Part shown: one piece after another, positions 1 through 64,000 of the stretch | How the letters are laid out: each line of letters opens with the position of its first letter | Position numbering within the stretch: the first letter of the stretch is position 1 | Source: Gammaproteobacteria bacterium | GTDB lineage: Bacteria > Pseudomonadota > Gammaproteobacteria > Steroidobacterales > Steroidobacteraceae | DNA length: 64,000 nucleotides | Assembly (NCBI GenBank): GCA_025359205.1 | Contig: JANYHD010000026.1 | Location: 1 to 64,000, forward strand | Reading direction: 5' to 3' | Made by a program: the position numbers and the translations under genes | The notes under the pieces: generated by a model | The model's input: the letters and a program-made list of their open reading frames with translations, nothing else | The model's database searches: none | What the model was told of the DNA's origin: nothing

Positions 1-69
1 CCGGCAGGCGCGCCGCTCGACCACCCGCTGTTCCCGATCATCTGGCGCGCCGCCGCGCCCGCCGGCTAG
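1..69 (+). CDS. 3' end of an unidentified gene
   Basis: An open frame enters from the left edge and ends at a TAG at 67-69, giving a 22-residue tail ending in IIWRAAAPAG. Too little is present to name a product. The tail is consistent with a real gene because it converges on the MttB gene and the two share the palindromic stop CTAG at 66-69, as also happens at 36815-36818. It could be a chance open frame. Confidence 0.4.
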   Translation, partial: PAGAPLDHPLFPIIWRAAAPAG

Positions 70-1634
70 ACGTTCGAATCGGCGAACGCGGACTTGCGGC
101 GATTCATGTAGTCGTTGAGCGCCTCGTCGATCGCAGGATCGAGCGGCGGTGCCTCGTACTCGGCCAGTTGCCGCTTCCAGTACTGGTTGGCGCGCTGCCC
201 CATGTCCTGGGCGCCGTCCGCTTCCCACTGCTCGACGCTGTTGTTGTCGGCGAGCGGCGAGCGGTAGAACGCGTTCTCGAAGTTGGCCTGGGTGTGGGCG
301 CAGCCAAGGAAGTGCTTGCCGGGTCCGACCTCGCGGATCGCGTCCATGGCCTGGCCGTTCTCGGACAGGTCAACGCCGGCGAGCAGCGTGTGCATCATGC
401 CGGCCTGGTCGGCGTCCATGACGAATTTCTCGTAGCCCATCGCGAGGCCACCCTCGAGCCAGCCCGCCGTGTGCAGCACGAAGTTGACGCCAGCGAGCGA
501 GGTCGGCAGCAGCGTCTGGGCGGATTCGAACGCGGCCTGCGCGTCCGGGATCTTCGAGGCACACAGGCTCCCGCCCGAGCGAAACGGCACGCCCAGGCGA
601 CGCGCGAGCGCGGCCATCGTGTAGAGGACGAGCGCGGGCTCCGGAGTGCCGAACGTCGGGGCACCGGACTGCATCGAGATCGAGGAGGCGAAGCTGCCGA
701 GCACGACCGGTGCGCCGGGGTTAAGGAGCTGCGTCAACGCCATTCCGGAGAGCGCCTCGGCGAGCGTTTGCGCCGCCGTGCCTGCCACGGTCACCGGCGA
801 CATGGCGCCGGCCAGGATGAAGGGAGTGACGATCGTCGCCTGGTTGGCGCGTGCATAGACTTTAAGCGCGCCAAGCATCGTCGCATCGAAGGTCATCGGC
901 GAGTTCGCGTTGATCAGGTTGATCAACATCGTCTTCGGCCGTCCCGTCTCGGGGTCGGTGAGGTCGGAGCCGAAGGCTATCTTCGCCATCTCGACGCTGT
1001 CCTCGGCCCGTTCCGGATGGGTCACGGAGCCCATGAACGCCTTGTCGCTGTACTTGATGTGGCTGTACACCATGTCGAAATGCCGCTTGTTGACGGGCAG
1101 GTCGACCGGCTCGCAGATCGTGCCACCCGAGTGATGGAGCCCGGTGGCCATGTAGGCCAGCTTGACGAAATTCCTGAAATCCTCGATGCGCGCGTAGCGG
1201 CGGCCTTCGTCCAGGTTCCTGATAAAGGGCGAGCCGTAGGCTGGCGCAAATACCGTGTTGGCGCCGCCGATCACCACGTTGTGCGCCGGGTTACGCGCGT
1301 ACTGCGTGAATTCGCGTGGCGCCGTGGCCTGCACCAGCTTGCGGCACATGCCGCGCGGAAAGCGAACGCGTTCGCCCTGCACGTCGGCGCCCGCCTGCCT
1401 GAACAGCTCCAACGCCTCGGGATCGTCACGGAAGTCGATACCGATTTCCTGGAGGATCGTGTCGGCGTTGTGCTCGAGCAGCTCCAGGCCCTCGCTGCCA
1501 AGGACTTCGTAACAGGGGATCTTGCGGGTGATGTAAGGAACGAAATTGTGCGCGCGGGCCGTGCGCGCCGCGCGCTTGGCGTCACGCCCGCTGGGGCGGC
1601 GACCTCTGGTAGCTGCGGTGCCGGGTTCGTCCAT
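66..1634 (-). CDS. MttB-family trimethylamine/glycine betaine methyltransferase, non-pyrrolysine
   Basis: This 522-residue protein belongs to the MttB superfamily, whose members transfer a methyl group from a quaternary or tertiary amine to a cobalamin-bearing corrinoid protein. Full family length is present, with the conserved GTPEPALVLYTMAALARRLG and HTAGWLEGGLAMGYEKF blocks in the C-terminal half of the TIM barrel. There is no in-frame amber codon, so it is of the non-pyrrolysine class that includes the glycine betaine enzyme MtgB. The N-terminus has an Arg-rich stretch (RRPSGRDAKRAAR) shared with the copy at 29096. It starts with ATG 69 bp downstream of the choline transporter ATPase on the same strand and may be cotranscribed with it. 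Glycine betaine is the likeliest substrate by context; carnitine, proline betaine or another methylamine is possible. No corrinoid partner gene lies nearby. Confidence 0.88.
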   Translation of the reverse strand: MDEPGTAATRGRRPSGRDAKRAARTARAHNFVPYITRKIPCYEVLGSEGLELLEHNADTILQEIGIDFRDDPEALELFRQAGADVQGERVRFPRGMCRKLVQATAPREFTQYARNPAHNVVIGGANTVFAPAYGSPFIRNLDEGRRYARIEDFRNFVKLAYMATGLHHSGGTICEPVDLPVNKRHFDMVYSHIKYSDKAFMGSVTHPERAEDSVEMAKIAFGSDLTDPETGRPKTMLINLINANSPMTFDATMLGALKVYARANQATIVTPFILAGAMSPVTVAGTAAQTLAEALSGMALTQLLNPGAPVVLGSFASSISMQSGAPTFGTPEPALVLYTMAALARRLGVPFRSGGSLCASKIPDAQAAFESAQTLLPTSLAGVNFVLHTAGWLEGGLAMGYEKFVMDADQAGMMHTLLAGVDLSENGQAMDAIREVGPGKHFLGCAHTQANFENAFYRSPLADNNSVEQWEADGAQDMGQRANQYWKRQLAEYEAPPLDPAIDEALNDYMNRRKSAFADSNV

Positions 1635-1703
1635 GTTGGCCCAGTATGGTAGCCGTGCCGCAGCCCGGCTGATCCGATTGCGGCACTGACTTGTGCGGTG
1701 GCG

Positions 1704-2941
<1,238 letters not shown>

Positions 2942-2945
<4 letters not shown>

Positions 2946-4792
2946 GAGCGTGCCTTGTCTGCCGGGCGGCTCATGCGATCCAGGATGATGGCCAGCAGCA
3001 CGATCGCGAATCCCGCTTCGAAACCCATGCCGATTTGCACAGTATTCAGGGCACGAACCACTGGTACCCCGAGCCCGCCGGCACCGACCAGCGCCGCGAT
3101 CACCACCATCGAGAGGCTCAGCATGATGCACTGCGTGATGCCCGCGATGATCGTCGGCGCGGCGCTCGGCAGCTCGACCTTCCAGAGCAGCTGCATCGGC
3201 GTGGCCCCGAAGGCCTCGCCCGCTTCACGGAGCGATTGGGGTACGGAGGAAATGCCCAGATGCGTGAGCCGAATTGGCGCGGGCAGCGCGAAGATGATGG
3301 TGGAGATCAGGCCGGGCACCACTCCCAGTCCAAACAGCACCAGCGTGGGGATCAGGTAGACGAAGGTTGGGAGCGTTTGCATCAGATCGAGTATCGGCCG
3401 CAGCGCCTGGAACAGCCGCGGGCGATGCGCCGCAGCGATGCCGATTGGCACGCCGATCAGGGCGGAGAGGACCGCCGCGACCAGCACCAGCGACAAGGTC
3501 TCGAGCGTCGCCAGCCAATAGCCCTGGTTCATGATGAACAGTAACGCGAGCGCCACGAACAGCGCGAGCTTGATCGAGCGGCGCAGCACCCAGGCCAGGC
3601 CGGCAAAGGCCAGGATCAGAATGGCCGCGGGTACGGCCACAAAGGCGGCAGTGACGCCATTGACACTGCCGCGAATTCCACTGGCGATCGCATTGAAAAA
3701 GCCCATGCCGTGGACCTTGATGTATCCGATCGCCACCTCCATCGCTTCGCCCAACGGAATCTTGTGGGCTGTGACCCAGCTTTCGAAGCGGTGACCGGGA
3801 GCAGGGCCCGCGGTGGACTGCATGGCCAGCAACGCCGGCCGACCGTCGAAGCTGCGCACCCCTTCGAGCCACTGCGCGACCAATGGGCCATGGCCGCGCA
3901 GCCAGGCCGTTGCGGCAACGTCTGGTTGCTGGTGCAGGTTGAGGATGGCATTCATCATCTCGCTCTCGCCCCGCAGCGTGAACTGGAGATTCCTGAGGAG
4001 CCTGCCGACATTGGGGCATTGCACGCTGTAACCGGCGCGCGCGGTCGTGTAGATGGTCGCTGCCCCGTAGTTCGGTCCGAACGTGGCGTCGCCGCCGGTG
4101 AGGTAGCGCAAATCGAAGCGCATGTTCATCGGATGCGGATCCCAGGCCAGGAACACGATCGGGCGGTGGCCACGGGTCGCACGCTCGACTTCCGCGAGCA
4201 TGCCCTGTTCGCTCGACTCGACCAGTTTGAAATTGCCGAGGCCAAAGGCGTTCTGCTTGATGATCTGCAGGATATGCCGGTTGCCGTCATTGCCCGGCTC
4301 GATGCCGTAGATCGTGCGATTGAGCTGCGTGTCAAAGCGGCCGATGTCGGAGAAATCATGCAGTCCCGCCGCATAGGTGTAGGCGGGCACCGCGAGCGTG
4401 TACTTGGCGTTCTGGAGGTTGGCGCGGATCACCTCGACGGAGCCATCAGTCACATAGGGCCTGCGATCGCCGTCCTGTGCGGGCATCCAGTTACCCAGAA
4501 ACACATCGATGTCCCGGTTCTTCATCGACGCGAAGGTCACTGGTACCGATAGCACGGTGATCTGGGGCTGGTATCCCAGCTGGCGCAGCAGGCTCGCAAA
4601 CACTGCTGTAGTCGAAGTGACATCTGTCCAGCCGACGTCCGAGAGTCGCACCGACTGGCAATTGGCGGGTTCCGTTGCAGGCGTCTCTGCCGTCGTCTGG
4701 GCGGCAGCTGGTATGGATGCCATGCTGAGCAGCCAACCTGCCAGCGCTGCGCAGAACCTCGCGCAGGCCGGTTTGATCGAATTGGACTCCAT
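2942..4792 (-). CDS. Fused choline-binding protein and ABC permease (ChoX-ChoW)
   Basis: The 616-residue protein joins two parts that are usually separate. After a signal peptide ending near SIPAAAQ, residues of roughly 45-310 form an OpuAC/ChoX-type binding domain. The blocks SVRLSDVGWTDVTSTTAVF, DIDVFLGNWMPAQ and FLAWDPHPMNM carry tryptophans at the places where ChoX forms its aromatic cage for the quaternary amine. From about residue 375 to the end it is a ProW-type permease with several membrane helices and the EAA loop (LREAGEAFGATPMQLLWKVELP). The ATG at 4792 is preferred over the in-frame GTG at 4798 because GGAG sits 5 nt before it. Fusions are known in OpuA-type systems, usually with the binding domain C-terminal; here it is N-terminal. 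It diverges from betaine-aldehyde dehydrogenase, consistent with choline import. Confidence 0.88.
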
Positions 4793-4861
4793 TCGCACTC
4801 CGCTCTTGACCGCCGCTTATTCAGGTCGGCATGATCAGATTCTGACATAGATTGAAACAGC
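4793..4861. promoter_or_regulatory. Divergent promoter region between choline importer and betB
   Basis: This 69-bp gap must hold the starts of both the leftward transporter operon and the rightward betB-betA pair. It contains a small palindrome TCAG-ATT-CTGA (about 4830-4840) that could be an operator. No clear sigma-70 -35/-10 pair stands out. No betI regulator gene is in the window. Confidence 0.35.
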
Positions 4862-6334
4862 TTGAAGAAACCAACAAAGCAGGGTGGGGGCGCTCTGGTT
4901 GCGAGGCCTGCGCGCGCGCGGAATACGACCGCCCGCTTCAGCACGCACAACCCGGCGACGGGTGCATTGCTGGCGACCTTGCCGATCGACGGCGCCGCGG
5001 AGGTCGACGCCGCAGTGCGCGCGGCGCAGGCCGCGCAGCCCGCCTGGGCCGCGCTGAGCGGCACTGAGCGCGGTCGCGTGCTGCGGCGGGCCGCCGACCT
5101 GCTGCGCACGCGCAATGACGAGTTGGCCGAGCTCGAGACACGCGACACCGGCAAACCTATCCAGGAGACGCGGGTCGTAGACGTGGTCTCGGGCGCTGAC
5201 TGTCTCGAGTATTTTGCTGGCGTGGCGCCGACGATCGCAGGTGAGCACCTGGACCTCGGCGCCTCGGCGTTCGGCTACACCCGCCGCGAACCGCTCGGCA
5301 TAGTGGCCGGTATTGGCGCCTGGAACTATCCGCTGCAGATCGCCTGCTGGAAATCCGCTCCGGCACTGGCCTGCGGCAATGCCATGCTGTTCAAGCCTGC
5401 AGACCTCACGCCACTGACTGCGACGAAGCTGCAGGAAGTGTATGCGGCCGCGGGCCTCCCCGCGGGCCTGTTCCAGGTTCTGCAGGGTCCGGCCGAGACG
5501 GGCAGGCTCCTGACTCGCCACCGTGACGTGCGCAAGGTTTCGCTGACCGGCTCCGTACCCACGGGGCAGGCGGTCATGAGCGATGCGGCTCCTACGCTCA
5601 AGCAGGTGACGCTCGAACTGGGCGGCAAATCGCCGCTCGTAGTGTTCGCGGACGCCGACCTTGACAATGCCGTGTCCGGCGCGCTGCTCGGGAATTTCTA
5701 CTCCGCGGGCGAGGTCTGCTCGAACGGCACACGAGTGTTCGTGCAGCGTACGATCGCCAAAGAGTTTCTCGCGCGTTTGCTGCCGCGGGTGCGTGCCTTG
5801 AAGATTGGCGATCCGCTCGATCCGGCGACACAGGTCGGCGCGTTGATCTCGGAAACGCACATGAACAAGGTGCTCGCCTATATCGAGCAGGGCCGGAAAG
5901 CGGGTGCGCGCGTGCTGGCCGGTGGGCAACGCGTCACCAACGGTGCGCTTGCCAAGGGCTGGTTTGTCGCGCCAACCGTGTTCGATCAATGCAACGACGC
6001 CATGGGCATCGTGCGCGAGGAAATATTCGGGCCAGTGATGAGCGTGCTCGAGTTTGACGAAGAGGACGAAGCTGTGCGGCGCGCGAACGCCACGGAGTTC
6101 GGTCTTTCTGCGGCGGTGTTCACGCGCGACCTGACGCGCGCGCACCGTGTGATCGCCCGGTTGCAGGCCGGCACCTGCTGGATCAACCACTACAACATCA
6201 CGCCGATCGAGCTGCCGTTCGGCGGCATGAAGCACTCGGGGCTCGGCCGCGAAAACGGCCGCGCCGCGATCGAGCATTACACGACGCTCAAAAGTGTGTA
6301 CGTCGCGATGCGCAACATCGATTCGCCTTACTGA
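4862..6334 (+). CDS. betB: Betaine-aldehyde dehydrogenase
   Basis: This NAD(P)-dependent aldehyde dehydrogenase oxidises betaine aldehyde to glycine betaine. The 490-residue sequence has the BetB-type cofactor block [20 protein letters not shown], the general-base Glu in LELGGKSPL, the catalytic Cys in [11 protein letters not shown] and the C-terminal [15 protein letters not shown]. No ATG precedes the conserved FSTHNPATG region, so the TTG at 4862 is the best start, with only a weak ribosome site (GAAACAG). It lies 29 bp upstream of choline dehydrogenase on the same strand. That pairing, and the divergent choline importer, make the substrate assignment firm for this family. Confidence 0.9.
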
Positions 6335-6363
6335 ATCGGCGCACGAACTGCCGCGGAGTCCCC

Positions 6364-8019
6364 TTGGAAGAATTCGACTACGTGATCATCGGCGCCGGCT
6401 CGGCCGGCTGCGTGCTGGCCGACCGCCTGAGCGAAGACGGGCGCAACAGCGTGCTGCTGCTCGAGTACGGCGGCTCCGATCGTTCGATCTACATCCAGAT
6501 GCCCACCGCGCTATCCATTCCGATGAATATGCCGCGCTACAACTGGGGTTTCCAGAGCGAACCCGAACCGCAGCTGGGTGGACGGCGCATTGCGACACCG
6601 CGCGGCAAGGTGCTCGGCGGCTCCTCGTCGATCAACGGCATGGTCTATGTGCGCGGCAACCCGATGGACTTCGAACGCTGGCGCGATGAGGGCGCTGCGG
6701 GCTGGAGCTACAGCGAGGTCCTGCCGTACTTCCGACGCGCTGAGCGGCGCGCGGAGGGTGGCAATGAATACCGCGGCGATTCCGGGAAGCTCCAGACTTC
6801 CTATGGGACGCTCCGCAATCCGCTGCACGCCGCGTGGCTGCAGGCGGGCGAGCAGGCCGGATATCTGCGCTCCGGCGACCTGAACGGCGGCCAACAGGAA
6901 GGCTTCGGTCGGCTGGATATGACCGTGGGCGGTGGCCGCCGTAGCAGCGCCGCCAATGCCTACCTGCGACCGGCGATGCGGCGCGCCAACCTGGCGGTGC
7001 GCGCACACGCCATGGTCACGCGCATCGAGTTCGACGGAACCCTGGCTACAGGTGCCCGCTATCGCCTGGGTGGACGCGAGCGCAGCGTGCTGGCGCGGCG
7101 CGAGGTCATCCTGTGCGCCGGCTCCATTGGATCCCCGCACCTGCTGAAGGTTTCTGGCGTCGGTCCGCCCGAGGAACTGGCCGCGCAGGGAATCCCGGTG
7201 GTGCGGGCGCTGCCGCCGGTGGGCGAAAATCTGCAGGACCACCTGGAGTTCTATTTCCAGGTTGCCTGCAAAGAGCCCATCACCCTGTACTCGGCGCTCA
7301 ATCCGCTGAGCCAGTTTCTCATTGGACTGCGCTGGCTGCTGCGTCACGACGGGCTCGGCGCCAGCAATCACTTCGAGACCGGCGGGTTCATCCGCAGCCG
7401 TGCGGGCATGCGCTACGCCAACCTGCAGTTTCATTTCCTGCCCATGGCCGTGAGTTACGACGGCTCCTCGCTCGCGAAGGAACATGGCTTCCAGGCGCAC
7501 ATCGGACCGATGCGCTCACAGAGCCGCGGCTGGGTGCGCTTGCGTACGCCGCGCATCGAGGACCAGCCACGCATCTGCTTCAACTACATGAGCCAGCCCA
7601 AGGACTGGGAGGAGATGCGTGCCTGCGTGCGGCTGACGCGCGAGGTGTTTGCGCAGCCGGCCTTCGACCGCTACCGCAGTCGGGAGATCCAACCCGGCGC
7701 CGCGGTGCAGACCGACACGCAGATCGACGACTTCATCCGCCAGCATGCGGAGACGGCCTATCACCCCTCCTGCAGCTGTCGCATGGGCGCGGCCGATGAT
7801 CCGCGCTCGGTCGTCGACCCGCAGGGCCGCGTTGTCGGCGTTGATCGACTGCGCGTGGTGGATTCCTCGATCATGCCTTCGATTACCACCGGTAATCTGA
7901 ATGCACCCACGATCATGATCGCCGAAAAAATGTCCGATGCGATCCTGGGCCGCAAGCCGCTCGAGCCCTCGCAGGCTCCCATCTTCCAGGCAGCCGACTG
8001 GGAGCATCGCCAGCGCTAG
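6364..8019 (+). CDS. betA: Choline dehydrogenase (GMC oxidoreductase)
   Basis: This membrane-associated FAD enzyme oxidises choline to betaine aldehyde and passes electrons to the respiratory chain. The 551-residue sequence starts with the dinucleotide fold DYVIIGAGSAGCVLADRL, continues with the GMC signature [20 protein letters not shown], and ends with the BetA-type active-site segments AETAYHPSCSCRMG (catalytic His) and ITTGNLNAPTIMIAEK (catalytic Asn). The block HFLPMAVSYDG followed by HIGPMRSQSRGWVRLR is typical of true BetA rather than other GMC enzymes. It starts at TTG with GGAG 5 nt upstream and follows betB by 29 bp. A second, less BetA-like GMC gene lies at 44093. Confidence 0.92.
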   Translation: MEEFDYVIIGAGSAGCVLADRLSEDGRNSVLLLEYGGSDRSIYIQMPTALSIPMNMPRYNWGFQSEPEPQLGGRRIATPRGKVLGGSSSINGMVYVRGNPMDFERWRDEGAAGWSYSEVLPYFRRAERRAEGGNEYRGDSGKLQTSYGTLRNPLHAAWLQAGEQAGYLRSGDLNGGQQEGFGRLDMTVGGGRRSSAANAYLRPAMRRANLAVRAHAMVTRIEFDGTLATGARYRLGGRERSVLARREVILCAGSIGSPHLLKVSGVGPPEELAAQGIPVVRALPPVGENLQDHLEFYFQVACKEPITLYSALNPLSQFLIGLRWLLRHDGLGASNHFETGGFIRSRAGMRYANLQFHFLPMAVSYDGSSLAKEHGFQAHIGPMRSQSRGWVRLRTPRIEDQPRICFNYMSQPKDWEEMRACVRLTREVFAQPAFDRYRSREIQPGAAVQTDTQIDDFIRQHAETAYHPSCSCRMGAADDPRSVVDPQGRVVGVDRLRVVDSSIMPSITTGNLNAPTIMIAEKMSDAILGRKPLEPSQAPIFQAADWEHRQR

Positions 8020-8026
8020 TACCGGG

Positions 8027-10009
8027 CTACGCGAGCTCCGGTCCCAGCGCCTCGCGCAACGGGCCTAGCCAGGGCTCGAAGTGACGCCACTGATCCAGGC
8101 CCTCGGTGCTTAGGGGTCGGCGCACCTGTTCTGAACTGGCGGTCCGCACGCTGCGCGTGCTGCGGTGGAACTCCAGGCATTGCGGCTCGAATTCGAGACC
8201 CAGGAACCCGAGCATGCGCCGCACCTGGTGTTCGAGGTCGGCAACCAGGTCTTCGTGCTGCACTCGCAGCACATGGCCAGGTAACACCGCATCCCAATGC
8301 TGCATGAGCTGCATGTAGAGCCGGTAGTAACGGGCGATATCCTCCAGCCCGTAGCTGAACTCCTGGCCCTGGGCGAAGTACTGCTTGAAATTGCTGAAGC
8401 AGCAGGCCATCGGCTCGCGGCGCGCGTCGATGATGCGCGCATTCGGCAATATCAGCCTGATCAGGCCGATGTGCCGGAAGTTGTTGGGCATCTTGTCGGT
8501 AAAGCGGGGTCTGTCGCTGACTCGGTATGGCCTCGTATCAGCGATGTACTGTTCGCCCAGCCGCGCGAACTCGCTATCCGTCAGTGATTCGAGGACGGCG
8601 GGATAGCGCCCCGCGTCTTCGTTGGTGCCCCGACCCTGGAGTGACTGCACCATGCGCGGGATGTCCGCGAGTTCCATGGTGCCCTCGATCATGGTGTGCG
8701 CCGCAAGTATCTGTTCGATCAACGTAGACCCGGAGCGCGGTAGCCCCACGATGAAGATCGGTGTGGTGTCCGGGCAGCCCGCGCCGGCGTGGCGGCGGAA
8801 AAGATCCGGCGTACAGACCTTGATCTGCTGCGCGATAGTGAGTTCCAGCACTTCGAGGCGAAAGCGCGAGCTGGCCTTCCGGATCTGGTTGCCCTGCAGG
8901 TAGGACTCAAAGGATCCAGCCCAGTCCTCGCGATCTTCCAGCGCTTTGCCCAGAGCGAAACTCAGGTGACAGCGATCCGTCGCGGAAGTCTCCGGCGCGG
9001 CGAGCGCCGCCCGCATGCGCGCGAGCTCCTCGTCGCTGAATCGGTAGGTTTTGAGGTTCGCGAGGCTCCAGTAGGCGTCGCCAAAGTCGGGCCGGATGCG
9101 CGCTGCCTCCCGGTACGCCTGTATGGCGGCCGGCGTATCGCCCAGGGTCTTGAGGCAGTGGCCGACGGAGAGCTGGAGGTCCGCGCTGGGAGGGCCTGTG
9201 CGTTCGGTCTCGCGGTAAGTCGCGAGCGCCTGTTCGTGCTTGCCGAGGCCGGCGTAGGCCGTCGCCAGGTTCGTGCGAAAGGTACGATTGCCGGGTTCCG
9301 CCTGGCAGAGCTGCTCCAGCTCGTCGATGGCCGCCTGGTGGCGGTGTCGCCGCAGCAGCACCGAGGCATAGTCGAAGCGCGCCGCTCGATAGCCGGGCTC
9401 GAGATCCAGTACCGCGCGCAGTAGATATTCCGCATCGTCGAGCACGTCCTGCGCGAGGCCGATCCGCGCCAGCAGGCGCATCGCTTCGACATGGTTGCCG
9501 TGTTTAAGGAGATAGGCGCGCACCATCGCCTCGGCAGCCGCCAGATCACCGTCGGAAAACAGGCTGGTGGCCGTGACGACTTCGGGCGGGAGACGCGCCA
9601 GCACGGCGACGTGCCCGGCGGCGGCACTGGCGGCCGCCTGGTCGCCGATCATGGAATACAGGCGCTGCAGCATGGTCCAGCTGCCAGACAGGGCGGGGTT
9701 GCGGGTCACCGCCTTGAGAAATGCTTCGATCGCGGCGGGCCCGTCGCGCAAACCGGCGCGGCAGTAGCCGATTTCCTGGTACAGGCGACTGAAATCGGGA
9801 GCGAGTACACGCAGTTGGGCCAACGTTTCAAGGGCGGCCTGCTCCTGCCTGAGAAAGCGTTGGCTGACGGCGATTGAATACAGCACGTCGCGGTGCGCCG
9901 GCGCATTGACCGCGAGCGCGCGCGCCGCGGTCAATGCGCCCTGGTAGCTGCCAGCTTCGATCAGCGCCTGGATGCGCGCAAGTTCGGCTTCAGGAACCGG
10001 GCCCGGCAC
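8027..10009 (-). CDS. TPR-repeat sulfotransferase
   Basis: This 660-residue protein has about 400 residues of tetratricopeptide repeats followed by a PAPS-dependent sulfotransferase domain. The 5'-phosphosulfate loop is GLPRSGSTLIEQIL, near residue 420, and the 3'-phosphate region contains DARREPMACCFSNFKQ. No signal peptide or membrane segment is evident. The GTG start directly abuts the TGA of the upstream TonB receptor (TGAGTG), indicating translational coupling. It is a close paralogue of the gene at 53955: they share PNNFRHxGLI, SVRTASSEQVR and the C-terminal PWLGPLR. Bacterial proteins of this architecture resemble tyrosylprotein sulfotransferases, but their substrates are not established. 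Coupling to a receptor suggests the target is a surface protein or the ligand. Confidence 0.85.
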   Translation of the reverse strand: MPGPVPEAELARIQALIEAGSYQGALTAARALAVNAPAHRDVLYSIAVSQRFLRQEQAALETLAQLRVLAPDFSRLYQEIGYCRAGLRDGPAAIEAFLKAVTRNPALSGSWTMLQRLYSMIGDQAAASAAAGHVAVLARLPPEVVTATSLFSDGDLAAAEAMVRAYLLKHGNHVEAMRLLARIGLAQDVLDDAEYLLRAVLDLEPGYRAARFDYASVLLRRHRHQAAIDELEQLCQAEPGNRTFRTNLATAYAGLGKHEQALATYRETERTGPPSADLQLSVGHCLKTLGDTPAAIQAYREAARIRPDFGDAYWSLANLKTYRFSDEELARMRAALAAPETSATDRCHLSFALGKALEDREDWAGSFESYLQGNQIRKASSRFRLEVLELTIAQQIKVCTPDLFRRHAGAGCPDTTPIFIVGLPRSGSTLIEQILAAHTMIEGTMELADIPRMVQSLQGRGTNEDAGRYPAVLESLTDSEFARLGEQYIADTRPYRVSDRPRFTDKMPNNFRHIGLIRLILPNARIIDARREPMACCFSNFKQYFAQGQEFSYGLEDIARYYRLYMQLMQHWDAVLPGHVLRVQHEDLVADLEHQVRRMLGFLGLEFEPQCLEFHRSTRSVRTASSEQVRRPLSTEGLDQWRHFEPWLGPLREALGPELA

Positions 10010-12709
10010 TCAGAATTTGCAGCCGACGCTCAATCCGATGACCCGCGGACGGAGTGGCGATTCCTCGACGATGAATTGATCAGTGCTGGTAAAGGAGCTG
10101 GCGTTGGAGTTGCTGAGGTTTTCACCGTAGAGGGTCGCGTTCCAGTTGTCCCTGGCAATGCCGACCGAGGCGTCGACGGTCGAAAAGGCTGGCAGTTCAA
10201 AGCGCAACCTTGAAGTTGTCAGGCCGGCCTGGGCCAGCGTCGGGTTCGCGCCGGCCTGTGTATAGGAATGGCCGGTGTGCGATGCGCCCGCCTGCGCAAA
10301 GACGTGATAGTCCGATATCGTCCATTCGTAGCGCGCGCGGACGCTGAACTGCACGGGTGGTGCGTTGGCGCTCGGCGCGCCCTTCGGGCCGAAAGGGCTG
10401 CCCAGCTGCGTGCAGCCCGTGCCGTCAGAAGCGCAATACTCAGTGATCGGTTTGCCGAAGTTCACGCTGCCCGGCACGTTATCGATGAGCACGGGTTCGT
10501 TGGTCTGCTCGCTCTGGTTCCAGGAAGCCGCAGCCTGCAGCGTCAGGCCATCGGTCGGCTTCGCCACGAGCGAGGTCTCGATGCCCCTGATGCGGAAGTT
10601 CTGTCCGTTGGTATCGAAGAAGATGTTGCCCAGCAGTCCGGGGTTGAAGAAAGCGATCTGGACGTTGTCCCAATTCTCCTGGTAGATGGCGCCATTCCAC
10701 TGCAGACGGTGGTTCAGGAATTCGGTCTTCCAGCCGATCTCGTTGTTGGTCAGCTTGTCGGACTGATAGGCCTTCGGGTTCTCGAACTGCTGTACGCCAT
10801 CGGGCCCATAGGCGTGCTGTGTGCCGCCATTCTGGTTGAAGCCGCCCGGCCGGAAACCCTGGGAATAGGTGTAGTACAACATGGCGTCGTGCGTGGCATG
10901 CCAGGTGAGATTGGCACGGCTCTTGAAGCCTGACTCAGTCGCGGCAAGATTCTGCGCGTTCAGATTGTAGGAATAGCTCGGACTGTGGCAACCATCCGGC
11001 GTCACGGCTGCTTCAAAGCAGCCAAAACTGGAAATGACGCTGCCCGCCGACGTGTTTTCGAAGCGGAAGTGGCGTGTGCCTACCGTCAGAGTCAGCACCT
11101 TCGGAATCAGGTCGTAGTCGAAAGACGCAAAGAACGCGGTCTGCTTCGTTTCGCGCACCGTGTCCTGGTAGAAGGAGCTGTGGGGCGTCTGGATGCCGGG
11201 GCCCTCGACGGTGGTGCCGGGGAAGGTGCCGATATCGGCGAAGCAGCCCGTGGTGAGCGTTGCGCTGCAGGATGGCACATTCTTGTAGCGCCAGTCGGTG
11301 CGGTCGAACAGCTTGTTGTCCTCGTAGTAAAGGCCGCCGATGAACCGCATGCGCCAGTCATCCGGCGTGCTGAGGCGGAACTCGTGCTGCATGTGTTCAT
11401 TCCGCTCGGCCGAGTGCCAGGTGGCGCTGGGGCTGAAGCAGGTCGGTGTGAGCGCTGCGTCATATGAGGTGGGCCCAAAACACTGGTAATAGTCGGCATA
11501 GAAACCGCGCGCGTAGTTGGTGTAGTCGCCGACCTGTTCGACGCGCCGCTCCAGGTAGCCACCCGTGTAGACCGCCTTCAGGTCGCCGAACTTCCCGTTC
11601 ACGGTCAGGGCCAGGTTGTTGAACTGGTCGTGATCGAAGGCGTTGTTGAACAACGTCACCTCGAGCGGGTTCAGCAGCAGCGGATTGGCCGCCGTGCTGT
11701 CCGGGGCGTTTGGCTGCTGGTAGAACACGCCCTGGGTTTCCAGCTTTTGGTACATCTCGCTGATCAGCACGTCCCACGCGTCATTGAACTTGTACAGGAC
11801 TTCGGTGCGTATGCCGCTGTAGGTCGTGGGGTTTATGGACTTGTCCGCGATCGCCGCATTGCTGAGCGAAGGGCTGCCGGGCGGAACTCCGAAGGCGGTC
11901 GCGTTCGAACCGCCCGGGCAGGCGCCGGCGACCGGCGCGCCAACGTCACACGAGGTCGCGTAATTGGCATTGTGGATGCCGACATCGGTGTCGTGGCGGG
12001 TGAAGGTCGCGGCCACGTTGTCGATGTAACCGCCACGACGATCGAAGAATGCCGCGGCGCGGACCGCCATCCGGTCCTGTATTACCGGCAGGTTAACGAC
12101 ACCTGAGATTTCACCGTTCGGGTCGCCGTGAGTCGTGACGCCTGTGCCCACCTTGAAACTGCCCTCGATCACATCGAGTTTCGGTTCATTGGTGATGTAG
12201 CGGACCGTGCCGGCCTCGGCGCCTGAGCCGAACAGCGTGCCCTGCGGACCCTCAAGCACCTCGATGCGCTTGAGATCGATGGCGTAGATGTCGAGGTTGC
12301 GGTTCGGAAGCTGACCGGACTGGTTATCCAGGTAAATCGCGACGTTCGGATACACGCCGGTCGAGCCGCTGCCCTGGCTGGCCTGGGCGCCCGCGCTCAG
12401 GCCGCGCATGAATACTTCGTTCTGGCCAGGGCCGTTGTTTGCGCTCGAGACGTTGGGCAGGTACTTGATGTAGTCGTCAAAGGTCGAGATATTCAACTGC
12501 TGCAGCGTCTGCGCCGTGAAGGCCTGCATCGAGATTGGCACGTTCTGCATGCTCTCGGTGCGGCGCTGGGCCGTGACGATGACTTCTTCGAGCGAGCCGC
12601 TGGCGGAAGTGTCGGCCGCAGCAGCGTCGGCGGCGAATGCGGCGGTGGTGGCACCGATCGAGGTGCCACCGAGGATGGCAGCAATAGCACAGGAAAGTTT
12701 CGTATTCAC
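10010..12709 (-). CDS. TonB-dependent outer-membrane receptor
   Basis: This 899-residue protein has a signal peptide (cleavage near AAFAADA), a plug domain beginning LEEVIVTAQRRTESMQNVP with the RIEVLEGPQGTLFG plug signature, and a long beta-barrel ending in the aromatic C-terminus GLSVGCKF used for outer-membrane insertion. The barrel has several Cys-containing loops. The start is GTG at 12709 with a G-rich stretch upstream. It is followed without a gap by the TPR-sulfotransferase and is paralogous to the receptor at 56036. The ligand is unknown. Its position between bet and sox operons suggests uptake of a bulky methylated or sulfated nutrient, which is inference only. Confidence 0.92.
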   Translation of the reverse strand: MNTKLSCAIAAILGGTSIGATTAAFAADAAAADTSASGSLEEVIVTAQRRTESMQNVPISMQAFTAQTLQQLNISTFDDYIKYLPNVSSANNGPGQNEVFMRGLSAGAQASQGSGSTGVYPNVAIYLDNQSGQLPNRNLDIYAIDLKRIEVLEGPQGTLFGSGAEAGTVRYITNEPKLDVIEGSFKVGTGVTTHGDPNGEISGVVNLPVIQDRMAVRAAAFFDRRGGYIDNVAATFTRHDTDVGIHNANYATSCDVGAPVAGACPGGSNATAFGVPPGSPSLSNAAIADKSINPTTYSGIRTEVLYKFNDAWDVLISEMYQKLETQGVFYQQPNAPDSTAANPLLLNPLEVTLFNNAFDHDQFNNLALTVNGKFGDLKAVYTGGYLERRVEQVGDYTNYARGFYADYYQCFGPTSYDAALTPTCFSPSATWHSAERNEHMQHEFRLSTPDDWRMRFIGGLYYEDNKLFDRTDWRYKNVPSCSATLTTGCFADIGTFPGTTVEGPGIQTPHSSFYQDTVRETKQTAFFASFDYDLIPKVLTLTVGTRHFRFENTSAGSVISSFGCFEAAVTPDGCHSPSYSYNLNAQNLAATESGFKSRANLTWHATHDAMLYYTYSQGFRPGGFNQNGGTQHAYGPDGVQQFENPKAYQSDKLTNNEIGWKTEFLNHRLQWNGAIYQENWDNVQIAFFNPGLLGNIFFDTNGQNFRIRGIETSLVAKPTDGLTLQAAASWNQSEQTNEPVLIDNVPGSVNFGKPITEYCASDGTGCTQLGSPFGPKGAPSANAPPVQFSVRARYEWTISDYHVFAQAGASHTGHSYTQAGANPTLAQAGLTTSRLRFELPAFSTVDASVGIARDNWNATLYGENLSNSNASSFTSTDQFIVEESPLRPRVIGLSVGCKF

Positions 12710-12726
12710 TTGGGCCCCCGCAATCT

Positions 12727-12771
12727 TATGGAATCAGCCATCAGGCGTGATTGCCCGACCGCTATGGAATC
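12727..12771. repeat. Direct repeat TATGGAATC upstream of the TonB receptor
   Basis: The 9-mer TATGGAATC occurs at 12727-12735 and again at 12763-12771, 36 bp apart, in the 148-bp gap between soxG and the receptor. Its place 18-60 bp upstream of the receptor start would suit a regulator site. No protein can be assigned to it. Confidence 0.4.
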
Positions 12772-12857
12772 TTCGCCAATTGGCGCAGCTGATGCAAGTT
12801 GACGCGCAGCGCCGCTGGCGCCATCGGTAATTGCAAATCGTTCGTACATCGCGCGTT

Positions 12858-13410
<553 letters not shown>

Positions 13411-13418
<8 letters not shown>

Positions 13419-16400
13419 TGAGCCGCTCCCCTTTTGAATCGTAGAAGACAGGTTGCGTCACGGTGACCGCCGACTCGCCGGCTGGCGTGGGCACGTAAAG
13501 TGTTTCGCCCATCCGCGAGCGACCGCCGTTCACGACAGCCAGCGCGATCGAGCGCCTGAGCACGGAGCTGTAATACGACGAAGTCACATGGCCTACCAGC
13601 TGCATCGGGGGCCGCTGGCCCGGCGTCGCCGCAATCTGGCTGCCTTCTTCCAGCACGTGCCTGGGATCAGCCGTCAACAAGCCAACCAGCTGCTTGCGGT
13701 TTGGGTCCTGGAGCGCGCGCTTGCGGAGTGAGACCATGCCGACGAATTCGGACTTGCTCTTGCCCACCGCCCAGCCCACGCCCGCATCATCGGGTGTCAT
13801 GGTGCCGTCCGTGTCCTGGCCCACGATGATGTAGCCCTTTTCGGCGCGCAGCACGTGCATGCTTTCAGTGCCGTAGGCGCACATCCCGTGCGCCTGGCCT
13901 GACTCCCACACCGCGCGCCACACCTCCGCGCCGTAGTCGGCCGGCACATTGATCTCGTAGCCGAGCTCGCCGGTGAAGCTGACGCGGAAGATCATCGCCG
14001 GCACGCCGCACACGAGTGCGCGCGTCATGGCCATGTGAGGGAGTGAGGCGGCCGACAGATCCGCCTGTTCGACCAGCGGCTCGAGCACGTCGCGGGCTCG
14101 CGGGCCCTGCACGGCGATCACCGCCCACTGCTCAGTGGTCGAAGTAAGCCACACCTTGAGCTGCGGCCACTCCGTCTGCAGGTAGTCTTCCATTAGGCCA
14201 AGCACGCGTGGCGCACCTCCCGTGGTGGTGGTCACGTGCAGGCGATCCTCTGCCGTGCGCGCCACCACGCCATCATCGAACACGAAGCCGTCATCGCGCA
14301 GCAGGATGCCGTAGCGGCAGCGGCCGACGGCCAGCGAGTTCCAGTTGTTGACGTACATGCGATTCATGAACTCGATCGCATCGGGTCCGGCAACTTCGAT
14401 CTTGCCCAGTGTAGTTGCGTCAAAGATGCCGCAACTACGCCGTACGACCTGACATTCGCGCGCCACGGCCTGGTGCATGTCTTCGCCACGTTCCGGGAAA
14501 TACCGGGCGCGTTGCCACATCGACACCGGCTCGAACACCGCACCGCGTGCCGCGGCCCACCCATACATCGGCGTCTTGCGCAACGGCGCGAACAATTCGC
14601 CGCGGGCGTAGCCGGCCAACCCGCCGAACCCGACCGGCAGATAGGGCATGCGGAAGGTGGTGAGTCCGACCTCAGGAATGGTGCGACCGAGCTGCCGGGC
14701 AGCGATCGCCAGGGCGTTCAGATTCGAAGTCTTGCCCTGGTCGGTTGCCATGCCGGTGGTCGTATAGCGCTTGATGTGCTCGATCGAACGGAAGCCTTCG
14801 CGCACTGCGAGACCGAGATCGGCGGCTGTGACGTCGTTCTGCCAGTCCACGAAGGCCTTGCCGCCGCGCGGTCGCGCAGCTTGGGGCAGGGTGCCAAGCC
14901 ACCCACCCCCAGCGCTGGTATCGTCGCTGACCGCAATCGTGACGGGCAGAGCCTCGAATCCGCATTCAGTGGTTGCGTCCCGAGCTGCCGTAGCCGCCTG
15001 GTTGAACACAGCCGCCAACGCAGCGCCAGTAAGACCCTTGCAGGCGCCCACGGAGCGGCAGCTCTGGCCTGCCTCCGCGGGCACGAAAACCTGTGCTGTT
15101 TCTTCCCAGCGCAGCTTGCCACGCCCCTGGGAGTGCAGGTGCACGCTGGGCGTATATCCACCAGACATCAGCAGCGTGTCGCAGCTGACCCAGTCAGTGT
15201 CCCCCGCCGCGGCGCCGTCTGCGTCCACCGCCGCAAGACCCACCGCACAGACGCGCAGATTTCCGCGCGTGCCGACTGCGGTAGTGTTCCTACGAATCGC
15301 GAGACCCGCGCCGCGTGCGGCATCGATGAGCGGCCCTGAGGCCCGTGCGCGCAGATCTGCCAGCGCAACGATCTGGGCGCCCGCCGCCTGCAGCTCGAGT
15401 GCTGTGCGGTAGGCCTCATCGTGCGCCGTCAGGATGACGACGCGCCGGCCTGGCAGCACGCCAAACCTGTTGAGGAAACTGCGTGCAGCTCCCGCGAGCA
15501 GGATGCCGGGACGATCATTTCCTGGAAACACCAGCGGCCGCTCGATTGCGCCGGTCGCGAAGATCACCTGGCGCGCTCGCACCTGCCACAGGCGTTCGCG
15601 CGGTTTCGAGGCCGGCGGCGAGGCGAGATGATCGGTCAGCCGTTCACTCAAGCACACCATGTTGTGTGGCAGGTAGCCGAACGCGGTCGTGCGCGTGAGC
15701 ACCGTGACATTCTGGGCCTGGGCCAGCTCCAGCATCGTCTCGCGCAGCCAGTCGGTGGCAGCCTTGCCATCGATGCGGGTGCCGGTGTCCGCGCGCAGTG
15801 AGCCGCCCGGCAGCGCCTGTTCATCGCAGAGCAGGACGCGCGCGCCTCTCCGGGCCGCGGTCAGCGCTGCCGCAAGGCCTGCGGGCCCTGCGCCAACTAT
15901 AAGTACCTCACAGTGACCGTAACGTTGAGCGTAGACATCCGGATCTGCCTCGGTCGCTGCGACGCCCAGTCCGGCCGCGGCACGAATCCGCGGCTCATAC
16001 AGACTGTGCCAGGCCGTGCGTGGCCACATGAAGGTCTTGTAGTAAAAGCCGGAGGGAATGAAGCGCGACAGCAGGTCGTTGATGCGGCCGACGTCGAAGC
16101 GCAGCGAAGGCCAGCGATTCTGGCTGTGCGCAACCAGGCCCTCGTACAGTTCGACCTGCGCCGCACTGAGGTTCGGAGTCGAGCGGGCCGCATCGCGCCG
16201 CACGGTGACCAGGGCATTCGGGTCCTCGGGTCCTGCCGCCATGATGCCGCGTGGGCGGTGGTACTTGAAGGAGCGGCCAACCAGGTGCACGCCGTTGGCG
16301 AGCAGTGCAGAGGCGAGCGTGTCGCCCTGCAGGCCCTGGTACGCCTGGCCGTCGAATTCGAAACGAATCGGCCTGGAGCGCTCGAGGTCGATTCCGCCCG

Positions 16401-16425
16401 AGGCGGTACGGTAGTGGCCGCTCAC
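13411..16425 (-). CDS. soxA: Sarcosine oxidase alpha subunit
   Basis: The 1004-residue alpha subunit carries an N-terminal 2Fe-2S-like fold without the cluster (KYHRPRGIMAAGPEDPNALV), an NAD-binding Rossmann region (EVLIVGAGPAGLAAALTAARRG) and a C-terminal GcvT-type aminomethyl/tetrahydrofolate domain (GELGYEINVPADYG, HVLRAEKGYIIVGQDTDG). The complex converts sarcosine to glycine, H2O2 and, with folate, 5,10-methylene-THF. The GTG start at 16425 overlaps the soxD stop as GTGA, and the stop overlaps soxG, so the four subunits are tightly coupled. Length and gene order match known soxBDAG operons. Confidence 0.95.
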
Positions 16426-16685
16426 TTTTCGCCGCTCCGGTAACTGCGCACGATCTCATCCGTGGTGGTATCGCGGATCACGTTGAAAAAGCGCGCGCAG
16501 CCGTGGATATGCCGCCAGCGCTCGGCGTGCAGGCCCTTGATGTTGGCGCGCTCGTACTGGAACGCGTTCCAGTCCGCGGGACTGGGATTCGAGGCTGCCG
16601 TGGGGCGTGCGACATGGGCCTGGCCGCCGTAGCTGAATTCCAGCTCGGGCCGCGGGCCGCAATACGGGCAGGGGATGACCAGCAT
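16422..16685 (-). CDS. soxD: Sarcosine oxidase delta subunit
   Basis: This 87-residue zinc-binding subunit has Cys6 and Cys9 in CPYCG plus His59 and Cys63 in RHIHGCARFF, matching the four ligand positions known in SoxD. It starts at ATG 1 bp after the soxB stop and overlaps soxA. The role is structural within the heterotetramer. Confidence 0.93.
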   Translation of the reverse strand: MLVIPCPYCGPRPELEFSYGGQAHVARPTAASNPSPADWNAFQYERANIKGLHAERWRHIHGCARFFNVIRDTTTDEIVRSYRSGEK

Positions 16686-16686
16686 G

Positions 16687-17943
16687 TCAGTGATTGACCG
16701 CGGCGGCGGCCGCTTCGTCGATCAACGTGCCATCGCGGAAGCGCTCGATCGTGAACGCCGAGTTGAGTGCATGCGGCGCATCGCGTGCAAGCGTCCAGGC
16801 AAGCAGGTGCCCGGCGCCAGGGGTTGCCTTGAACCCGCCCGTGCCCCAGCCGCAGTTGACGTACAGCCCGGGCACCGGCGTCTTCGCGATGATCGGTGAA
16901 CGGTCTGGCGTGACATCGACGATGCCGCCCCAGTTGCGCAGCATGCGCAGGCGGCGAAAGGCCGGAAACAGCTCGCAGACGGCCTCGAGCGTGTGCAGGT
17001 TGACGTGCAGTGCGCCGCGTTGGGTGTAGGAAGTGTAGGCGTCAGTGCTGGCGCCAATCACCAGTTCGCCCTTGTCGGACTGACTGACGTAAGCGTGAAT
17101 GGTGTTTGACATGACAACACAGGGGATGATGGGTTTGACCGGTTCCGATACCAGTGCCTGCAGCGGGAAACTCTCGAGTGGCAAGCGTACGCCCGCCATC
17201 TGCAGCACCACCGAGCTGTGACCGGCCGCCGACACGCCCACGCGCCGGCTCTCGATCGCCCCACGCGTAGTCTCCACGCCGCTGATTTCGCCGTTGCTGT
17301 CGCGCCGCAGGCCCGTGACCTCGCAGTTCTCGATGATGTCCACGCCGAGCGCGCTGGCGGCGCGGGCGTAGCCCCAGGCCACGGCGTCGTGGCGCGCGGT
17401 GCCGCCGCGGCGCTGCAGCGCGCCGCCGAGCACCGGGTAGCGCAGCTCGCTGCTGATGTTGAGCGGCGGGCAGAATTCCTTCGCCTGCTGTGGCGTCAGC
17501 CACTCGTTGTCGACGCCGTTGGCGTAGTTGGCATGGATGTGACGCTTCGCCACCTGCTCGTCGTGCACGTTGTGCGCGAGCATCAGCACGCCGCGTGGCG
17601 AGTACATCACGTTGTAGTTCAATTCCTGGGACAGCGTCTCCCAGAGCTTGACCGCGTGGTCGTAGAGCGCTGAGCTTTCGGCGAACAGGTAGTTCGAGCG
17701 GATGATGGTGGTGTTGCGGCCGGTGTTGCCGCCGCCGATCCAGCCCTTTTCCAGCACGGCGACATTGCGGATGCCGTGTTCTTTAGCCAGGTAGTAGGCG
17801 GCTCCCAGGCCATGCCCGCCGCCGCCAACGATGATCGCGTCATACCCGCGCTTCGGCTCCGCGGCGCGCCACTGCTCGCTCCAGCGGCGCTGCCCCGAAA
17901 GCCCGCCCAGCAGCAGCGACCAGCCTGAGAACCTGCTCGTCAT
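16687..17943 (-). CDS. soxB: Sarcosine oxidase beta subunit
   Basis: The 418-residue beta subunit binds FAD and covalent FMN and holds the sarcosine site. Visible features are the FAD fold [19 protein letters not shown], the [15 protein letters not shown] segment, and the [12 protein letters not shown] motif whose His185 is the expected covalent FMN attachment residue. I chose ATG 17943 because AAAGGA lies just upstream and the product matches family length; the longer frame upstream is not conserved sequence. It lies 31 bp downstream of the dimethylglycine-dehydrogenase-like gene, forming one operon that would process dimethylglycine through sarcosine to glycine. Confidence 0.95.
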
Positions 17944-17974
17944 GGGTCCTTTGTGTGTCTGCAGGTCTTGGCGA

Positions 17975-20434
17975 TCAGGCCCGCAGCTGGAGATTGTCCG
18001 GATCGTAGGGCGATTCGCGCACGACCGTGGCCGCGTGGCGCTTGCCGAGGATCTCGATCTGCAACTCCGTGCCCAGGGCTGAGCATGCCGGTTGAACATA
18101 GCCAATGGCGATGCTCTGCCGGACCGCATGCCCATAGCCGCCGGCCGTCGCGCGCCCGACCATCTTGCCGTCCGCGTCGAACAGTGGTTCGTTGCCGAGC
18201 GGGTCGGCATCCGTCACGCCCTTGACGATGAGTGTGACGAAATGATTGGGCACACCTGCCGCCTGCTGCTGCAGCAATGCCGCGCGCCCGATGAACTCAC
18301 CCTTGTTCAGGCGCACGAAGCGCTCGAGCCCGGTCTCGAAGGGCGTGTAGTCGCGCGTCATGTCACTGCCCCACATGCGGTAGGACTTCTCCAGGCGCAT
18401 GGACTCCATCGCACGCATCCCGGCCATGCCGATACCATGCTCGGCGCCCGCAGTGAACAGCGCATCGAAGAGGTGATGGGCGTATTCAATCGGGAAATGC
18501 AGTTCCCAGCCGAGCGAGCCGACGAAATTGACGCGCAGCGTATAGACGTCGACCGCGAGGCCAACTTCCAGCACCTGGCTGGACAGCCAGGGGAAAGCCG
18601 CATTGTCGAGTGTTGCGTCGGTGAGTTTGGCCAGCACGTCGCGCGAGCGCGGACCCGCCACGACAAAGCAACCGCGCGCTGTGGTGATGTTCTGCAGTGC
18701 CACCGAGCCGTCGGCCGGCAGGTGTTTTTGCAGGTAGTCGGCATCATAGCGTTCGGCGGCGCCGGCGCTGACTACGTAGAAGGTGCCATCCGGCAGGCGC
18801 GTGATCGTGAATTCGGAGCGGATGCCCCCGCGTGGCGTGAGCGCGTGGCACAGTGCAATGCGCCCGCCCTTGACCGGCACCTTGTTCGCGACCAGCGAGT
18901 CGAGCCAGGCTTCCGCACCGGCGCCGCTGACGATGTGCTTGGTGAATGGCGTGAGATCGATGATGCCGACCTGGTTGCGCATCCGCAGGCATTCCATGCC
19001 CACGTGCTCGAAATAATTGCTGCGCCGGAAACTCCACCTGTCCTTGCGCTCGACGCCGGGCGGCGCGAACCAGTTGGCGCGCTCCCAGCCATAGCGCTGG
19101 CCCCAGACCGCGCCCAGCTGATCCAGCTGGCCGTAGATCGGGCTCGTCTTGGCGGGGCGCGCGGCCGGGCGCTCCTCGTCCGGGAAATGAATCGTGAAGA
19201 CTTCCTGGTAGGTCTCCTCGTTCTTCTTCACGACGTAGCGCTTGGAAGTGTAGGGGCCGAAACGCCGTGGATCGGTCGCGAGCATGTCGATGCCGGGTTC
19301 GCCCTCGACGATCCATTCTGCGAGCTGCCAGCCTGAGCCACCTGCAGCCGTGACGCCGAAGCTGTGTCCCTCGTTGAGCCACAAGTTGCGGTGGTTCCAG
19401 GCAGGTCCCACCAGTGGGCTGCCATCGGGCGTATACGAGATGGGTCCGTTGATGATGTCCTTGATACCGCAATCGGCGAGCGCGGGCACACGGCGCCCCG
19501 CGGCCTCGACGTGCGGGGCGAGGCGATCGATGTCACCCTCGAACAGGCTCTTGCCAAACCAGTCGGGCACGCCATCGGCGAATCGCGCAGGTGCGCCGTG
19601 CTCGTAGGGACCGAGGATCCAGCCCATGCGCTCCTCGCGCAGGTAATACGACTGGTCGGACTCGCGCAGCACCGCGAGCTCGCGCCCGCCGCCGTTGCGA
19701 TAGGCCTTGAGCTTCGGCGATTCCTCGAAAATGATGTACTGGTGCTCGACCGGTATGGCCGGCACGTTGAGCCCGAACATGCGGCCAGTCTGGCGGGCAT
19801 AGTTGCCCGTCGCACAGACCACGTGTTCGGTGACGATGTCGCCCTTGTTCGTCGTGACACGCCATTCGCCCGCGCTCGTGCGCGCAACGCCGGTCACTTC
19901 GGTGCGTTCGTTGATCTCCGCGCCGCCGGCGCGGGCGCCCTTGCGCAGCGCCATGGTCAGGTCAGCGGGCGCGATATGGCCGTCATCCGGGTGATAGAGC
20001 GCGCCGACGATCTTCGCGGTCTCCTTGCCATCGCCCAGGTTGACGAGCGGCCAGAGCCTGGCTACCTGCTCGGGGGTGATGACCTCGAAGGGCACCCCAA
20101 TGGTGTTGGCGGTACCGCAATACTTGTAGTACTCATCCATGCGCTGCGCATTGGTCGCCAGGCGCAGATTGCCGGTCACGTGAAAACTGACGTCCTGGCC
20201 CGTTTCGGCCTGCAAGCGCTTGTACAGGTCGACCGAGTACTTGTGCAGCTGCCCGACGGTGTAGCTCATGTTGAACAGGGGCAGGAGGCCGGCCGCGTGC
20301 CAGGTCGAGCCTGCGGTCAGCTCAGATCGCTCCAGCAGCACCACGTCTGTCCAGCCCTTCTTGACCAGGTGATAGAGCGTACTGACCCCGACGACGCCGC
20401 CGCCGATGACCACGACACGAGCATGAGATTTCAT
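17975..20434 (-). CDS. Dimethylglycine dehydrogenase-like flavoprotein (DAO-GcvT)
   Basis: This 819-residue protein has an N-terminal DAO-type FAD domain and a C-terminal GcvT/folate domain, the architecture of dimethylglycine and sarcosine dehydrogenases. The dinucleotide motif [12 protein letters not shown] is at residues 7-18. His46 in [11 protein letters not shown] aligns with the histidine that carries covalent FAD in rat dimethylglycine dehydrogenase. The folate domain has [11 protein letters not shown] and [13 protein letters not shown] 20434 is preceded by GAGGGGA. It heads the sox operon, so dimethylglycine to sarcosine is the natural reading. Two paralogues at 30668 and 33159 probably use related N-methyl substrates. 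Confidence 0.9.
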
Positions 20435-20449
20435 GTTTGGGATCCCCTC

Positions 20450-20467
20450 GTGGCTAAGTCTAGCCAC
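20450..20467. promoter_or_regulatory. Inverted repeat GTGGCTA-AGTC-TAGCCAC, candidate operator
   Basis: Two perfect 7-bp arms separated by 4 bp lie 16-33 bp upstream of the start codon of the dimethylglycine-dehydrogenase-like gene, just before its ribosome site. It could be an operator for the DMGDH-sox operon or an RNA hairpin in the leader. The rest of 20435-20550 shows nothing clear. Confidence 0.5.
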
Positions 20468-20550
20468 TGGCCGGTCCTGAAGCGCTCCAATAGCGACAAT
20501 TCCATGCGCAAAAGCGTCAGCGGCCGGAGCGGCCGGAAGCGGCTTCAGGC

Positions 20551-22254
20551 TTAGGGCGAGTCCGGGCCCTCGTTGCCCGCAGCGGCGCCGGCGCGGGTCT
20601 TGGGGCGTGCCCGCTGCAGTACGGGGTAGGCGAAACTCGCCAGGTGGGAATGGACGCGCCGCAGGTCGCGGACGATTCGCAGCAACAGGCCGCTCTCTTC
20701 CGCGGCCAGAGTGACCGTATCGGTGCCGGCGGCGAGGCCCGCCGTTGCCGCCTCGCGCAGCAAGCGCACGCTGAGCGCTGTGGCCTCGGCTTCCATCTGC
20801 AGGAACTGACGTTTGCGGCCCACCAGCTGCTGCGAAGCCGCCAGGTCGCCGCGCAGGAACACGGCCAGCGCCAGCTTGTGGCTCTCGATGAGTTCGCCGT
20901 GCATGCGCGTGACGACCGCGATTTCCTCCTGTGTCAGCAACTGGCCGCGCTTGAGCTCCTTGACGGCGAAGTCGGCCAGACTGTTGGCGACGATGTCGGC
21001 AATGTGCTCGAAGTTGATGACTGCGGCCAGGATCTCCTGGCCCTTGTCGCCCTCACGGCGATCATCGAGTGTCTGCTCACCGCCGATGGCCACGAGATAG
21101 CTGCGGATGGCGCCGCCAAGCTGGCGCGTCGCCTTGTCGTTGGCGTTGATGCCCGCGGCGTGCGCCGTGTCACCAGAGCGCAGCAATTCCAGTGTGCTGC
21201 CCAGCATTGCGGCCGTCAGGTCCGACATACGCAGGGTTTCGCGCGATGCGTTCGCCAGTGCGACGCTGGCGGCGTCGATGGCGGCCCGTTCGAGGTACAG
21301 GGGGCGGCCCGGATCGGCCGGGCGCGGCGGGTCTGGCAGCCAATACAGCAGCATTCGCGCGCTGCGCTTGACGGCAAACAGGAACGCCGCGGCCAGCGCC
21401 AGGTTGAACAGGAGATGAAAATTGACCGCCAGGCGCGCGTCACCCGGCACGAAGCGCGCCATGAGGTGCGTGATTGGCGTCAGCCACGGCAGCACCAGCA
21501 ACACGCCGACCAGGCGCACCAGCAAATTGCCCAGGGGCAAGCGGCGTGCTTCGGGAGTCGAGGCGTGCAAGAGCGCCGGCATGGCGCCACCCAGATTCGC
21601 GCCCAGCACCAGCGCCAGGGTTTCGGTCGGGCCGATGACGTGATTGGCGGCGAGCGAACCCACCACCAACACGATGACCACACTTGAGTGGCAGCCCCAG
21701 GTCAGCAGCGCTGCGAGCACCACGGCCAGCAGCGGATCGGTCGCCAAGGCCTGCACGAACGAACGCAGCACGGGCGTGTTCTCGACCGGCGCGAGCGTGT
21801 GCTGGAGCAGCGCCAGGGCCATCAGCATCAGGCCGAGGCCTATCACCGCACGCCCGATGTTGCGCAGGCGGCTGCCGCGCGACCAGCGGAAGCTGAGCAC
21901 GCCGCACAGCACCAGCGGTGGTGCGAAGGCCGCGATGTTGAACGATAGCGCCTGGGCCACCAGTGCCGTGCCGACGTTGGCGCCGAGCATCACGGCCAGT
22001 GCCGGTGGGAGCGCAATCACGCCCGCGGCTGTGAACGAGGTGGCCATCAGTCCGACGGCCGTGCTGCTCTGCAGGAGCGCGGTGATACCGACGCCGGTGA
22101 AGAAAGCGCGCCAGCGATCACCCAGGTTGCGTTCAAGTGCGCGCCGCAGGCTCGTGCCGAAGCCGCGCTGCACGCCGGTGCTGACCATGTGGGTGCCCCA
22201 CAGCAGCAGGCCCACGTATCCAGACAGATTGACGAGTATCAGCGTACCGGACAA
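20551..22254 (-). CDS. Na+/phosphate cotransporter family protein with PhoU-like tail
   Basis: This 567-residue protein has an N-terminal NptA/PhoU-linked Na/Pi cotransporter domain with many membrane helices and the two inverted QSS-type motifs (GITALLQSSTAVG and LTWGCHSSVV). A C-terminal PhoU-like helical region covers about residues 340-540. The TTG start is 3 bp after the PotC-type permease stop, so it is coupled to that operon; there is no independent promoter space. It probably imports phosphate, perhaps released from phosphocholine, glycerophosphocholine or phosphonates by the enzymes at 26330-29057. Confidence 0.85.
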   Translation of the reverse strand: MSGTLILVNLSGYVGLLLWGTHMVSTGVQRGFGTSLRRALERNLGDRWRAFFTGVGITALLQSSTAVGLMATSFTAAGVIALPPALAVMLGANVGTALVAQALSFNIAAFAPPLVLCGVLSFRWSRGSRLRNIGRAVIGLGLMLMALALLQHTLAPVENTPVLRSFVQALATDPLLAVVLAALLTWGCHSSVVIVLVVGSLAANHVIGPTETLALVLGANLGGAMPALLHASTPEARRLPLGNLLVRLVGVLLVLPWLTPITHLMARFVPGDARLAVNFHLLFNLALAAAFLFAVKRSARMLLYWLPDPPRPADPGRPLYLERAAIDAASVALANASRETLRMSDLTAAMLGSTLELLRSGDTAHAAGINANDKATRQLGGAIRSYLVAIGGEQTLDDRREGDKGQEILAAVINFEHIADIVANSLADFAVKELKRGQLLTQEEIAVVTRMHGELIESHKLALAVFLRGDLAASQQLVGRKRQFLQMEAEATALSVRLLREAATAGLAAGTDTVTLAAEESGLLLRIVRDLRRVHSHLASFAYPVLQRARPKTRAGAAAGNEGPDSP

Positions 22255-22257
22255 TTA

Positions 22258-23118
22258 CTAAGCATCCTTGCGGTCATTGCGCCGCATCAGCGTCAGCGCC
22301 AGCAGCGCCGAGGCGACCATCAGGAACAGGCTGACCGCATTCAGCACCGGGGTTGCGCCCTCGCGCATGCGGCCGTACATCATGATGGTCAGCGGCGAGT
22401 CGGCGCCCACCAGCATCAGCGTGGTGTTGAAGTTCTCGAAGGACATCAGGAAGGCGATCGCCGCAGAACCGATCAGCGCCGGCCGCAGGTAGGGCAGGGT
22501 GATGGTACGCAGCACCGCCGGCCGCGTGGCGCCGAGGTTAAGCGCCGCGTCCTCGAGCGTACGGTCGAAGCGCTTGAGGCGGGCGCTGATGGTGAGCGTC
22601 GCAATGGCGACGATGTAGGAAAATTGTCCCAGCACCACCAACGGCAGGCCCGGTCGCAGGAAGTCGAGTTCCAATCCGAACACGTCGCTGGCGAAGTCGG
22701 CAACACGGCTGGCGAAGGCCAGGATCGAGATGCCGAGGATCACGCCCGGTATGACCAGTGGCACCAGCATCAGCATCGACAGGGCCCCCTTGCCCGGAAA
22801 CTTTGCACGCTCCATGAGAAAGGCGTTGGCTGTGCCCACGACGACAGAAAGCGTCGTGACCCAACAGGCGACCACGAAACTGGTCCAGATGCTGGCCAGC
22901 AGCGCTCTGTCCTTGAAAAGGCCGACGCGACCCAGAGATTCATTGCCCAGGAACCAGTCGAGCGTGAAGCCGTGCCAGGGCGGGGCCGGATAGTTGGCGT
23001 TGTTGAAGGCGAAGACCGCGACGATGACCAGCGGCAGGAACAGGAACACCAGGAACGCCACCAGGAATAGGGCAGTCGAAGCGCGCAGCCACAGTGGCCG
23101 GGGGAGGGAGGGGATCAT
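22258..23118 (-). CDS. ABC transporter permease, PotC-like
   Basis: This 286-residue inner-membrane permease has six predicted helices and the EAA loop EDAALNLGATRPAVLRTITLP. It belongs to the spermidine/putrescine-type (PotC) permeases. The ATG overlaps the PotB-like stop as ATGA. It works with the three other Pot-like genes. The substrate is uncertain: this subfamily also includes importers for other cationic or quaternary compounds, which would fit the surroundings. Confidence 0.88.
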   Translation of the reverse strand: MIPSLPRPLWLRASTALFLVAFLVFLFLPLVIVAVFAFNNANYPAPPWHGFTLDWFLGNESLGRVGLFKDRALLASIWTSFVVACWVTTLSVVVGTANAFLMERAKFPGKGALSMLMLVPLVIPGVILGISILAFASRVADFASDVFGLELDFLRPGLPLVVLGQFSYIVAIATLTISARLKRFDRTLEDAALNLGATRPAVLRTITLPYLRPALIGSAAIAFLMSFENFNTTLMLVGADSPLTIMMYGRMREGATPVLNAVSLFLMVASALLALTLMRRNDRKDA

Positions 23119-23999
23119 GTGCGCCGCATCACGTCGCTGAAGCGCTGACCGCTGAGCTTCAATCCAAACCAGACCATGGCGGTCGACAGCGCCAGCAGCA
23201 GGAAGCCGAAGGCCGCGCCCTGTTCCCAGTTGAAGCGGGTAATGAACTGGGAGTAGATCTGTTCAGTAAACCACAACGAGTTCTTGCCGCCGAGCAGCGT
23301 GGGCGTGAGGTAGTTACCGAGCGTGAGCATGAACACGACGATGCAGCCAGCGGTGATGCCCGGCGCCGCGTGTGGGATGACGATCTTGCGCAGGATGGCG
23401 AAGCCGCCGCTGCCCAGGTCATAGGCTGCCTCGATCAAGGAATTGTCCAGGCTCTCGAGACTCCCGACCAGCGGCACCACCATGAAGAGCAGGGATGTGT
23501 ATACGAGACCAACCAATATGGTCGCATCATGGTACAGAAGTTCTATTGGCCCGTGGGTCACACCCAGGTGCGCGAGGAACGCGGGCAGCACGCCAGATTC
23601 GCGCAGCAGGATCATCCAGCCGAGCGTGCGCACCGTTTCGCTTACCCAGAACGGAATCAGGCACACCACGAACAGCAGCGCGCCCATGCGGCCGCGCGCC
23701 AGCTTGGCGATCGTCCAGGCCACCGGGAAGGCGATCAGCAGCGTGAGTGCGGTGGCGATGGCCGACAGAATCGCGGTGCGTGCAAACACATGCCAGTAAA
23801 GCGGTTCAACAAAAAAGGTGCGGTATTGCGTCAGGCTCGGCACGTACTGGCGCGGCGCGACTGATTCGCGGAAGGATAGCAATGCGAGATCAAGGTGCGG
23901 CAGCACGATCAGCGCGAACAGCCAGATCAGCGCCGGCGCCAGCAACAGGCCCAGCATCAGCCGCCGGTGCCAGGCCGCAGTCGCCGTGGCCTCAAGCAT
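23115..23999 (-). CDS. ABC transporter permease, PotB-like
   Basis: This 294-residue permease has an N-terminal anchor helix (LMLGLLLAPALIWLFALIV), five further helices and the EAA loop EAAYDLGSGGFAILRKIVIP. Its ATG overlaps the ATPase stop by 8 nt, and it overlaps the PotC-like gene by 4 nt. It is the partner permease of the polyamine-type importer. Confidence 0.88.
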   Translation of the reverse strand: MLEATATAAWHRRLMLGLLLAPALIWLFALIVLPHLDLALLSFRESVAPRQYVPSLTQYRTFFVEPLYWHVFARTAILSAIATALTLLIAFPVAWTIAKLARGRMGALLFVVCLIPFWVSETVRTLGWMILLRESGVLPAFLAHLGVTHGPIELLYHDATILVGLVYTSLLFMVVPLVGSLESLDNSLIEAAYDLGSGGFAILRKIVIPHAAPGITAGCIVVFMLTLGNYLTPTLLGGKNSLWFTEQIYSQFITRFNWEQGAAFGFLLLALSTAMVWFGLKLSGQRFSDVMRRT

Positions 24000-25128
24000 G
24001 GGCGGACGGTGCCGCGAAACACGCGGCCCGCTCGGGATCGAAGCTGAAGGAGATACGCTCGCCTACTTTGAGATCGGCATAGCGCCCGGTTTGCGGCAGC
24101 GCGATGCGGAATTCGAAGCGGCTCTTCAGCTCTCGCACCAGCACCGCGGAATTGGCGCCGTCGAACAACAGGCTCTCGACGTCCCCCTCATGCACCATCT
24201 GGCCAGGCAAGGCCGCCAGCTCGGCGCTCGTGCGTGCGATAGTGGCCGCTTCCGGCCGGACAAAGGCTTCCACAGCGGCGCCGGTCGCCACTGGACCATG
24301 CCGTCGGGCACGGATCTGCCAGCCCGCGCTGGTCGCGACGTCGACCAACTCGCCGTTGACGGCGCTGGCCTTGCCGGCCATGCGGTTGTTGGCGCCGACG
24401 AAAGCGGCGACAAAGGGCGTGGCGGGCGCGTAGTACAGTTCCTGCGGCGTGCCCAGCTGCTCGAAGTGGCCGCGATTCATGACGCCGACGTGATCGGAAA
24501 GCACCAGCGCCTCCGACTGATCGTGCGTGATGTAGACAAACGTCGTGCCAAACGCGGACTGGAGCTGCTTGAGCTCGATCTTCATGTGTTCGCGCAGCTT
24601 CAGGTCGAGGGCGCCCAGGGGCTCGTCCAGCAGCAGCAGGGTGGGTTCGAGCACGAGGCTCCGTGCGATGGCTACGCGCTGACGCTGTCCGCCCGACAAT
24701 TCGTCGACGCGTTTGCCGCTCGCACCGCCGAGGCCGACGCGCTCGAGCATGGCGTCGGCCTTGCGGTTGCGCTCGGCGCGCGCCACGCCGCGCCGCGCCA
24801 GCCCGAAGGCAACGTTCTCGCCGACGTTCATCATCGGAAACAGCGCCAGGTGCTGGAACACCATGTTGACCGGCCGTCGGTTGGGCGCCACGCCAGCCAT
24901 GCTGCGGCCACCAATCTGGATGTCGCCCGCATCCGGAGCGATGAAGCCGGCAATCATGCGCAGCAGCGTGGTCTTGCCACAGCCCGAGGGACCGAGGATG
25001 GAGAAGAAGCTGCCGCGCGCGACACTGAAAGACAGGTTGTCGACGGCAACGTGCGCGCCGAAGCGCTTAATGACCGCGCGTGCTTCCAGGTCGGGGGGCG
25101 CGCCGGTGGCGGAGGAGAGCGCTGCCAT
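23992..25128 (-). CDS. ABC transporter ATPase, PotA-like
   Basis: The 378-residue ATPase has Walker A GPSGCGKTT, signature LSGGQRQRVAIARSL, Walker B LLLLDEPLGALD, the switch His in YITHDQSEAL and a C-terminal TOBE domain. ATG 25128 lies 2 bp after the binding-protein stop; the open frame continuing upstream is shadow sequence. It drives the adjacent PotB/PotC-like permeases. Confidence 0.9.
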   Translation of the reverse strand: MAALSSATGAPPDLEARAVIKRFGAHVAVDNLSFSVARGSFFSILGPSGCGKTTLLRMIAGFIAPDAGDIQIGGRSMAGVAPNRRPVNMVFQHLALFPMMNVGENVAFGLARRGVARAERNRKADAMLERVGLGGASGKRVDELSGGQRQRVAIARSLVLEPTLLLLDEPLGALDLKLREHMKIELKQLQSAFGTTFVYITHDQSEALVLSDHVGVMNRGHFEQLGTPQELYYAPATPFVAAFVGANNRMAGKASAVNGELVDVATSAGWQIRARRHGPVATGAAVEAFVRPEAATIARTSAELAALPGQMVHEGDVESLLFDGANSAVLVRELKSRFEFRIALPQTGRYADLKVGERISFSFDPERAACFAAPSAHA

Positions 25129-25130
25129 GG

Positions 25131-26222
25131 TCAATTTGCCGCCTTGACCCGGTCGAGCACCCGGCCCTCGATCTCCTCGAGGCCCGGCGGAATGGCCGGA
25201 TACCACTTCATGTTCTTCATGCCATCGGGAAAGCTCTCGGCAAATTGCGCCTTGAGCCTGGGATCCATCAGAGCATCGGCGTCCTGCGAGGCTGAAAAGT
25301 TCCCGATCGACTTGGCGATCTTCGCCGCAATGTCTGCCCGCATGGTGAAATTGATCCACGCGTAGGCACCGGCTTCGTTACGGCCGCGCGCAGGCAGCGC
25401 CATCGTGTCGAGCCAGGCGATGGCGCCCGACTTCGGGTTGATGTACCTGAGATCCGGGTTCTCGCGATTGAGTTTCCAGCTGACCGAGTCCCACATCATC
25501 GACGCCACGATCTCACCGGAGCGCACGCCATTGATGAGCTGGTCCTTGTTGTCGTAGAAGAACCGGAAGTTCGGCTTGCAGGCGATAAGCGTGCGGCCCA
25601 CTTCGTCCATCAGCGCAGTGTAAGCCTTGGTGTCGCCATAGAGCGCGAACGGGTCCTTGCCTATGGCCAGCGCGAAGGCCATCAGCGTAGGCCGGCGCAG
25701 GCGCACGGAGGTCTTGCCTTTCAGGTCCGGCCGGCACAGATCCATATAGTCGCTGATGGTGGCGCGCTTTGAATTGACCAGCAGCCCCTCCGTTCCCCAG
25801 ACGTAAGGCAGGGCGTAAAGCTTGCCGTCGAGCGTCGCATTCTTCTTTACGATCTCGAGGAGGTCGGGCCTGAACTCGGCCACCTTAACCTTGGCGAGAT
25901 CGATGGACCGGTAAATACGGAATTCCTGCTGCGCGCTGACGATGCGGTCCTGCGAGGGCTGTGCCAGATCAAATCCGGCGCCGCCAGTGGCGCGGAGCTT
26001 GGAGATGATCTCCTCATTGTTCGAAAGCGAGACCTCGACCTGGATGCCGGTCTCCCGCTTGAATTGGTCAACGATTTCCTGCGGGATGTAGTCGGACCAG
26101 GTGATGATGCGCAGCGTCTTGGCATCGTCGGCATTGGCGGACGACTTGTCCGCGGCGTGCTGCGTACAGCCCGCTCCCATCAGCATGCCGGCACCGAGCA
26201 ATAACGATGTCGCGAGTTTCAT
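25131..26222 (-). CDS. Polyamine-type ABC transporter substrate-binding protein, PotD-like
   Basis: This 363-residue exported binding protein has an N-terminal signal ending at LMGAGC, close to a lipobox, so it may be lipid-anchored. PotD/PotF features are LRIITWSDYIPQEIVDQF, the FDLAQPSQDRIV segment and ASMMWDSVSWKL. ATG 26222 has GAGGGGA 8 nt upstream and makes a proper signal peptide. It is the first gene of the leftward operon potD-A-B-C then Na/Pi. Polyamines are the default substrate; a quaternary amine cannot be excluded. Confidence 0.88.
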   Translation of the reverse strand: MKLATSLLLGAGMLMGAGCTQHAADKSSANADDAKTLRIITWSDYIPQEIVDQFKRETGIQVEVSLSNNEEIISKLRATGGAGFDLAQPSQDRIVSAQQEFRIYRSIDLAKVKVAEFRPDLLEIVKKNATLDGKLYALPYVWGTEGLLVNSKRATISDYMDLCRPDLKGKTSVRLRRPTLMAFALAIGKDPFALYGDTKAYTALMDEVGRTLIACKPNFRFFYDNKDQLINGVRSGEIVASMMWDSVSWKLNRENPDLRYINPKSGAIAWLDTMALPARGRNEAGAYAWINFTMRADIAAKIAKSIGNFSASQDADALMDPRLKAQFAESFPDGMKNMKWYPAIPPGLEEIEGRVLDRVKAAN

Positions 26223-26329
26223 ATAATGTCCCCTCAGTGCCTGGTGCCGGCGCCGCCCAATGGTACCGGGAGATGCGCGGGCCGTCACTGACTCAGAATG
26301 TGCGGCATTTTCTATGCGTGGGGGGCAGT

Positions 26330-27262
26330 TTGAGCAAGCGGCCATTTGATCTGCAGGGGCACCGGGGGGCGCGCGGCCTGTGGCCCGAGAACACGCTGGG
26401 CGGCTTCGAGCGCGCGCTGGCGCTCGGGATCAAGACGCTGGAGCTCGACTGCGCGATGACGAGCGACGGCGTGGTGGTGATCAGTCACGACCCGCAGCTC
26501 AATCCCGATCACACACGTGACGAAACGGGCCGGTTTCTCTCGCGGCCGGGGCCGGTCATTTCCACAGTGAATTACGCCGAACTGGCGCGCTACGACGTGG
26601 GCCGCATCCGGCCCGGAACGGCCTACGAGCGTGCTCACCTGCAGCAGCAAGCGCTTGATGGTGAGCGGATCCCGCGCCTGGCCGAGCTGTACGCGCTGAT
26701 CGACGGTCGCGGCGATCGCGCCGTACGCCTCAATATCGAGGTCAAGACTTTTCCGCTGCAGCCCGAGCTCACGGCGGCGCCCGAGGCCTTTGTCCGGGCG
26801 CTCCTGGCCGTGGTTGAGGCCAGCGGCATGGCTGCGGCCACTACGATCCAGTGCTTTGACTGGCGAGTGCTGAACTGCGTGCAGCGCCTGGCTCCGGGTA
26901 TTGCGACCGGTGCGCTCACAGACCAGCAGGGTGATGACGACACGGTGCAATTCGACCAACCGTTGCCGTCGCCCTGGCTCGGCGGTCTCGATGCGCGCCA
27001 ATTTGGCCGTTCGGTGCCCCATCTCGCCAAGGCCAGCGGAGCAGGCACCTGGTCACCCGACTACCTTGATCTCAGCTCTGCCCAGGTGGCCGAGGCGCAT
27101 CAACTTGGGCTGCTGGTCGCACCCTGGACTGTCAACGAACCCGCGGAGCTGGAGCGGATCCTGGCCATGGACGTCGACGGCATGATCACCGATCGCCCGG
27201 ACCTGCTGCGCGCAATACTGCGCGATCAGGGCTTGGCTGAACGAGGCGATGACCGCGTGTAG
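26330..27262 (+). CDS. Glycerophosphodiester phosphodiesterase
   Basis: The enzyme hydrolyses glycerophosphodiesters such as glycerophosphocholine to glycerol-3-phosphate and the alcohol headgroup. The GDPD motif is complete: GHRGARGLWPENTLGGFERA, LELDCAMTSDGVVVISHDP with the acidic pair and second His, and the late IEVK and VNEP..M...VDGMITDRP segments. The start is uncertain. TTG 26330 (310 residues, G-rich stretch upstream) leaves a divergent promoter gap; GTG 26318 or ATG 26207, inside the neighbouring gene, are alternatives. No signal peptide is seen. It converges with the phosphoesterase, overlapping it by 37 bp. Releasing choline from glycerophosphocholine would feed the bet pathway. 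Confidence 0.88.
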   Translation: MSKRPFDLQGHRGARGLWPENTLGGFERALALGIKTLELDCAMTSDGVVVISHDPQLNPDHTRDETGRFLSRPGPVISTVNYAELARYDVGRIRPGTAYERAHLQQQALDGERIPRLAELYALIDGRGDRAVRLNIEVKTFPLQPELTAAPEAFVRALLAVVEASGMAAATTIQCFDWRVLNCVQRLAPGIATGALTDQQGDDDTVQFDQPLPSPWLGGLDARQFGRSVPHLAKASGAGTWSPDYLDLSSAQVAEAHQLGLLVAPWTVNEPAELERILAMDVDGMITDRPDLLRAILRDQGLAERGDDRV

Positions 27263-28485
27263 ATATCCGCTCCAAAAGGCTGCAGGCCTGCCTGCGCGGC
27301 GTAGCCCAGGTGCGGCAGCGCGAACAGGTCCTCGACGCTGCGCAGTAGCGCGTAATGGTTGTAGGCCGTGTTTGTGATCGTGCCGGGACGGATGAACGGC
27401 GAGAGCATCACCGCACCGATCCGCCCGCCGCCCGGCCCCACCAATCCGGGCCCGTTCATTCCCGTCGACGACTTGTAGCCCGGGCTGGGGTCGTAGGCTG
27501 CGATGTTGGGTCCCGGTTGTTCGTTGCAGCAGGCGGCCGCCGCGCCATCGGCCATGCGCGCGGCGCCCTGGCTGTCGTAGTTATCCGCAATGTCCGACTC
27601 GTCGAAAGTGATGACGAGCAGGCCGTCGCGCCTGAAGGCGCGCGACGCGCTGATCTGTGGCACGAGCTTGCGCAGGAAGGCGTTCGCGGACACGAGCCCG
27701 CCTGGCTCGCCGTTGACGCAGTGCGAGCTGCCGCCGCCATCGTGTCCGTCGTGGCACAGGTTGGGCACGATGAATACGAAATTGGGAGTGGTATCGGCGC
27801 TGCGCAGGTCAGAGGCCAGTTCACGCAGGTTGACCACCTCTTTGTCGCAGGCCGGCGTGTCGATAATGGCGTGGAAGTAGACGAAGGGATTGTGGCGCGT
27901 CGCGTACTGGTCACGGACCGTTGCGCTTTCCGTGTTGTCGGGCTTGCCGAGCGGTGGATGGGCGCAGCGGGCGCTTTCGCGCGCCGGGTCGTTGCCCATG
28001 TCCTCGAGGTAGGCTTTCCATTCCAGGTGCGCCTCCTCGAGCTGATTCGCCAGCGTGCGCACATGCGCGGGATAGACGCAGCCCTTGCCGATTTCCTGCC
28101 CATCCGTGGTCGTGCCCGTGCTGGCGAAATTGGCATAAACCTCGCAATCAAAATTCGTCGCAGGGTTGGGCGCCTGGCCGCTGATGAGCGCCAGGTAATT
28201 GCCGAGGCTCATGTGGCTGATGCCGTAGTAGTTCGGCACGCTGGCGCCCTGTTGCCGGAGCGATTTCAGGTACCGGGCCGGCGAGGCGGGGCCAAAACTG
28301 TTCTCGTAGGCCTGGTTCTCAAGTATCACGACGAACACATGGCGGATCGGCGGCAGCTGCGCACGCCCTGGAGCCTTGCCATCATTCCCGGCTGCGCTGC
28401 CGACCGCTGCGACCAGGACCTGCGCAAGCGCCAGCAGCACCGCCACGCAGGTGACACGCGCGTCGCTGCGCAGTGCCTGGTTCAA
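27226..28485 (-). CDS. Secreted phosphoesterase (acid phosphatase/phospholipase C superfamily)
   Basis: This 419-residue protein has a signal peptide (CVAVLLALAQVLVAAVGSAAG) and the PF04185-type phosphoesterase core: VILENQAYENSFG, the likely nucleophile region GISHMSLGNYLALISGQ, HDGHDGGGSSH and ITFDESDIADNYD. The family includes acid phosphatases such as AcpA and bacterial phospholipases C. The TTG at 28485 overlaps the stop of the HD gene as TTGA and gives a standard signal peptide, so the two are coupled. It may release phosphate or phosphocholine outside the cytoplasm. Substrate is unknown. Confidence 0.8.
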   Translation of the reverse strand: MNQALRSDARVTCVAVLLALAQVLVAAVGSAAGNDGKAPGRAQLPPIRHVFVVILENQAYENSFGPASPARYLKSLRQQGASVPNYYGISHMSLGNYLALISGQAPNPATNFDCEVYANFASTGTTTDGQEIGKGCVYPAHVRTLANQLEEAHLEWKAYLEDMGNDPARESARCAHPPLGKPDNTESATVRDQYATRHNPFVYFHAIIDTPACDKEVVNLRELASDLRSADTTPNFVFIVPNLCHDGHDGGGSSHCVNGEPGGLVSANAFLRKLVPQISASRAFRRDGLLVITFDESDIADNYDSQGAARMADGAAAACCNEQPGPNIAAYDPSPGYKSSTGMNGPGLVGPGGGRIGAVMLSPFIRPGTITNTAYNHYALLRSVEDLFALPHLGYAAQAGLQPFGADIYTRSSPRSAKP

Positions 28486-29057
28486 GCGGCCGCCGTGTAG
28501 CGTGGGTCGTGCGGTTGGCGCGCGAAGATCTCGCGCACCAATGGCTCGAACTCCGCCAGCGGCAGGCTGGGGTATTTCGGATCGAAGGAACACTGGTCGT
28601 ATTGCTCGCAAAAGCCAGCGCAGGCGTCATACCAGCGATGGCCCCGCAGCCGCTCGCGCATGTGGCGGTCACCGCCGAGGTGGTGGACGTAGTAGTAAGT
28701 CTGGAACAGGCCATGCTGCTCGACGATCCAGCTGATCTGCTCGCGCACGTAGGGACGGATCAGTGCCGCGGCCAGTTCGGCATGATTGTATGGCGCGAGC
28801 AGATCGCCCACGTCGTGAAGCAGTGCGGCCAGCACCAGTTCGTCGTCGGCGCCGTCGCGCCGCGCGCGGGTGGCGGTCTGCAAGCTGTGCTCGAGCCGGC
28901 TTACCGGATAGCCCTCGACTGCGTGGTCCAGATCGCGCAGCGCCGTGAGCACCCGCTCAGGCAGCCCGCGCGCAAAGTCGCGCTCGGATTGGTCGAGCAG
29001 CAGGTAATCCTCGCGCGTGCCCGCCTGCATCTGCGTAAAACTGACGAGCCTGTTCAT
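28482..29057 (-). CDS. HD-domain protein resembling PhnZ/TmpB-type diiron oxygenases
   Basis: This 191-residue HD protein has metal-ligand candidates His57 (RLEHSLQTA), His81-Asp82 (LLHDVGDLL), His92, His115 and Asp154. Length, the Tyr50/Glu56 pair before the first His, and the EHGLFQTYYYVHHLGGDR and RGHRWYDACAGFC blocks resemble the phosphonate-degradation HD family. PhnZ and TmpB of that family are mixed-valent diiron oxygenases, and TmpB releases glycine betaine and phosphate from a trimethylamino-phosphonate. An ordinary HD phosphohydrolase is the alternative. It diverges from an MttB gene with 38 bp between and is coupled to a phosphoesterase. A betaine-releasing role would fit, but this is inference. 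Confidence 0.65.
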   Translation of the reverse strand: MNRLVSFTQMQAGTREDYLLLDQSERDFARGLPERVLTALRDLDHAVEGYPVSRLEHSLQTATRARRDGADDELVLAALLHDVGDLLAPYNHAELAAALIRPYVREQISWIVEQHGLFQTYYYVHHLGGDRHMRERLRGHRWYDACAGFCEQYDQCSFDPKYPSLPLAEFEPLVREIFARQPHDPRYTAAA

Positions 29058-29095
29058 GCGATAATCCCGGGCGCTGGACCTGTAGGAGTATTTGC

Positions 29096-30661
29096 GTGAC
29101 CAATGCCCCGATTGTAGCCCGGCGACCCTCGGGGCGCGATGCCCGGCGGGCGGAGCGCGCCGGTCCGTTGCCCGATCACCTGCGCCCGGTGCGGCCAGGC
29201 ATGACGAGCGGGCGCTATCGGCCGCTGAGCGACGGCGACGTACAGCTTATCCACCAGACCGCATTGCGCCTGCTCTCTGAAGTGGGACTTGCCGACGCGA
29301 CTGAATCAGGCGTCGAGATCATGACCAAAGCGGGGTGCAGCTTAAGCCCGCAGGGCCGGCTACTGTATCCGAAGGCTTTGGTCGAAGACACGCTCGCCAA
29401 GGCGGCGCGCAACTTCCCGCTGCACGCACAAGACCCGAAGCACGATCTCGAGCCCTGGGGCAAGCGGGCCTACTTCGGCACGGCCGGCGCGGCCGTGAAC
29501 ATGGTCGATGCGAATGGCGTCTACCGCCAGTCGACGATCCAGGATCTCTACAACATCGGTCGCATCGTCGATGTGATGGATCACATCCACTTCTTCCAGC
29601 GCGCGGTCGTACCGCGCGACATCCCGGATCCCTTCGAGATGGATTTCAATACCTGCTACGCCTCGGTCATGAGCACGACCAAGCACGTGGGCAGCAGTTG
29701 GGTGCAGCCCGAGCAGCTCGAGGCGTCGCTTGAGATGCTGCACATGATTGCGGGTGGCGAGAAGCAGTGGCGCGAACGCCCTTTCGTCAGCCAGTCAAAT
29801 TGCTTTGTCGTGCCACCGATGAAGTTCGCCACCGACGCCTGCCGCTGTCTTGAGGTCGCCGTGCGCGGCGGCATGCCAGTGCTGCTGCTGTCAGCCGGGC
29901 AGGCGGGCGCGACGGCGCCTGCGGCGCTCGCGGGCGCGCTCGCTCAGGAAGTCGCGGAGGTGCTCGCCGGCCTGGTCTACGTGAATGCGATCAAGCCGGG
30001 GCATCCGGCCATCTTCGGCACCTGGTGCTTCGTGTCGGACCTGCGCACCGGCGCGATGTCGGGCGGCAGTCCGGAACAGGCCTTGCTGTCATCGGCTGCG
30101 GGCCAGATGGCCAATTTCTACCAGCTCACGGGCGGCACGGCGTCGGGCATGACCGATTCGAAGATCGCGGACGGCCAGTCGGGCGCGGAAAAGGCCCTGA
30201 ATCACGCGCTGGTCGGCAACTCGGGCGTCAACATGATCTACGAGTCGGCGGGCATGCACGCCAGCCTGCTGGGCTATTCGCTCGAGAGCCTGCTGATCGA
30301 CAACGACATCATTGGCGCGGCCCAGCGCACGATCAAGGGCATCGAAGTCACCGAGGAGCGGCTTTCCTTCGAGACCATCAAGGACGTGTGCCTCAACGGG
30401 CCGGGCCATTTCCTCGGCAGCGGCCAGACACTGCAACTGATGCAGACGGAATACCTCTATCCCGCAGTCGGCGATCGCCGTAGCCCCAACGAGTGGATCG
30501 AACAGGGGTCGACGAACATCACCGAGCGCGCCAGGCGTAAGGTGGCGGAGATCCTTGCGAATCATTTCCCGGCGCACGTGCCGGAGGCCATCGACGCGGA
30601 GATCCGCCGGCGTTTCCCGGTGCGCCTGCCGCGCGCAGGCATGCGGCCCAAGGGGCTGTAG
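29096..30661 (+). CDS. MttB-family trimethylamine/glycine betaine methyltransferase, non-pyrrolysine (second copy)
   Basis: The 521-residue protein is a second MttB-superfamily corrinoid-linked methyltransferase. It has MTKAGCSLSPQGRLLYPK, the TGGTASGMTDSKIADGQSG region and YESAGMHASLLGYSLESLLI, without an internal amber codon. The N-terminus repeats the Arg-rich ARRPSGRDARRA element of the 66-1634 copy. The start is GTG with AGGAG 7 nt upstream, one of the clearest ribosome sites here. It leads an operon with two dimethylglycine-dehydrogenase-like genes and a DAO flavoprotein, so successive demethylation of one quaternary amine is a reasonable model. The sequence differs strongly from the other two copies, suggesting different substrates. 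Confidence 0.87.
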   Translation: MTNAPIVARRPSGRDARRAERAGPLPDHLRPVRPGMTSGRYRPLSDGDVQLIHQTALRLLSEVGLADATESGVEIMTKAGCSLSPQGRLLYPKALVEDTLAKAARNFPLHAQDPKHDLEPWGKRAYFGTAGAAVNMVDANGVYRQSTIQDLYNIGRIVDVMDHIHFFQRAVVPRDIPDPFEMDFNTCYASVMSTTKHVGSSWVQPEQLEASLEMLHMIAGGEKQWRERPFVSQSNCFVVPPMKFATDACRCLEVAVRGGMPVLLLSAGQAGATAPAALAGALAQEVAEVLAGLVYVNAIKPGHPAIFGTWCFVSDLRTGAMSGGSPEQALLSSAAGQMANFYQLTGGTASGMTDSKIADGQSGAEKALNHALVGNSGVNMIYESAGMHASLLGYSLESLLIDNDIIGAAQRTIKGIEVTEERLSFETIKDVCLNGPGHFLGSGQTLQLMQTEYLYPAVGDRRSPNEWIEQGSTNITERARRKVAEILANHFPAHVPEAIDAEIRRRFPVRLPRAGMRPKGL

Positions 30662-30667
30662 TCGCGG

Positions 30668-33130
30668 ATGTCGCTCCCCGATCGCGCCGGCGTCGTAATC
30701 ATTGGCGGCGGTGTCGCCGGTTGTTCTATCGCCTATCACCTGACAAAAGTCGGGCTCACCGATGTGGTGCTGTTCGAGCGCAGCCGGCTTACCTCAGGCA
30801 CGACCTGGCACGCCGCGGGCCTGGTCGGGCAGTTGCGCGCGACGCGCAATCTCACCGAGCTGGCCAAGTACACGGCCGATCTTTATCACTCGCTCGAAGC
30901 TGAGACGGGACAGGCCACTGGCTTCAAGCAGAATGGTTCGATCAGCGTGGCCAAGAATCCGGCACGCTTCGAGGAATTGAAGCGCGGCGCGTCGATGGGC
31001 AAGACCTTTGGCCTGGAAATCGACGTGCTTAGCACGGGTGAGATCAAGGAGCGTTGGCCGCTACTCGACGTGGACGACCTGGTCGGCGGCGTCTTCCTGC
31101 GCAAGGACGGCCAGACCAATCCGATCGACACCACGCAGGCGCTGGCCAAGGGCGCGAAAATGCGCGGCGCACGCATCTTCGAGAACACGGCGGTGACGAA
31201 GATACGGGTCGAAGGCGGCCGGGCCACCGGGGTCGAAACCCGGGACGGCTTCATCGCCGCCGACACGGTCGTGCTGTGCGGGGGCATGTGGTCGCACGCC
31301 ATTGCGCGCGAGTGTGGGGTCGCAGTGCCACTCCATGCCGCCGAGCATTTCTACATCGTCACAGAACCGATGCAGGGGCTGCCCGGGAACCTGCCGGTGC
31401 TGCGCGTCCAGGACGAATGTGCTTACTACAAGGAAGACGCAGGCAAACTCCTGGTGGGCTGTTTCGAGCCCGTAGCCAAGCCCTGGGGCATGCAAGGTAT
31501 TCCCGAGTATTTCAGCTTCGAGACCTTGCCCGAGGACTATGAGCATTTCGAGCCGATCCTGAACGCAGCCGTGCGCCGCGTGCCCGCGCTCGCTGAAGCC
31601 GGCATCCAGCTGTTCTTCAACGGACCCGAGAGCTTCACGCCGGATGATCGCTACTACGTCGGCGAGACGCCGGAGGTGCGCGACCTGTTCGTCGCCACCG
31701 GCTTCAATTCGATCGGCATCCAGTCCAGCGGCGGAGTGGGCAAGGTGGTTGCCCAGTGGATCCTCGATCGGCGCCCGCCGATGGATCTCGCCGACGTCGA
31801 TATCCGCCGCATCGTGCCGTTCCAGGCCAATCGCCGTTACCTGCGCGATCGCACGGTGGAGACGCTCGGACTGCTCTATGCCATGCACTGGCCGTACTAT
31901 CAGTATGAGACCGCGCGCGGTGCACGGCGTACGCCGCTCCATGATCGGCTGGTCGCCGCGGGTGCCTGCATGGGCGAAACCGCGGGCTGGGAACGTCCCA
32001 ACTGGTTTGCCGCTCCTGGTTCGGCGCCACGCTATGAATATTCGTACGGCCGCCAGAACTGGTTCGAGGCCTGCGGCGCCGAATGCCGTGCCGTGCGCGA
32101 CGCAGTGGTGCTGTTCGACCAGACCTGCTTCGCGAAATTTCTCGTTCAGGGCGCCGATGCCTGCGCCATCCTCAATCGCATGTCGGCCGCCAACATCGAC
32201 GTGCCGCCCGGGCGCATTGTCTACACGCAGTGGCTCAACGAGCGCGGCGGCATCGAGGCGGACCTGACCGTCACGCGTCTCGCTGTCCATGAATTCATGG
32301 TCGTGACCTCGGCCGTCTGCCAGACGCGCGATCTGGCCTGGTTGCGACGTCACATCGCCGCGAGCGGCGGCGCGCACTGCACGGTCACCGACGTCACGGC
32401 CGGCGTTGCCATGCTCGGCGTCATGGGGCCGCGCTCCCGCGAACTGCTGCAGCGTCTTTCGGGCGCGAACCTGTCGAACGCCGCGCATCCCTTCGGTCAC
32501 TCGCGCGAGATCGAGATCGGCTACGCCTGCGTCCGCGCCAGCCGCATCACCTACGTCGGCGAGTTGGGCTGGGAACTGTACGTGCCCGCGGAGCATTGCC
32601 TGGACGTCTACGAGCGAGTGCTGGAAGCCGGCGAACCGCTGGGCCTGCGACTTGCGGGCTATCACGCCATGGCGGCCTGCCGCGTAGAGAAGGGTTACCG
32701 CCATTGGGGTCACGACATCGGCGATGAAGACACGCCGCTCGAGGCGGGCCTGGGCTTTGCCGTGGCCTGGGACAAGCCCGGTGGGTTCGTGGGACGCGAG
32801 GCGCTGCTGGCGCAGCGTGAACGTAAGACCTTGCCCAAGCGCCTGGTGCAGGTGATGCTGGAGGATGCCTCGGCGGGTGCAGCGTTGCTTTACCACGAGG
32901 AGCCTATCCTCCGGGATGGACGAATAGTTGGCTCGATTAAATCCGGTGCATGGGGCCATCGACTTGGCCGCTCCATTGGCATGGGTTATGTGAGTTGCGA
33001 GTCAGGCGTGACGCGCGAGTGGCTTGAATCGGGCCGGTGGGAAGTCGAGGTCGCGTGCCAGCCCTGCGCGGCCGCGGTACAGCTGCAGCCGTGGTACGAC
33101 CCGAAGAATGAGCGCATCAAGAGTGTGTGA
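30668..33130 (+). CDS. Dimethylglycine/sarcosine dehydrogenase-like flavoprotein (second copy)
   Basis: This 820-residue DAO-GcvT protein has VVIIGGGVAGCSIAYHL, the candidate covalent-FAD His48 in LTSGTTWHAAGLVG, and a C-terminal folate domain with VGELGWELYVP and RVEKGYRHWGHDIG. It begins 6 bp after the MttB stop. The C-terminus contains several Cys residues not seen in the other two paralogues (CESGVT, ACQPCAAAV). It likely demethylates an N-methylated glycine or related secondary/tertiary amine and hands the one-carbon unit to tetrahydrofolate. The exact substrate is not decidable. Confidence 0.88.
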   Translation: MSLPDRAGVVIIGGGVAGCSIAYHLTKVGLTDVVLFERSRLTSGTTWHAAGLVGQLRATRNLTELAKYTADLYHSLEAETGQATGFKQNGSISVAKNPARFEELKRGASMGKTFGLEIDVLSTGEIKERWPLLDVDDLVGGVFLRKDGQTNPIDTTQALAKGAKMRGARIFENTAVTKIRVEGGRATGVETRDGFIAADTVVLCGGMWSHAIARECGVAVPLHAAEHFYIVTEPMQGLPGNLPVLRVQDECAYYKEDAGKLLVGCFEPVAKPWGMQGIPEYFSFETLPEDYEHFEPILNAAVRRVPALAEAGIQLFFNGPESFTPDDRYYVGETPEVRDLFVATGFNSIGIQSSGGVGKVVAQWILDRRPPMDLADVDIRRIVPFQANRRYLRDRTVETLGLLYAMHWPYYQYETARGARRTPLHDRLVAAGACMGETAGWERPNWFAAPGSAPRYEYSYGRQNWFEACGAECRAVRDAVVLFDQTCFAKFLVQGADACAILNRMSAANIDVPPGRIVYTQWLNERGGIEADLTVTRLAVHEFMVVTSAVCQTRDLAWLRRHIAASGGAHCTVTDVTAGVAMLGVMGPRSRELLQRLSGANLSNAAHPFGHSREIEIGYACVRASRITYVGELGWELYVPAEHCLDVYERVLEAGEPLGLRLAGYHAMAACRVEKGYRHWGHDIGDEDTPLEAGLGFAVAWDKPGGFVGREALLAQRERKTLPKRLVQVMLEDASAGAALLYHEEPILRDGRIVGSIKSGAWGHRLGRSIGMGYVSCESGVTREWLESGRWEVEVACQPCAAAVQLQPWYDPKNERIKSV

Positions 33131-33158
33131 TGACGCCCGGCACGGGGTTAAGTAATTA

Positions 33159-35585
33159 ATGAAGACTCATGCGCAAGTGGTTGTTATTGGAGGTGGAGCA
33201 GTGGGTTGCTCTGCGCTTTACCATCTGACCCAGCTGGGCGTTACCGACGCCGTGCTGCTGGAGCGGGATGAACTGACTGCAGGTTCCACCTGGCACGCTG
33301 CCGGCAATTGCCCGAATTTTTCGACGTCCTGGAACCTGATCAAACTGCAACGCCACAGCACCCGCCTGTACGCGGAGCTCGCTGCGCGCGTCGGCTATGA
33401 AATCAACTACCACATCACCGGCAGTGTCCGCCTCGCGCACACCGCCGAGCGCGTGGACGAATTCCGTCACGTGCTCTCGCAGGCGCGCGCCCAAGGGATA
33501 GAGTTCGAAATGATGAGCACGGCAGAGATCGCCGTGCGCCATCCATTCCTGATGCTGGAAGGTATCCGCGCTGGTCTTTACGACCCTTATGACGGCGACA
33601 TCGATCCCGCGCAGATGACGCAGGCGCTCGCCAAGGGCGCGCGCGACGCCGGAGCTGCGATCCATCGCAAGACGCGCGTCACCGCCATTGCGCGCACGCC
33701 CTCGGGAGAGTGGCGCATCGAGACCAATCGCGGTGTGATCACGGCGCAGTCCGTCATCAATGCGGCGGGCTATCGCGGCAGCGAAGTCGCCGCGATGGTG
33801 GGTGAGCAGTTGCCTATGGTGACGCTCTCGCACCAATACCTGGTGACCGAAGACATACCCGAACTCGTGGCGCGTGGCGCGGCGCGGCTGCCGCTGGTGC
33901 GCGACCCGGATGTCAGCTACTACCTGCGCCAGGAGCGCCACGGGCTGATCCTCGGGCCCTACGAATGGCAGGCCACGGCGCACTGGCTGGACTCCATTCC
34001 GGACGAGTTCGCGCACCAACTGTTCGATGACGACACGGGGCGGCTCGAGAAATACATCGAGTCGGCCTGCGAGCGCATCCCGATCCTCAGCAGCGTGGGC
34101 GTCAAGACGGTGATCAACGGGCCGATTCCCTACGCGCCCGATGGCAACCCGCTGATTGGCCCGGCGCCGGGGCTGCCGGGGTTTTTTCACTGCTGCGCCT
34201 TCACCTTTGGCATTGCGCAGGCGGGCGGCGCCGGCAAGTGCATCGCCGAGTGGGTGGCGCATGGGCAGCCGGAATGGGATATGTGGCCGTTGGATTCGCG
34301 GCGTTACCTGGAATTCGCGAACCGCAAGTTCACCCTGGCCAAGGCAATCGAGACCTACCAGCACGAATACGGCGTCGGCTATCCGGCCGAGGAGCGCCCC
34401 GCGGGCCGTCCGGCGAAGACTTCACCGGTGTACCAATGCCTCAGGGACAAGGGCGCGCGCTTCGGTGCGCGTGGTGGCTGGGAACGCGCGGTGTATTTCC
34501 CACGGCCGGCGGATGGCATTGAAGGGCGTGAGCTGTCCTTCAGGAGACCAGCCTGGCACGCGGCAGTGGCGCGGGAATGCGAGGCCGTGCAGCAGCGCAT
34601 CGCAGTGCTGGATCTGCCTGGCTTCACGAAATTCGAAGTCACGGGCTCGGGGGCATCAGCCTGGCTCGATCACATGGTCGCCGGCACCGTGCCGCGTCCT
34701 GGACGTACGGCGCTCAATTATTTCTGCGCGCCCTCCGGCGGCATCGTGACCGAGATGACCCTCACTGGTTTTACACCGGAGCGCTATTGGCTGATCAGCG
34801 CCGCCGCGGGTGAGCGGCACGATGAGCACTGGCTGCGTGAACACCTGCCAGTGGGCAATGGCGTAGAGATCGAAAATTTGTCGGCGCGGTACGGAACCCT
34901 CATAGTCGTTGGACCGAAAGCGCGTGAGTTGCTGGCGCCGCTGACCGGCGCGGATCTGTCGAACGCGGCCTTTCCGTGGCTGTCGATGCGCAGCATGGGA
35001 ATTGGCTACACGCAGGCTATCGCGCTGCGCGTCAACTACATGGGCGAGCTGGGCTGGGAACTGCACATTCCGGTCGAGCACCTGCTGTCGGTTTACGAGC
35101 TGCTGTGGGAGGCGGGCGAGCGCTTAGGGGTAAGCGATTTCGGTCTCTACGCGATGGACAGCCTGCGACTCGAGAAATGCTATCGATCCTGGAAGGCGGA
35201 CCTGACCACGGAATACACGCCGTTCATGGCCTCGCTCGATCGCTTCGTCAAGCTGGACAAGGCGGGCGGCTTCATCGGCCAGGAGGCGCTGCGACGCGAG
35301 GCGGTGACTGGTCCACGCGAACGCTTCGTACCGCTCATCGTCGACGCCGCCGATGCGGACGCAGCCGCAGTATCGATCGTGTACAAGGGGAACGAGGTGG
35401 TGGGGCTGGTGACCTCCGGCGGTTACGGCTACCGGCTCAAGTGCAGCATTGCGCTCGCCTACGTGCGTACTGACCTGGCCGTGCCAGCGACGGAACTGGA
35501 GGTCGAGATCCTGGGCGAGCGCCGCCGCGCCGTGGTGGGACGCGAACCGCTGTACGATCCCGACAACGCACGGCTGCGCGCCTGA
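33159..35585 (+). CDS. Dimethylglycine dehydrogenase-like flavoprotein (third copy)
   Basis: This 808-residue DAO-GcvT protein is closer to the 17975 copy than to its neighbour: both share KTHAQ/KSHAR followed by [18 protein letters not shown] (His46), EERPAxRPAKTSP and a PLYDPDNARLRA-type C-terminus. The folate domain has MGELGWELHIP and RLEKCYRSWKAD. It lies 28 bp after the previous gene with GGGGTTAAG upstream of the ATG. It is probably a dimethylglycine or sarcosine dehydrogenase giving methylene-THF. Confidence 0.88.
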   Translation: MKTHAQVVVIGGGAVGCSALYHLTQLGVTDAVLLERDELTAGSTWHAAGNCPNFSTSWNLIKLQRHSTRLYAELAARVGYEINYHITGSVRLAHTAERVDEFRHVLSQARAQGIEFEMMSTAEIAVRHPFLMLEGIRAGLYDPYDGDIDPAQMTQALAKGARDAGAAIHRKTRVTAIARTPSGEWRIETNRGVITAQSVINAAGYRGSEVAAMVGEQLPMVTLSHQYLVTEDIPELVARGAARLPLVRDPDVSYYLRQERHGLILGPYEWQATAHWLDSIPDEFAHQLFDDDTGRLEKYIESACERIPILSSVGVKTVINGPIPYAPDGNPLIGPAPGLPGFFHCCAFTFGIAQAGGAGKCIAEWVAHGQPEWDMWPLDSRRYLEFANRKFTLAKAIETYQHEYGVGYPAEERPAGRPAKTSPVYQCLRDKGARFGARGGWERAVYFPRPADGIEGRELSFRRPAWHAAVARECEAVQQRIAVLDLPGFTKFEVTGSGASAWLDHMVAGTVPRPGRTALNYFCAPSGGIVTEMTLTGFTPERYWLISAAAGERHDEHWLREHLPVGNGVEIENLSARYGTLIVVGPKARELLAPLTGADLSNAAFPWLSMRSMGIGYTQAIALRVNYMGELGWELHIPVEHLLSVYELLWEAGERLGVSDFGLYAMDSLRLEKCYRSWKADLTTEYTPFMASLDRFVKLDKAGGFIGQEALRREAVTGPRERFVPLIVDAADADAAAVSIVYKGNEVVGLVTSGGYGYRLKCSIALAYVRTDLAVPATELEVEILGERRRAVVGREPLYDPDNARLRA

Positions 35586-35609
35586 GGCGAATGCCGGCGG
35601 GAGCAAAAC

Positions 35610-36818
35610 ATGCGCCGCAGACAGTTCGTACACGCTTTGGCCGGTCTCGCTGCCGCCGGATTCAGCGTCGCAACGCGCGCGAAGATTCCGCGCCTGCGTA
35701 TAGGTGTCGTGGGTGGGGGCATCGTTGGCGCGTCGATTGCCTGGCGTCTGGCGGAGGCCGGCGCGGACGTCGTGCAGTTCGAGCGAACCGCACCCGGCGC
35801 GGGAGCGACGCGCAATTCATTCGCCTGGCTCAATGCCTTCGTGGCCGACCGGCACTACCAGGCGCTGCGCCTCGCGAGCATCGCGGTCTATCGTGAGCTC
35901 GATGAATTGCTGGGCCTGGGCATCACCTGGGGCGGGTATCTCAACTGGGCGCGCGATGAGGCAGAGGCGGCCACCGTCAGCGCCAATGCGGCGCAACTCG
36001 CTGGCACGGCGGTTCCCACGCGCAGCCTCACGCCCGCGGAATTTGCCAATCTCAATCCGGTGATCGCGCCCGGGCCGATCGCGGCAGCGCTTTATTCCGC
36101 GATCGATGGCCACCTCGACCCTGTGCACGCGACCCTGCAATTGCTGGCGCAGGCGCGACGCCACGGCGCCCGCCTGCAGTGCCCCTGCGAAGTACAGGGG
36201 CTCGATATGCGTTCCGGCCACCTGCGCTCGGTGCAGACCAGCGGTGGCGTCGTGCCGCTCGATCGGCTCGTGGTGGCGGCCGGCGTCGATACGCCCAGGC
36301 TCCTTGAGATGGCCGGCTTCAAGCTGCGCCTGCGGCACGCGCCCGGATTTCTCGCGCACAGCACACCCGCGCCGCTGCAGGTACGCAGCGTCTGTGACGC
36401 CCCCGCAGGACTGTCATTCAAGCAGATGGCAGACGGTACGCTGGTCGGCACCGACTCGCCGGAACCGCCGGATTTGCCGGTGCACGCCTCGATCCGGGAG
36501 GGCGCGATCGACTTTCCCGACGATGCGATTCGCGCCCTGCACGGCAATCGCGCACTCGACAAGATCAAGGCCTTCCTGCCGGGTGCTCGCGCTGCCGCGC
36601 TCGATCGCGTAACGCTTGGGTTTCGACCCATGCCCACGGACGGCTTCCCCGTAATCGGCCACGTGCCGGGTGCGCCAGACCTCTACGTGGCGGTGACGCA
36701 CAGCGGGGTGACGCTGGCGCCGATACTTGGAATGCACGTGCGCAGCGAACTGCTGCACGAACGCGAGCTCAGCGCGCTCGCGCCTTACCGGCCCGGCCGG
36801 TTCGCGCAACGCGGCTAG
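35610..36818 (+). CDS. Tat-exported FAD-dependent amine/amino-acid oxidoreductase (DAO family)
   Basis: This 402-residue DAO-family flavoprotein begins with a twin-arginine-like leader (MRRRQFVHALAGLAAAGFSV), followed by the FAD fold RIGVVGGGIVGASIAWRLAE and ending with the family C-terminus PMPTDGFPVIGHVPG..YVAVTHSGVTLAP. There is no GcvT domain. GGGAG precedes the ATG. A Tat signal would place the folded flavoprotein in the periplasm, unlike the cytoplasmic dehydrogenases next to it. It may oxidise a D-amino acid, glycine derivative or N-methyl amino acid. It is last in the 29096-36818 operon and shares a CTAG stop with the convergent hydantoinase gene. Confidence 0.82.
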   Translation: MRRRQFVHALAGLAAAGFSVATRAKIPRLRIGVVGGGIVGASIAWRLAEAGADVVQFERTAPGAGATRNSFAWLNAFVADRHYQALRLASIAVYRELDELLGLGITWGGYLNWARDEAEAATVSANAAQLAGTAVPTRSLTPAEFANLNPVIAPGPIAAALYSAIDGHLDPVHATLQLLAQARRHGARLQCPCEVQGLDMRSGHLRSVQTSGGVVPLDRLVVAAGVDTPRLLEMAGFKLRLRHAPGFLAHSTPAPLQVRSVCDAPAGLSFKQMADGTLVGTDSPEPPDLPVHASIREGAIDFPDDAIRALHGNRALDKIKAFLPGARAAALDRVTLGFRPMPTDGFPVIGHVPGAPDLYVAVTHSGVTLAPILGMHVRSELLHERELSALAPYRPGRFAQRG

Positions 36819-38869
36819 CCTTTCGCGTGCAGGTGTCCGGCGAAGGGGCGGCCGCTCGCTGTCGCACGCACCAGCGCTTCGGCGAGATAATCGAGATCGG
36901 AACCCATGCTGGCGCGCTGTTCGCGGACACTGATCTCGACCTGCGGATCCGCGGCTCCGGCGCGACGCGCCGCGGCCAGCGCCAGCTCGCCCGCTGCCGC
37001 TCGCGCGTGTTCGATAGCGGGTTCCGGCGCTTCGAAGTCCCTGCTGCCGGCCGGGTCGTGCACCCGAAACACGCCGAAGGTCGGCTGGTTGACCACCACT
37101 TCCGCGCTCTGCGAGACCACGCCGGCTACCGCGCCGACGGCATTGCAGACCGCAGCATGCTCCGGAATGGCCAGCGTGGCGCCGAGGCGCTGTGCGACTT
37201 CGGGGTAGTATCCGGCGACGGGCGCGCCAATCGCGACCAGCGGCGTGGCCAGGCCGAAGTCGGCGCGCGCCAGAGTAGAAAACCGGCGCCCGGAAACGAT
37301 GTCCTCGGTCAGCCGATCGCCCAACAGTCCCCAGGATCCTGAACGCGCCTCGATGCCCGGATCGTGGGCCAGCGCCGTGGCGAGCACGACGCGGGCGGAC
37401 TCGCGGATGACATGCTCGATGATCCGTCGGCAGAATTCCGGCGTGCTCGCCGTCTCGCGCGCGCCACGCGTGTTGCGCTCTTCAGTCGCGAGCAGGCTGG
37501 CGCCCAGTTCTGCAGCTTCGCGCGACCAACCCTGCTGCTGGCCGAGCGCGTGCATGGCATCGCTGGGCGTGAACGCGGCGATGGTAGCGAGCCCGGCGTC
37601 CGCGAGACGCCGGAGGGCATCCCGGCCGGGCGAGCTGTGCACGAGCTGCGCGACGCGACGCGGCGTGCTCGTGAGCGCCTGCCATACCCGCAGCTCCGCC
37701 CCAGCCAGGTGCGCCGGTGCTTCCCGGCCCGGATTGCGAAAGGCGAACTGCGTGGCGTAATCGGGCAGGTGCTGCAGGGTGGCCAGGGTGCGCAGCTCGG
37801 CGAGCACGGCGGGCACCTGCAATGCCAGCAGGCTCAGGGGCATGGCCTTGCGCGGCCCCACCTGCAAGCGCGCGTTGCGATCGAGCGTGACCTGGCTGTC
37901 GCCGCCCAGGCCGATGGTGCGCACGTCGACGGCCTCCACCATGGTGCGCCAACCGCCGATCAACGCGCCTTCGTCATTGATCGCAGGACGCCCGCCGGTC
38001 ACGACGGCGCAATCCGTGGTGGTGCCGCCCATGTCGGAAACCAGGAAGTCGCCCAGCCCAGTGAGAAATCCTGCCCCAACTACGCTCGCGGCTGGCCCTG
38101 ACAATATGGTTTCCACAGGGTATTCCAACGCGACTTCGGCCTTCATCAGCGAGCCGTCACCCTTGACGATCATCAGCGGCGCGTCGATCAATTCAGCCTC
38201 GAGCACGGCCGCCAACGCGTCGATCAGGTGGCGGATCTGCGGCGTCAGCCGGGCATTGAGCGTGGCCGTCAGCGCGCGCCGCGGCGCATCCAGCTTCGAG
38301 CTGAGCTCGTGCGCGCAGGTCACCGGTTTGTTCGACAGGGCGCGGATCAGTGCGCGCGCGCGTTCCTCGTGGCCGGGATTGCGTACGGAAAAACAGCCGG
38401 CCACCGCGAAACCTTCCACGCGCTCGGCGCATTCGCGGATCGCCGCCGCCAGACCCGTTTCGTCGAGCGCCTGCAGTTCCTCGCCGCCTGCATCATGTCC
38501 GCCGCGCACCTGCAGGATCGGACTGGCGGCGCTGCGCCGCAGGCCGGAACGCGCCAGCATAGGTTCATCGAAGCCGATCAGCACGGTGGCCACGGGGCTG
38601 AAGCGGCTCTCGACCACCGCGTTGGTGGCCAGCGTGGTCGATACGGACACCAGCTGCACGTCGCTGCGATCGCACCCCGCCGGGAGGCTCCCCAGCACGC
38701 TGCGAATGGCATTGCCGAGCCCCACTGCGAGGTCCCAATGGGTGGTGAGCGCCTTGGCGCTCGCGATCACAACGCGCCCGTCCCGCAGCAGCACGGCGTC
38801 GGTATACGTGCCTCCCGTGTCGAGACCGAGCCACAGGCCGTTGCCCGACTTTTCCTGAACTTGCTTCAA
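36815..38869 (-). CDS. Hydantoinase/oxoprolinase A-type protein
   Basis: The 684-residue protein has the ATP-dependent hydantoinase A (HyuA) architecture: N-terminal LGLDTGGTYTDAVL phosphate loop, VSTTLATNAVVE, LSGPAASVVGAG, FLVSDMGGTTTDCAVV and the late FGLATPLVAIGAPVAGYY. HyuA normally works with a HyuB subunit, for example as N-methylhydantoinase or 5-oxoprolinase. No HyuB is in the window. The start is TTG 38869 with GGAAGG just upstream, since no ATG precedes the phosphate loop. N-methylhydantoin opening leads to carbamoyl-sarcosine and then sarcosine, which would suit the neighbourhood. Confidence 0.82.
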   Translation of the reverse strand: MKQVQEKSGNGLWLGLDTGGTYTDAVLLRDGRVVIASAKALTTHWDLAVGLGNAIRSVLGSLPAGCDRSDVQLVSVSTTLATNAVVESRFSPVATVLIGFDEPMLARSGLRRSAASPILQVRGGHDAGGEELQALDETGLAAAIRECAERVEGFAVAGCFSVRNPGHEERARALIRALSNKPVTCAHELSSKLDAPRRALTATLNARLTPQIRHLIDALAAVLEAELIDAPLMIVKGDGSLMKAEVALEYPVETILSGPAASVVGAGFLTGLGDFLVSDMGGTTTDCAVVTGGRPAINDEGALIGGWRTMVEAVDVRTIGLGGDSQVTLDRNARLQVGPRKAMPLSLLALQVPAVLAELRTLATLQHLPDYATQFAFRNPGREAPAHLAGAELRVWQALTSTPRRVAQLVHSSPGRDALRRLADAGLATIAAFTPSDAMHALGQQQGWSREAAELGASLLATEERNTRGARETASTPEFCRRIIEHVIRESARVVLATALAHDPGIEARSGSWGLLGDRLTEDIVSGRRFSTLARADFGLATPLVAIGAPVAGYYPEVAQRLGATLAIPEHAAVCNAVGAVAGVVSQSAEVVVNQPTFGVFRVHDPAGSRDFEAPEPAIEHARAAAGELALAAARRAGAADPQVEISVREQRASMGSDLDYLAEALVRATASGRPFAGHLHAKG

Positions 38870-38925
38870 TGTCCTTCCGCCATGGCCGGTCTTTGAAAGC
38901 CATACTTTACGGGAGTCGGGGGCAA

Positions 38926-38956
38926 TGCTGCGAAAATGTCGTAGCATGTGCACATG
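38926..38956. promoter_or_regulatory. Nested inverted repeats at the aldehyde dehydrogenase start
   Basis: Arms TGCTGCGA (38926-38933) and TCGTAGCA (38939-38946) form an inverted repeat with one mismatch and a 5-bp spacer. It is followed by the perfect 12-bp palindrome CATGTGCACATG (38945-38956), which includes the start codon at 38954. This fills half of the 84-bp divergent gap between the hydantoinase and the dehydrogenase, and may be an operator controlling one or both. Confidence 0.45.
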
Positions 38957-40387
38957 AAAAACGCGACCCGCTTTTACATCAATGGCGCCTGGGTGGAGCC
39001 GCTCAGCACGGCGACGCTGCCGGTGATCAATCCGGCCACCGAAAAGCCCTTTGCCACCATCGCCATGGGTACGGTCGCCGACACCGCGCGGGCGATCGCC
39101 GCCGCGCGGGCTGCATTCCCCGCCTTTTCGCAGACCAGCAAGGCATACCGGTTGGAGCTGCTGCAGAAGATACTGGCCTTGTACAATGAACGCGCTGAGG
39201 AAATTGCGCAGGTTGTGTCCGACGAAATGGGTGCGCCGCTGCAGTTTGCGCGCGACGCGCAGGTGTGGGCCGGCCGTGCGCATCTCGAGGCCGCCATCGA
39301 GGCGCTCAAGTCCTTCCAGTTCGAGGAGCAGCGCGGCAATACCCGCGTCATCCGCGAGGCGATCGGGGTCGTGGGTCTCATCACGCCCTGGAACTGGCCG
39401 CTCAACCAGATCGTGACCAAGGTGGCTCCGGCGTTGGCGGCTGGCTGCACCATGGTGCTCAAGCCCAGCGAGATTGCGCCGCTCGACGGCCTCATCTTCG
39501 CAGAGATCGTACACGCGGCAGGTGTGCCGCCAGGCGTGTTCAACCTCGTCAATGGCGATGGCCCGACGGTGGGCCAGACTCTGGCCAGCCATCCGGATGT
39601 CGACATGGTGTCATTCACGGGTTCCACGCGCGCCGGCATTTTGGTTGCCAAGAGCGCCGCGGACACAGTCAAGCGCGTGACGCAGGAGCTCGGCGGTAAG
39701 TCGGCCAACATCATCCTGCCGGACGCCGACCTGCGCTCCGCGGTTACGCAGGGTGTAGCCGCCTGCTTCAGCAACAGCGGCCAGTCCTGCGATGCGCCGA
39801 CGCGCATGCTGGTGCCGAGGGACAAACTCGATGCGGTGCTCAAAATAGCGAAGGAGGCTGCGGAGAGCCACACGGTGGGTGATCCGCGTGCCGCGGGCAT
39901 CCAGCTCGGGCCCGTGGTGAGCGAGACGCAGTTCAACAAGATTCAGAAGCTCATTGCCGCAGGGATGGCCGAAGGTGCACCACTCGTGGCCGGAGGCCTC
40001 GGCCGGCCAGCGGGACTGGCGCACGGCTATTACGCGCGCCCGACGGTGTTTGGTCCGGTGCGTCCCGACATGGCGATCGCGCGCGAGGAAATCTTCGGGC
40101 CCGTGCTGGCGATCATCCCCTACGATTCCGAACAACAGGCGATCGATATTGCCAACGACACGGTGTACGGGTTGGCAGCCTACGTGCAATCAAGCAATTC
40201 GGAACATGCACGCGCAGTAGGCCGGCAGCTGCGCGCGGGTCAGGTGCAGCTGAACTATCCGGACTGGGACACGATGGCCCCGTTCGGCGGTTACAAGCAG
40301 TCGGGCAATGGGCGTGAATACGCTGACTGGGGCATCAGCGATTTTCTCGAGATCAAGGGTGTCATTGGCTTTGGGCCCGCGGCCTGA
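38954..40387 (+). CDS. NAD(P)-dependent aldehyde dehydrogenase
   Basis: This 477-residue class-I-type aldehyde dehydrogenase has LITPWNWPLNQIVTKVAPAL, the base Glu in TQELGGKSANI, the catalytic Cys in NSGQSCDAPTRML and PFGGYKQSGNGREYADWG. It is not of the BetB subtype, because it lacks the [11 protein letters not shown] block. ATG 38954 is used in preference to GTG 38948; the ribosome site is poor for both. It stands alone between divergent and convergent neighbours, overlapping the beta-hydroxyacid dehydrogenase by 26 bp. The substrate is unknown; an aldehyde from amine or alcohol oxidation is plausible. Confidence 0.9.
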   Translation: MKNATRFYINGAWVEPLSTATLPVINPATEKPFATIAMGTVADTARAIAAARAAFPAFSQTSKAYRLELLQKILALYNERAEEIAQVVSDEMGAPLQFARDAQVWAGRAHLEAAIEALKSFQFEEQRGNTRVIREAIGVVGLITPWNWPLNQIVTKVAPALAAGCTMVLKPSEIAPLDGLIFAEIVHAAGVPPGVFNLVNGDGPTVGQTLASHPDVDMVSFTGSTRAGILVAKSAADTVKRVTQELGGKSANIILPDADLRSAVTQGVAACFSNSGQSCDAPTRMLVPRDKLDAVLKIAKEAAESHTVGDPRAAGIQLGPVVSETQFNKIQKLIAAGMAEGAPLVAGGLGRPAGLAHGYYARPTVFGPVRPDMAIAREEIFGPVLAIIPYDSEQQAIDIANDTVYGLAAYVQSSNSEHARAVGRQLRAGQVQLNYPDWDTMAPFGGYKQSGNGREYADWGISDFLEIKGVIGFGPAA

Positions 40388-41333
40388 CTTCGAAGCCCTC
40401 GGCTGCTGGCTGGTCATCGACCATTTCCGCCGGGAAGCCCTCGCCCAGCACCTTGATGTGGCACGCGTCCTCGATGCGCCGGATGATGTTTGGTGAATGT
40501 TCGCGCGGGCCGTAGCGCCGCTCGCCGTCCTTGAAAATGTCGAGTACCAGCGGTGAAATTTCCAGCGGCACGTGCAACGAGCGCGCCAGCTGGTCGAACA
40601 ACCCCACGTCCTTGATCACCAGGTCCATCGTGAAACCGATGTCGCGGCTGCCATTGAGGATCACCTGCGATTCGGTCTCGTGGACGAATGAATTACCCGA
40701 GGAAATGCGGATCGCTTCGTAGGCGGTATTCATGTCCATGCCGGCGACCTTGCACACCGAGAGCGCTTCGGCCAGCGCCGCCAGATGTACGGTGCAGAGG
40801 TAATTGGTGACCACCTTGAGCGTCGAGGCCGAGCCCAGCGGCCCGGTGTGGAGGATCTGCCGGCCGAGTATCTTCAGCACGGGCAGCACCCGTTCGAATG
40901 CCGCACGGCTTCCGCCGGCAAAAATCGAGATGTTGCCGGTGGCGGCGCGGTGACAGCCTCCGGACACGGGACAATCCATCGCGAGGCCGCCCCTGGCCTC
41001 GACCAGGGCGCCAATGCGCCGGACCTCCGCCTGGTCGGTGGTGCTCATCTCGAGCCACACCTTGCTTGGCGTAAGGCCCGCCAGCACACCGTCCGCACTT
41101 TCCAGTACCGCGCGCGAAGCGGCGGGTGAGGGCAGGCAGGTGATCACGATGTCGACCTGCTCGGCCAGCGCCTTGGGCGTGGTCGCGCTGCCTGCGCCCT
41201 GGCTGACGAAGTGAGCAATCCGCTCGGCGTTCAGGTCGCGCACGGTCAGGTCCACGCCATGACGCAGCAGGTTTCCGGCCAGTTTTCCGCCTACGTTGCC
41301 GAGGCCAATGAATCCTATCCTTGGGTAGCTCAA
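40362..41333 (-). CDS. NAD-binding beta-hydroxyacid dehydrogenase (3-hydroxyisobutyrate dehydrogenase family)
   Basis: The 323-residue protein has the Rossmann motif GFIGLGNVGGKLAGNLL, the family substrate motif MDCPVSGGCHRAATGNISIFAGG, and a lysine-containing helix STLKVVTNYLCTVHLAALAEAL that supplies the catalytic Lys. TTG 41333 is the best start; residues further upstream in the open frame are not conserved and lie in the promoter gap. It is about 25 residues longer at the C-terminus than typical family members. Its substrate, a short beta-hydroxyacid or semialdehyde, cannot be read from sequence. Confidence 0.85.
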   Translation of the reverse strand: MSYPRIGFIGLGNVGGKLAGNLLRHGVDLTVRDLNAERIAHFVSQGAGSATTPKALAEQVDIVITCLPSPAASRAVLESADGVLAGLTPSKVWLEMSTTDQAEVRRIGALVEARGGLAMDCPVSGGCHRAATGNISIFAGGSRAAFERVLPVLKILGRQILHTGPLGSASTLKVVTNYLCTVHLAALAEALSVCKVAGMDMNTAYEAIRISSGNSFVHETESQVILNGSRDIGFTMDLVIKDVGLFDQLARSLHVPLEISPLVLDIFKDGERRYGPREHSPNIIRRIEDACHIKVLGEGFPAEMVDDQPAAEGFEVRPRAQSQ

Positions 41334-41559
41334 TCGATCACCATACGCTGAAGTAGAATGCTGGCGCAGCAGTGTACACAGCCGGACAGCGTATTTTCCC
41401 GGTCCGCTGGCGCTCAACAGGGTCCATCGCAAAAAGGCATATGGGAGCGCTGCGCTATCTGAATTTGCGGCCAGGCCGCCGCCGCGGCGCTTAACTCGAA
41501 CCGCGGCTGCATTTTCAGGCAATATCGCTGCGTCAGTTTCAAACCGGACATCAATAAGC
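41334..41559. promoter_or_regulatory. Divergent promoter region upstream of the MFS-betC operon
   Basis: This 226-bp gap separates the leftward dehydrogenase from the rightward 8-kb operon. It has no coding signal. It contains the 14-mer CTGCGCTATCTGAA (41450-41463), found identically in the intergenic region at 58855-58868, and GC-rich stretches around 41470-41515. A shared regulator or promoter element is possible. Confidence 0.45.
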
Positions 41560-42885
41560 ATGAGTCAACCGGATAGAACGACGCCTGCCGCGCCCGGCGC
41601 CTTGCCCTCCATGACGTACCGCTGGTACGTGCTGATCCTGATGTGCGCCGTCTACACGCTCAGCATCACCGACCGCTACATGATCACGCAGGTCCTCGAG
41701 CCGATCCGCTTGGAACTGCATCTCACGGCAGGCGGAGTGGGTGCCCTGACGGGCCTGACGCTCGGGTTGTTCTACATCACCATGGGGTTCCCAATCGCCT
41801 GGCTCATTGACCGCGGCAGCCGGCGCGCGATTGTATCCGCCTCGATCATCGGCTGGTCTGCCATGACCATTTCGACCGGGTTGTCGCGCAACTATTGGCA
41901 GTTGCTGGTCTCGCGCGTCGGCATCGGCGTGGGCGAGGCGGGCGGCACGCCGGGCGCGAACTCGCTGATCTCGGACTATTTCCCCGCGGCGCGCCGACCG
42001 ATGGCGGCGACGGTGTTCTCACTGGGCGCGCCGATCGGGGCGTATTTCGCCTCCGACACGACGGGCGCGATTGCCGATCTGCATGGGTGGCGCGCGCCGT
42101 TCCTATGGCTCGGCCTGCCAGGGGTCATCGTCGGCCTGCTGATCTATTTCACGATACGCGAGCCACGCCGCGGCAATCTCGACGCCCACATTGCCGATGC
42201 CAAGCCCTCGATCATGGACGCCATGCGCTACCTGTGGACGCAACGCTCGGCCGTGCATGTGATGGCTGCGAGCGCGCTGACGGCGCTGTGGGGCTGGGGA
42301 CTCATGTACTGGACGCCGACCTTCCTGAAGGAGGTGTATGGGCTTTCGCCAGGGCAGGCCGGCGCGATCACGGGCAATATTCATCTGTTCGGCGGCTGCG
42401 CGGCCACCGTGTTCACCGGCTGGCTCCTGACGCGGCCGTCGATGGCCGATCCGCGGCGCATCGTGCGCCTGATGGGCTGGTGGATCGGCAGCGCGACGCT
42501 GGTGTCGCTGGTGATCTACACCACACATTCGCTGTCGCTGGTGCGGGTGCTGTTCTGGCTGTTCATCCCATCGATCTATTTCTACATTGGCCCATGCTTC
42601 GGCCTGTTGCTGAACCTGGCAGAGCCGCGTATGCGCGCCGTGTTCTGCGCGGCGACCCTGTTCGCCGCAAACTTCCTCAACTTGATCGTGGCTCCAGTAG
42701 GCGTGGGCAGCATCGCCGACTGGCTGGGCCCGGGCCACGTCGAGACCCCTGAATCGCTGCGCATCGCGATGCTGTGCCTGGTGCCGACTGGCCTGTGGGC
42801 CACGTTCCATTACTTCTGGTCAACCCGCCGGATCGTGGCCGACCAGGAGCGGGCAACCGGCATCCCCGTGCAAGCCCCCGCCTGA
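41560..42885 (+). CDS. MFS transporter (spinster-like)
   Basis: This 441-residue inner-membrane protein has about twelve predicted helices and the MFS signature loops WLIDRGSRRAIVSASI (loop 2-3), GIGVGEAGGTPGANSLI and YFPAARRPMA. These are typical of the spinster-type subgroup common in proteobacterial catabolic clusters. It begins the operon ending with choline sulfatase. It may bring in choline sulfate or the substrate of the enolase-superfamily enzyme that follows 11 bp later. Confidence 0.88.
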   Translation: MSQPDRTTPAAPGALPSMTYRWYVLILMCAVYTLSITDRYMITQVLEPIRLELHLTAGGVGALTGLTLGLFYITMGFPIAWLIDRGSRRAIVSASIIGWSAMTISTGLSRNYWQLLVSRVGIGVGEAGGTPGANSLISDYFPAARRPMAATVFSLGAPIGAYFASDTTGAIADLHGWRAPFLWLGLPGVIVGLLIYFTIREPRRGNLDAHIADAKPSIMDAMRYLWTQRSAVHVMAASALTALWGWGLMYWTPTFLKEVYGLSPGQAGAITGNIHLFGGCAATVFTGWLLTRPSMADPRRIVRLMGWWIGSATLVSLVIYTTHSLSLVRVLFWLFIPSIYFYIGPCFGLLLNLAEPRMRAVFCAATLFAANFLNLIVAPVGVGSIADWLGPGHVETPESLRIAMLCLVPTGLWATFHYFWSTRRIVADQERATGIPVQAPA

Positions 42886-42896
42886 AGGACCTGCGC

Positions 42897-44084
42897 ATGA
42901 CCCTCAAGGACATCAAGACTTTCGTGGTCGGCAATCCGCCGCCGCATTACGGCGGCCGCTATTTCGTGTTCGTGAAGCTGACCACCAGCGGCAACGTGAA
43001 CGGCATCGGCGAAGCGTATTGCCTGCCGTTTCATCCCGACATCGTAGTGAAGATGCTCGAGGACGTGTTCGAGCGCTACCTGCAGGGCCAGGATCCGCAC
43101 GACATCGAGGCGATGTGGCGGCGCGTGTACTCGGCGGGATTCACCCAGCATCCCGACCTCGCGCTCATGGGCGTGCTGAGTGCGCTGGAGATGGCCTGCT
43201 GGGACATCGTCGGCAAGGAAGCCGGGCAGCCGGTGTACAAGCTGCTCGGCGGCCGCGTGCACGAGCGGCTGCGCTCTTACACCTACATCTACGCGCGGCC
43301 CGGTGACAAGACTGATGTCTATCAGGACCCGGATCTGTCGGCGCAGCGTGCGGCTGAATATCTTGCGCAGGGTTTTACGGCCATCAAGTTCGATCCCGTG
43401 GGTCCTTATTCCGCCTTCGATGGGCGGCAGCTTTCACTTCCGGCGCTCGAGCTATCTGAGCGCTTCGCGCGCCAGCTGCGCGAGGCCGTCGGCAACAAGG
43501 CGGACCTGCTGTTTGGTACGCATGGCCAGATGACCGCGGCCGGCGCGATCCGCCTGGCGCGCCGCCTGGAGCCCTACGATCCGCTGTGGTTCGAGGAACC
43601 CGTGCCGCCTGATGCGCCCGAGGAGATGGCGCGCGTGGCGCGCGGCACAAGCATTCCGATTGCCACCGGCGAGCGACTGACTACTAAGTATGATTTTGCA
43701 CGGCTCCTGCGGGCTGGTTCGGCGGCGATCTTCCAGATGAATCTCGGGCGCGTTGGTGGCCTGCTCGAGGCGAAGAAGATCGCCGGCATGGCCGAAGTGC
43801 AGCATGTGCAGATCGCGCCGCACCTGTATTGCGGCCCTGTGGTCGGCGCCGCCAACATCCAGCTCGCCACCTGCAGCCCGAACTTCCTGATCCTCGAGGG
43901 CATCGAGCGCTGGGACGGATTCCACGCCGAGATCCTGCGCAAGCCCATCCGCTGGAGCGAAGGCTACGTGATTCCCCCGACCGAACCGGGGCTCGGCGTG
44001 GAACTGAATGAGGAGGTGGCGCTGCGTCATCCCTACGAAGGCGCGCAGCTCCACCTCGAAATGGCCGGGCATCCGATCGTCTAG
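42897..44084 (+). CDS. Enolase-superfamily enzyme, mandelate racemase/muconate lactonizing type
   Basis: This 395-residue enzyme has the capping domain and barrel of the mandelate racemase family. The base-type Lys164 is in TAIKFDP, metal ligands Glu233/234 and Glu259 are in WFEEPVPP and ATGERL, and His309 is in IAPHLYCG. The usual first metal ligand, Asp at the end of the third strand, appears replaced: the segment reads LLFGTHGQMT, with Gly207 and His209 nearby. AAGGA lies 8 nt before ATG 42897, which sits 11 bp after the transporter stop. Candidate roles are a sugar-acid dehydratase, a cycloisomerase or an epimerase; one family branch epimerises hydroxyproline betaines, but this protein does not obviously belong to it. 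Confidence 0.85.
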   Translation: MTLKDIKTFVVGNPPPHYGGRYFVFVKLTTSGNVNGIGEAYCLPFHPDIVVKMLEDVFERYLQGQDPHDIEAMWRRVYSAGFTQHPDLALMGVLSALEMACWDIVGKEAGQPVYKLLGGRVHERLRSYTYIYARPGDKTDVYQDPDLSAQRAAEYLAQGFTAIKFDPVGPYSAFDGRQLSLPALELSERFARQLREAVGNKADLLFGTHGQMTAAGAIRLARRLEPYDPLWFEEPVPPDAPEEMARVARGTSIPIATGERLTTKYDFARLLRAGSAAIFQMNLGRVGGLLEAKKIAGMAEVQHVQIAPHLYCGPVVGAANIQLATCSPNFLILEGIERWDGFHAEILRKPIRWSEGYVIPPTEPGLGVELNEEVALRHPYEGAQLHLEMAGHPIV

Positions 44085-44092
44085 GGCCGTAC

Positions 44093-45709
44093 GTGGACCC
44101 AGTGGATTACATCATCGTCGGTGGCGGCACGGCCGGTTGCCTCGTGGCCGATCGGCTCTCGGCGAGCGGCCGCGATCGCGTGCTGTTGCTGGAGGCGGGC
44201 GGGAGCGACCGGCGCGCGTGGGTGCGCGTGCCGATCGGTTACGGGCGCACGTTCAACGACCCGGCGGTGAACTGGATGTACGAGGCCGAGCCGGAGCCCG
44301 CGCTCGACGGCGTGCGCAGCTACTGGCCGCGTGGCAAGGTGCTGGGCGGTTCGGGCTCGATCAACGCGATGGTCTACGCGCGCGGCCAACCCGCCGACTA
44401 CGACGACTGGCGTGATCTGGGCAATCCCGGCTGGGGTTGGAGCGACGTGCTGCCGCATTTTCGTGCTATCGAGGATCGTGGCGGCGTAGGCGCGGAAGCT
44501 GCAGCCACGCACGGCCCGCTCCGCGTCACGGACGTTACCACGCAGGCGCACCCGCTGGTGCGCGCCTACATTGAGGCTTGCGCTGCGATCGGCTACGCGT
44601 ACACGCCGGACTTCAACGGCGCGCAGCCCGAGGGCGTCGGCGTTTACCAGATTACGACGCGCAAGGGATTGCGCGAATCGACAGCCACGGCGTTCCTGCG
44701 GCCGGCGCTGCGCCGGAAGAACCTGGAGCTGTGGTTGCGCACGCAGGTGCTGCGACTTGATTTCGAGGGGCGCCGCGCGGCGGGGGTCACCTGCCTGCGC
44801 GGCGGGCAGACCCTTGCGCTTCGCGCGCGCAAGGCCGTGGTGCTGTGCGCGGGCAGCGTCAACTCGCCGCAACTCCTGCAGCTGTCCGGCATCGGGCCAG
44901 GGGCAATGCTGCAAGGCTTTGGCATCCCGACGGTTCATGAGCTGCCGGCTGTGGGACGAAACCTGCAGGATCACCTGGCCGTCTCTTATTTCTACCGTTC
45001 GCGCGTGTCGACGCTGAACAATCGGCTCTATCCCTGGTGGGGCAAGATGCTGGCGGGCATGCAGTACGTGCTGACCCGCCGCGGCCCGCTGTCGATGAGC
45101 GTCAACCAGGGCGGCGGCTTCATCCGCAGCAATGAGAAACTGCGCACACCCGACCTGCAGCTCTACTTCAATCCGGCGAGCTACACGGCAAGCCGCACCC
45201 GCACGCGCCGTCTCATGAACCCCGATCCCTTCCCCGGGTTCCTGACCTCCTTCAATTCCTGCCGGCCCACGAGCCGCGGACACCTGGAGATCCGCTCGCC
45301 CGATCCGCTCGTGCAGCCGGCGATTTATCCTAATTACCTCTCGACGGAGCAAGACCGGCAGGACGTCATAGTTGGTGCACACCTGATGCGCCGGCTCACG
45401 GCGGCGAAACCGCTCGCCGCGCTCATAGACCACGAAATGCTGCCGGGTGCGGCCAAGACCACCGACGAGGAACTGCTGCAGGATTTTCGGGAGCGCGCGG
45501 GAACCGTATTCCACCCGGTCAGCACTTGCGTGATGGGCAAGGATCCTGTTACTTCGGTCGTGGACGCACGACTGCGCGTGCATGGCCTCGCTGGCCTGCG
45601 CGTCATTGACGCATCCGTGTTCCCGACCGTGACTTCCGGCAATACCAATGGACCGACGGCCATGGTGGCGGAGAAGGGCGCGGCCATGCTGCTGGCGGAC
45701 GCGGAATGA
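44093..45709 (+). CDS. GMC-family FAD oxidoreductase, choline dehydrogenase-like
   Basis: The 538-residue flavoprotein has [20 protein letters not shown], the GMC signature [20 protein letters not shown], and active-site regions [12 protein letters not shown] and [17 protein letters not shown]. It lacks the BetA-specific HFLPMAVSYDG block of the 6364 gene, so the substrate may be another primary or secondary alcohol. GTG 44093 lies 8 bp after the enolase-family stop with AGGG upstream. Its place in the betC operon makes choline a possible substrate. Confidence 0.88.
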
Positions 45710-45719
45710 GGGCCTGGAG

Positions 45720-47036
45720 ATGAAGCCGATCCAAGTATTCATGGGCGCGGCATTGCTGTTCATGGCGTCCGTCGTCGCGTCGCAGACGCAGGCGCAGATC
45801 GATGGGCCACCGAGCCGTCCGGTTGTGGATGCGCCCGAACTCGCTGCACTCGGCCACCATGCGGTCGGCGTGCGCACGATCAAACTCGTGGACCACGACG
45901 CCAGCGACGTGGTCGCGCCACACCGTGATCGCATGCTGCTGGTGGACCTGTGGTATCCGGCCGTAGCGGTCCGCGGCGCGAAGCCGGCCATCTACAGCGG
46001 CAGCCTGCCTGCGGAACAACCTGGTCCGCCCGCGGTCTTCACGGTGCCGGGCCTGGCCGTACGCAATGCCCGGCCTGAGGGTGGCCACTACCCGCTGGTG
46101 ATTGTTTCGCATGGACGCAGCAACGCCACGGCCGCCCTCAGTTGGCTGACCGAGAATCTCGCTTCCAAGGGCTACGTGGTGGCCGCGATCCGTCATGCCG
46201 ACCGGCCGCGCACAGAGGCACTGGAAGGGCCCGAGATCCTGTTGCGCCGTCCACTCGACATCGCCTTCGTCGCGCGCTCACTGCAGGCATCCCTGGCGCA
46301 TGAAGGACTGATCGATCCGGAGCGTACGGCGCTGATCGGCTATTCCATGGGCGGATACGGCGTGTTGATCGATGCTGGCGCCGCGCTCGACCCACAGGGC
46401 GGTCCCTGCAAGCGGGTGCCGGGTGGCGCGCTGCTGCCCTACGCGGCCGGCGGCCCGTTGCAGCCCGCGACGCTCGTCGCACACCTTCGGGCTGTGGTCG
46501 CCATGGCCCCCTGGGGTGAGGCCGTCGGGGCCTGGGGCAGCACCGGACTTTCCGGCGTTACAGCGCCGCTGTTCCTGATTGCCGGCGACCGCGATCATAC
46601 GGTGGACTATCCAAGTGGCGCGCGCGCCATCCTCGAGGCCACGACCAGCGCGCCGCGGTACTTGCTGACCTACCAGGGCGGCGGCCACGCTATTGGCCTC
46701 GGGCCGGCGCCGCCCACCATGCGCAGCAACACCTGGGATATCAGCTGGTTCGAGGACCCGGTCTGGCGCAAGGATCGCATCATCGCCATCAACCTGCACA
46801 TGATCACGGCGTTCCTTGATCGCTACGTGAAGGGTGACGAGAGCCGCGCGGCTTACCTCGATGGCCTGGTGCCCGAGTCTACGGCTGGCAGCTGGCAGGC
46901 GCTCCCGGGCACTCCGTTTGGCGCGCGTAGCCCAGGCACCAACGGCGTGACGTTGTGGAAGGGCTTCCAGCGCGATTATGCCGAGGGCCTTGAGCTGTTG
47001 CGGCGCGATGCGCAAAGCGCCGGCACGCAGAAATGA
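45720..47036 (+). CDS. Exported alpha/beta hydrolase
   Basis: The 438-residue protein has a signal peptide ([21 protein letters not shown]) and an alpha/beta hydrolase fold with nucleophile Ser in [12 protein letters not shown], Asp in [12 protein letters not shown] and His in QGGGHAIGL. It resembles platelet-activating-factor acetylhydrolase/dienelactone hydrolase-type enzymes. The oxyanion region [12 protein letters not shown] precedes the nucleophile. ATG 45720 has GAGGG 7 nt upstream. It is periplasmic or secreted. It could hydrolyse an ester of choline or of the sugar acid handled by the operon. Confidence 0.82.
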
Positions 47037-47085
47037 AGCCGTACCCCTCGATGAAGAAACCGCACGCCTCGATAAACCTGCGCGC

Positions 47086-48018
47086 ATGAGTGGCATCAGG
47101 CTGCTCGATGGCGGCATGGGCCGTGAACTCCATCGCATGGGTGCGCCATTCCGGCAGCCCGAGTGGTCCGCGCTCGCACTGATCGAGGCGCCACAGTTCG
47201 TAACCCGCGCGCATGAGGCCTACGTGGCCGCCGGCGCCGATATCATCACCACCAATACCTATGCCGTCGTGCCGTTTCACATTGGCGCCGAGCGCTTCAA
47301 CGCAGAAGGCCGTGCGCTCGCGGAGCTTGCGGGCCGGCTCGCGCGTGGCGTCGCGGACCGCGCGGCGCGGCCGGTGGCCGTGGCGGGTTCACTCCCGCCA
47401 CCCTGCGGATCGTATCGAGCCGAGTGGTTCGATGCATCTGTGGCACGACCCATTGTGCAAACGCTGATAGCTGCGCTGGAACCGTGGGTCGATTTCTGGC
47501 TGGCCGAGACGCTGAGCCGGATCGCCGAGGCTGAGCTCGTGCGCGAACTGATCGGACCGGCCGGAGATCCACGCGTCAAGCCGCTGTGGCTCTCATTTAC
47601 TGTGGAAGACGCAGCAGGCATGACTACACCGGCACGGCTGCGCTCCGGCGAATCGATCGGGGACGCCGCCGCCGCTGCACTGCGCCTGGGCGCCAAAGCG
47701 CTGCTGTTCAATTGCAGTCAGCCCGAGGTGATGGGCGCGGCGGTGGATGAAGCCAGGCGGGTGTTGCGCGAGGTGGGACCTGCGGTGGCGGGATCTGCGG
47801 CGACGGACATGCAGATCGGCGTGTACGCCAACGCTTTTCCGCCGGTGAACGCTGCGCTCGCCGAGGCCAACGTGGAACTCAGCGCGATCCGCGCCGACCT
47901 GACGCCCACGGCCTATGGCGCCTGGGCCAGGGACTGGGCTGCGCGTGGTGCGAGTATCATCGGCGGCTGCTGTGGCGTCGGCCCTGAACACATCGCCGCG
48001 CTGCGCGCCGCCCTTTGA
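47086..48018 (+). CDS. Homocysteine S-methyltransferase (BHMT/MmuM family)
   Basis: The 310-residue barrel enzyme transfers a methyl group to homocysteine. The three zinc-binding cysteines are present: Cys210 in LLFNCSQPE and Cys295/Cys296 in IIGGCCGVGPEHI. The N-terminus has the family motif LLDGGMGREL, and ADIITTNTYAV follows. The methyl donor may be glycine betaine (BHMT), S-methylmethionine (MmuM) or another methylated compound; the context favours betaine. In that case this gene offers a cobalamin-free route from betaine to dimethylglycine plus methionine. ATG 47086 is 49 bp after the hydrolase stop. Confidence 0.85.
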   Translation: MSGIRLLDGGMGRELHRMGAPFRQPEWSALALIEAPQFVTRAHEAYVAAGADIITTNTYAVVPFHIGAERFNAEGRALAELAGRLARGVADRAARPVAVAGSLPPPCGSYRAEWFDASVARPIVQTLIAALEPWVDFWLAETLSRIAEAELVRELIGPAGDPRVKPLWLSFTVEDAAGMTTPARLRSGESIGDAAAAALRLGAKALLFNCSQPEVMGAAVDEARRVLREVGPAVAGSAATDMQIGVYANAFPPVNAALAEANVELSAIRADLTPTAYGAWARDWAARGASIIGGCCGVGPEHIAALRAAL

Positions 48019-48039
48019 TACCAGGACTGCGAACCAATC

Positions 48040-49575
48040 ATGCAACCGAATTTCCTGATCCTGATGGCCGATCAACTCACGGCGACGGCGCTGGCCAGCT
48101 ACGGCGGCAAGGCGCGCGCGCCACACCTCGACGCGCTGGCCGCTGGCGGCGTGGTATTCGATTCTTTTTATTGCAATAGCCCGTTGTGCGCGCCGTCGCG
48201 CTTTTCATTCCTGGCCGGCCAATTGCCGTCGCGGATCGGCGCCTACGACAATGCCGCCGAGTTCCCGGCGCAGACTCCGACGCTGGCGCATTACCTGCGC
48301 CGCGCCGGCTACCAGACCGCACTCAGCGGCAAGATGCATTTCTGCGGCCCTGACCAGCTGCATGGCTTCGAGGAGCGGCTGACCACCGATATCTATCCCG
48401 CCGATTTTGGCTGGACGCCGGACTGGACGCGTTTCGAGGAGCGGCCGGGTTGGTACCACACCATGGATTCGGTCACGCAGGCCGGTGCCTGCACGCGCAC
48501 CAACCAGATCGACTTCGACGACGAGGTGGTCTACGCGGCACGGCAGAAGCTGTTTGACATCGCGCGCGGGAGTGAGCGGCGGCCATTCTGCCTGGTGGTG
48601 TCGATGACCCACCCGCACGACCCCTACGTCGTGCCGCAGGCCTACTGGGATCGCTATCGGGACGCGGACATCGACATGCCCGCTGTCACGCAGGACGCCG
48701 TCGCCGACGACCCGCATTCACGGCGCATACGCCACGTCATCGGCCTGGGCCTGCAGCAGCCGAACGCGGCCCAGGTGCGCGCCGCGCGCCGCGCGTACCT
48801 GGGCGCCGTGTCCTACGTCGATGACCAGGTTGGCACGCTGCTCGCTACCCTGCGGGATGCACGACTGGATGAGAACACCATCGTCATGGTGCTGGCCGAT
48901 CACGGCGACATGCTGGGCGAGCGGGGCCTCTGGTACAAGATGAGTTTCTTCGAGCCGGCCTGCCGCATCCCGCTGATCATCTCGGCGCCCGGCCGCTTTG
49001 CGCCCCGGCGGGTGAGTGCGCCGGCGTCACTGCTCGATCTCCTGCCCACGCTGGTGGACCTTGGCAGCGACGGCCGCCCGCTCGACTATGCCGTACCGGT
49101 CGACGGCCACAGCCTGGTGTCCTTGCTCGAAGGCAGCAACGCAAAGCAGGGCGCCGGCGCGGGCGTACATGCAGGCGAAGTCATTGGTGAATACCTGGCG
49201 GAGTCCGCGATCGCGCCCGTGGTGATGATCCGGAGGGACCGGCTGAAGTTCGTGCACTCGCCGGTGGATCCGGACCAGTTATACGACCTGGCCGCCGACC
49301 CGCAGGAGCGCGTCAATCTTGCCGCCCGCACCGAGCATGCGGGCGTGGTGGCCGCCTTCCGCGCCGAGGTGGCACAGCGCTGGTCGCTGCCCGCGCTGCA
49401 CGCCGAGGTGCTCGCCAGCCAGCGCCGCCGCCACCTCGTGTACACGGCGCTGCGCCGCGGCCGCTATACCCCGTGGGATTTCCAGCCGCTGCGTGATGCC
49501 AGCCGCCTCTACGTGCGCAACGACCAGGAACTCAACGACATCGAGGCCATGGCCCGCTTCCCGCGCCTGCCCTAG
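48040..49575 (+). CDS. betC: Choline sulfatase
   Basis: This formylglycine-dependent sulfatase hydrolyses choline-O-sulfate to choline and sulfate. The modified Cys50 lies in NSPLCAPSRFSFLAG. Metal ligands are in LILMADQLTA and VLADHGDMLGERGLWYK. BetC-specific segments are GWYHTMDSVTQAG, TRTNQIDFDDEVVYAA and the C-terminal YTPWDFQPLRDASRLYVRN, which in BetC helps oligomerise and shape the choline site. At 511 residues it is full length. It lies 21 bp after the homocysteine methyltransferase and ends the 41560-49575 operon. It appears cytoplasmic, with no signal peptide. Confidence 0.93.
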   Translation: MQPNFLILMADQLTATALASYGGKARAPHLDALAAGGVVFDSFYCNSPLCAPSRFSFLAGQLPSRIGAYDNAAEFPAQTPTLAHYLRRAGYQTALSGKMHFCGPDQLHGFEERLTTDIYPADFGWTPDWTRFEERPGWYHTMDSVTQAGACTRTNQIDFDDEVVYAARQKLFDIARGSERRPFCLVVSMTHPHDPYVVPQAYWDRYRDADIDMPAVTQDAVADDPHSRRIRHVIGLGLQQPNAAQVRAARRAYLGAVSYVDDQVGTLLATLRDARLDENTIVMVLADHGDMLGERGLWYKMSFFEPACRIPLIISAPGRFAPRRVSAPASLLDLLPTLVDLGSDGRPLDYAVPVDGHSLVSLLEGSNAKQGAGAGVHAGEVIGEYLAESAIAPVVMIRRDRLKFVHSPVDPDQLYDLAADPQERVNLAARTEHAGVVAAFRAEVAQRWSLPALHAEVLASQRRRHLVYTALRRGRYTPWDFQPLRDASRLYVRNDQELNDIEAMARFPRLP

Positions 49576-49609
49576 CAGAACGATTGCAGGCTAGCGGAGC
49601 GATTGCAGG
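49572..49609. repeat. 19-bp tandem repeat at convergent gene ends
   Basis: CTAGCAGAACGATTGCAGG (49572-49590) is followed directly by CTAGCGGAGCGATTGCAGG (49591-49609), with two mismatches. The first copy holds the betC stop and the second the stop and last codons of the cytochrome gene on the other strand. Confidence 0.85.
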
Positions 49610-50223
49610 TAAGTCGCGACGGCCTCCATCTCGTTGGCCTTCAGATCCTGCGCGACGCCGTGCATCACGGCTACATTGCGCATGTTGTTCTGGAACGAAC
49701 GCAGCTGCTTGAGCAGGTACTGCGCATGCTGGCCCGCCAGCCGCGGATACTCATCCGTGCCCACGGCGCCCGGTCCATGGCAGGCAACACAGGGTGGAAT
49801 GCCTTCGGCGGCCACACCGTTCGCATAGATATCGGCGCCGCGTGCGATCGCGCCGGCGTCTCCGGCCGAACCTCCGCCCGGGGACTGCGCGCCATAGTAC
49901 GCGGCGAGAGCCGCTATCATCTCGTCGTTGAGTGGCGCGGCCATGCCCCACATGTAGCCGAGCGCATCGGGGTCACCCCGCGTCTGCGCCTTGAAGGCCT
50001 GCAACTGGGCCGCGAGATACTTCGAATGCTGGCCGGCGAGCGCCGGGAACTTCGGGACGATGCTGCGGCCCTGCGGGCCGTGGCAGGTGGCGCAGGTCAT
50101 GACCGCCACATGCTGGGCGGCGAGGCGCGCCTCGGGCGCGATGTCATCGGCCGACAGGCTCGCCTGCGCCATGAAGAGTGCGGCCACTGCGCTGGCGGTC
50201 GTAATGAGTGTTTTCATGTGCAT
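49591..50223 (-). CDS. Di-heme c-type cytochrome, c4-like
   Basis: This 210-residue periplasmic cytochrome has a signal peptide (TTASAVAALFMAQASLSA) and two heme sites, CATCH at 44-48 and CVACH at 145-149. Each is followed by a GQHSKYLAAQL/GQHAQYLLKQL helix and an axial-Met candidate (MWGMAAPL; MHGVAQDL). The pseudo-two-fold repeat is typical of cytochrome c4. ATG 50223 or 50217 could be the start. It lies 5 bp downstream of the Cyc2-like cytochrome-porin and probably accepts electrons from it, or donates to it, across the periplasm. Confidence 0.9.
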   Translation of the reverse strand: MHMKTLITTASAVAALFMAQASLSADDIAPEARLAAQHVAVMTCATCHGPQGRSIVPKFPALAGQHSKYLAAQLQAFKAQTRGDPDALGYMWGMAAPLNDEMIAALAAYYGAQSPGGGSAGDAGAIARGADIYANGVAAEGIPPCVACHGPGAVGTDEYPRLAGQHAQYLLKQLRSFQNNMRNVAVMHGVAQDLKANEMEAVATYLQSLR

Positions 50224-50228
50224 GTGCC

Positions 50229-51650
50229 TCAGTAGTTGAACCAGACCAGCAGGTAGAGCGAATTGTTGTCGCCCGCGTTGCGGCCGGCGCCGTCATAGTT
50301 GCTGCTGCCGCCATTGAACTTCGTGTACTGCGTGTCCTGCAGGGTAATGCGCGTGTTCAGCCAGGGCATGTAGTTCAGCTCGGCCATCCACCCCTTGGTG
50401 TCCGGGAGTCCATTTGCGCTGCCGACTACGGCCAACACGTTGGGCCCGTCGGGCGGAGTGAGGCCGTCAGTAGCCGGATACAGGCTGGCATCGAGGCTGC
50501 CTGTCGTCGAGAACATACCCAGCGTGGCACCGTACTTGCGCTGGTAGTAGTAGTTTCCCGTGATGCGCGTCGTGGTGAGATCGTTGTACAGGTTGTCGGC
50601 GCCGCTACCGTAGCTGGCATTCAGGGTCATCTTCTCCCTGATGTGTGTTCCCGCGAGGCTGAACAGATGCTGGTCACCGATGAACTGGTACTGGAAGTCC
50701 TCGGCGTTGTCGCGGAACTCATTGGCCGGACCCTGCAGCGTGCCCGGCGACCCGCCCGGCACCAGCTTGAAGGTGGCGCCGTAGACTCCCACCGACAGCG
50801 AATGGCGACCCCACAGGTACTCGTAGGCGAGCCGGTAGTAGGGCGCGCCACCCACGATGACGTTGGAGGTCGTCCCATCCAAGGGGCCCGCGGCGCCAGT
50901 CACCGCGTTGGCCGCGCCCTGCTTGGCGGAGCGGTAGGTGCCAATCTCCCCATACAGTGCTTCATTCCACATCGCATACAGGCTGACGCCCGCAACATCC
51001 TGGCCCAGCGCGCCGTCGATCTGGGTGCCCGCGATCGGTGACACGTTGGCGTTGCTCGAGGCGTAGGGATAGCCGAACGCCGGCGTGCTGTTCCAGAGAT
51101 CCTGCACGGTCGGATTGTTGTTGGCCGTGATGCCATAAATGAGGCTCTTGTCACCGGGCAGCAGCTTGTTGTCGGCCCAGCGCAGGTCCGTGTTGTCGAT
51201 GCCGATTGTGCCGGCGTCATTGCCATAGGTCAGCTGGATGAATGCGCCCAGGCGCGGGGCGATCTTGCCCGCATAGAACAGACTGATCTGCTGCGGGAAG
51301 GCGACCGAACTGCTCTGCGACAGTGCAGCACCATCGGGGATGGCCTTCGCGATACTGGTCTGCGACACCTGCACCATCAATGAGATCGGCGGCAGGCCGC
51401 TGAGGGCGAGCATCTCGTCCTTCGTGGCGGACACGCCGCGCACCGGCTTGAGATTGTCGATGGTGTAGGCGTTGGCCTTGAAAATGCGCCCGAAGTGATT
51501 GAGTTCCGGGAACACCGTGTGGCAGGCCTCGCAGGCCATGCCCGTCTGGCGTGCAAAGCTCGGCACCGCCTGTGCGGCTGGCGCCACCAGCACTGCGGAC
51601 AGCAAAGCCGCCCACAATTTGCTGTTGCCCGTCAATATTCGCGTGATCAT
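50229..51650 (-). CDS. Cyc2-like fused cytochrome-porin
   Basis: The 473-residue protein has a signal peptide ending near AAQA, one heme motif Cys40-x-x-Cys43-His44 in FARQTGMACEACHTVFPEL, then FGRIFKANAYTI and a beta-barrel of alternating strands ending in LLVWFNY, an outer-membrane insertion tail. The layout of one N-terminal heme followed by a porin, and the FARQT..C..CH....L..FGR.FK pattern, resemble the Cyc2 family of outer-membrane electron conduits, first known from iron oxidisers. Homologues occur in many bacteria without proven iron oxidation. GGAGGT lies 8 nt upstream of the ATG. With the c4-like cytochrome it forms a two-gene operon. Confidence 0.72.
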   Translation of the reverse strand: MITRILTGNSKLWAALLSAVLVAPAAQAVPSFARQTGMACEACHTVFPELNHFGRIFKANAYTIDNLKPVRGVSATKDEMLALSGLPPISLMVQVSQTSIAKAIPDGAALSQSSSVAFPQQISLFYAGKIAPRLGAFIQLTYGNDAGTIGIDNTDLRWADNKLLPGDKSLIYGITANNNPTVQDLWNSTPAFGYPYASSNANVSPIAGTQIDGALGQDVAGVSLYAMWNEALYGEIGTYRSAKQGAANAVTGAAGPLDGTTSNVIVGGAPYYRLAYEYLWGRHSLSVGVYGATFKLVPGGSPGTLQGPANEFRDNAEDFQYQFIGDQHLFSLAGTHIREKMTLNASYGSGADNLYNDLTTTRITGNYYYQRKYGATLGMFSTTGSLDASLYPATDGLTPPDGPNVLAVVGSANGLPDTKGWMAELNYMPWLNTRITLQDTQYTKFNGGSSNYDGAGRNAGDNNSLYLLVWFNY

Positions 51651-51712
51651 CTTTTCTACCTCCAGGACTTGAATCGGTGCCGGACGCGTTATTCCCAGGG
51701 CGCGAGACTAGC

Positions 51713-51888
51713 GGCGCGATCCGGGAGCGCCTATGGCGGGATCTACCTAGTGCCTAGGTGTAGACCGAGAGAGTCCGCTCCGACGCTCAACACTTCAGTG
51801 CGGTGGCGAACGTTGAGCACGGTGGTAGCGCGTGCCAGATTTACCTGTGGCGGAATCGGGACCGGCCTATGGAGTAGGTGCAGACCGA
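51713..51888. repeat. Degenerate duplication of the sulfotransferase 3' end
   Basis: Segments 51713-51768 and 51849-51888 share GGCG..ATC.GGGA, GCCTATGG and TAGGTGyAGACCGA in the same order and orientation. The upstream copy has an extra 16 nt that supply the left half of the palindrome. The second copy overlaps the last codons of the sulfotransferase gene ending at 51867. Confidence 0.55.
51742..51764. promoter_or_regulatory. Palindrome ACCTAG-TGC-CTAGGT upstream of the cytochrome-porin
   Basis: A perfect 6-bp inverted repeat with a 3-bp spacer (51745-51759) extends outward by TCTA/TAGA with a 2-nt bulge. It lies about 95-115 bp upstream of the cytochrome-porin start in the 216-bp gap 51651-51866, a usual place for an activator site. 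The gap also holds a second inverted repeat, GCTCAAC (51785-51791) with GTTGAGC (51812-51818). No coding sequence is seen in the gap. Confidence 0.5.
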
Positions 51889-53948
51889 AGCAGAGGTTGG
51901 AGCGGTGCGATGAATTGTTGGTAGTTCCGCCAGCGCCCCGCGGATTTGGTGCTGATCTTCTGCCGCACCTGCCATTTGCTGGCGGTGATAACCACGCGAT
52001 CCGTCTTGTGGAATTCGAGGCAACGCGAATCCCACGGCAGGCCGACGAATTCCACCATGCGGCGGCTCCAGGTCTCGGGATCGGTTACCAGTGATTCGTA
52101 CGGCACCTCGAGCAGGCTCGCCTTGGGGAGCGATTCGCGCCAGTGATCGGTGATCCGCAGATATTGTGCGTAGTAGTGCGCCAGGTCGTCCAGATCGTTG
52201 GCATAGGGACCGATGTTGTAGAAATTCTGGAAGTAGATCGACAGGCAGGTATCGAATGGATGGCGCTGCATGTGGATGATGCGTGCGCGCGGCAGGGCCG
52301 CATGGATCAGGCCGGCATACAGGAAGTTGCCCGGCATCTTGTCGACTACACGCGCCGCGCTGCCAGCCAAGGCGCCCAGGCGCGCCAGGTATTGCTCGCG
52401 CATTGAGGCGAGCAGTGCGGCTTGGGGCTGGCCCTCGGCCTCCGCGCGCGCGAACCGATCGTAGCTGCCGTTCCAGTAAATAACTTCACCCGCGCCGTAG
52501 ACGTCAGGATGCGAGGCCAGAATCTGTTCCGCGAGCGAAGTCCCGGAGCGGGGCATGCCGATGATGAGTACCGGCAGTTCCGACGCGGCGTCCAGTGCCG
52601 ACGCAGTGGTCGCTCCCTCCTGAACGTCCATGGTTTCGGCAGTGAATCGCCCGATGATCGCATCGACACGCCGGACCAGCCTGGCGCGATCGTATTTCGG
52701 GCCCGCCCGCCTGGTGAGTTCATTGGCCTGGCGGAAGTGGCCAAAGGCCGCATCGTACTGCCCGCGATCGTCAAAATACTTTCCCAGTGCGTAGTGCAGG
52801 CTGATTTCATGCGCCAGCGGCACCCGCCCACCGAGCAGGCGTTCAGCGCCGGCGCGCCAGGCCGAATCCGCGCTGCTCATGCGCCGGTGCGAGGCGATGC
52901 TGGCGTACGCGGGCGCGAAGGCCGGATTGATGGCAATGGCGCGCTGGAACAGGGGCTCCGCCTCGGCGAACTGGCCGCGATCGGCCAGCAGTTCGCCGAG
53001 TGAGGCCAGTGCCTCGACGTTGTCCGTGTCTATGGCGAGCGCCGCGCGACAGCTGGCTTCCGCTTCAGAGGGTCGCCGCTGCTGGCGCAGCACCAGCGCC
53101 AGGCCCAGGTGTGCCGGAACCCAGCGCGGTTGCAGCTCCAAGGCGCGCCTGTAGCTCGCGGCCGCTGCGTCGACCCGACGCAGCTCAAACAGCACGCTGC
53201 CCAGGTTGCAATGCAGCTCGGCATTGGCGGGATCGAGCTCGACCGCCCGGGCGTAGACGGCCGACGCTTCGTTGCGTTCGCCCAAATCGCGCAGCACGCC
53301 GCCCAGGTTGGCGAGGACCTGCAGGTCCTGGGGCCGGAGAGCCGCGGCCGCACGGTAGCAGCGCGCGGCGTCCTCGTAACGGCCCAGTTGCAGGTAGGCG
53401 TTGCCCAGGTTGTTGTGGGCCTCGGCGTGGCGGGGTTCGAGCCCCAGCGCGCGCTGGTACAGCGGCAGGGCTTCCTCCACGCGCCCCAGCGCCTTGAGCG
53501 CATTGGCACAATCGACCAGCGCCTCGACATCGTCCGGTTGCAGCCCTATGGCCCGCTGCAGGCTCGCCACGGCGGCGTCCCACATGCCGCGGTCGTGCAG
53601 GTAGGCGCCGAGGTTCCGGTGTGACTCGGCATCAGCAGGCATCAGGGCAGCCGCCTTTTGCAGGGCCTGCAAGGCATCGCCCCCCTGGCGCAGCTGCGCG
53701 ACGCCCAGGATTTTCCAGGCGATGCCCGAGTCGGGTTGCCGTGCCAGCAGCAATCGGGCACCGCGTTCGGCCTCGTCGGGTCGGTCCTGGTCGAGCTGTG
53801 TGACCAGCACGCCTATCTCGTGGACGCTGGCGCCTGTGTGCGGCGGAGGGGGCATCGTTTTGGCGCCGGCAGCGGCCGCCTGTCCGCAACAATGCTTGTA
53901 TTTCCTGCCGCTGCCGCAAGGGCAGGGATCGTTTCGGCCCGGTTTCAT
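51867..53948 (-). CDS. TPR-repeat sulfotransferase with N-terminal SEC-C zinc motif
   Basis: The 693-residue protein begins with a SEC-C-type zinc motif (GRNDPCPCGSGRKYKHCCG), continues with about ten tetratricopeptide repeats, and ends in a PAPS-dependent sulfotransferase domain with IIGMPRSGTSLAEQILASHP (phosphosulfate loop, near residue 470) and MQRHPFDTCLSIYFQNF. SEC-C occurs at the C-terminus of SecA, where it binds SecB, so the motif could bring this enzyme to nascent or exported proteins. The gene starts 6 bp after the stop of the next sulfotransferase and belongs to the same operon. It is more distant from the other two copies than they are from each other. Confidence 0.85.
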   Translation of the reverse strand: MKPGRNDPCPCGSGRKYKHCCGQAAAAGAKTMPPPPHTGASVHEIGVLVTQLDQDRPDEAERGARLLLARQPDSGIAWKILGVAQLRQGGDALQALQKAAALMPADAESHRNLGAYLHDRGMWDAAVASLQRAIGLQPDDVEALVDCANALKALGRVEEALPLYQRALGLEPRHAEAHNNLGNAYLQLGRYEDAARCYRAAAALRPQDLQVLANLGGVLRDLGERNEASAVYARAVELDPANAELHCNLGSVLFELRRVDAAAASYRRALELQPRWVPAHLGLALVLRQQRRPSEAEASCRAALAIDTDNVEALASLGELLADRGQFAEAEPLFQRAIAINPAFAPAYASIASHRRMSSADSAWRAGAERLLGGRVPLAHEISLHYALGKYFDDRGQYDAAFGHFRQANELTRRAGPKYDRARLVRRVDAIIGRFTAETMDVQEGATTASALDAASELPVLIIGMPRSGTSLAEQILASHPDVYGAGEVIYWNGSYDRFARAEAEGQPQAALLASMREQYLARLGALAGSAARVVDKMPGNFLYAGLIHAALPRARIIHMQRHPFDTCLSIYFQNFYNIGPYANDLDDLAHYYAQYLRITDHWRESLPKASLLEVPYESLVTDPETWSRRMVEFVGLPWDSRCLEFHKTDRVVITASKWQVRQKISTKSAGRWRNYQQFIAPLQPLLRSAPTP

Positions 53949-53954
53949 ACGCGT

Positions 53955-55970
53955 TCAGTCGCAATAGTGCTCAAGGGCATCACCCAGGGCATCCCGCAGC
54001 GGCCCGAGCCAGGGATCGAAGTGCTTCCACTGCTCCAATCCCTCGCGAAAGATCGGCTGGCGCACCTGCTCGGAGCTGGCGGTGCGCACGCTCCGCTTGG
54101 TCTTGTGGAACTCGACGCACTGCGGTTCGTACTCCAGGCCGCAAAAATCGAGGATGCGGCGCACGCTGCCCTCGAGGTCATCAACCACGTCCTCGTGCTG
54201 TACGCGCAGCACCCATCCGGGCAACACGCGGTCCCAGTGACGCATCAGTTCAAGGTAGGTACGGTAGTAGCGCGCAATGTCTTCGAAACTGTAGGTGAAC
54301 TCCTGGCCCTTGGCGAACAGCTGTTTGAAATTGCTGAAGCAGCAGGCGATCGGTTCGCGCCGGGCGTCGATGATCCGGGCATGCGGTAGAATCTGATGAA
54401 TGAGCCCCAGGTGCCTGAAATTATTGGGCATCTTGTCTATAAACTGCGGCTTGCCGCTGCGATAGACACGCGTGGCATCCAGGTAGTGCTGGCCCAGGCG
54501 CCGGAAATCCTCAGCGCCCAGTTCGGTCAGCACCCGCGGGTAGCGCGGGTGGCGGAGGTCTGGATCGCGTCCGCGGAGCTTGGCGACGATCTGCTGGACG
54601 TTGGCCAGCTCCTGCGTGCCTTCGACCATCGAATGCGAAGCCAGGATCTGTTCGACCAGCGTTGAGCCGGAACGGGGCAGGCCGACGATGAAGATCGGAT
54701 CCGGATCAGGCGCGCCGCAGCCGGGATGGCGCGCAAAGAATTCTGCCGTGCACACCTCGATCTGCTCGCGGGTGTTGGTCTCGATGATTTCGGGCTGGTA
54801 GTGGCTCTCGGAGCGCTTCAGGGCGTTGCCCGTCTCGTAACAGCGGAAGGCTTCGGTATAGTCAGCCCGGTCTTCCAGTGCCTTGCCCAGCGCAAAACAC
54901 AGGTGGTAGCGATCGACCCGGGCCAGCGAAGCATCCGCCAGCGAGGCCCGGATCCGCGCCAGTTCCTCGTCCGTGAATCGATAGGTCTTGAGGTTGGCAA
55001 GGCTCCAGTAGGCATCGCCGAACCCGGGCCGGGCGGCAGCCGCCTTGCGGTAGGAAGCAATCGCTTCCTCGCGCCGGCCCAAGGTCTTCAGTGCATGCGC
55101 GATGGAAAGGTGCACGTCGGCATCGGCGCTGGTGCCCTGCAGGACCTCCCGGTACAGCTTCACCGCGCGTTCGTGCTCGCCGAGACCCACGCAGGCGGTT
55201 GCCTGCAGGCCCTGGTAGTGCAAGCGGTTGGCTGGGTCCTCGCGCACCAGCCGCTCGAGTTCCCGCTGTGCCTCCGGGTACTTTTGCAGCTCGATGAGTG
55301 TCTCGGCGTACTCGGCGCGGGCCAGCCGGTAATCCGGCGCGAGCTCGAGCAGCGCAGACAACAACAGCTCCGCGTCGTCGTAGACCTTGCGTGACATGCC
55401 AATCCGCGCGAGCAGCCGCATGGCCTCGACGTCTTCCATGTGCTGGAGCAGGTAAGCACGCACGCGGGCCTCGGCCGCGTCCAGGTCGCCATCCATAAAG
55501 AGGCCGGTCGCGGTCACGACTTCCGGCGGCAGGTTTCTGAGCGTCGCCACGTGCCCGGCCGCCATGGCTGTGTTGCCAGGCTGCTTGAGAATGCGGTACA
55601 GGCCCTCGAGCATGTTCCAGCTGGCCGGCAGGGCGTTGTTGATGTTCACAGCAGCCAGGAAGGCCTCGAGCGCTTGTGGCGCCTGGCGCAGCTGCACGTA
55701 GCAGTGGCCGCGCTCCTCGTACAGCCGGCTGAAGCGCGGGTAATGTTGCCGCAGGATCTCCAGCGTGCGCAGCGCCTCGGGAATGCGGCCGAGGAGGCGC
55801 TGCGAACTGGCCACGTAGAGCAGGGTGTCCCGGTCGCTGGGCACCCGCGCCAGCAGCGCTTCGCCCGCCTGCAGCGCCTCTGCAAACCTCTTCTGACGCA
55901 GCAACTCAGCCAGGCCGGCTAGCTCGGCGGCGGTCACGGCGGCGCCAGGCGTGGCATCCGTTGCATTCAT
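53955..55970 (-). CDS. TPR-repeat sulfotransferase (paralogue of 8027)
   Basis: This 671-residue protein has tetratricopeptide repeats over about 400 residues and a C-terminal sulfotransferase domain with IVGLPRSGSTLVEQILASHS and DARREPIACCFSNFKQLF. It matches the 8027 gene through its length, including GDAYWSLANLKTYRF, DKMPNNFRHLGLI and SVRTASSEQVRQP. It follows the TonB receptor at 56036, as its paralogue follows the receptor at 10010. Here, however, a strong intrinsic terminator ends only 8 nt before the ATG, and there is no Shine-Dalgarno sequence. Expression may depend on read-through. Confidence 0.86.
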   Translation of the reverse strand: MNATDATPGAAVTAAELAGLAELLRQKRFAEALQAGEALLARVPSDRDTLLYVASSQRLLGRIPEALRTLEILRQHYPRFSRLYEERGHCYVQLRQAPQALEAFLAAVNINNALPASWNMLEGLYRILKQPGNTAMAAGHVATLRNLPPEVVTATGLFMDGDLDAAEARVRAYLLQHMEDVEAMRLLARIGMSRKVYDDAELLLSALLELAPDYRLARAEYAETLIELQKYPEAQRELERLVREDPANRLHYQGLQATACVGLGEHERAVKLYREVLQGTSADADVHLSIAHALKTLGRREEAIASYRKAAAARPGFGDAYWSLANLKTYRFTDEELARIRASLADASLARVDRYHLCFALGKALEDRADYTEAFRCYETGNALKRSESHYQPEIIETNTREQIEVCTAEFFARHPGCGAPDPDPIFIVGLPRSGSTLVEQILASHSMVEGTQELANVQQIVAKLRGRDPDLRHPRYPRVLTELGAEDFRRLGQHYLDATRVYRSGKPQFIDKMPNNFRHLGLIHQILPHARIIDARREPIACCFSNFKQLFAKGQEFTYSFEDIARYYRTYLELMRHWDRVLPGWVLRVQHEDVVDDLEGSVRRILDFCGLEYEPQCVEFHKTKRSVRTASSEQVRQPIFREGLEQWKHFDPWLGPLRDALGDALEHYCD

Positions 55971-55978
55971 GGGCGTCC

Positions 55979-56011
55979 AAAAAAAGGGCGGACACCGAGG
56001 TGTCCGCCCTT
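55979..56011 (-). terminator. Intrinsic terminator after the second TonB receptor
   Basis: On the minus strand 13-bp perfect arms (core GGCGGACACC paired with GGTGTCCGCC, loop of 2) are followed by seven T residues (55985-55979). It lies 25 bp after the receptor stop and 8 nt before the downstream sulfotransferase start, so it is either a full terminator or an attenuator. Confidence 0.92.
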
Positions 56012-56035
56012 GATCTTAACCAATGCGAATGCGGC

Positions 56036-58744
56036 TTAGAACTTGTAGCCGAATTCCAGCGTCATCACACGGGGCCGCAGCGGCACCACCTGCTTGATGA
56101 ACTGACCCGAACTGATGGCCGTGGCCGCACCGTTGTTGCCGAGGTTGTTGACCGTGAGCTGTGCCGTCCAGGCATCCTTGGCCACGCCGACTCCGCCGTC
56201 ATAGGTGTCGTAGCCGGGAATGTCGTACTTGAGCAGCGTCGTGGTATACGCCACGTTCGCAGCGTCGCCACTCGGGAAGCTCGCGGGCTCGTTCCGATAG
56301 TGCGTGGTGTGGTTCATGCCCAGGCTCCAGAAGCCCTTGTATTCGCCGGCGGTGAAGTCGTAATGGGCGCGAACATTGAACTGCACCGGTGGCGAGAACG
56401 CTGGCGCAGTGCCGAGCACGCCGTACGGGTTGGTATAGGGCTGGCCCTTGATCTGCGTGATGCACTGGCCGATTGGGGTCGGATTGTCCGCCGCGACGCG
56501 GTTGCTCGTCAGGCAGGGCGCATTCGTCTGGTTCGAACTGTTCCAGGAGCCCGAGCCCTGCACTGTCAGGCCGGGCGTCAGGCGGGCGACAAACTGCAGT
56601 TCGAGGCCCTTCACCTGGTAAGTCGGACCGTTGATGTCGAAGGTCGTGTTACCAAGATGGGTGGGATCAAACAGCGGCAGCTGGACTTGCTTCCAGTCCA
56701 TGATGTAACCGGAGGCATTGATCTGCAAGCGGTGGTTGAGCCACTCGGTCTTGAGGCCGACTTCCTTGTTGGTCAGGGTGTCCGAATCGTAGCCAAAGGG
56801 TTTGTTGAACTGCTTGCCAGTGCCGTCAGCATTGTACGCGGCAACGGCCTTGAGGAAGATCGTGCTGCCGTTGATGTTGGTGTGGGTTCGGTTGAAACCA
56901 CCGGGGCGGAATCCTTCCGAATAGGTCGCGTAGGCCAGCACGTCAGGCGTGATGTGCCAGGTGATGTTGCCGCGGTACTTGGTGCCGCTCTCGCTCTTGT
57001 GCAGGTTGATGCCAAAGCCCTGGCGTATCGAATTGTTGGGCACGTTCAACAGGCTCGACGAGGCGCTGTAATACTCAGAGCCATCCTCGAACTCGTCGTA
57101 CTTGTAATGACGCGCACCGACCGTCGCCGTCAGCACCTTCGGGATCAGGTCAAAATCAAAGGAGCCGAAGAACGCGGTCTGCTTGTAGCCGCGCCGCACG
57201 TCCTCGCCGAAGGCCGTGCCCGCGTTCTCACGCAGGCTCGGGTCGTTGGCGAAGTAGCCGGCGATAGGACCAGGTGCTGCGACGCAATCGGGTCTAGGCG
57301 GCACGATCGGGCCCTTGGTCGGATCCAGATTCCAGGGCGCCAGCGCGATCGCGAGGTTCGCAGGCGTGCATTGCGGTACGCCCATGTAGTTGAAGTTCAT
57401 GTCGTCATAGATGGTGAAGTTCTCGTGGAACACACCCACCAGGGCCCGGAAGCGCTTGTCATCGGGGGTCGAAATACGCAGCTCATGGCTATCGTGCGTG
57501 TTCCTGACCTGGTCACGCCAGGAACCCACCGGCGGGTAGCAGGTAGTCGGCTTCGCGGAGCGGAAGTAGGAATAGCCCGCGCCCTTGCCGCTGCAGGCGT
57601 AGTACGAACCATGGAAGGAGCGCAGGTAGTTTGAATAATCTTCCTGGCCGTCAATGTGGCGGGCCAGATAGCTGCCGGTGTAGACCACCTTCAGCAGGTC
57701 GCTCAGCCGCCCGTTCACCGTCCAGGCCGTGCTCTGGTAGCGGTCCTTTTCGAAGGCCGGGGCGAAGTTCGTCGTCTGGAATGGGGCCAGGGCATGGCCG
57801 TCTGGAGCCAAGGGTTCAGTGGACCAGTAGCCGTGAGCCTGGGAATTCTGATAGTTCTGCTGCAACAGCACATCCCAGTCATCGTTGATCTGGAATAGCG
57901 CCGACAGGCGCAGGCCCTTCTTGTCCACCGTGTTGAGGTTGTTGCCCTGCACGCCAGCGTTGCCGACTTCCCCGCTTCCCGGGCGCACTGGCGGCTCGCC
58001 GACGCCCACGAGCGTCTGCGGAAGCACCGAAATCGTGCCTGGCACGTTCGAGATATAGCCGCCGCGGCTGTCGGTAAATATTGTCGCGCGCAGTGCGAAC
58101 TTGCCAGGGATGAGCGGCAGGTTGAGCGTGGCGTTCACGTTCGAATTCGGGTCGCCACCGGCGGTGACGCCATAACCCGCGTTAAAGTTGCCGCTGGTTT
58201 CGTTCAGCTTCGGCTTGTTCGTGATGTAGCGAACCGCGCCGGCCTGCGAGCCGCCACCGAACAGTGTGCCCTGCGGACCTTCGAGCACCTCGACCCGTTC
58301 GAGGTCGACCATGTATACGTCGTTGTTGCGCGCCGGGAACTGCATCGACTGGTCGTCGAGGTACAGCGCGACGTTCGCGAACGGGGCCGTCGTCGACTGC
58401 GACTGGTTGCCCGAACCACCGCTGCTCAGACCGCGCATGAAGATGTTGCCGGTGCCGGGGGCGCCGTTGCCGCTGAAGGACACGTTTGGCGTGTACTTGA
58501 GCAGGTCATTCATGGTGGTGACGTTCAGGCTTTTCAGCTGCTCGCCGCTAACGGCCTGGATGGTGATAGGCACGTTCTGGATGTTTTCATTGCGGCGCTG
58601 CGCCGTAACCACGATCTCTTCGAGGCCGCCGCTAGGCGCGGCAGTCGCATCGGCCGCCATCACGGTCGGGGCAAAGCCCGTAGCAGCCGTGGTGGAACCC
58701 AAAATGGCCCAGATAGCGCGCTGAATGGATTGATTTGAACTCAA
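56036..58744 (-). CDS. TonB-dependent outer-membrane receptor (second copy)
   Basis: This 902-residue receptor has a signal peptide (cleavage near TVMAADA), plug region LEEIVVTAQRRNENIQNVP with RVEVLEGPQGTLFGGG, and a barrel ending in MTLEFGYKF. It is paralogous to the receptor at 10010: they share RYITN.PKL, GGYI.NV and FRPGGFN segments. The TTG at 58744 is chosen because GGGGAG lies 7 nt upstream and it yields a normal signal peptide. The gene ends at an intrinsic terminator. Its ligand is unknown; the divergent MttB gene suggests a methylated amine or a conjugate carrying one. Confidence 0.92.
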   Translation of the reverse strand: MSSNQSIQRAIWAILGSTTAATGFAPTVMAADATAAPSGGLEEIVVTAQRRNENIQNVPITIQAVSGEQLKSLNVTTMNDLLKYTPNVSFSGNGAPGTGNIFMRGLSSGGSGNQSQSTTAPFANVALYLDDQSMQFPARNNDVYMVDLERVEVLEGPQGTLFGGGSQAGAVRYITNKPKLNETSGNFNAGYGVTAGGDPNSNVNATLNLPLIPGKFALRATIFTDSRGGYISNVPGTISVLPQTLVGVGEPPVRPGSGEVGNAGVQGNNLNTVDKKGLRLSALFQINDDWDVLLQQNYQNSQAHGYWSTEPLAPDGHALAPFQTTNFAPAFEKDRYQSTAWTVNGRLSDLLKVVYTGSYLARHIDGQEDYSNYLRSFHGSYYACSGKGAGYSYFRSAKPTTCYPPVGSWRDQVRNTHDSHELRISTPDDKRFRALVGVFHENFTIYDDMNFNYMGVPQCTPANLAIALAPWNLDPTKGPIVPPRPDCVAAPGPIAGYFANDPSLRENAGTAFGEDVRRGYKQTAFFGSFDFDLIPKVLTATVGARHYKYDEFEDGSEYYSASSSLLNVPNNSIRQGFGINLHKSESGTKYRGNITWHITPDVLAYATYSEGFRPGGFNRTHTNINGSTIFLKAVAAYNADGTGKQFNKPFGYDSDTLTNKEVGLKTEWLNHRLQINASGYIMDWKQVQLPLFDPTHLGNTTFDINGPTYQVKGLELQFVARLTPGLTVQGSGSWNSSNQTNAPCLTSNRVAADNPTPIGQCITQIKGQPYTNPYGVLGTAPAFSPPVQFNVRAHYDFTAGEYKGFWSLGMNHTTHYRNEPASFPSGDAANVAYTTTLLKYDIPGYDTYDGGVGVAKDAWTAQLTVNNLGNNGAATAISSGQFIKQVVPLRPRVMTLEFGYKF

Positions 58745-58993
58745 GGTAGTCTCCCCAACTTGAATGATGCCGGCCTGGCGTTTCTTGTTTGCCGCAGTAC
58801 TGCGGCGGGTATCCCCAGCCGGACTGTACCCGCCCGGCGACATAGTATCCACCCCTGCGCTATCTGAAAACTAGATGGGGGCTGCCGATTTCCAGATTTA
58901 GTTGCGTTTTTGCCACGGTCTCGCGCGCTGGCCGCATGCGGCCCTAGCACAGCTCTATTGCCGTTGTAACCGGCTCGCCTCAGTATCGGGTTC
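58745..58993. promoter_or_regulatory. Divergent promoter region with two perfect palindromes
   Basis: The 249-bp gap between TonB receptor and third MttB gene holds GCCGCAGTACTGCGGC (58791-58806), 47 bp from the receptor start, and GGCCGCATGCGGCC (58930-58943), 50 bp from the MttB start. The 14-mer CTGCGCTATCTGAA shared with the 41334-41559 gap is at 58855-58868. No coding sequence is seen. The near-symmetric layout suggests one operator for each direction. Confidence 0.6.
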
Positions 58994-60580
58994 GTGACGC
59001 GCCCAGAACTACCGCGGCCCGATACCGACCAGGGCGACACCGCCCCATCCGCCCCATCCGCGCCACCGCGCCGCCGGCCCGGCACGCGCGCGCATCGCTC
59101 GACCGGCCCCTCCCTGGCGCCGATTCCGCGGCTCGAGAACCCATTTCCGCCGCTCGAACTGCTCAGTGGCGAGCAGGTGGAGCGCATCCTGCAGGCGGCC
59201 TACCGCGTACTCGAGGAGGCTGGCCTCGAGATCCGCAATCTGGCCGCGCGCGACATCTACCGCCGCCACGGTGCCCTCGTCGATGACGAGACGCAGCTCG
59301 TGCGGGTCGGGCGCGATATCGTCGATGCGCAGCTCGCCCTGGCGCCCGGCAGTTTCATGCTGCGGTCACGGAACCCGCAACGGCACCTGCATGTCGGCGG
59401 CAACGTGGTCAACTTCGGGCCGGTCAGCGGCGCGCCCAATATCAGTGACCTCGAACGCGGCCGTCGCTACGGCGACCTCGAGGGCTTCCGCAACATCCTG
59501 CACCTCACGCAGGCGCTCGGCATCCTGCACTGGCAGGGCGGAATCGTGGTCGAGCCGATGGATATACCGGTGCCGGTGCGACACCTGTCGATGTTCCAGG
59601 CGCACATCGAATGTTCGGACATTGTCTGGGGTGCGCGCGGCGTGGGTGGTGTGCAGGCGCAAGACGCGGTGGCCATGTCCGCCATCGAACATGGCTGCAC
59701 GATCGAAGCACTGGCCGCGCAGCCCACGCTGCTGTCGATCACCAACGTCAATTCGCCGCGGCGCGTGGACACGGAGATCCTCGACAACATCATGGTGATG
59801 GCGCGCCACGGCCAGTGCGTGATCATCACGCCCTTCACGCTGATGGGTGCGATGGCACCGATCACGCTCGCGGGTGCGCTGGTGCAGCAGACCGCCGAAG
59901 CGCTCGGCGTGATCGCGCTGTGCCAGATGGTGCGGCCGGGCGCGCCCTGCGTGATGGGCGGATTCACGTCAAACGTCGACATGCGCACCGGCTCGCCGGC
60001 CTTTGGCACGCCCGAATACGTGCACGCGGTCATCGCCGGCGCGCAGATCGGACGCCGCCTGAAACTGCCGGTGCGCAGCAGCTCGGTGAATGCCTCGCCG
60101 GTCGTGGACGCGCAGTCCACTTGGGAAACGGCATTCTCGCTGCAGGCGGCGATACTCAGCCACAGCCACCTGATCAACCACGCGGCGGGCTGGCTGGAAG
60201 GCGGGCTCACCGCCTCGCTCGAAAAGATCGTGGTCGACGCGGAAATGCTGCGTAACTGGGAAGCCATCCTCAAGCCGGTCAGCTTCGACGACGATGACCT
60301 GGGAGTCGAGGCGATCAAGGGCGTGAGTGCTGGCGGACATTTCTTTGGCTCCCCACACACTCTGGCACGCTACGAAAAGGCGTTTTACCGCCCGTTGTTG
60401 TCCGACTGGTCGAACTTCGAGAACTGGACTGACGCGGGTTCGCGCAATGCCACGCAGCGCGCCACCGGCATCTGGAAGAAGCTGCTCGCCGAGCATGTGC
60501 CGCCGCCGCTGGATCCCGCGATCCGGGAAGCCCTCGAGGCCTACGTCGCCAGGCGGAGCGCCGAAATCAACCGCGCGTGA
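58994..60580 (+). CDS. MttB-family trimethylamine/glycine betaine methyltransferase, non-pyrrolysine (third copy)
   Basis: The 528-residue protein is the third MttB-superfamily methyltransferase, with LERGRRYGDLEGFRNILHL, ILHWQGGIVVEPMDIPVPVR, the FGTPEYVHAVIAGAQIGRRL segment and NHAAGWLEGGLTASLEKIV. No internal amber codon is present. Its N-terminal 40 residues are Pro/Arg-rich and unlike the RRPSGRDA element of the other two. The GTG start has a weak ribosome site. It overlaps the PhnD-like gene as GTGA. It is nearer to the 66-1634 copy than to the 29096 copy in the WLEGGL and PEPA/PEYV regions. Substrate is probably a quaternary amine different from that of the other two. Confidence 0.87.
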   Translation: MTRPELPRPDTDQGDTAPSAPSAPPRRRPGTRAHRSTGPSLAPIPRLENPFPPLELLSGEQVERILQAAYRVLEEAGLEIRNLAARDIYRRHGALVDDETQLVRVGRDIVDAQLALAPGSFMLRSRNPQRHLHVGGNVVNFGPVSGAPNISDLERGRRYGDLEGFRNILHLTQALGILHWQGGIVVEPMDIPVPVRHLSMFQAHIECSDIVWGARGVGGVQAQDAVAMSAIEHGCTIEALAAQPTLLSITNVNSPRRVDTEILDNIMVMARHGQCVIITPFTLMGAMAPITLAGALVQQTAEALGVIALCQMVRPGAPCVMGGFTSNVDMRTGSPAFGTPEYVHAVIAGAQIGRRLKLPVRSSSVNASPVVDAQSTWETAFSLQAAILSHSHLINHAAGWLEGGLTASLEKIVVDAEMLRNWEAILKPVSFDDDDLGVEAIKGVSAGGHFFGSPHTLARYEKAFYRPLLSDWSNFENWTDAGSRNATQRATGIWKKLLAEHVPPPLDPAIREALEAYVARRSAEINRA

Positions 60581-61392
60581 GCGGCCGGATCGCAAGTGGG
60601 CGCATGTATGCGGTCACGCCTGCGGTGGAAGCGGGCTGGCGGTCGCTGCTGGAGCACGTGAGCGAGGATGCGGGCGTCCCGCTCAGCTACCTGTCTTATC
60701 CGGCACCACAGCCGCTCGAACTGTTATGGCGCCGTGCGGACCTGGGTGCGGTGTTCATGTGCGGCTATCCAGTGGCGCTGGAGCTTGCGCCCGTGGTGCC
60801 GATCGCGGCGCCGATACCGTTGGCGGAATGGGCCAGGGGGCGAGCGGTCTACCGGACCAACCTGATCGTGCGACGCGACTCCCCCTACGAGAAACTTGAG
60901 GACACCTTTGGCGCGCGCGCCGGCTATACCGTCGCGCATTCACAATCGGGCTTCAACGCCTTCCGCCACCATCTGTTGCGCTACCGCAGACCCGATCGCC
61001 AGGCGCTGTATGCTTCGATGACGGGCAATCTGATCGCGGCGCGCGGCGTGCTGGACGCTGTAACCAACGGCCACATCGACATCGGGCCGCTCGACGCTTA
61101 TTGGCACTTGCTGCTCGAACACGCTGCGCCGGAGGTGACGCGTGGCGTGCGGGTGCTTGCCAGCACGGAACTCACGCCAATTCCCACCTTCGTCGCCTCT
61201 GCCGGTGCGGATGCATCGATAGTCGCCGCGCTGCGCGCGGCCTTCGCTGCAGCGGCCACGCGTCCGTGGTTCGCGTCCTGCCGCGAGCTGCTGCAGCTCG
61301 CGGGCTTTGCCCACGTCAGCGCGGCCGATTATGCACTGTACCTGGACTGGGACCGTGAAGCGAAGGCGGCCGGCTACCCGCTGCCTGCCTGA
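60577..61392 (+). CDS. PhnD-like phosphonate/phosphate-type binding protein, no signal peptide
   Basis: This 271-residue protein resembles PhnD-family periplasmic binding proteins: LGAVFMCGYPVALEL, AGYTVAHSQSGFNAFRHHLL, ARGVLDAVTNGHIDIGPLDAYW and LASTELTPIPTFVAS follow the family order. No signal peptide is visible from the GTG at 60577 or the ATG at 60604. The GTG overlaps the MttB stop as GTGA, so it is translationally coupled. It might be a cytoplasmic ligand-binding or sensor-like protein, or be exported in a way not visible here. No PhnC/PhnE genes are adjacent. Confidence 0.72.
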   Translation: MSGRIASGRMYAVTPAVEAGWRSLLEHVSEDAGVPLSYLSYPAPQPLELLWRRADLGAVFMCGYPVALELAPVVPIAAPIPLAEWARGRAVYRTNLIVRRDSPYEKLEDTFGARAGYTVAHSQSGFNAFRHHLLRYRRPDRQALYASMTGNLIAARGVLDAVTNGHIDIGPLDAYWHLLLEHAAPEVTRGVRVLASTELTPIPTFVASAGADASIVAALRAAFAAAATRPWFASCRELLQLAGFAHVSAADYALYLDWDREAKAAGYPLPA

Positions 61393-61405
61393 AGCTGGGT
61401 CGCGC

Positions 61406-62386
61406 CTAGCCCTTCGGCACGCGCCCAGTGGGGTGCAGCAGCACGTCGTGCGGCCGGAACAGGTAGCGCCGCGCAACCTCGAAGTAAGTCACGTACAGCA
61501 GGCCGCCGTTCTCGGCGATCAACCGCTCGCGCTCGCGGCGGTAACGCGCGTTGTACTGGTACCAGGGGAGTCCGGGCTTCTCGTGATGGAGCGAGTGCAG
61601 GTTGTTGAACAGGAACAAGGGCCCGAGCAACCATGATTTCTCCACGATCGCGATCCGCTGTCGTACGGCGGGCCGGGCGCGATGTTCGGCGTAGGCACGA
61701 ATCAACACCATGCCCCGGGCGGGTATTGCCATCGTGAGCACATAAATCCACAGCGGCATGCCGCAGGCGAGCTTCAGCCAGGCAACGACGGGAATGCACC
61801 ACAGCAGATGCTCGAACCAGATCGCCCGCAATCCCGGCTCATTGCGTCGCAGGCCCTCGAACTCATGGTGCAGGAACATGCCAATCCGCCAGAATGAACC
61901 AATCAGCAAGCGGCCTGCCAGCGTCTGCTCCAATCGCAGCATGGTGTGTGGGAACGCGCCTAGCTCAGCCCAGTCGTCCGGAGTCCAGTAATATGTCTCT
62001 GGATCGTCAATCGGATCGGTGAGCCGGTCGTCGTGGTGGTGTTTCAGGTGCAGCTGCTGGTAACGCGCGTAGGGCAACCAGAGCGAAAGCGGGACGATGG
62101 CCAGCAGCCGGTTCACGCCGGCCCAGCGCGTTGGATGCCCGTGCAGGATTTCGTGCTGGAGCGAGCTGTGCAACGTCACCAGCACAACGCCTAGGGGCGC
62201 GACGAAGTACAGCGGCCAATGCCCGTAGGCGCGCGTGACGACGAGCCAGCCGCCGTAGGCAATGACGATCAGGAGCAGCGTTGGCCATTCCAGCGCCGGC
62301 AGTCGTTCGCGTGCGATGAGCACGCCGGCCAGGTCTCGCTCGCTCGAATCTTCGATCACTGTGTTCGCTCCGGCCTCAGGCAACAT
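61406..62386 (-). CDS. Membrane fatty-acid-desaturase-family protein
   Basis: This 326-residue integral-membrane diiron protein has the three His boxes HEILHGH (78-84), HLKHHH (113-118) and, near residue 275, LHSLHH, within several hydrophobic helices. It belongs to the PF00487-type desaturase/hydroxylase family. ATG 62386 overlaps the permease stop by 11 bp, so it is cotranscribed with the osmoprotectant-type ABC genes; an ATG at 62431 is an alternative start. A lipid desaturase is the default reading. Its position in a quaternary-amine transport operon allows an oxygenase acting on the imported compound, which is speculation. Confidence 0.8.
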   Translation of the reverse strand: MLPEAGANTVIEDSSERDLAGVLIARERLPALEWPTLLLIVIAYGGWLVVTRAYGHWPLYFVAPLGVVLVTLHSSLQHEILHGHPTRWAGVNRLLAIVPLSLWLPYARYQQLHLKHHHDDRLTDPIDDPETYYWTPDDWAELGAFPHTMLRLEQTLAGRLLIGSFWRIGMFLHHEFEGLRRNEPGLRAIWFEHLLWCIPVVAWLKLACGMPLWIYVLTMAIPARGMVLIRAYAEHRARPAVRQRIAIVEKSWLLGPLFLFNNLHSLHHEKPGLPWYQYNARYRRERERLIAENGGLLYVTYFEVARRYLFRPHDVLLHPTGRVPKG

Positions 62387-63115
62387 GGGCTGATTTGCAG
62401 ATCCTCCGCTCCACCATACCCACGGCATCATAAAGCAGAACGGCCATCAGGCCCGTCACGAGCCCGCCCTGCAGGATAAACGCAGTGTTGTTCGAGAGGA
62501 GCCCCGCGATGATCACTTCGCCCAACCCCTTGGCTGCGACCGTGGACCCGATGGTCGCGGTACCGATATTGATGACCAGCGACAGCCGTAGGCCTTCCAG
62601 TATCAGTGGCATGGCGATCGGCAGTTCCACTGAAAGCAGTCTCTGGCGCGCGCTCATGCCCATGCCGCTTGCGGCTTCCAGCAGTTCACTGTTGCAGGAC
62701 TGCAGGCCCACCACGGTGTTCTCGAAGATGGGCAGCAGGCCATACGCGAACAGCGCGATGAGCGTCGGTTTCTCGCCAAAGCCCACCAGCGGCACCGCGA
62801 CCGCCAGCACCGCCACCGGCGGAAAGGTCTGGCCAATATTGACCAGCGCACGCGACAGCGGCAGGAATTCCGCGCCGCTGGGGCGCGTCACCAGGATCCC
62901 GAGCCCGACCGCGACGATACCGCTGGCCACGGCCGCGACGCAGACTGTAGCGAGATGTGCCAGCGTGAGCTCCAGCAGGTTGCCCTGGTCATAGATGGGC
63001 GGTGCGCCGTACTGGGTGAGCGGTGCGAACAGCGGTGCAAAGCTCTGTGGCCAGAGCAGGAAACTCACCAGCAGGGCAAGCACTGCCACTCGCAGCACGT
63101 TCGCGGAACGCAGTC

Positions 63116-63119
<4 letters not shown>
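62376..63119 (-). CDS. Osmoprotectant-type ABC transporter permease (OpuBB/OsmW-like)
   Basis: The 247-residue permease has about six membrane helices and the EAA loop LLEAASGMGMSARQRLLSVELP. The block IGTATIGSTVAAKGLGEVIIAGL is characteristic of the OpuB/OsmW/YehW glycine betaine-type permeases. The ATG overlaps the ATPase stop as ATGA. It likely imports a betaine or related compatible solute. The matching binding protein is not in the window and may lie beyond 64000. Confidence 0.87.

Positions 63120-64000
<881 letters not shown>

What the first reader, a model, noticed from the sequence alone, without database searches (positions are those of the whole stretch)
8027..58744. TonB receptor + TPR-sulfotransferase cassette occurs twice, flanking the methylamine island
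A receptor directly followed by a TPR-sulfotransferase is found at 12709-8027 and at 58744-53955. Both receptors (899 and 902 residues) and both enzymes (660 and 671 residues) are paralogous pairs, seen from shared blocks along their whole length. In the first cassette the receptor stop abuts the enzyme GTG, so they are made together. The right cassette adds a third sulfotransferase. Sulfating an outer-membrane receptor, its ligand or an exported partner is not an established bacterial process as far as I know; conserved linkage suggests a system rather than chance. Choline sulfatase in the same window raises the alternative that sulfated small molecules are involved.
Basis: partly seen in the sequence, partly recalled or inferred. 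Interest (0 to 1): 0.85.

Follow-up and report, generated by a model that had tools for sequence, protein, structure and literature searches.

The report
Nutrient receptor paired with sulfating enzyme
Many bacteria carry an outer-membrane nutrient receptor gene right beside a gene for an enzyme that looks like the animal enzyme that attaches sulfate to proteins, so bacteria may chemically decorate their surface receptors, which can now be tested directly.

Summary
In detail: two paralogous receptor + TPR-sulfotransferase cassettes lie at the stated places. The pairing is general. Six of 8 sulfotransferases in this genome directly neighbour a TonB receptor, and so do 69 of 80 related loci from Gamma- and Alphaproteobacteria. 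Receptor and enzyme paralogues diverge in step. Of 72 genomes with the receptor subfamily, 70 were found to have the enzyme family; in the other two the receptor runs off a contig. The catalytic domain is closest, in sequence and predicted fold, to animal protein-tyrosine sulfotransferases, and its TPR arm to O-GlcNAc transferase. The receptors share a tyrosine motif (DYxxY...YYxC...C) in predicted extracellular loop 4. A terminator lies between receptor and enzyme in 32 of 71 pairs. Of the 80 loci, 23 hold a betaine/choline/carnitine (BCCT) transporter beside or near the pair, and this window's left cassette lies among choline and betaine oxidation genes. Best reading: a cytosolic TPR-guided tyrosine sulfotransferase that modifies its partner receptor before export, perhaps making a negatively charged mouth for quaternary amines. 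Substrate and ligand are inferred. Sulfation of a ligand or another protein remains possible. Ten paper searches showed no description of the pair.

The parts
10010..12709 (-). TonB-dependent receptor of the left cassette (899 aa): signal-peptide-like start, plug, 22-strand barrel
11423..11527 (-). predicted extracellular loop 4 of the left receptor (residues 395-429), tyrosine-rich motif DYTNYARGFYADYYQC...C, proposed sulfation site
8027..10009 (-). TPR-sulfotransferase of the left cassette (660 aa); GTG directly after the receptor's TGA; TPR arm about 1-400, sulfotransferase domain about 415-655
56036..58744 (-). TonB-dependent receptor of the right cassette (902 aa from TTG)
57455..57712 (-). 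loop-4 region of the right receptor (match to the loop profile, 95.5 bits; DYSNYLRSFHGSYYAC...C)
55984..56011 (-). terminator-like hairpin (12 pairs, T tail) between receptor and enzyme; a recurrent feature of these pairs
53955..55970 (-). TPR-sulfotransferase of the right cassette (671 aa)
51867..53948 (-). second, more divergent TPR-sulfotransferase of the right cassette (693 aa, N-terminal SEC-C motif)
4862..8019 (+). context of the left cassette: betaine-aldehyde dehydrogenase (4862-6334) and choline dehydrogenase (6364-8019), convergent with the enzyme gene

Best explanation
Each cassette is a two-gene receptor-modification unit. The enzyme gene makes a cytosolic, PAPS-dependent protein sulfotransferase that works like an animal tyrosylprotein sulfotransferase fitted with an O-GlcNAc-transferase-like TPR arm. 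The arm catches the unfolded partner receptor before export, and the catalytic domain sulfates one or more clustered tyrosines of its extracellular loop 4 (DYxxY...YYxC...C). The receptor is then exported, inserted, and shows a negatively charged, disulfide-closed loop at its mouth that helps to bind its ligand, in many cases probably a positively charged quaternary amine such as choline, carnitine or glycine betaine. A terminator after the receptor gene lets only some transcripts run on, so much receptor and little enzyme are made. Shown here: linkage, co-divergence, co-occurrence, conserved aligned catalytic residues, closest fold, conserved loop and its predicted outside position, terminator, frequent BCCT neighbour. 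Inferred: that the reaction is tyrosine sulfation, that the partner receptor is the substrate, the cytosolic place and timing, and the ligand.
Against: No sulfation was observed. The loop motif is not confined to receptors with an enzyme next door: 37 of 118 listed loop receptors have no listed enzyme within 5 kb, and all 14 of these that I fetched as clear orphans keep the motif; they would need modification in trans, or the tyrosines serve only ligand binding. Of the six linked receptors of this genome only the two in the window have the full motif; C12 and C18 have a loose form, C10 and C40 neither. Seventeen of 77 linked receptors lack the full and 10 the loose motif. Loop 4 does not co-vary with the enzyme more than other receptor regions do (partial correlation 0.10 with the TPR arm, others -0.10 to 0.19). 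Over the whole barrel, linked receptors are not richer in tyrosine or in acidic-Tyr pairs than unlinked ones; only the local cluster differs. The linked receptors are largely one subfamily, so shared ancestry explains part of the shared loop. BCCT neighbours occur only among the more distant loci (23 of L071-L115, 0 of L036-L070, the loci closest to the window's enzyme).
Confidence: 0.48

Rival explanations
1. The enzyme sulfates an exported peptide, siderophore-like compound or other ligand that the partner receptor then takes up, as the sulfotransferase MbnS is proposed to do in methanobactin operons that also hold a TonB-dependent transporter.
For: A precedent for sulfotransferase plus TonB transporter in one operon is in print (PMC3621798, passages). 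It would also explain receptor-enzyme co-divergence.
Against: The recurrent neighbours that I identified are a BCCT importer, oxidoreductases, a mandelate-racemase-type enzyme, MarR and MFS, not ligand biosynthesis genes. MbnS is PF00685 and was reported in only two Methylocystis operons. Peptide precursors under 150 aa were not searched for.
Confidence: 0.2
2. The enzyme sulfates some other protein or a surface polysaccharide, and sits beside receptors because both are regulated together.
For: Receptors with the loop but no enzyme nearby are common (37 of 118 listed), and 45 of 147 genomes have the enzyme family without this receptor subfamily.
Against: Matched divergence of receptor and enzyme paralogues inside one genome, the enzyme in 70 of 72 genomes with the receptor subfamily, and closeness to protein-modifying enzymes in sequence and fold.
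Confidence: 0.2
3. The enzyme sulfates the nutrient after uptake (trapping, storage or detoxification), for example a choline-like compound, and the neighbouring catabolic genes handle the product.
For: Quaternary-amine genes are frequent beside the pair: BCCT in 23 and BCCT or methylamine-type genes in 29 of 80 loci; choline dehydrogenase, betaine-aldehyde dehydrogenase and choline sulfatase are in the window.
Against: 0 of 80 loci hold a relative of the choline sulfatase. A long TPR arm and a tyrosine-sulfotransferase-like active site are unusual for small substrates (inference).
Confidence: 0.1

Closest known systems
Animal tyrosylprotein sulfotransferases TPST1/TPST2 and the tick enzyme (PDB 5wrj, 3ap1, 8w5z)
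   Same: Best sequence and fold match of the catalytic domain; aligned PRSG-type phosphosulfate loop, Glu and Lys conserved
   Different: About 20% identity; no Golgi membrane anchor seen (anchor recalled for TPST); carries a TPR arm of roughly 400 residues; encoded beside a TonB receptor
RaxST / RaxX of Xanthomonas oryzae (bacterial tyrosine sulfation)
   Same: A bacterial sulfotransferase linked to a sulfated tyrosine of an exported gene product (starts of abstracts in the listing)
   Different: There the substrate is a peptide with a 60-residue precursor in the raxX-raxSTAB cluster; here the neighbour is an outer-membrane receptor of about 900 residues
Eukaryotic O-GlcNAc transferase and SPINDLY
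   Same: Same plan: TPR superhelix followed by a transferase domain
   Different: Different catalytic domain and donor
TPR_2~TPR_1~Sulfotransfer_1 proteins of Mesorhizobium loti and Xanthomonas axonopodis (PMC554113)
   Same: The TPR plus sulfotransferase domain architecture, listed in 2005 (passage)
   Different: Listed as an architecture only; no partner, substrate or receptor linkage in the passage seen
Methanobactin operons with MbnS and a TonB-dependent transporter (PMC3621798)
   Same: Sulfotransferase and TonB transporter genes in one operon (passages)
   Different: MbnS is PF00685 and is proposed to modify the ligand; no TPR arm mentioned in the passages seen

Membership tests
TonB-dependent receptors | Plug domain and barrel domain | tested here: met
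TonB-dependent receptors | Membership in a receptor family of known ligand | tested here: inconclusive
   No NCBIfam receptor model listed reached its cut-off
PAPS-dependent sulfotransferases (PF13469) | Family profile and phosphosulfate-binding loop | tested here: met
   172.7 and 170.7 bits against a cut-off of 27; PRSG-type loop with R425 invariant in 78 rows
Tyrosylprotein sulfotransferases | Catalytic-domain fold | tested here: met
Tyrosylprotein sulfotransferases | Catalytic Glu and Lys (roles recalled from the TPST literature) | tested here: met
   E446 and K506 align with them and are invariant
Tyrosylprotein sulfotransferases | Sulfates peptide tyrosine | not testable with these tools
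   Needs biochemistry
Tyrosylprotein sulfotransferases | Golgi-anchored type II membrane protein (recalled) | not tested
   No membrane or signal predictor was run; the model starts with a TPR-type helix at residue 7
RaxX/RaxST system | Small peptide substrate gene beside the enzyme | not tested
   Only ORFs of 150 residues or more were compared
Methanobactin-type ligand sulfation | Precursor peptide and MbnB/MbnC genes in the operon | tested here: inconclusive
   Not among the recurrent neighbours identified, but neither searched for by name nor below 150 residues

The most novel reading that the evidence does not exclude
A widespread, undescribed bacterial protein-modification system: dedicated TPR-guided tyrosine sulfotransferases decorate extracellular loop 4 of their own TonB-dependent receptors before export, giving the receptor mouth a cluster of sulfotyrosines that recognises quaternary amines such as choline, carnitine and betaine; in some lineages a second sulfotransferase and an Asp/Asn beta-hydroxylase join the unit.
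Probability: 0.36. Interest if true: 0.93.

Novelty: new variant of a known kind. Interest (0 to 1): 0.81.

Why it matters
Sulfotyrosine is a recognition tag at animal and plant cell surfaces; in bacteria only the RaxX type is well known to me. A conserved enzyme-receptor pair in Gamma- and Alphaproteobacteria would make receptor sulfation directly testable, with named loop tyrosines as the prediction and quaternary amines as candidate ligands. It would bear on how bacteria take up scarce nitrogen compounds and on how phages and bacteriocins see their surface. It also proposes a function for a class of bacterial TPR-sulfotransferases for which none is known to me.

Tried and rejected
On recounting one neighbour cluster that I had set aside by eye as an overlapping frame proved to be a BCCT betaine/choline/carnitine transporter in 23 of 80 loci; the text is mended. 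Loop-specific co-variation between enzyme and receptor: no signal above other regions. General enrichment of acidic-Tyr pairs in linked receptors: none. Asp/Asn hydroxylase (PF05118) in the own genome: no hit, but the controls also gave none, so uninformative. Papers: ten searches of an open-licence library; nothing in the listings pointed to a description of the TonB receptor/TPR-sulfotransferase pair. Listings were cut (one search showed 20 of 57) and subscription papers are not covered. I saw search listings, plus passages of PMC12494485, PMC10932419, PMC3621798 and PMC554113; no paper was read whole.

Limits of the counts. My receptor profile was built from 8 receptors of this genome and misses divergent ones: it found none in 3 of 19 regions fetched because they hold a Plug hit, and none in L097, where Pfam finds one. 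The 11 of 80 loci without an adjacent same-strand receptor: L049, L062 and L070 have the enzyme at the contig start; L084 has enzyme pieces in two frames from the start of the locus; L051 has a divergent receptor next door; L059 is receptor-enzyme-enzyme; in L097 and L114 a receptor lies one gene upstream (L107 looks the same by eye but was not scanned); L056 and L075 have none. The 24 unlinked receptors include L051 and L114 and are mostly from one genome. Orientation and gap were measured on stop-to-stop frames. One search used 148 genomes where 147 (own included) is right; corrected. Genomes and loci are related by descent, so the Fisher, rank and permutation figures overstate the independent evidence. 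No count of BCCT genes in random stretches was made; the controls are the 19 and 14 other receptor regions. Three partial enzymes (L062, L070, L084) were left out of A4. Strand positions of the loops were counted by eye on the secondary structure.

Full report
What is there. The two cassettes exist as described. The left enzyme starts at the base after the receptor's stop. In the right cassette a 12-bp terminator-like hairpin stands between receptor and enzyme and ends 13 bases before the enzyme's ATG. Enzymes are 58% and receptors 44% identical. The third enzyme (53948-51867) is a more divergent TPR-sulfotransferase with a SEC-C motif. The window belongs to an unnamed 2.98-Mb genome in 43 contigs; the named records that match its enzymes best are mostly Gammaproteobacteria, two of the first five labelled Steroidobacteraceae.

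The pairing is a rule, not a coincidence. The genome has 8 PF13469 hits and 28 receptor Plug hits. Six of the 8 enzymes directly neighbour a receptor: two in the window and one each on contigs C10, C12, C18 and C40; the seventh is the tandem enzyme of the right cassette; the eighth lies in a 309-residue frame. Order varies: receptor first in three, enzyme first in three. In 80 loci found with the enzyme alignment, 69 have a receptor immediately next to the enzyme on the same strand (65 upstream, 3 downstream, 1 both), mostly within about 100 bases. Of the other 11, several are contig edges, tandem or divergent arrangements, or have the receptor one gene away (listed under Tried and rejected).

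Third genes point to quaternary amines. The next recurrent neighbour is a BCCT betaine/choline/carnitine transporter, in 23 of 80 loci (clusters; profile count). Pfam confirms the four members scanned (PF02028), and NCBIfam's BCCT model is above cut-off in two of four scanned. It lies within 400 bases of the pair in 21 loci, upstream or downstream and in either orientation. All 23 are among L071-L115 (45 loci); none is among the 35 loci closest to the window's enzyme. It is absent from 19 regions around other receptors of this genome and from 14 regions around orphan loop receptors. Aldehyde dehydrogenase relatives occur in 12 loci, hydroxyisobutyrate-dehydrogenase-type genes in 9, GMC oxidoreductases in 8, and a MarR gene in 8. 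Methylamine-type genes (MttB, sarcosine oxidase, dimethylglycine dehydrogenase) occur in 8 loci, and BCCT or methylamine-type genes in 29. In the window, betaine-aldehyde dehydrogenase (4862-6334) and choline dehydrogenase (6364-8019) pass their NCBIfam cut-offs and lie next to the left enzyme; a sarcosine-oxidase operon lies upstream of the left receptor. The aldehyde dehydrogenases of L050 and of the C40 cassette and the GMC enzyme of L036 do not reach betaine or choline cut-offs, so not every cassette fits.

The partners belong together. Over 77 pairs, receptor and enzyme distances correlate at 0.84 (0 of 2000 permutations). Common descent of whole genomes could cause that, but within this single genome six paralogous pairs give 0.91, reached by 4 of 720 permutations. 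In 147 genomes of the order (own included), the enzyme family is found in 115 and the receptor subfamily in 72; both occur in 70, and the two receptor-only genomes have the receptor cut by a contig end. For the loop motif alone (strict cut-offs): 49 genomes with both, 4 loop only, 13 enzyme only, 81 neither; in the four loop-only genomes the receptor is cut by, or ends within 300 bases of, a contig end. The reverse is not exclusive: 45 genomes have the enzyme family without this receptor subfamily.

Expression logic. Of 71 pairs with the receptor upstream, 32 have a perfect-stem terminator in the 100 bases after the receptor stop, against a shuffle mean of 0.3 (maximum 2 in 30 rounds); after the enzyme stop it is 1 of 70. 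In the right cassette there is hardly room for a promoter between hairpin and enzyme, so the enzyme is probably made by read-through, giving much receptor and little enzyme (inference). This fits an enzyme acting on the receptor, but also any other low-level enzyme. The left cassette has no such hairpin in the scan.

Extended units. Nine of 80 loci also hold, together, a Sulfotransfer_2-like gene and an Asp/Asn-hydroxylase-like gene (Pfam confirmed the three and four of these proteins that were scanned). In Caulobacter and Brevundimonas (L097, L114), and by eye in Phenylobacterium (L107), the order is receptor, second sulfotransferase, TPR-sulfotransferase, hydroxylase. This hints at a wider class of receptor-linked modifying enzymes.

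Judgement. The linkage is certain. That the enzyme is a protein sulfotransferase is likely. That it acts on tyrosines of its partner receptor is the best single explanation, at a little under even odds; a sulfated, aromatic loop would suit a quaternary-amine ligand, which the neighbouring genes suggest in part of the family. Novelty: the TPR-sulfotransferase architecture was listed in 2005, and bacterial tyrosine sulfation and ligand sulfation next to a TonB transporter have precedents; in ten searches I saw no description of the dedicated receptor pair.

Noticed in passing
L071, L072, L076-L078, L082, L086, L087, L089, L090, L093, L096, L098, L100-L105, L108, L111, L112, L115: A BCCT-type betaine/choline/carnitine transporter gene beside or near the receptor-enzyme pair in these 23 loci, in varying order and orientation: a clue to the ligand.
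   Followed up: yes
L066, L069, L079, L083, L093, L097, L107, L113, L114: Receptor + TPR-sulfotransferase loci that also carry, always together, a Sulfotransfer_2-like gene and an Asp/Asn-beta-hydroxylase-like (PF05118) gene: possibly several modifying enzymes per receptor.
   Followed up: partly
window 55984-56011 and 31 other loci: A strong terminator-like hairpin in the short gap between receptor and enzyme genes, far above shuffles, and almost absent after the enzyme.
   Followed up: yes
L075:2898-5669: TPR-sulfotransferase gene followed directly by an APS-kinase gene, i.e. enzyme plus donor supply, with no receptor found nearby.
   Followed up: partly
L126 (C28) and L129 (C16:143000-152000): Receptors with the tyrosine-rich loop (full in L126, loose in L129) but no adjacent sulfotransferase; possible substrates in trans.
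   Followed up: partly
window 66-1634, 29096-30661, 58994-60580: Three MttB-family (trimethylamine methyltransferase) genes in one window, the last divergent from the right cassette.
   Followed up: no
window 51867-53948: TPR-sulfotransferase with an N-terminal SEC-C metal-binding motif, a motif also seen in SecA (recalled), which might bring the enzyme to export substrates.
   Followed up: no
window 13260-13320: A run of GCC repeats inside the soxG-like gene (poly-alanine stretch).
   Followed up: no
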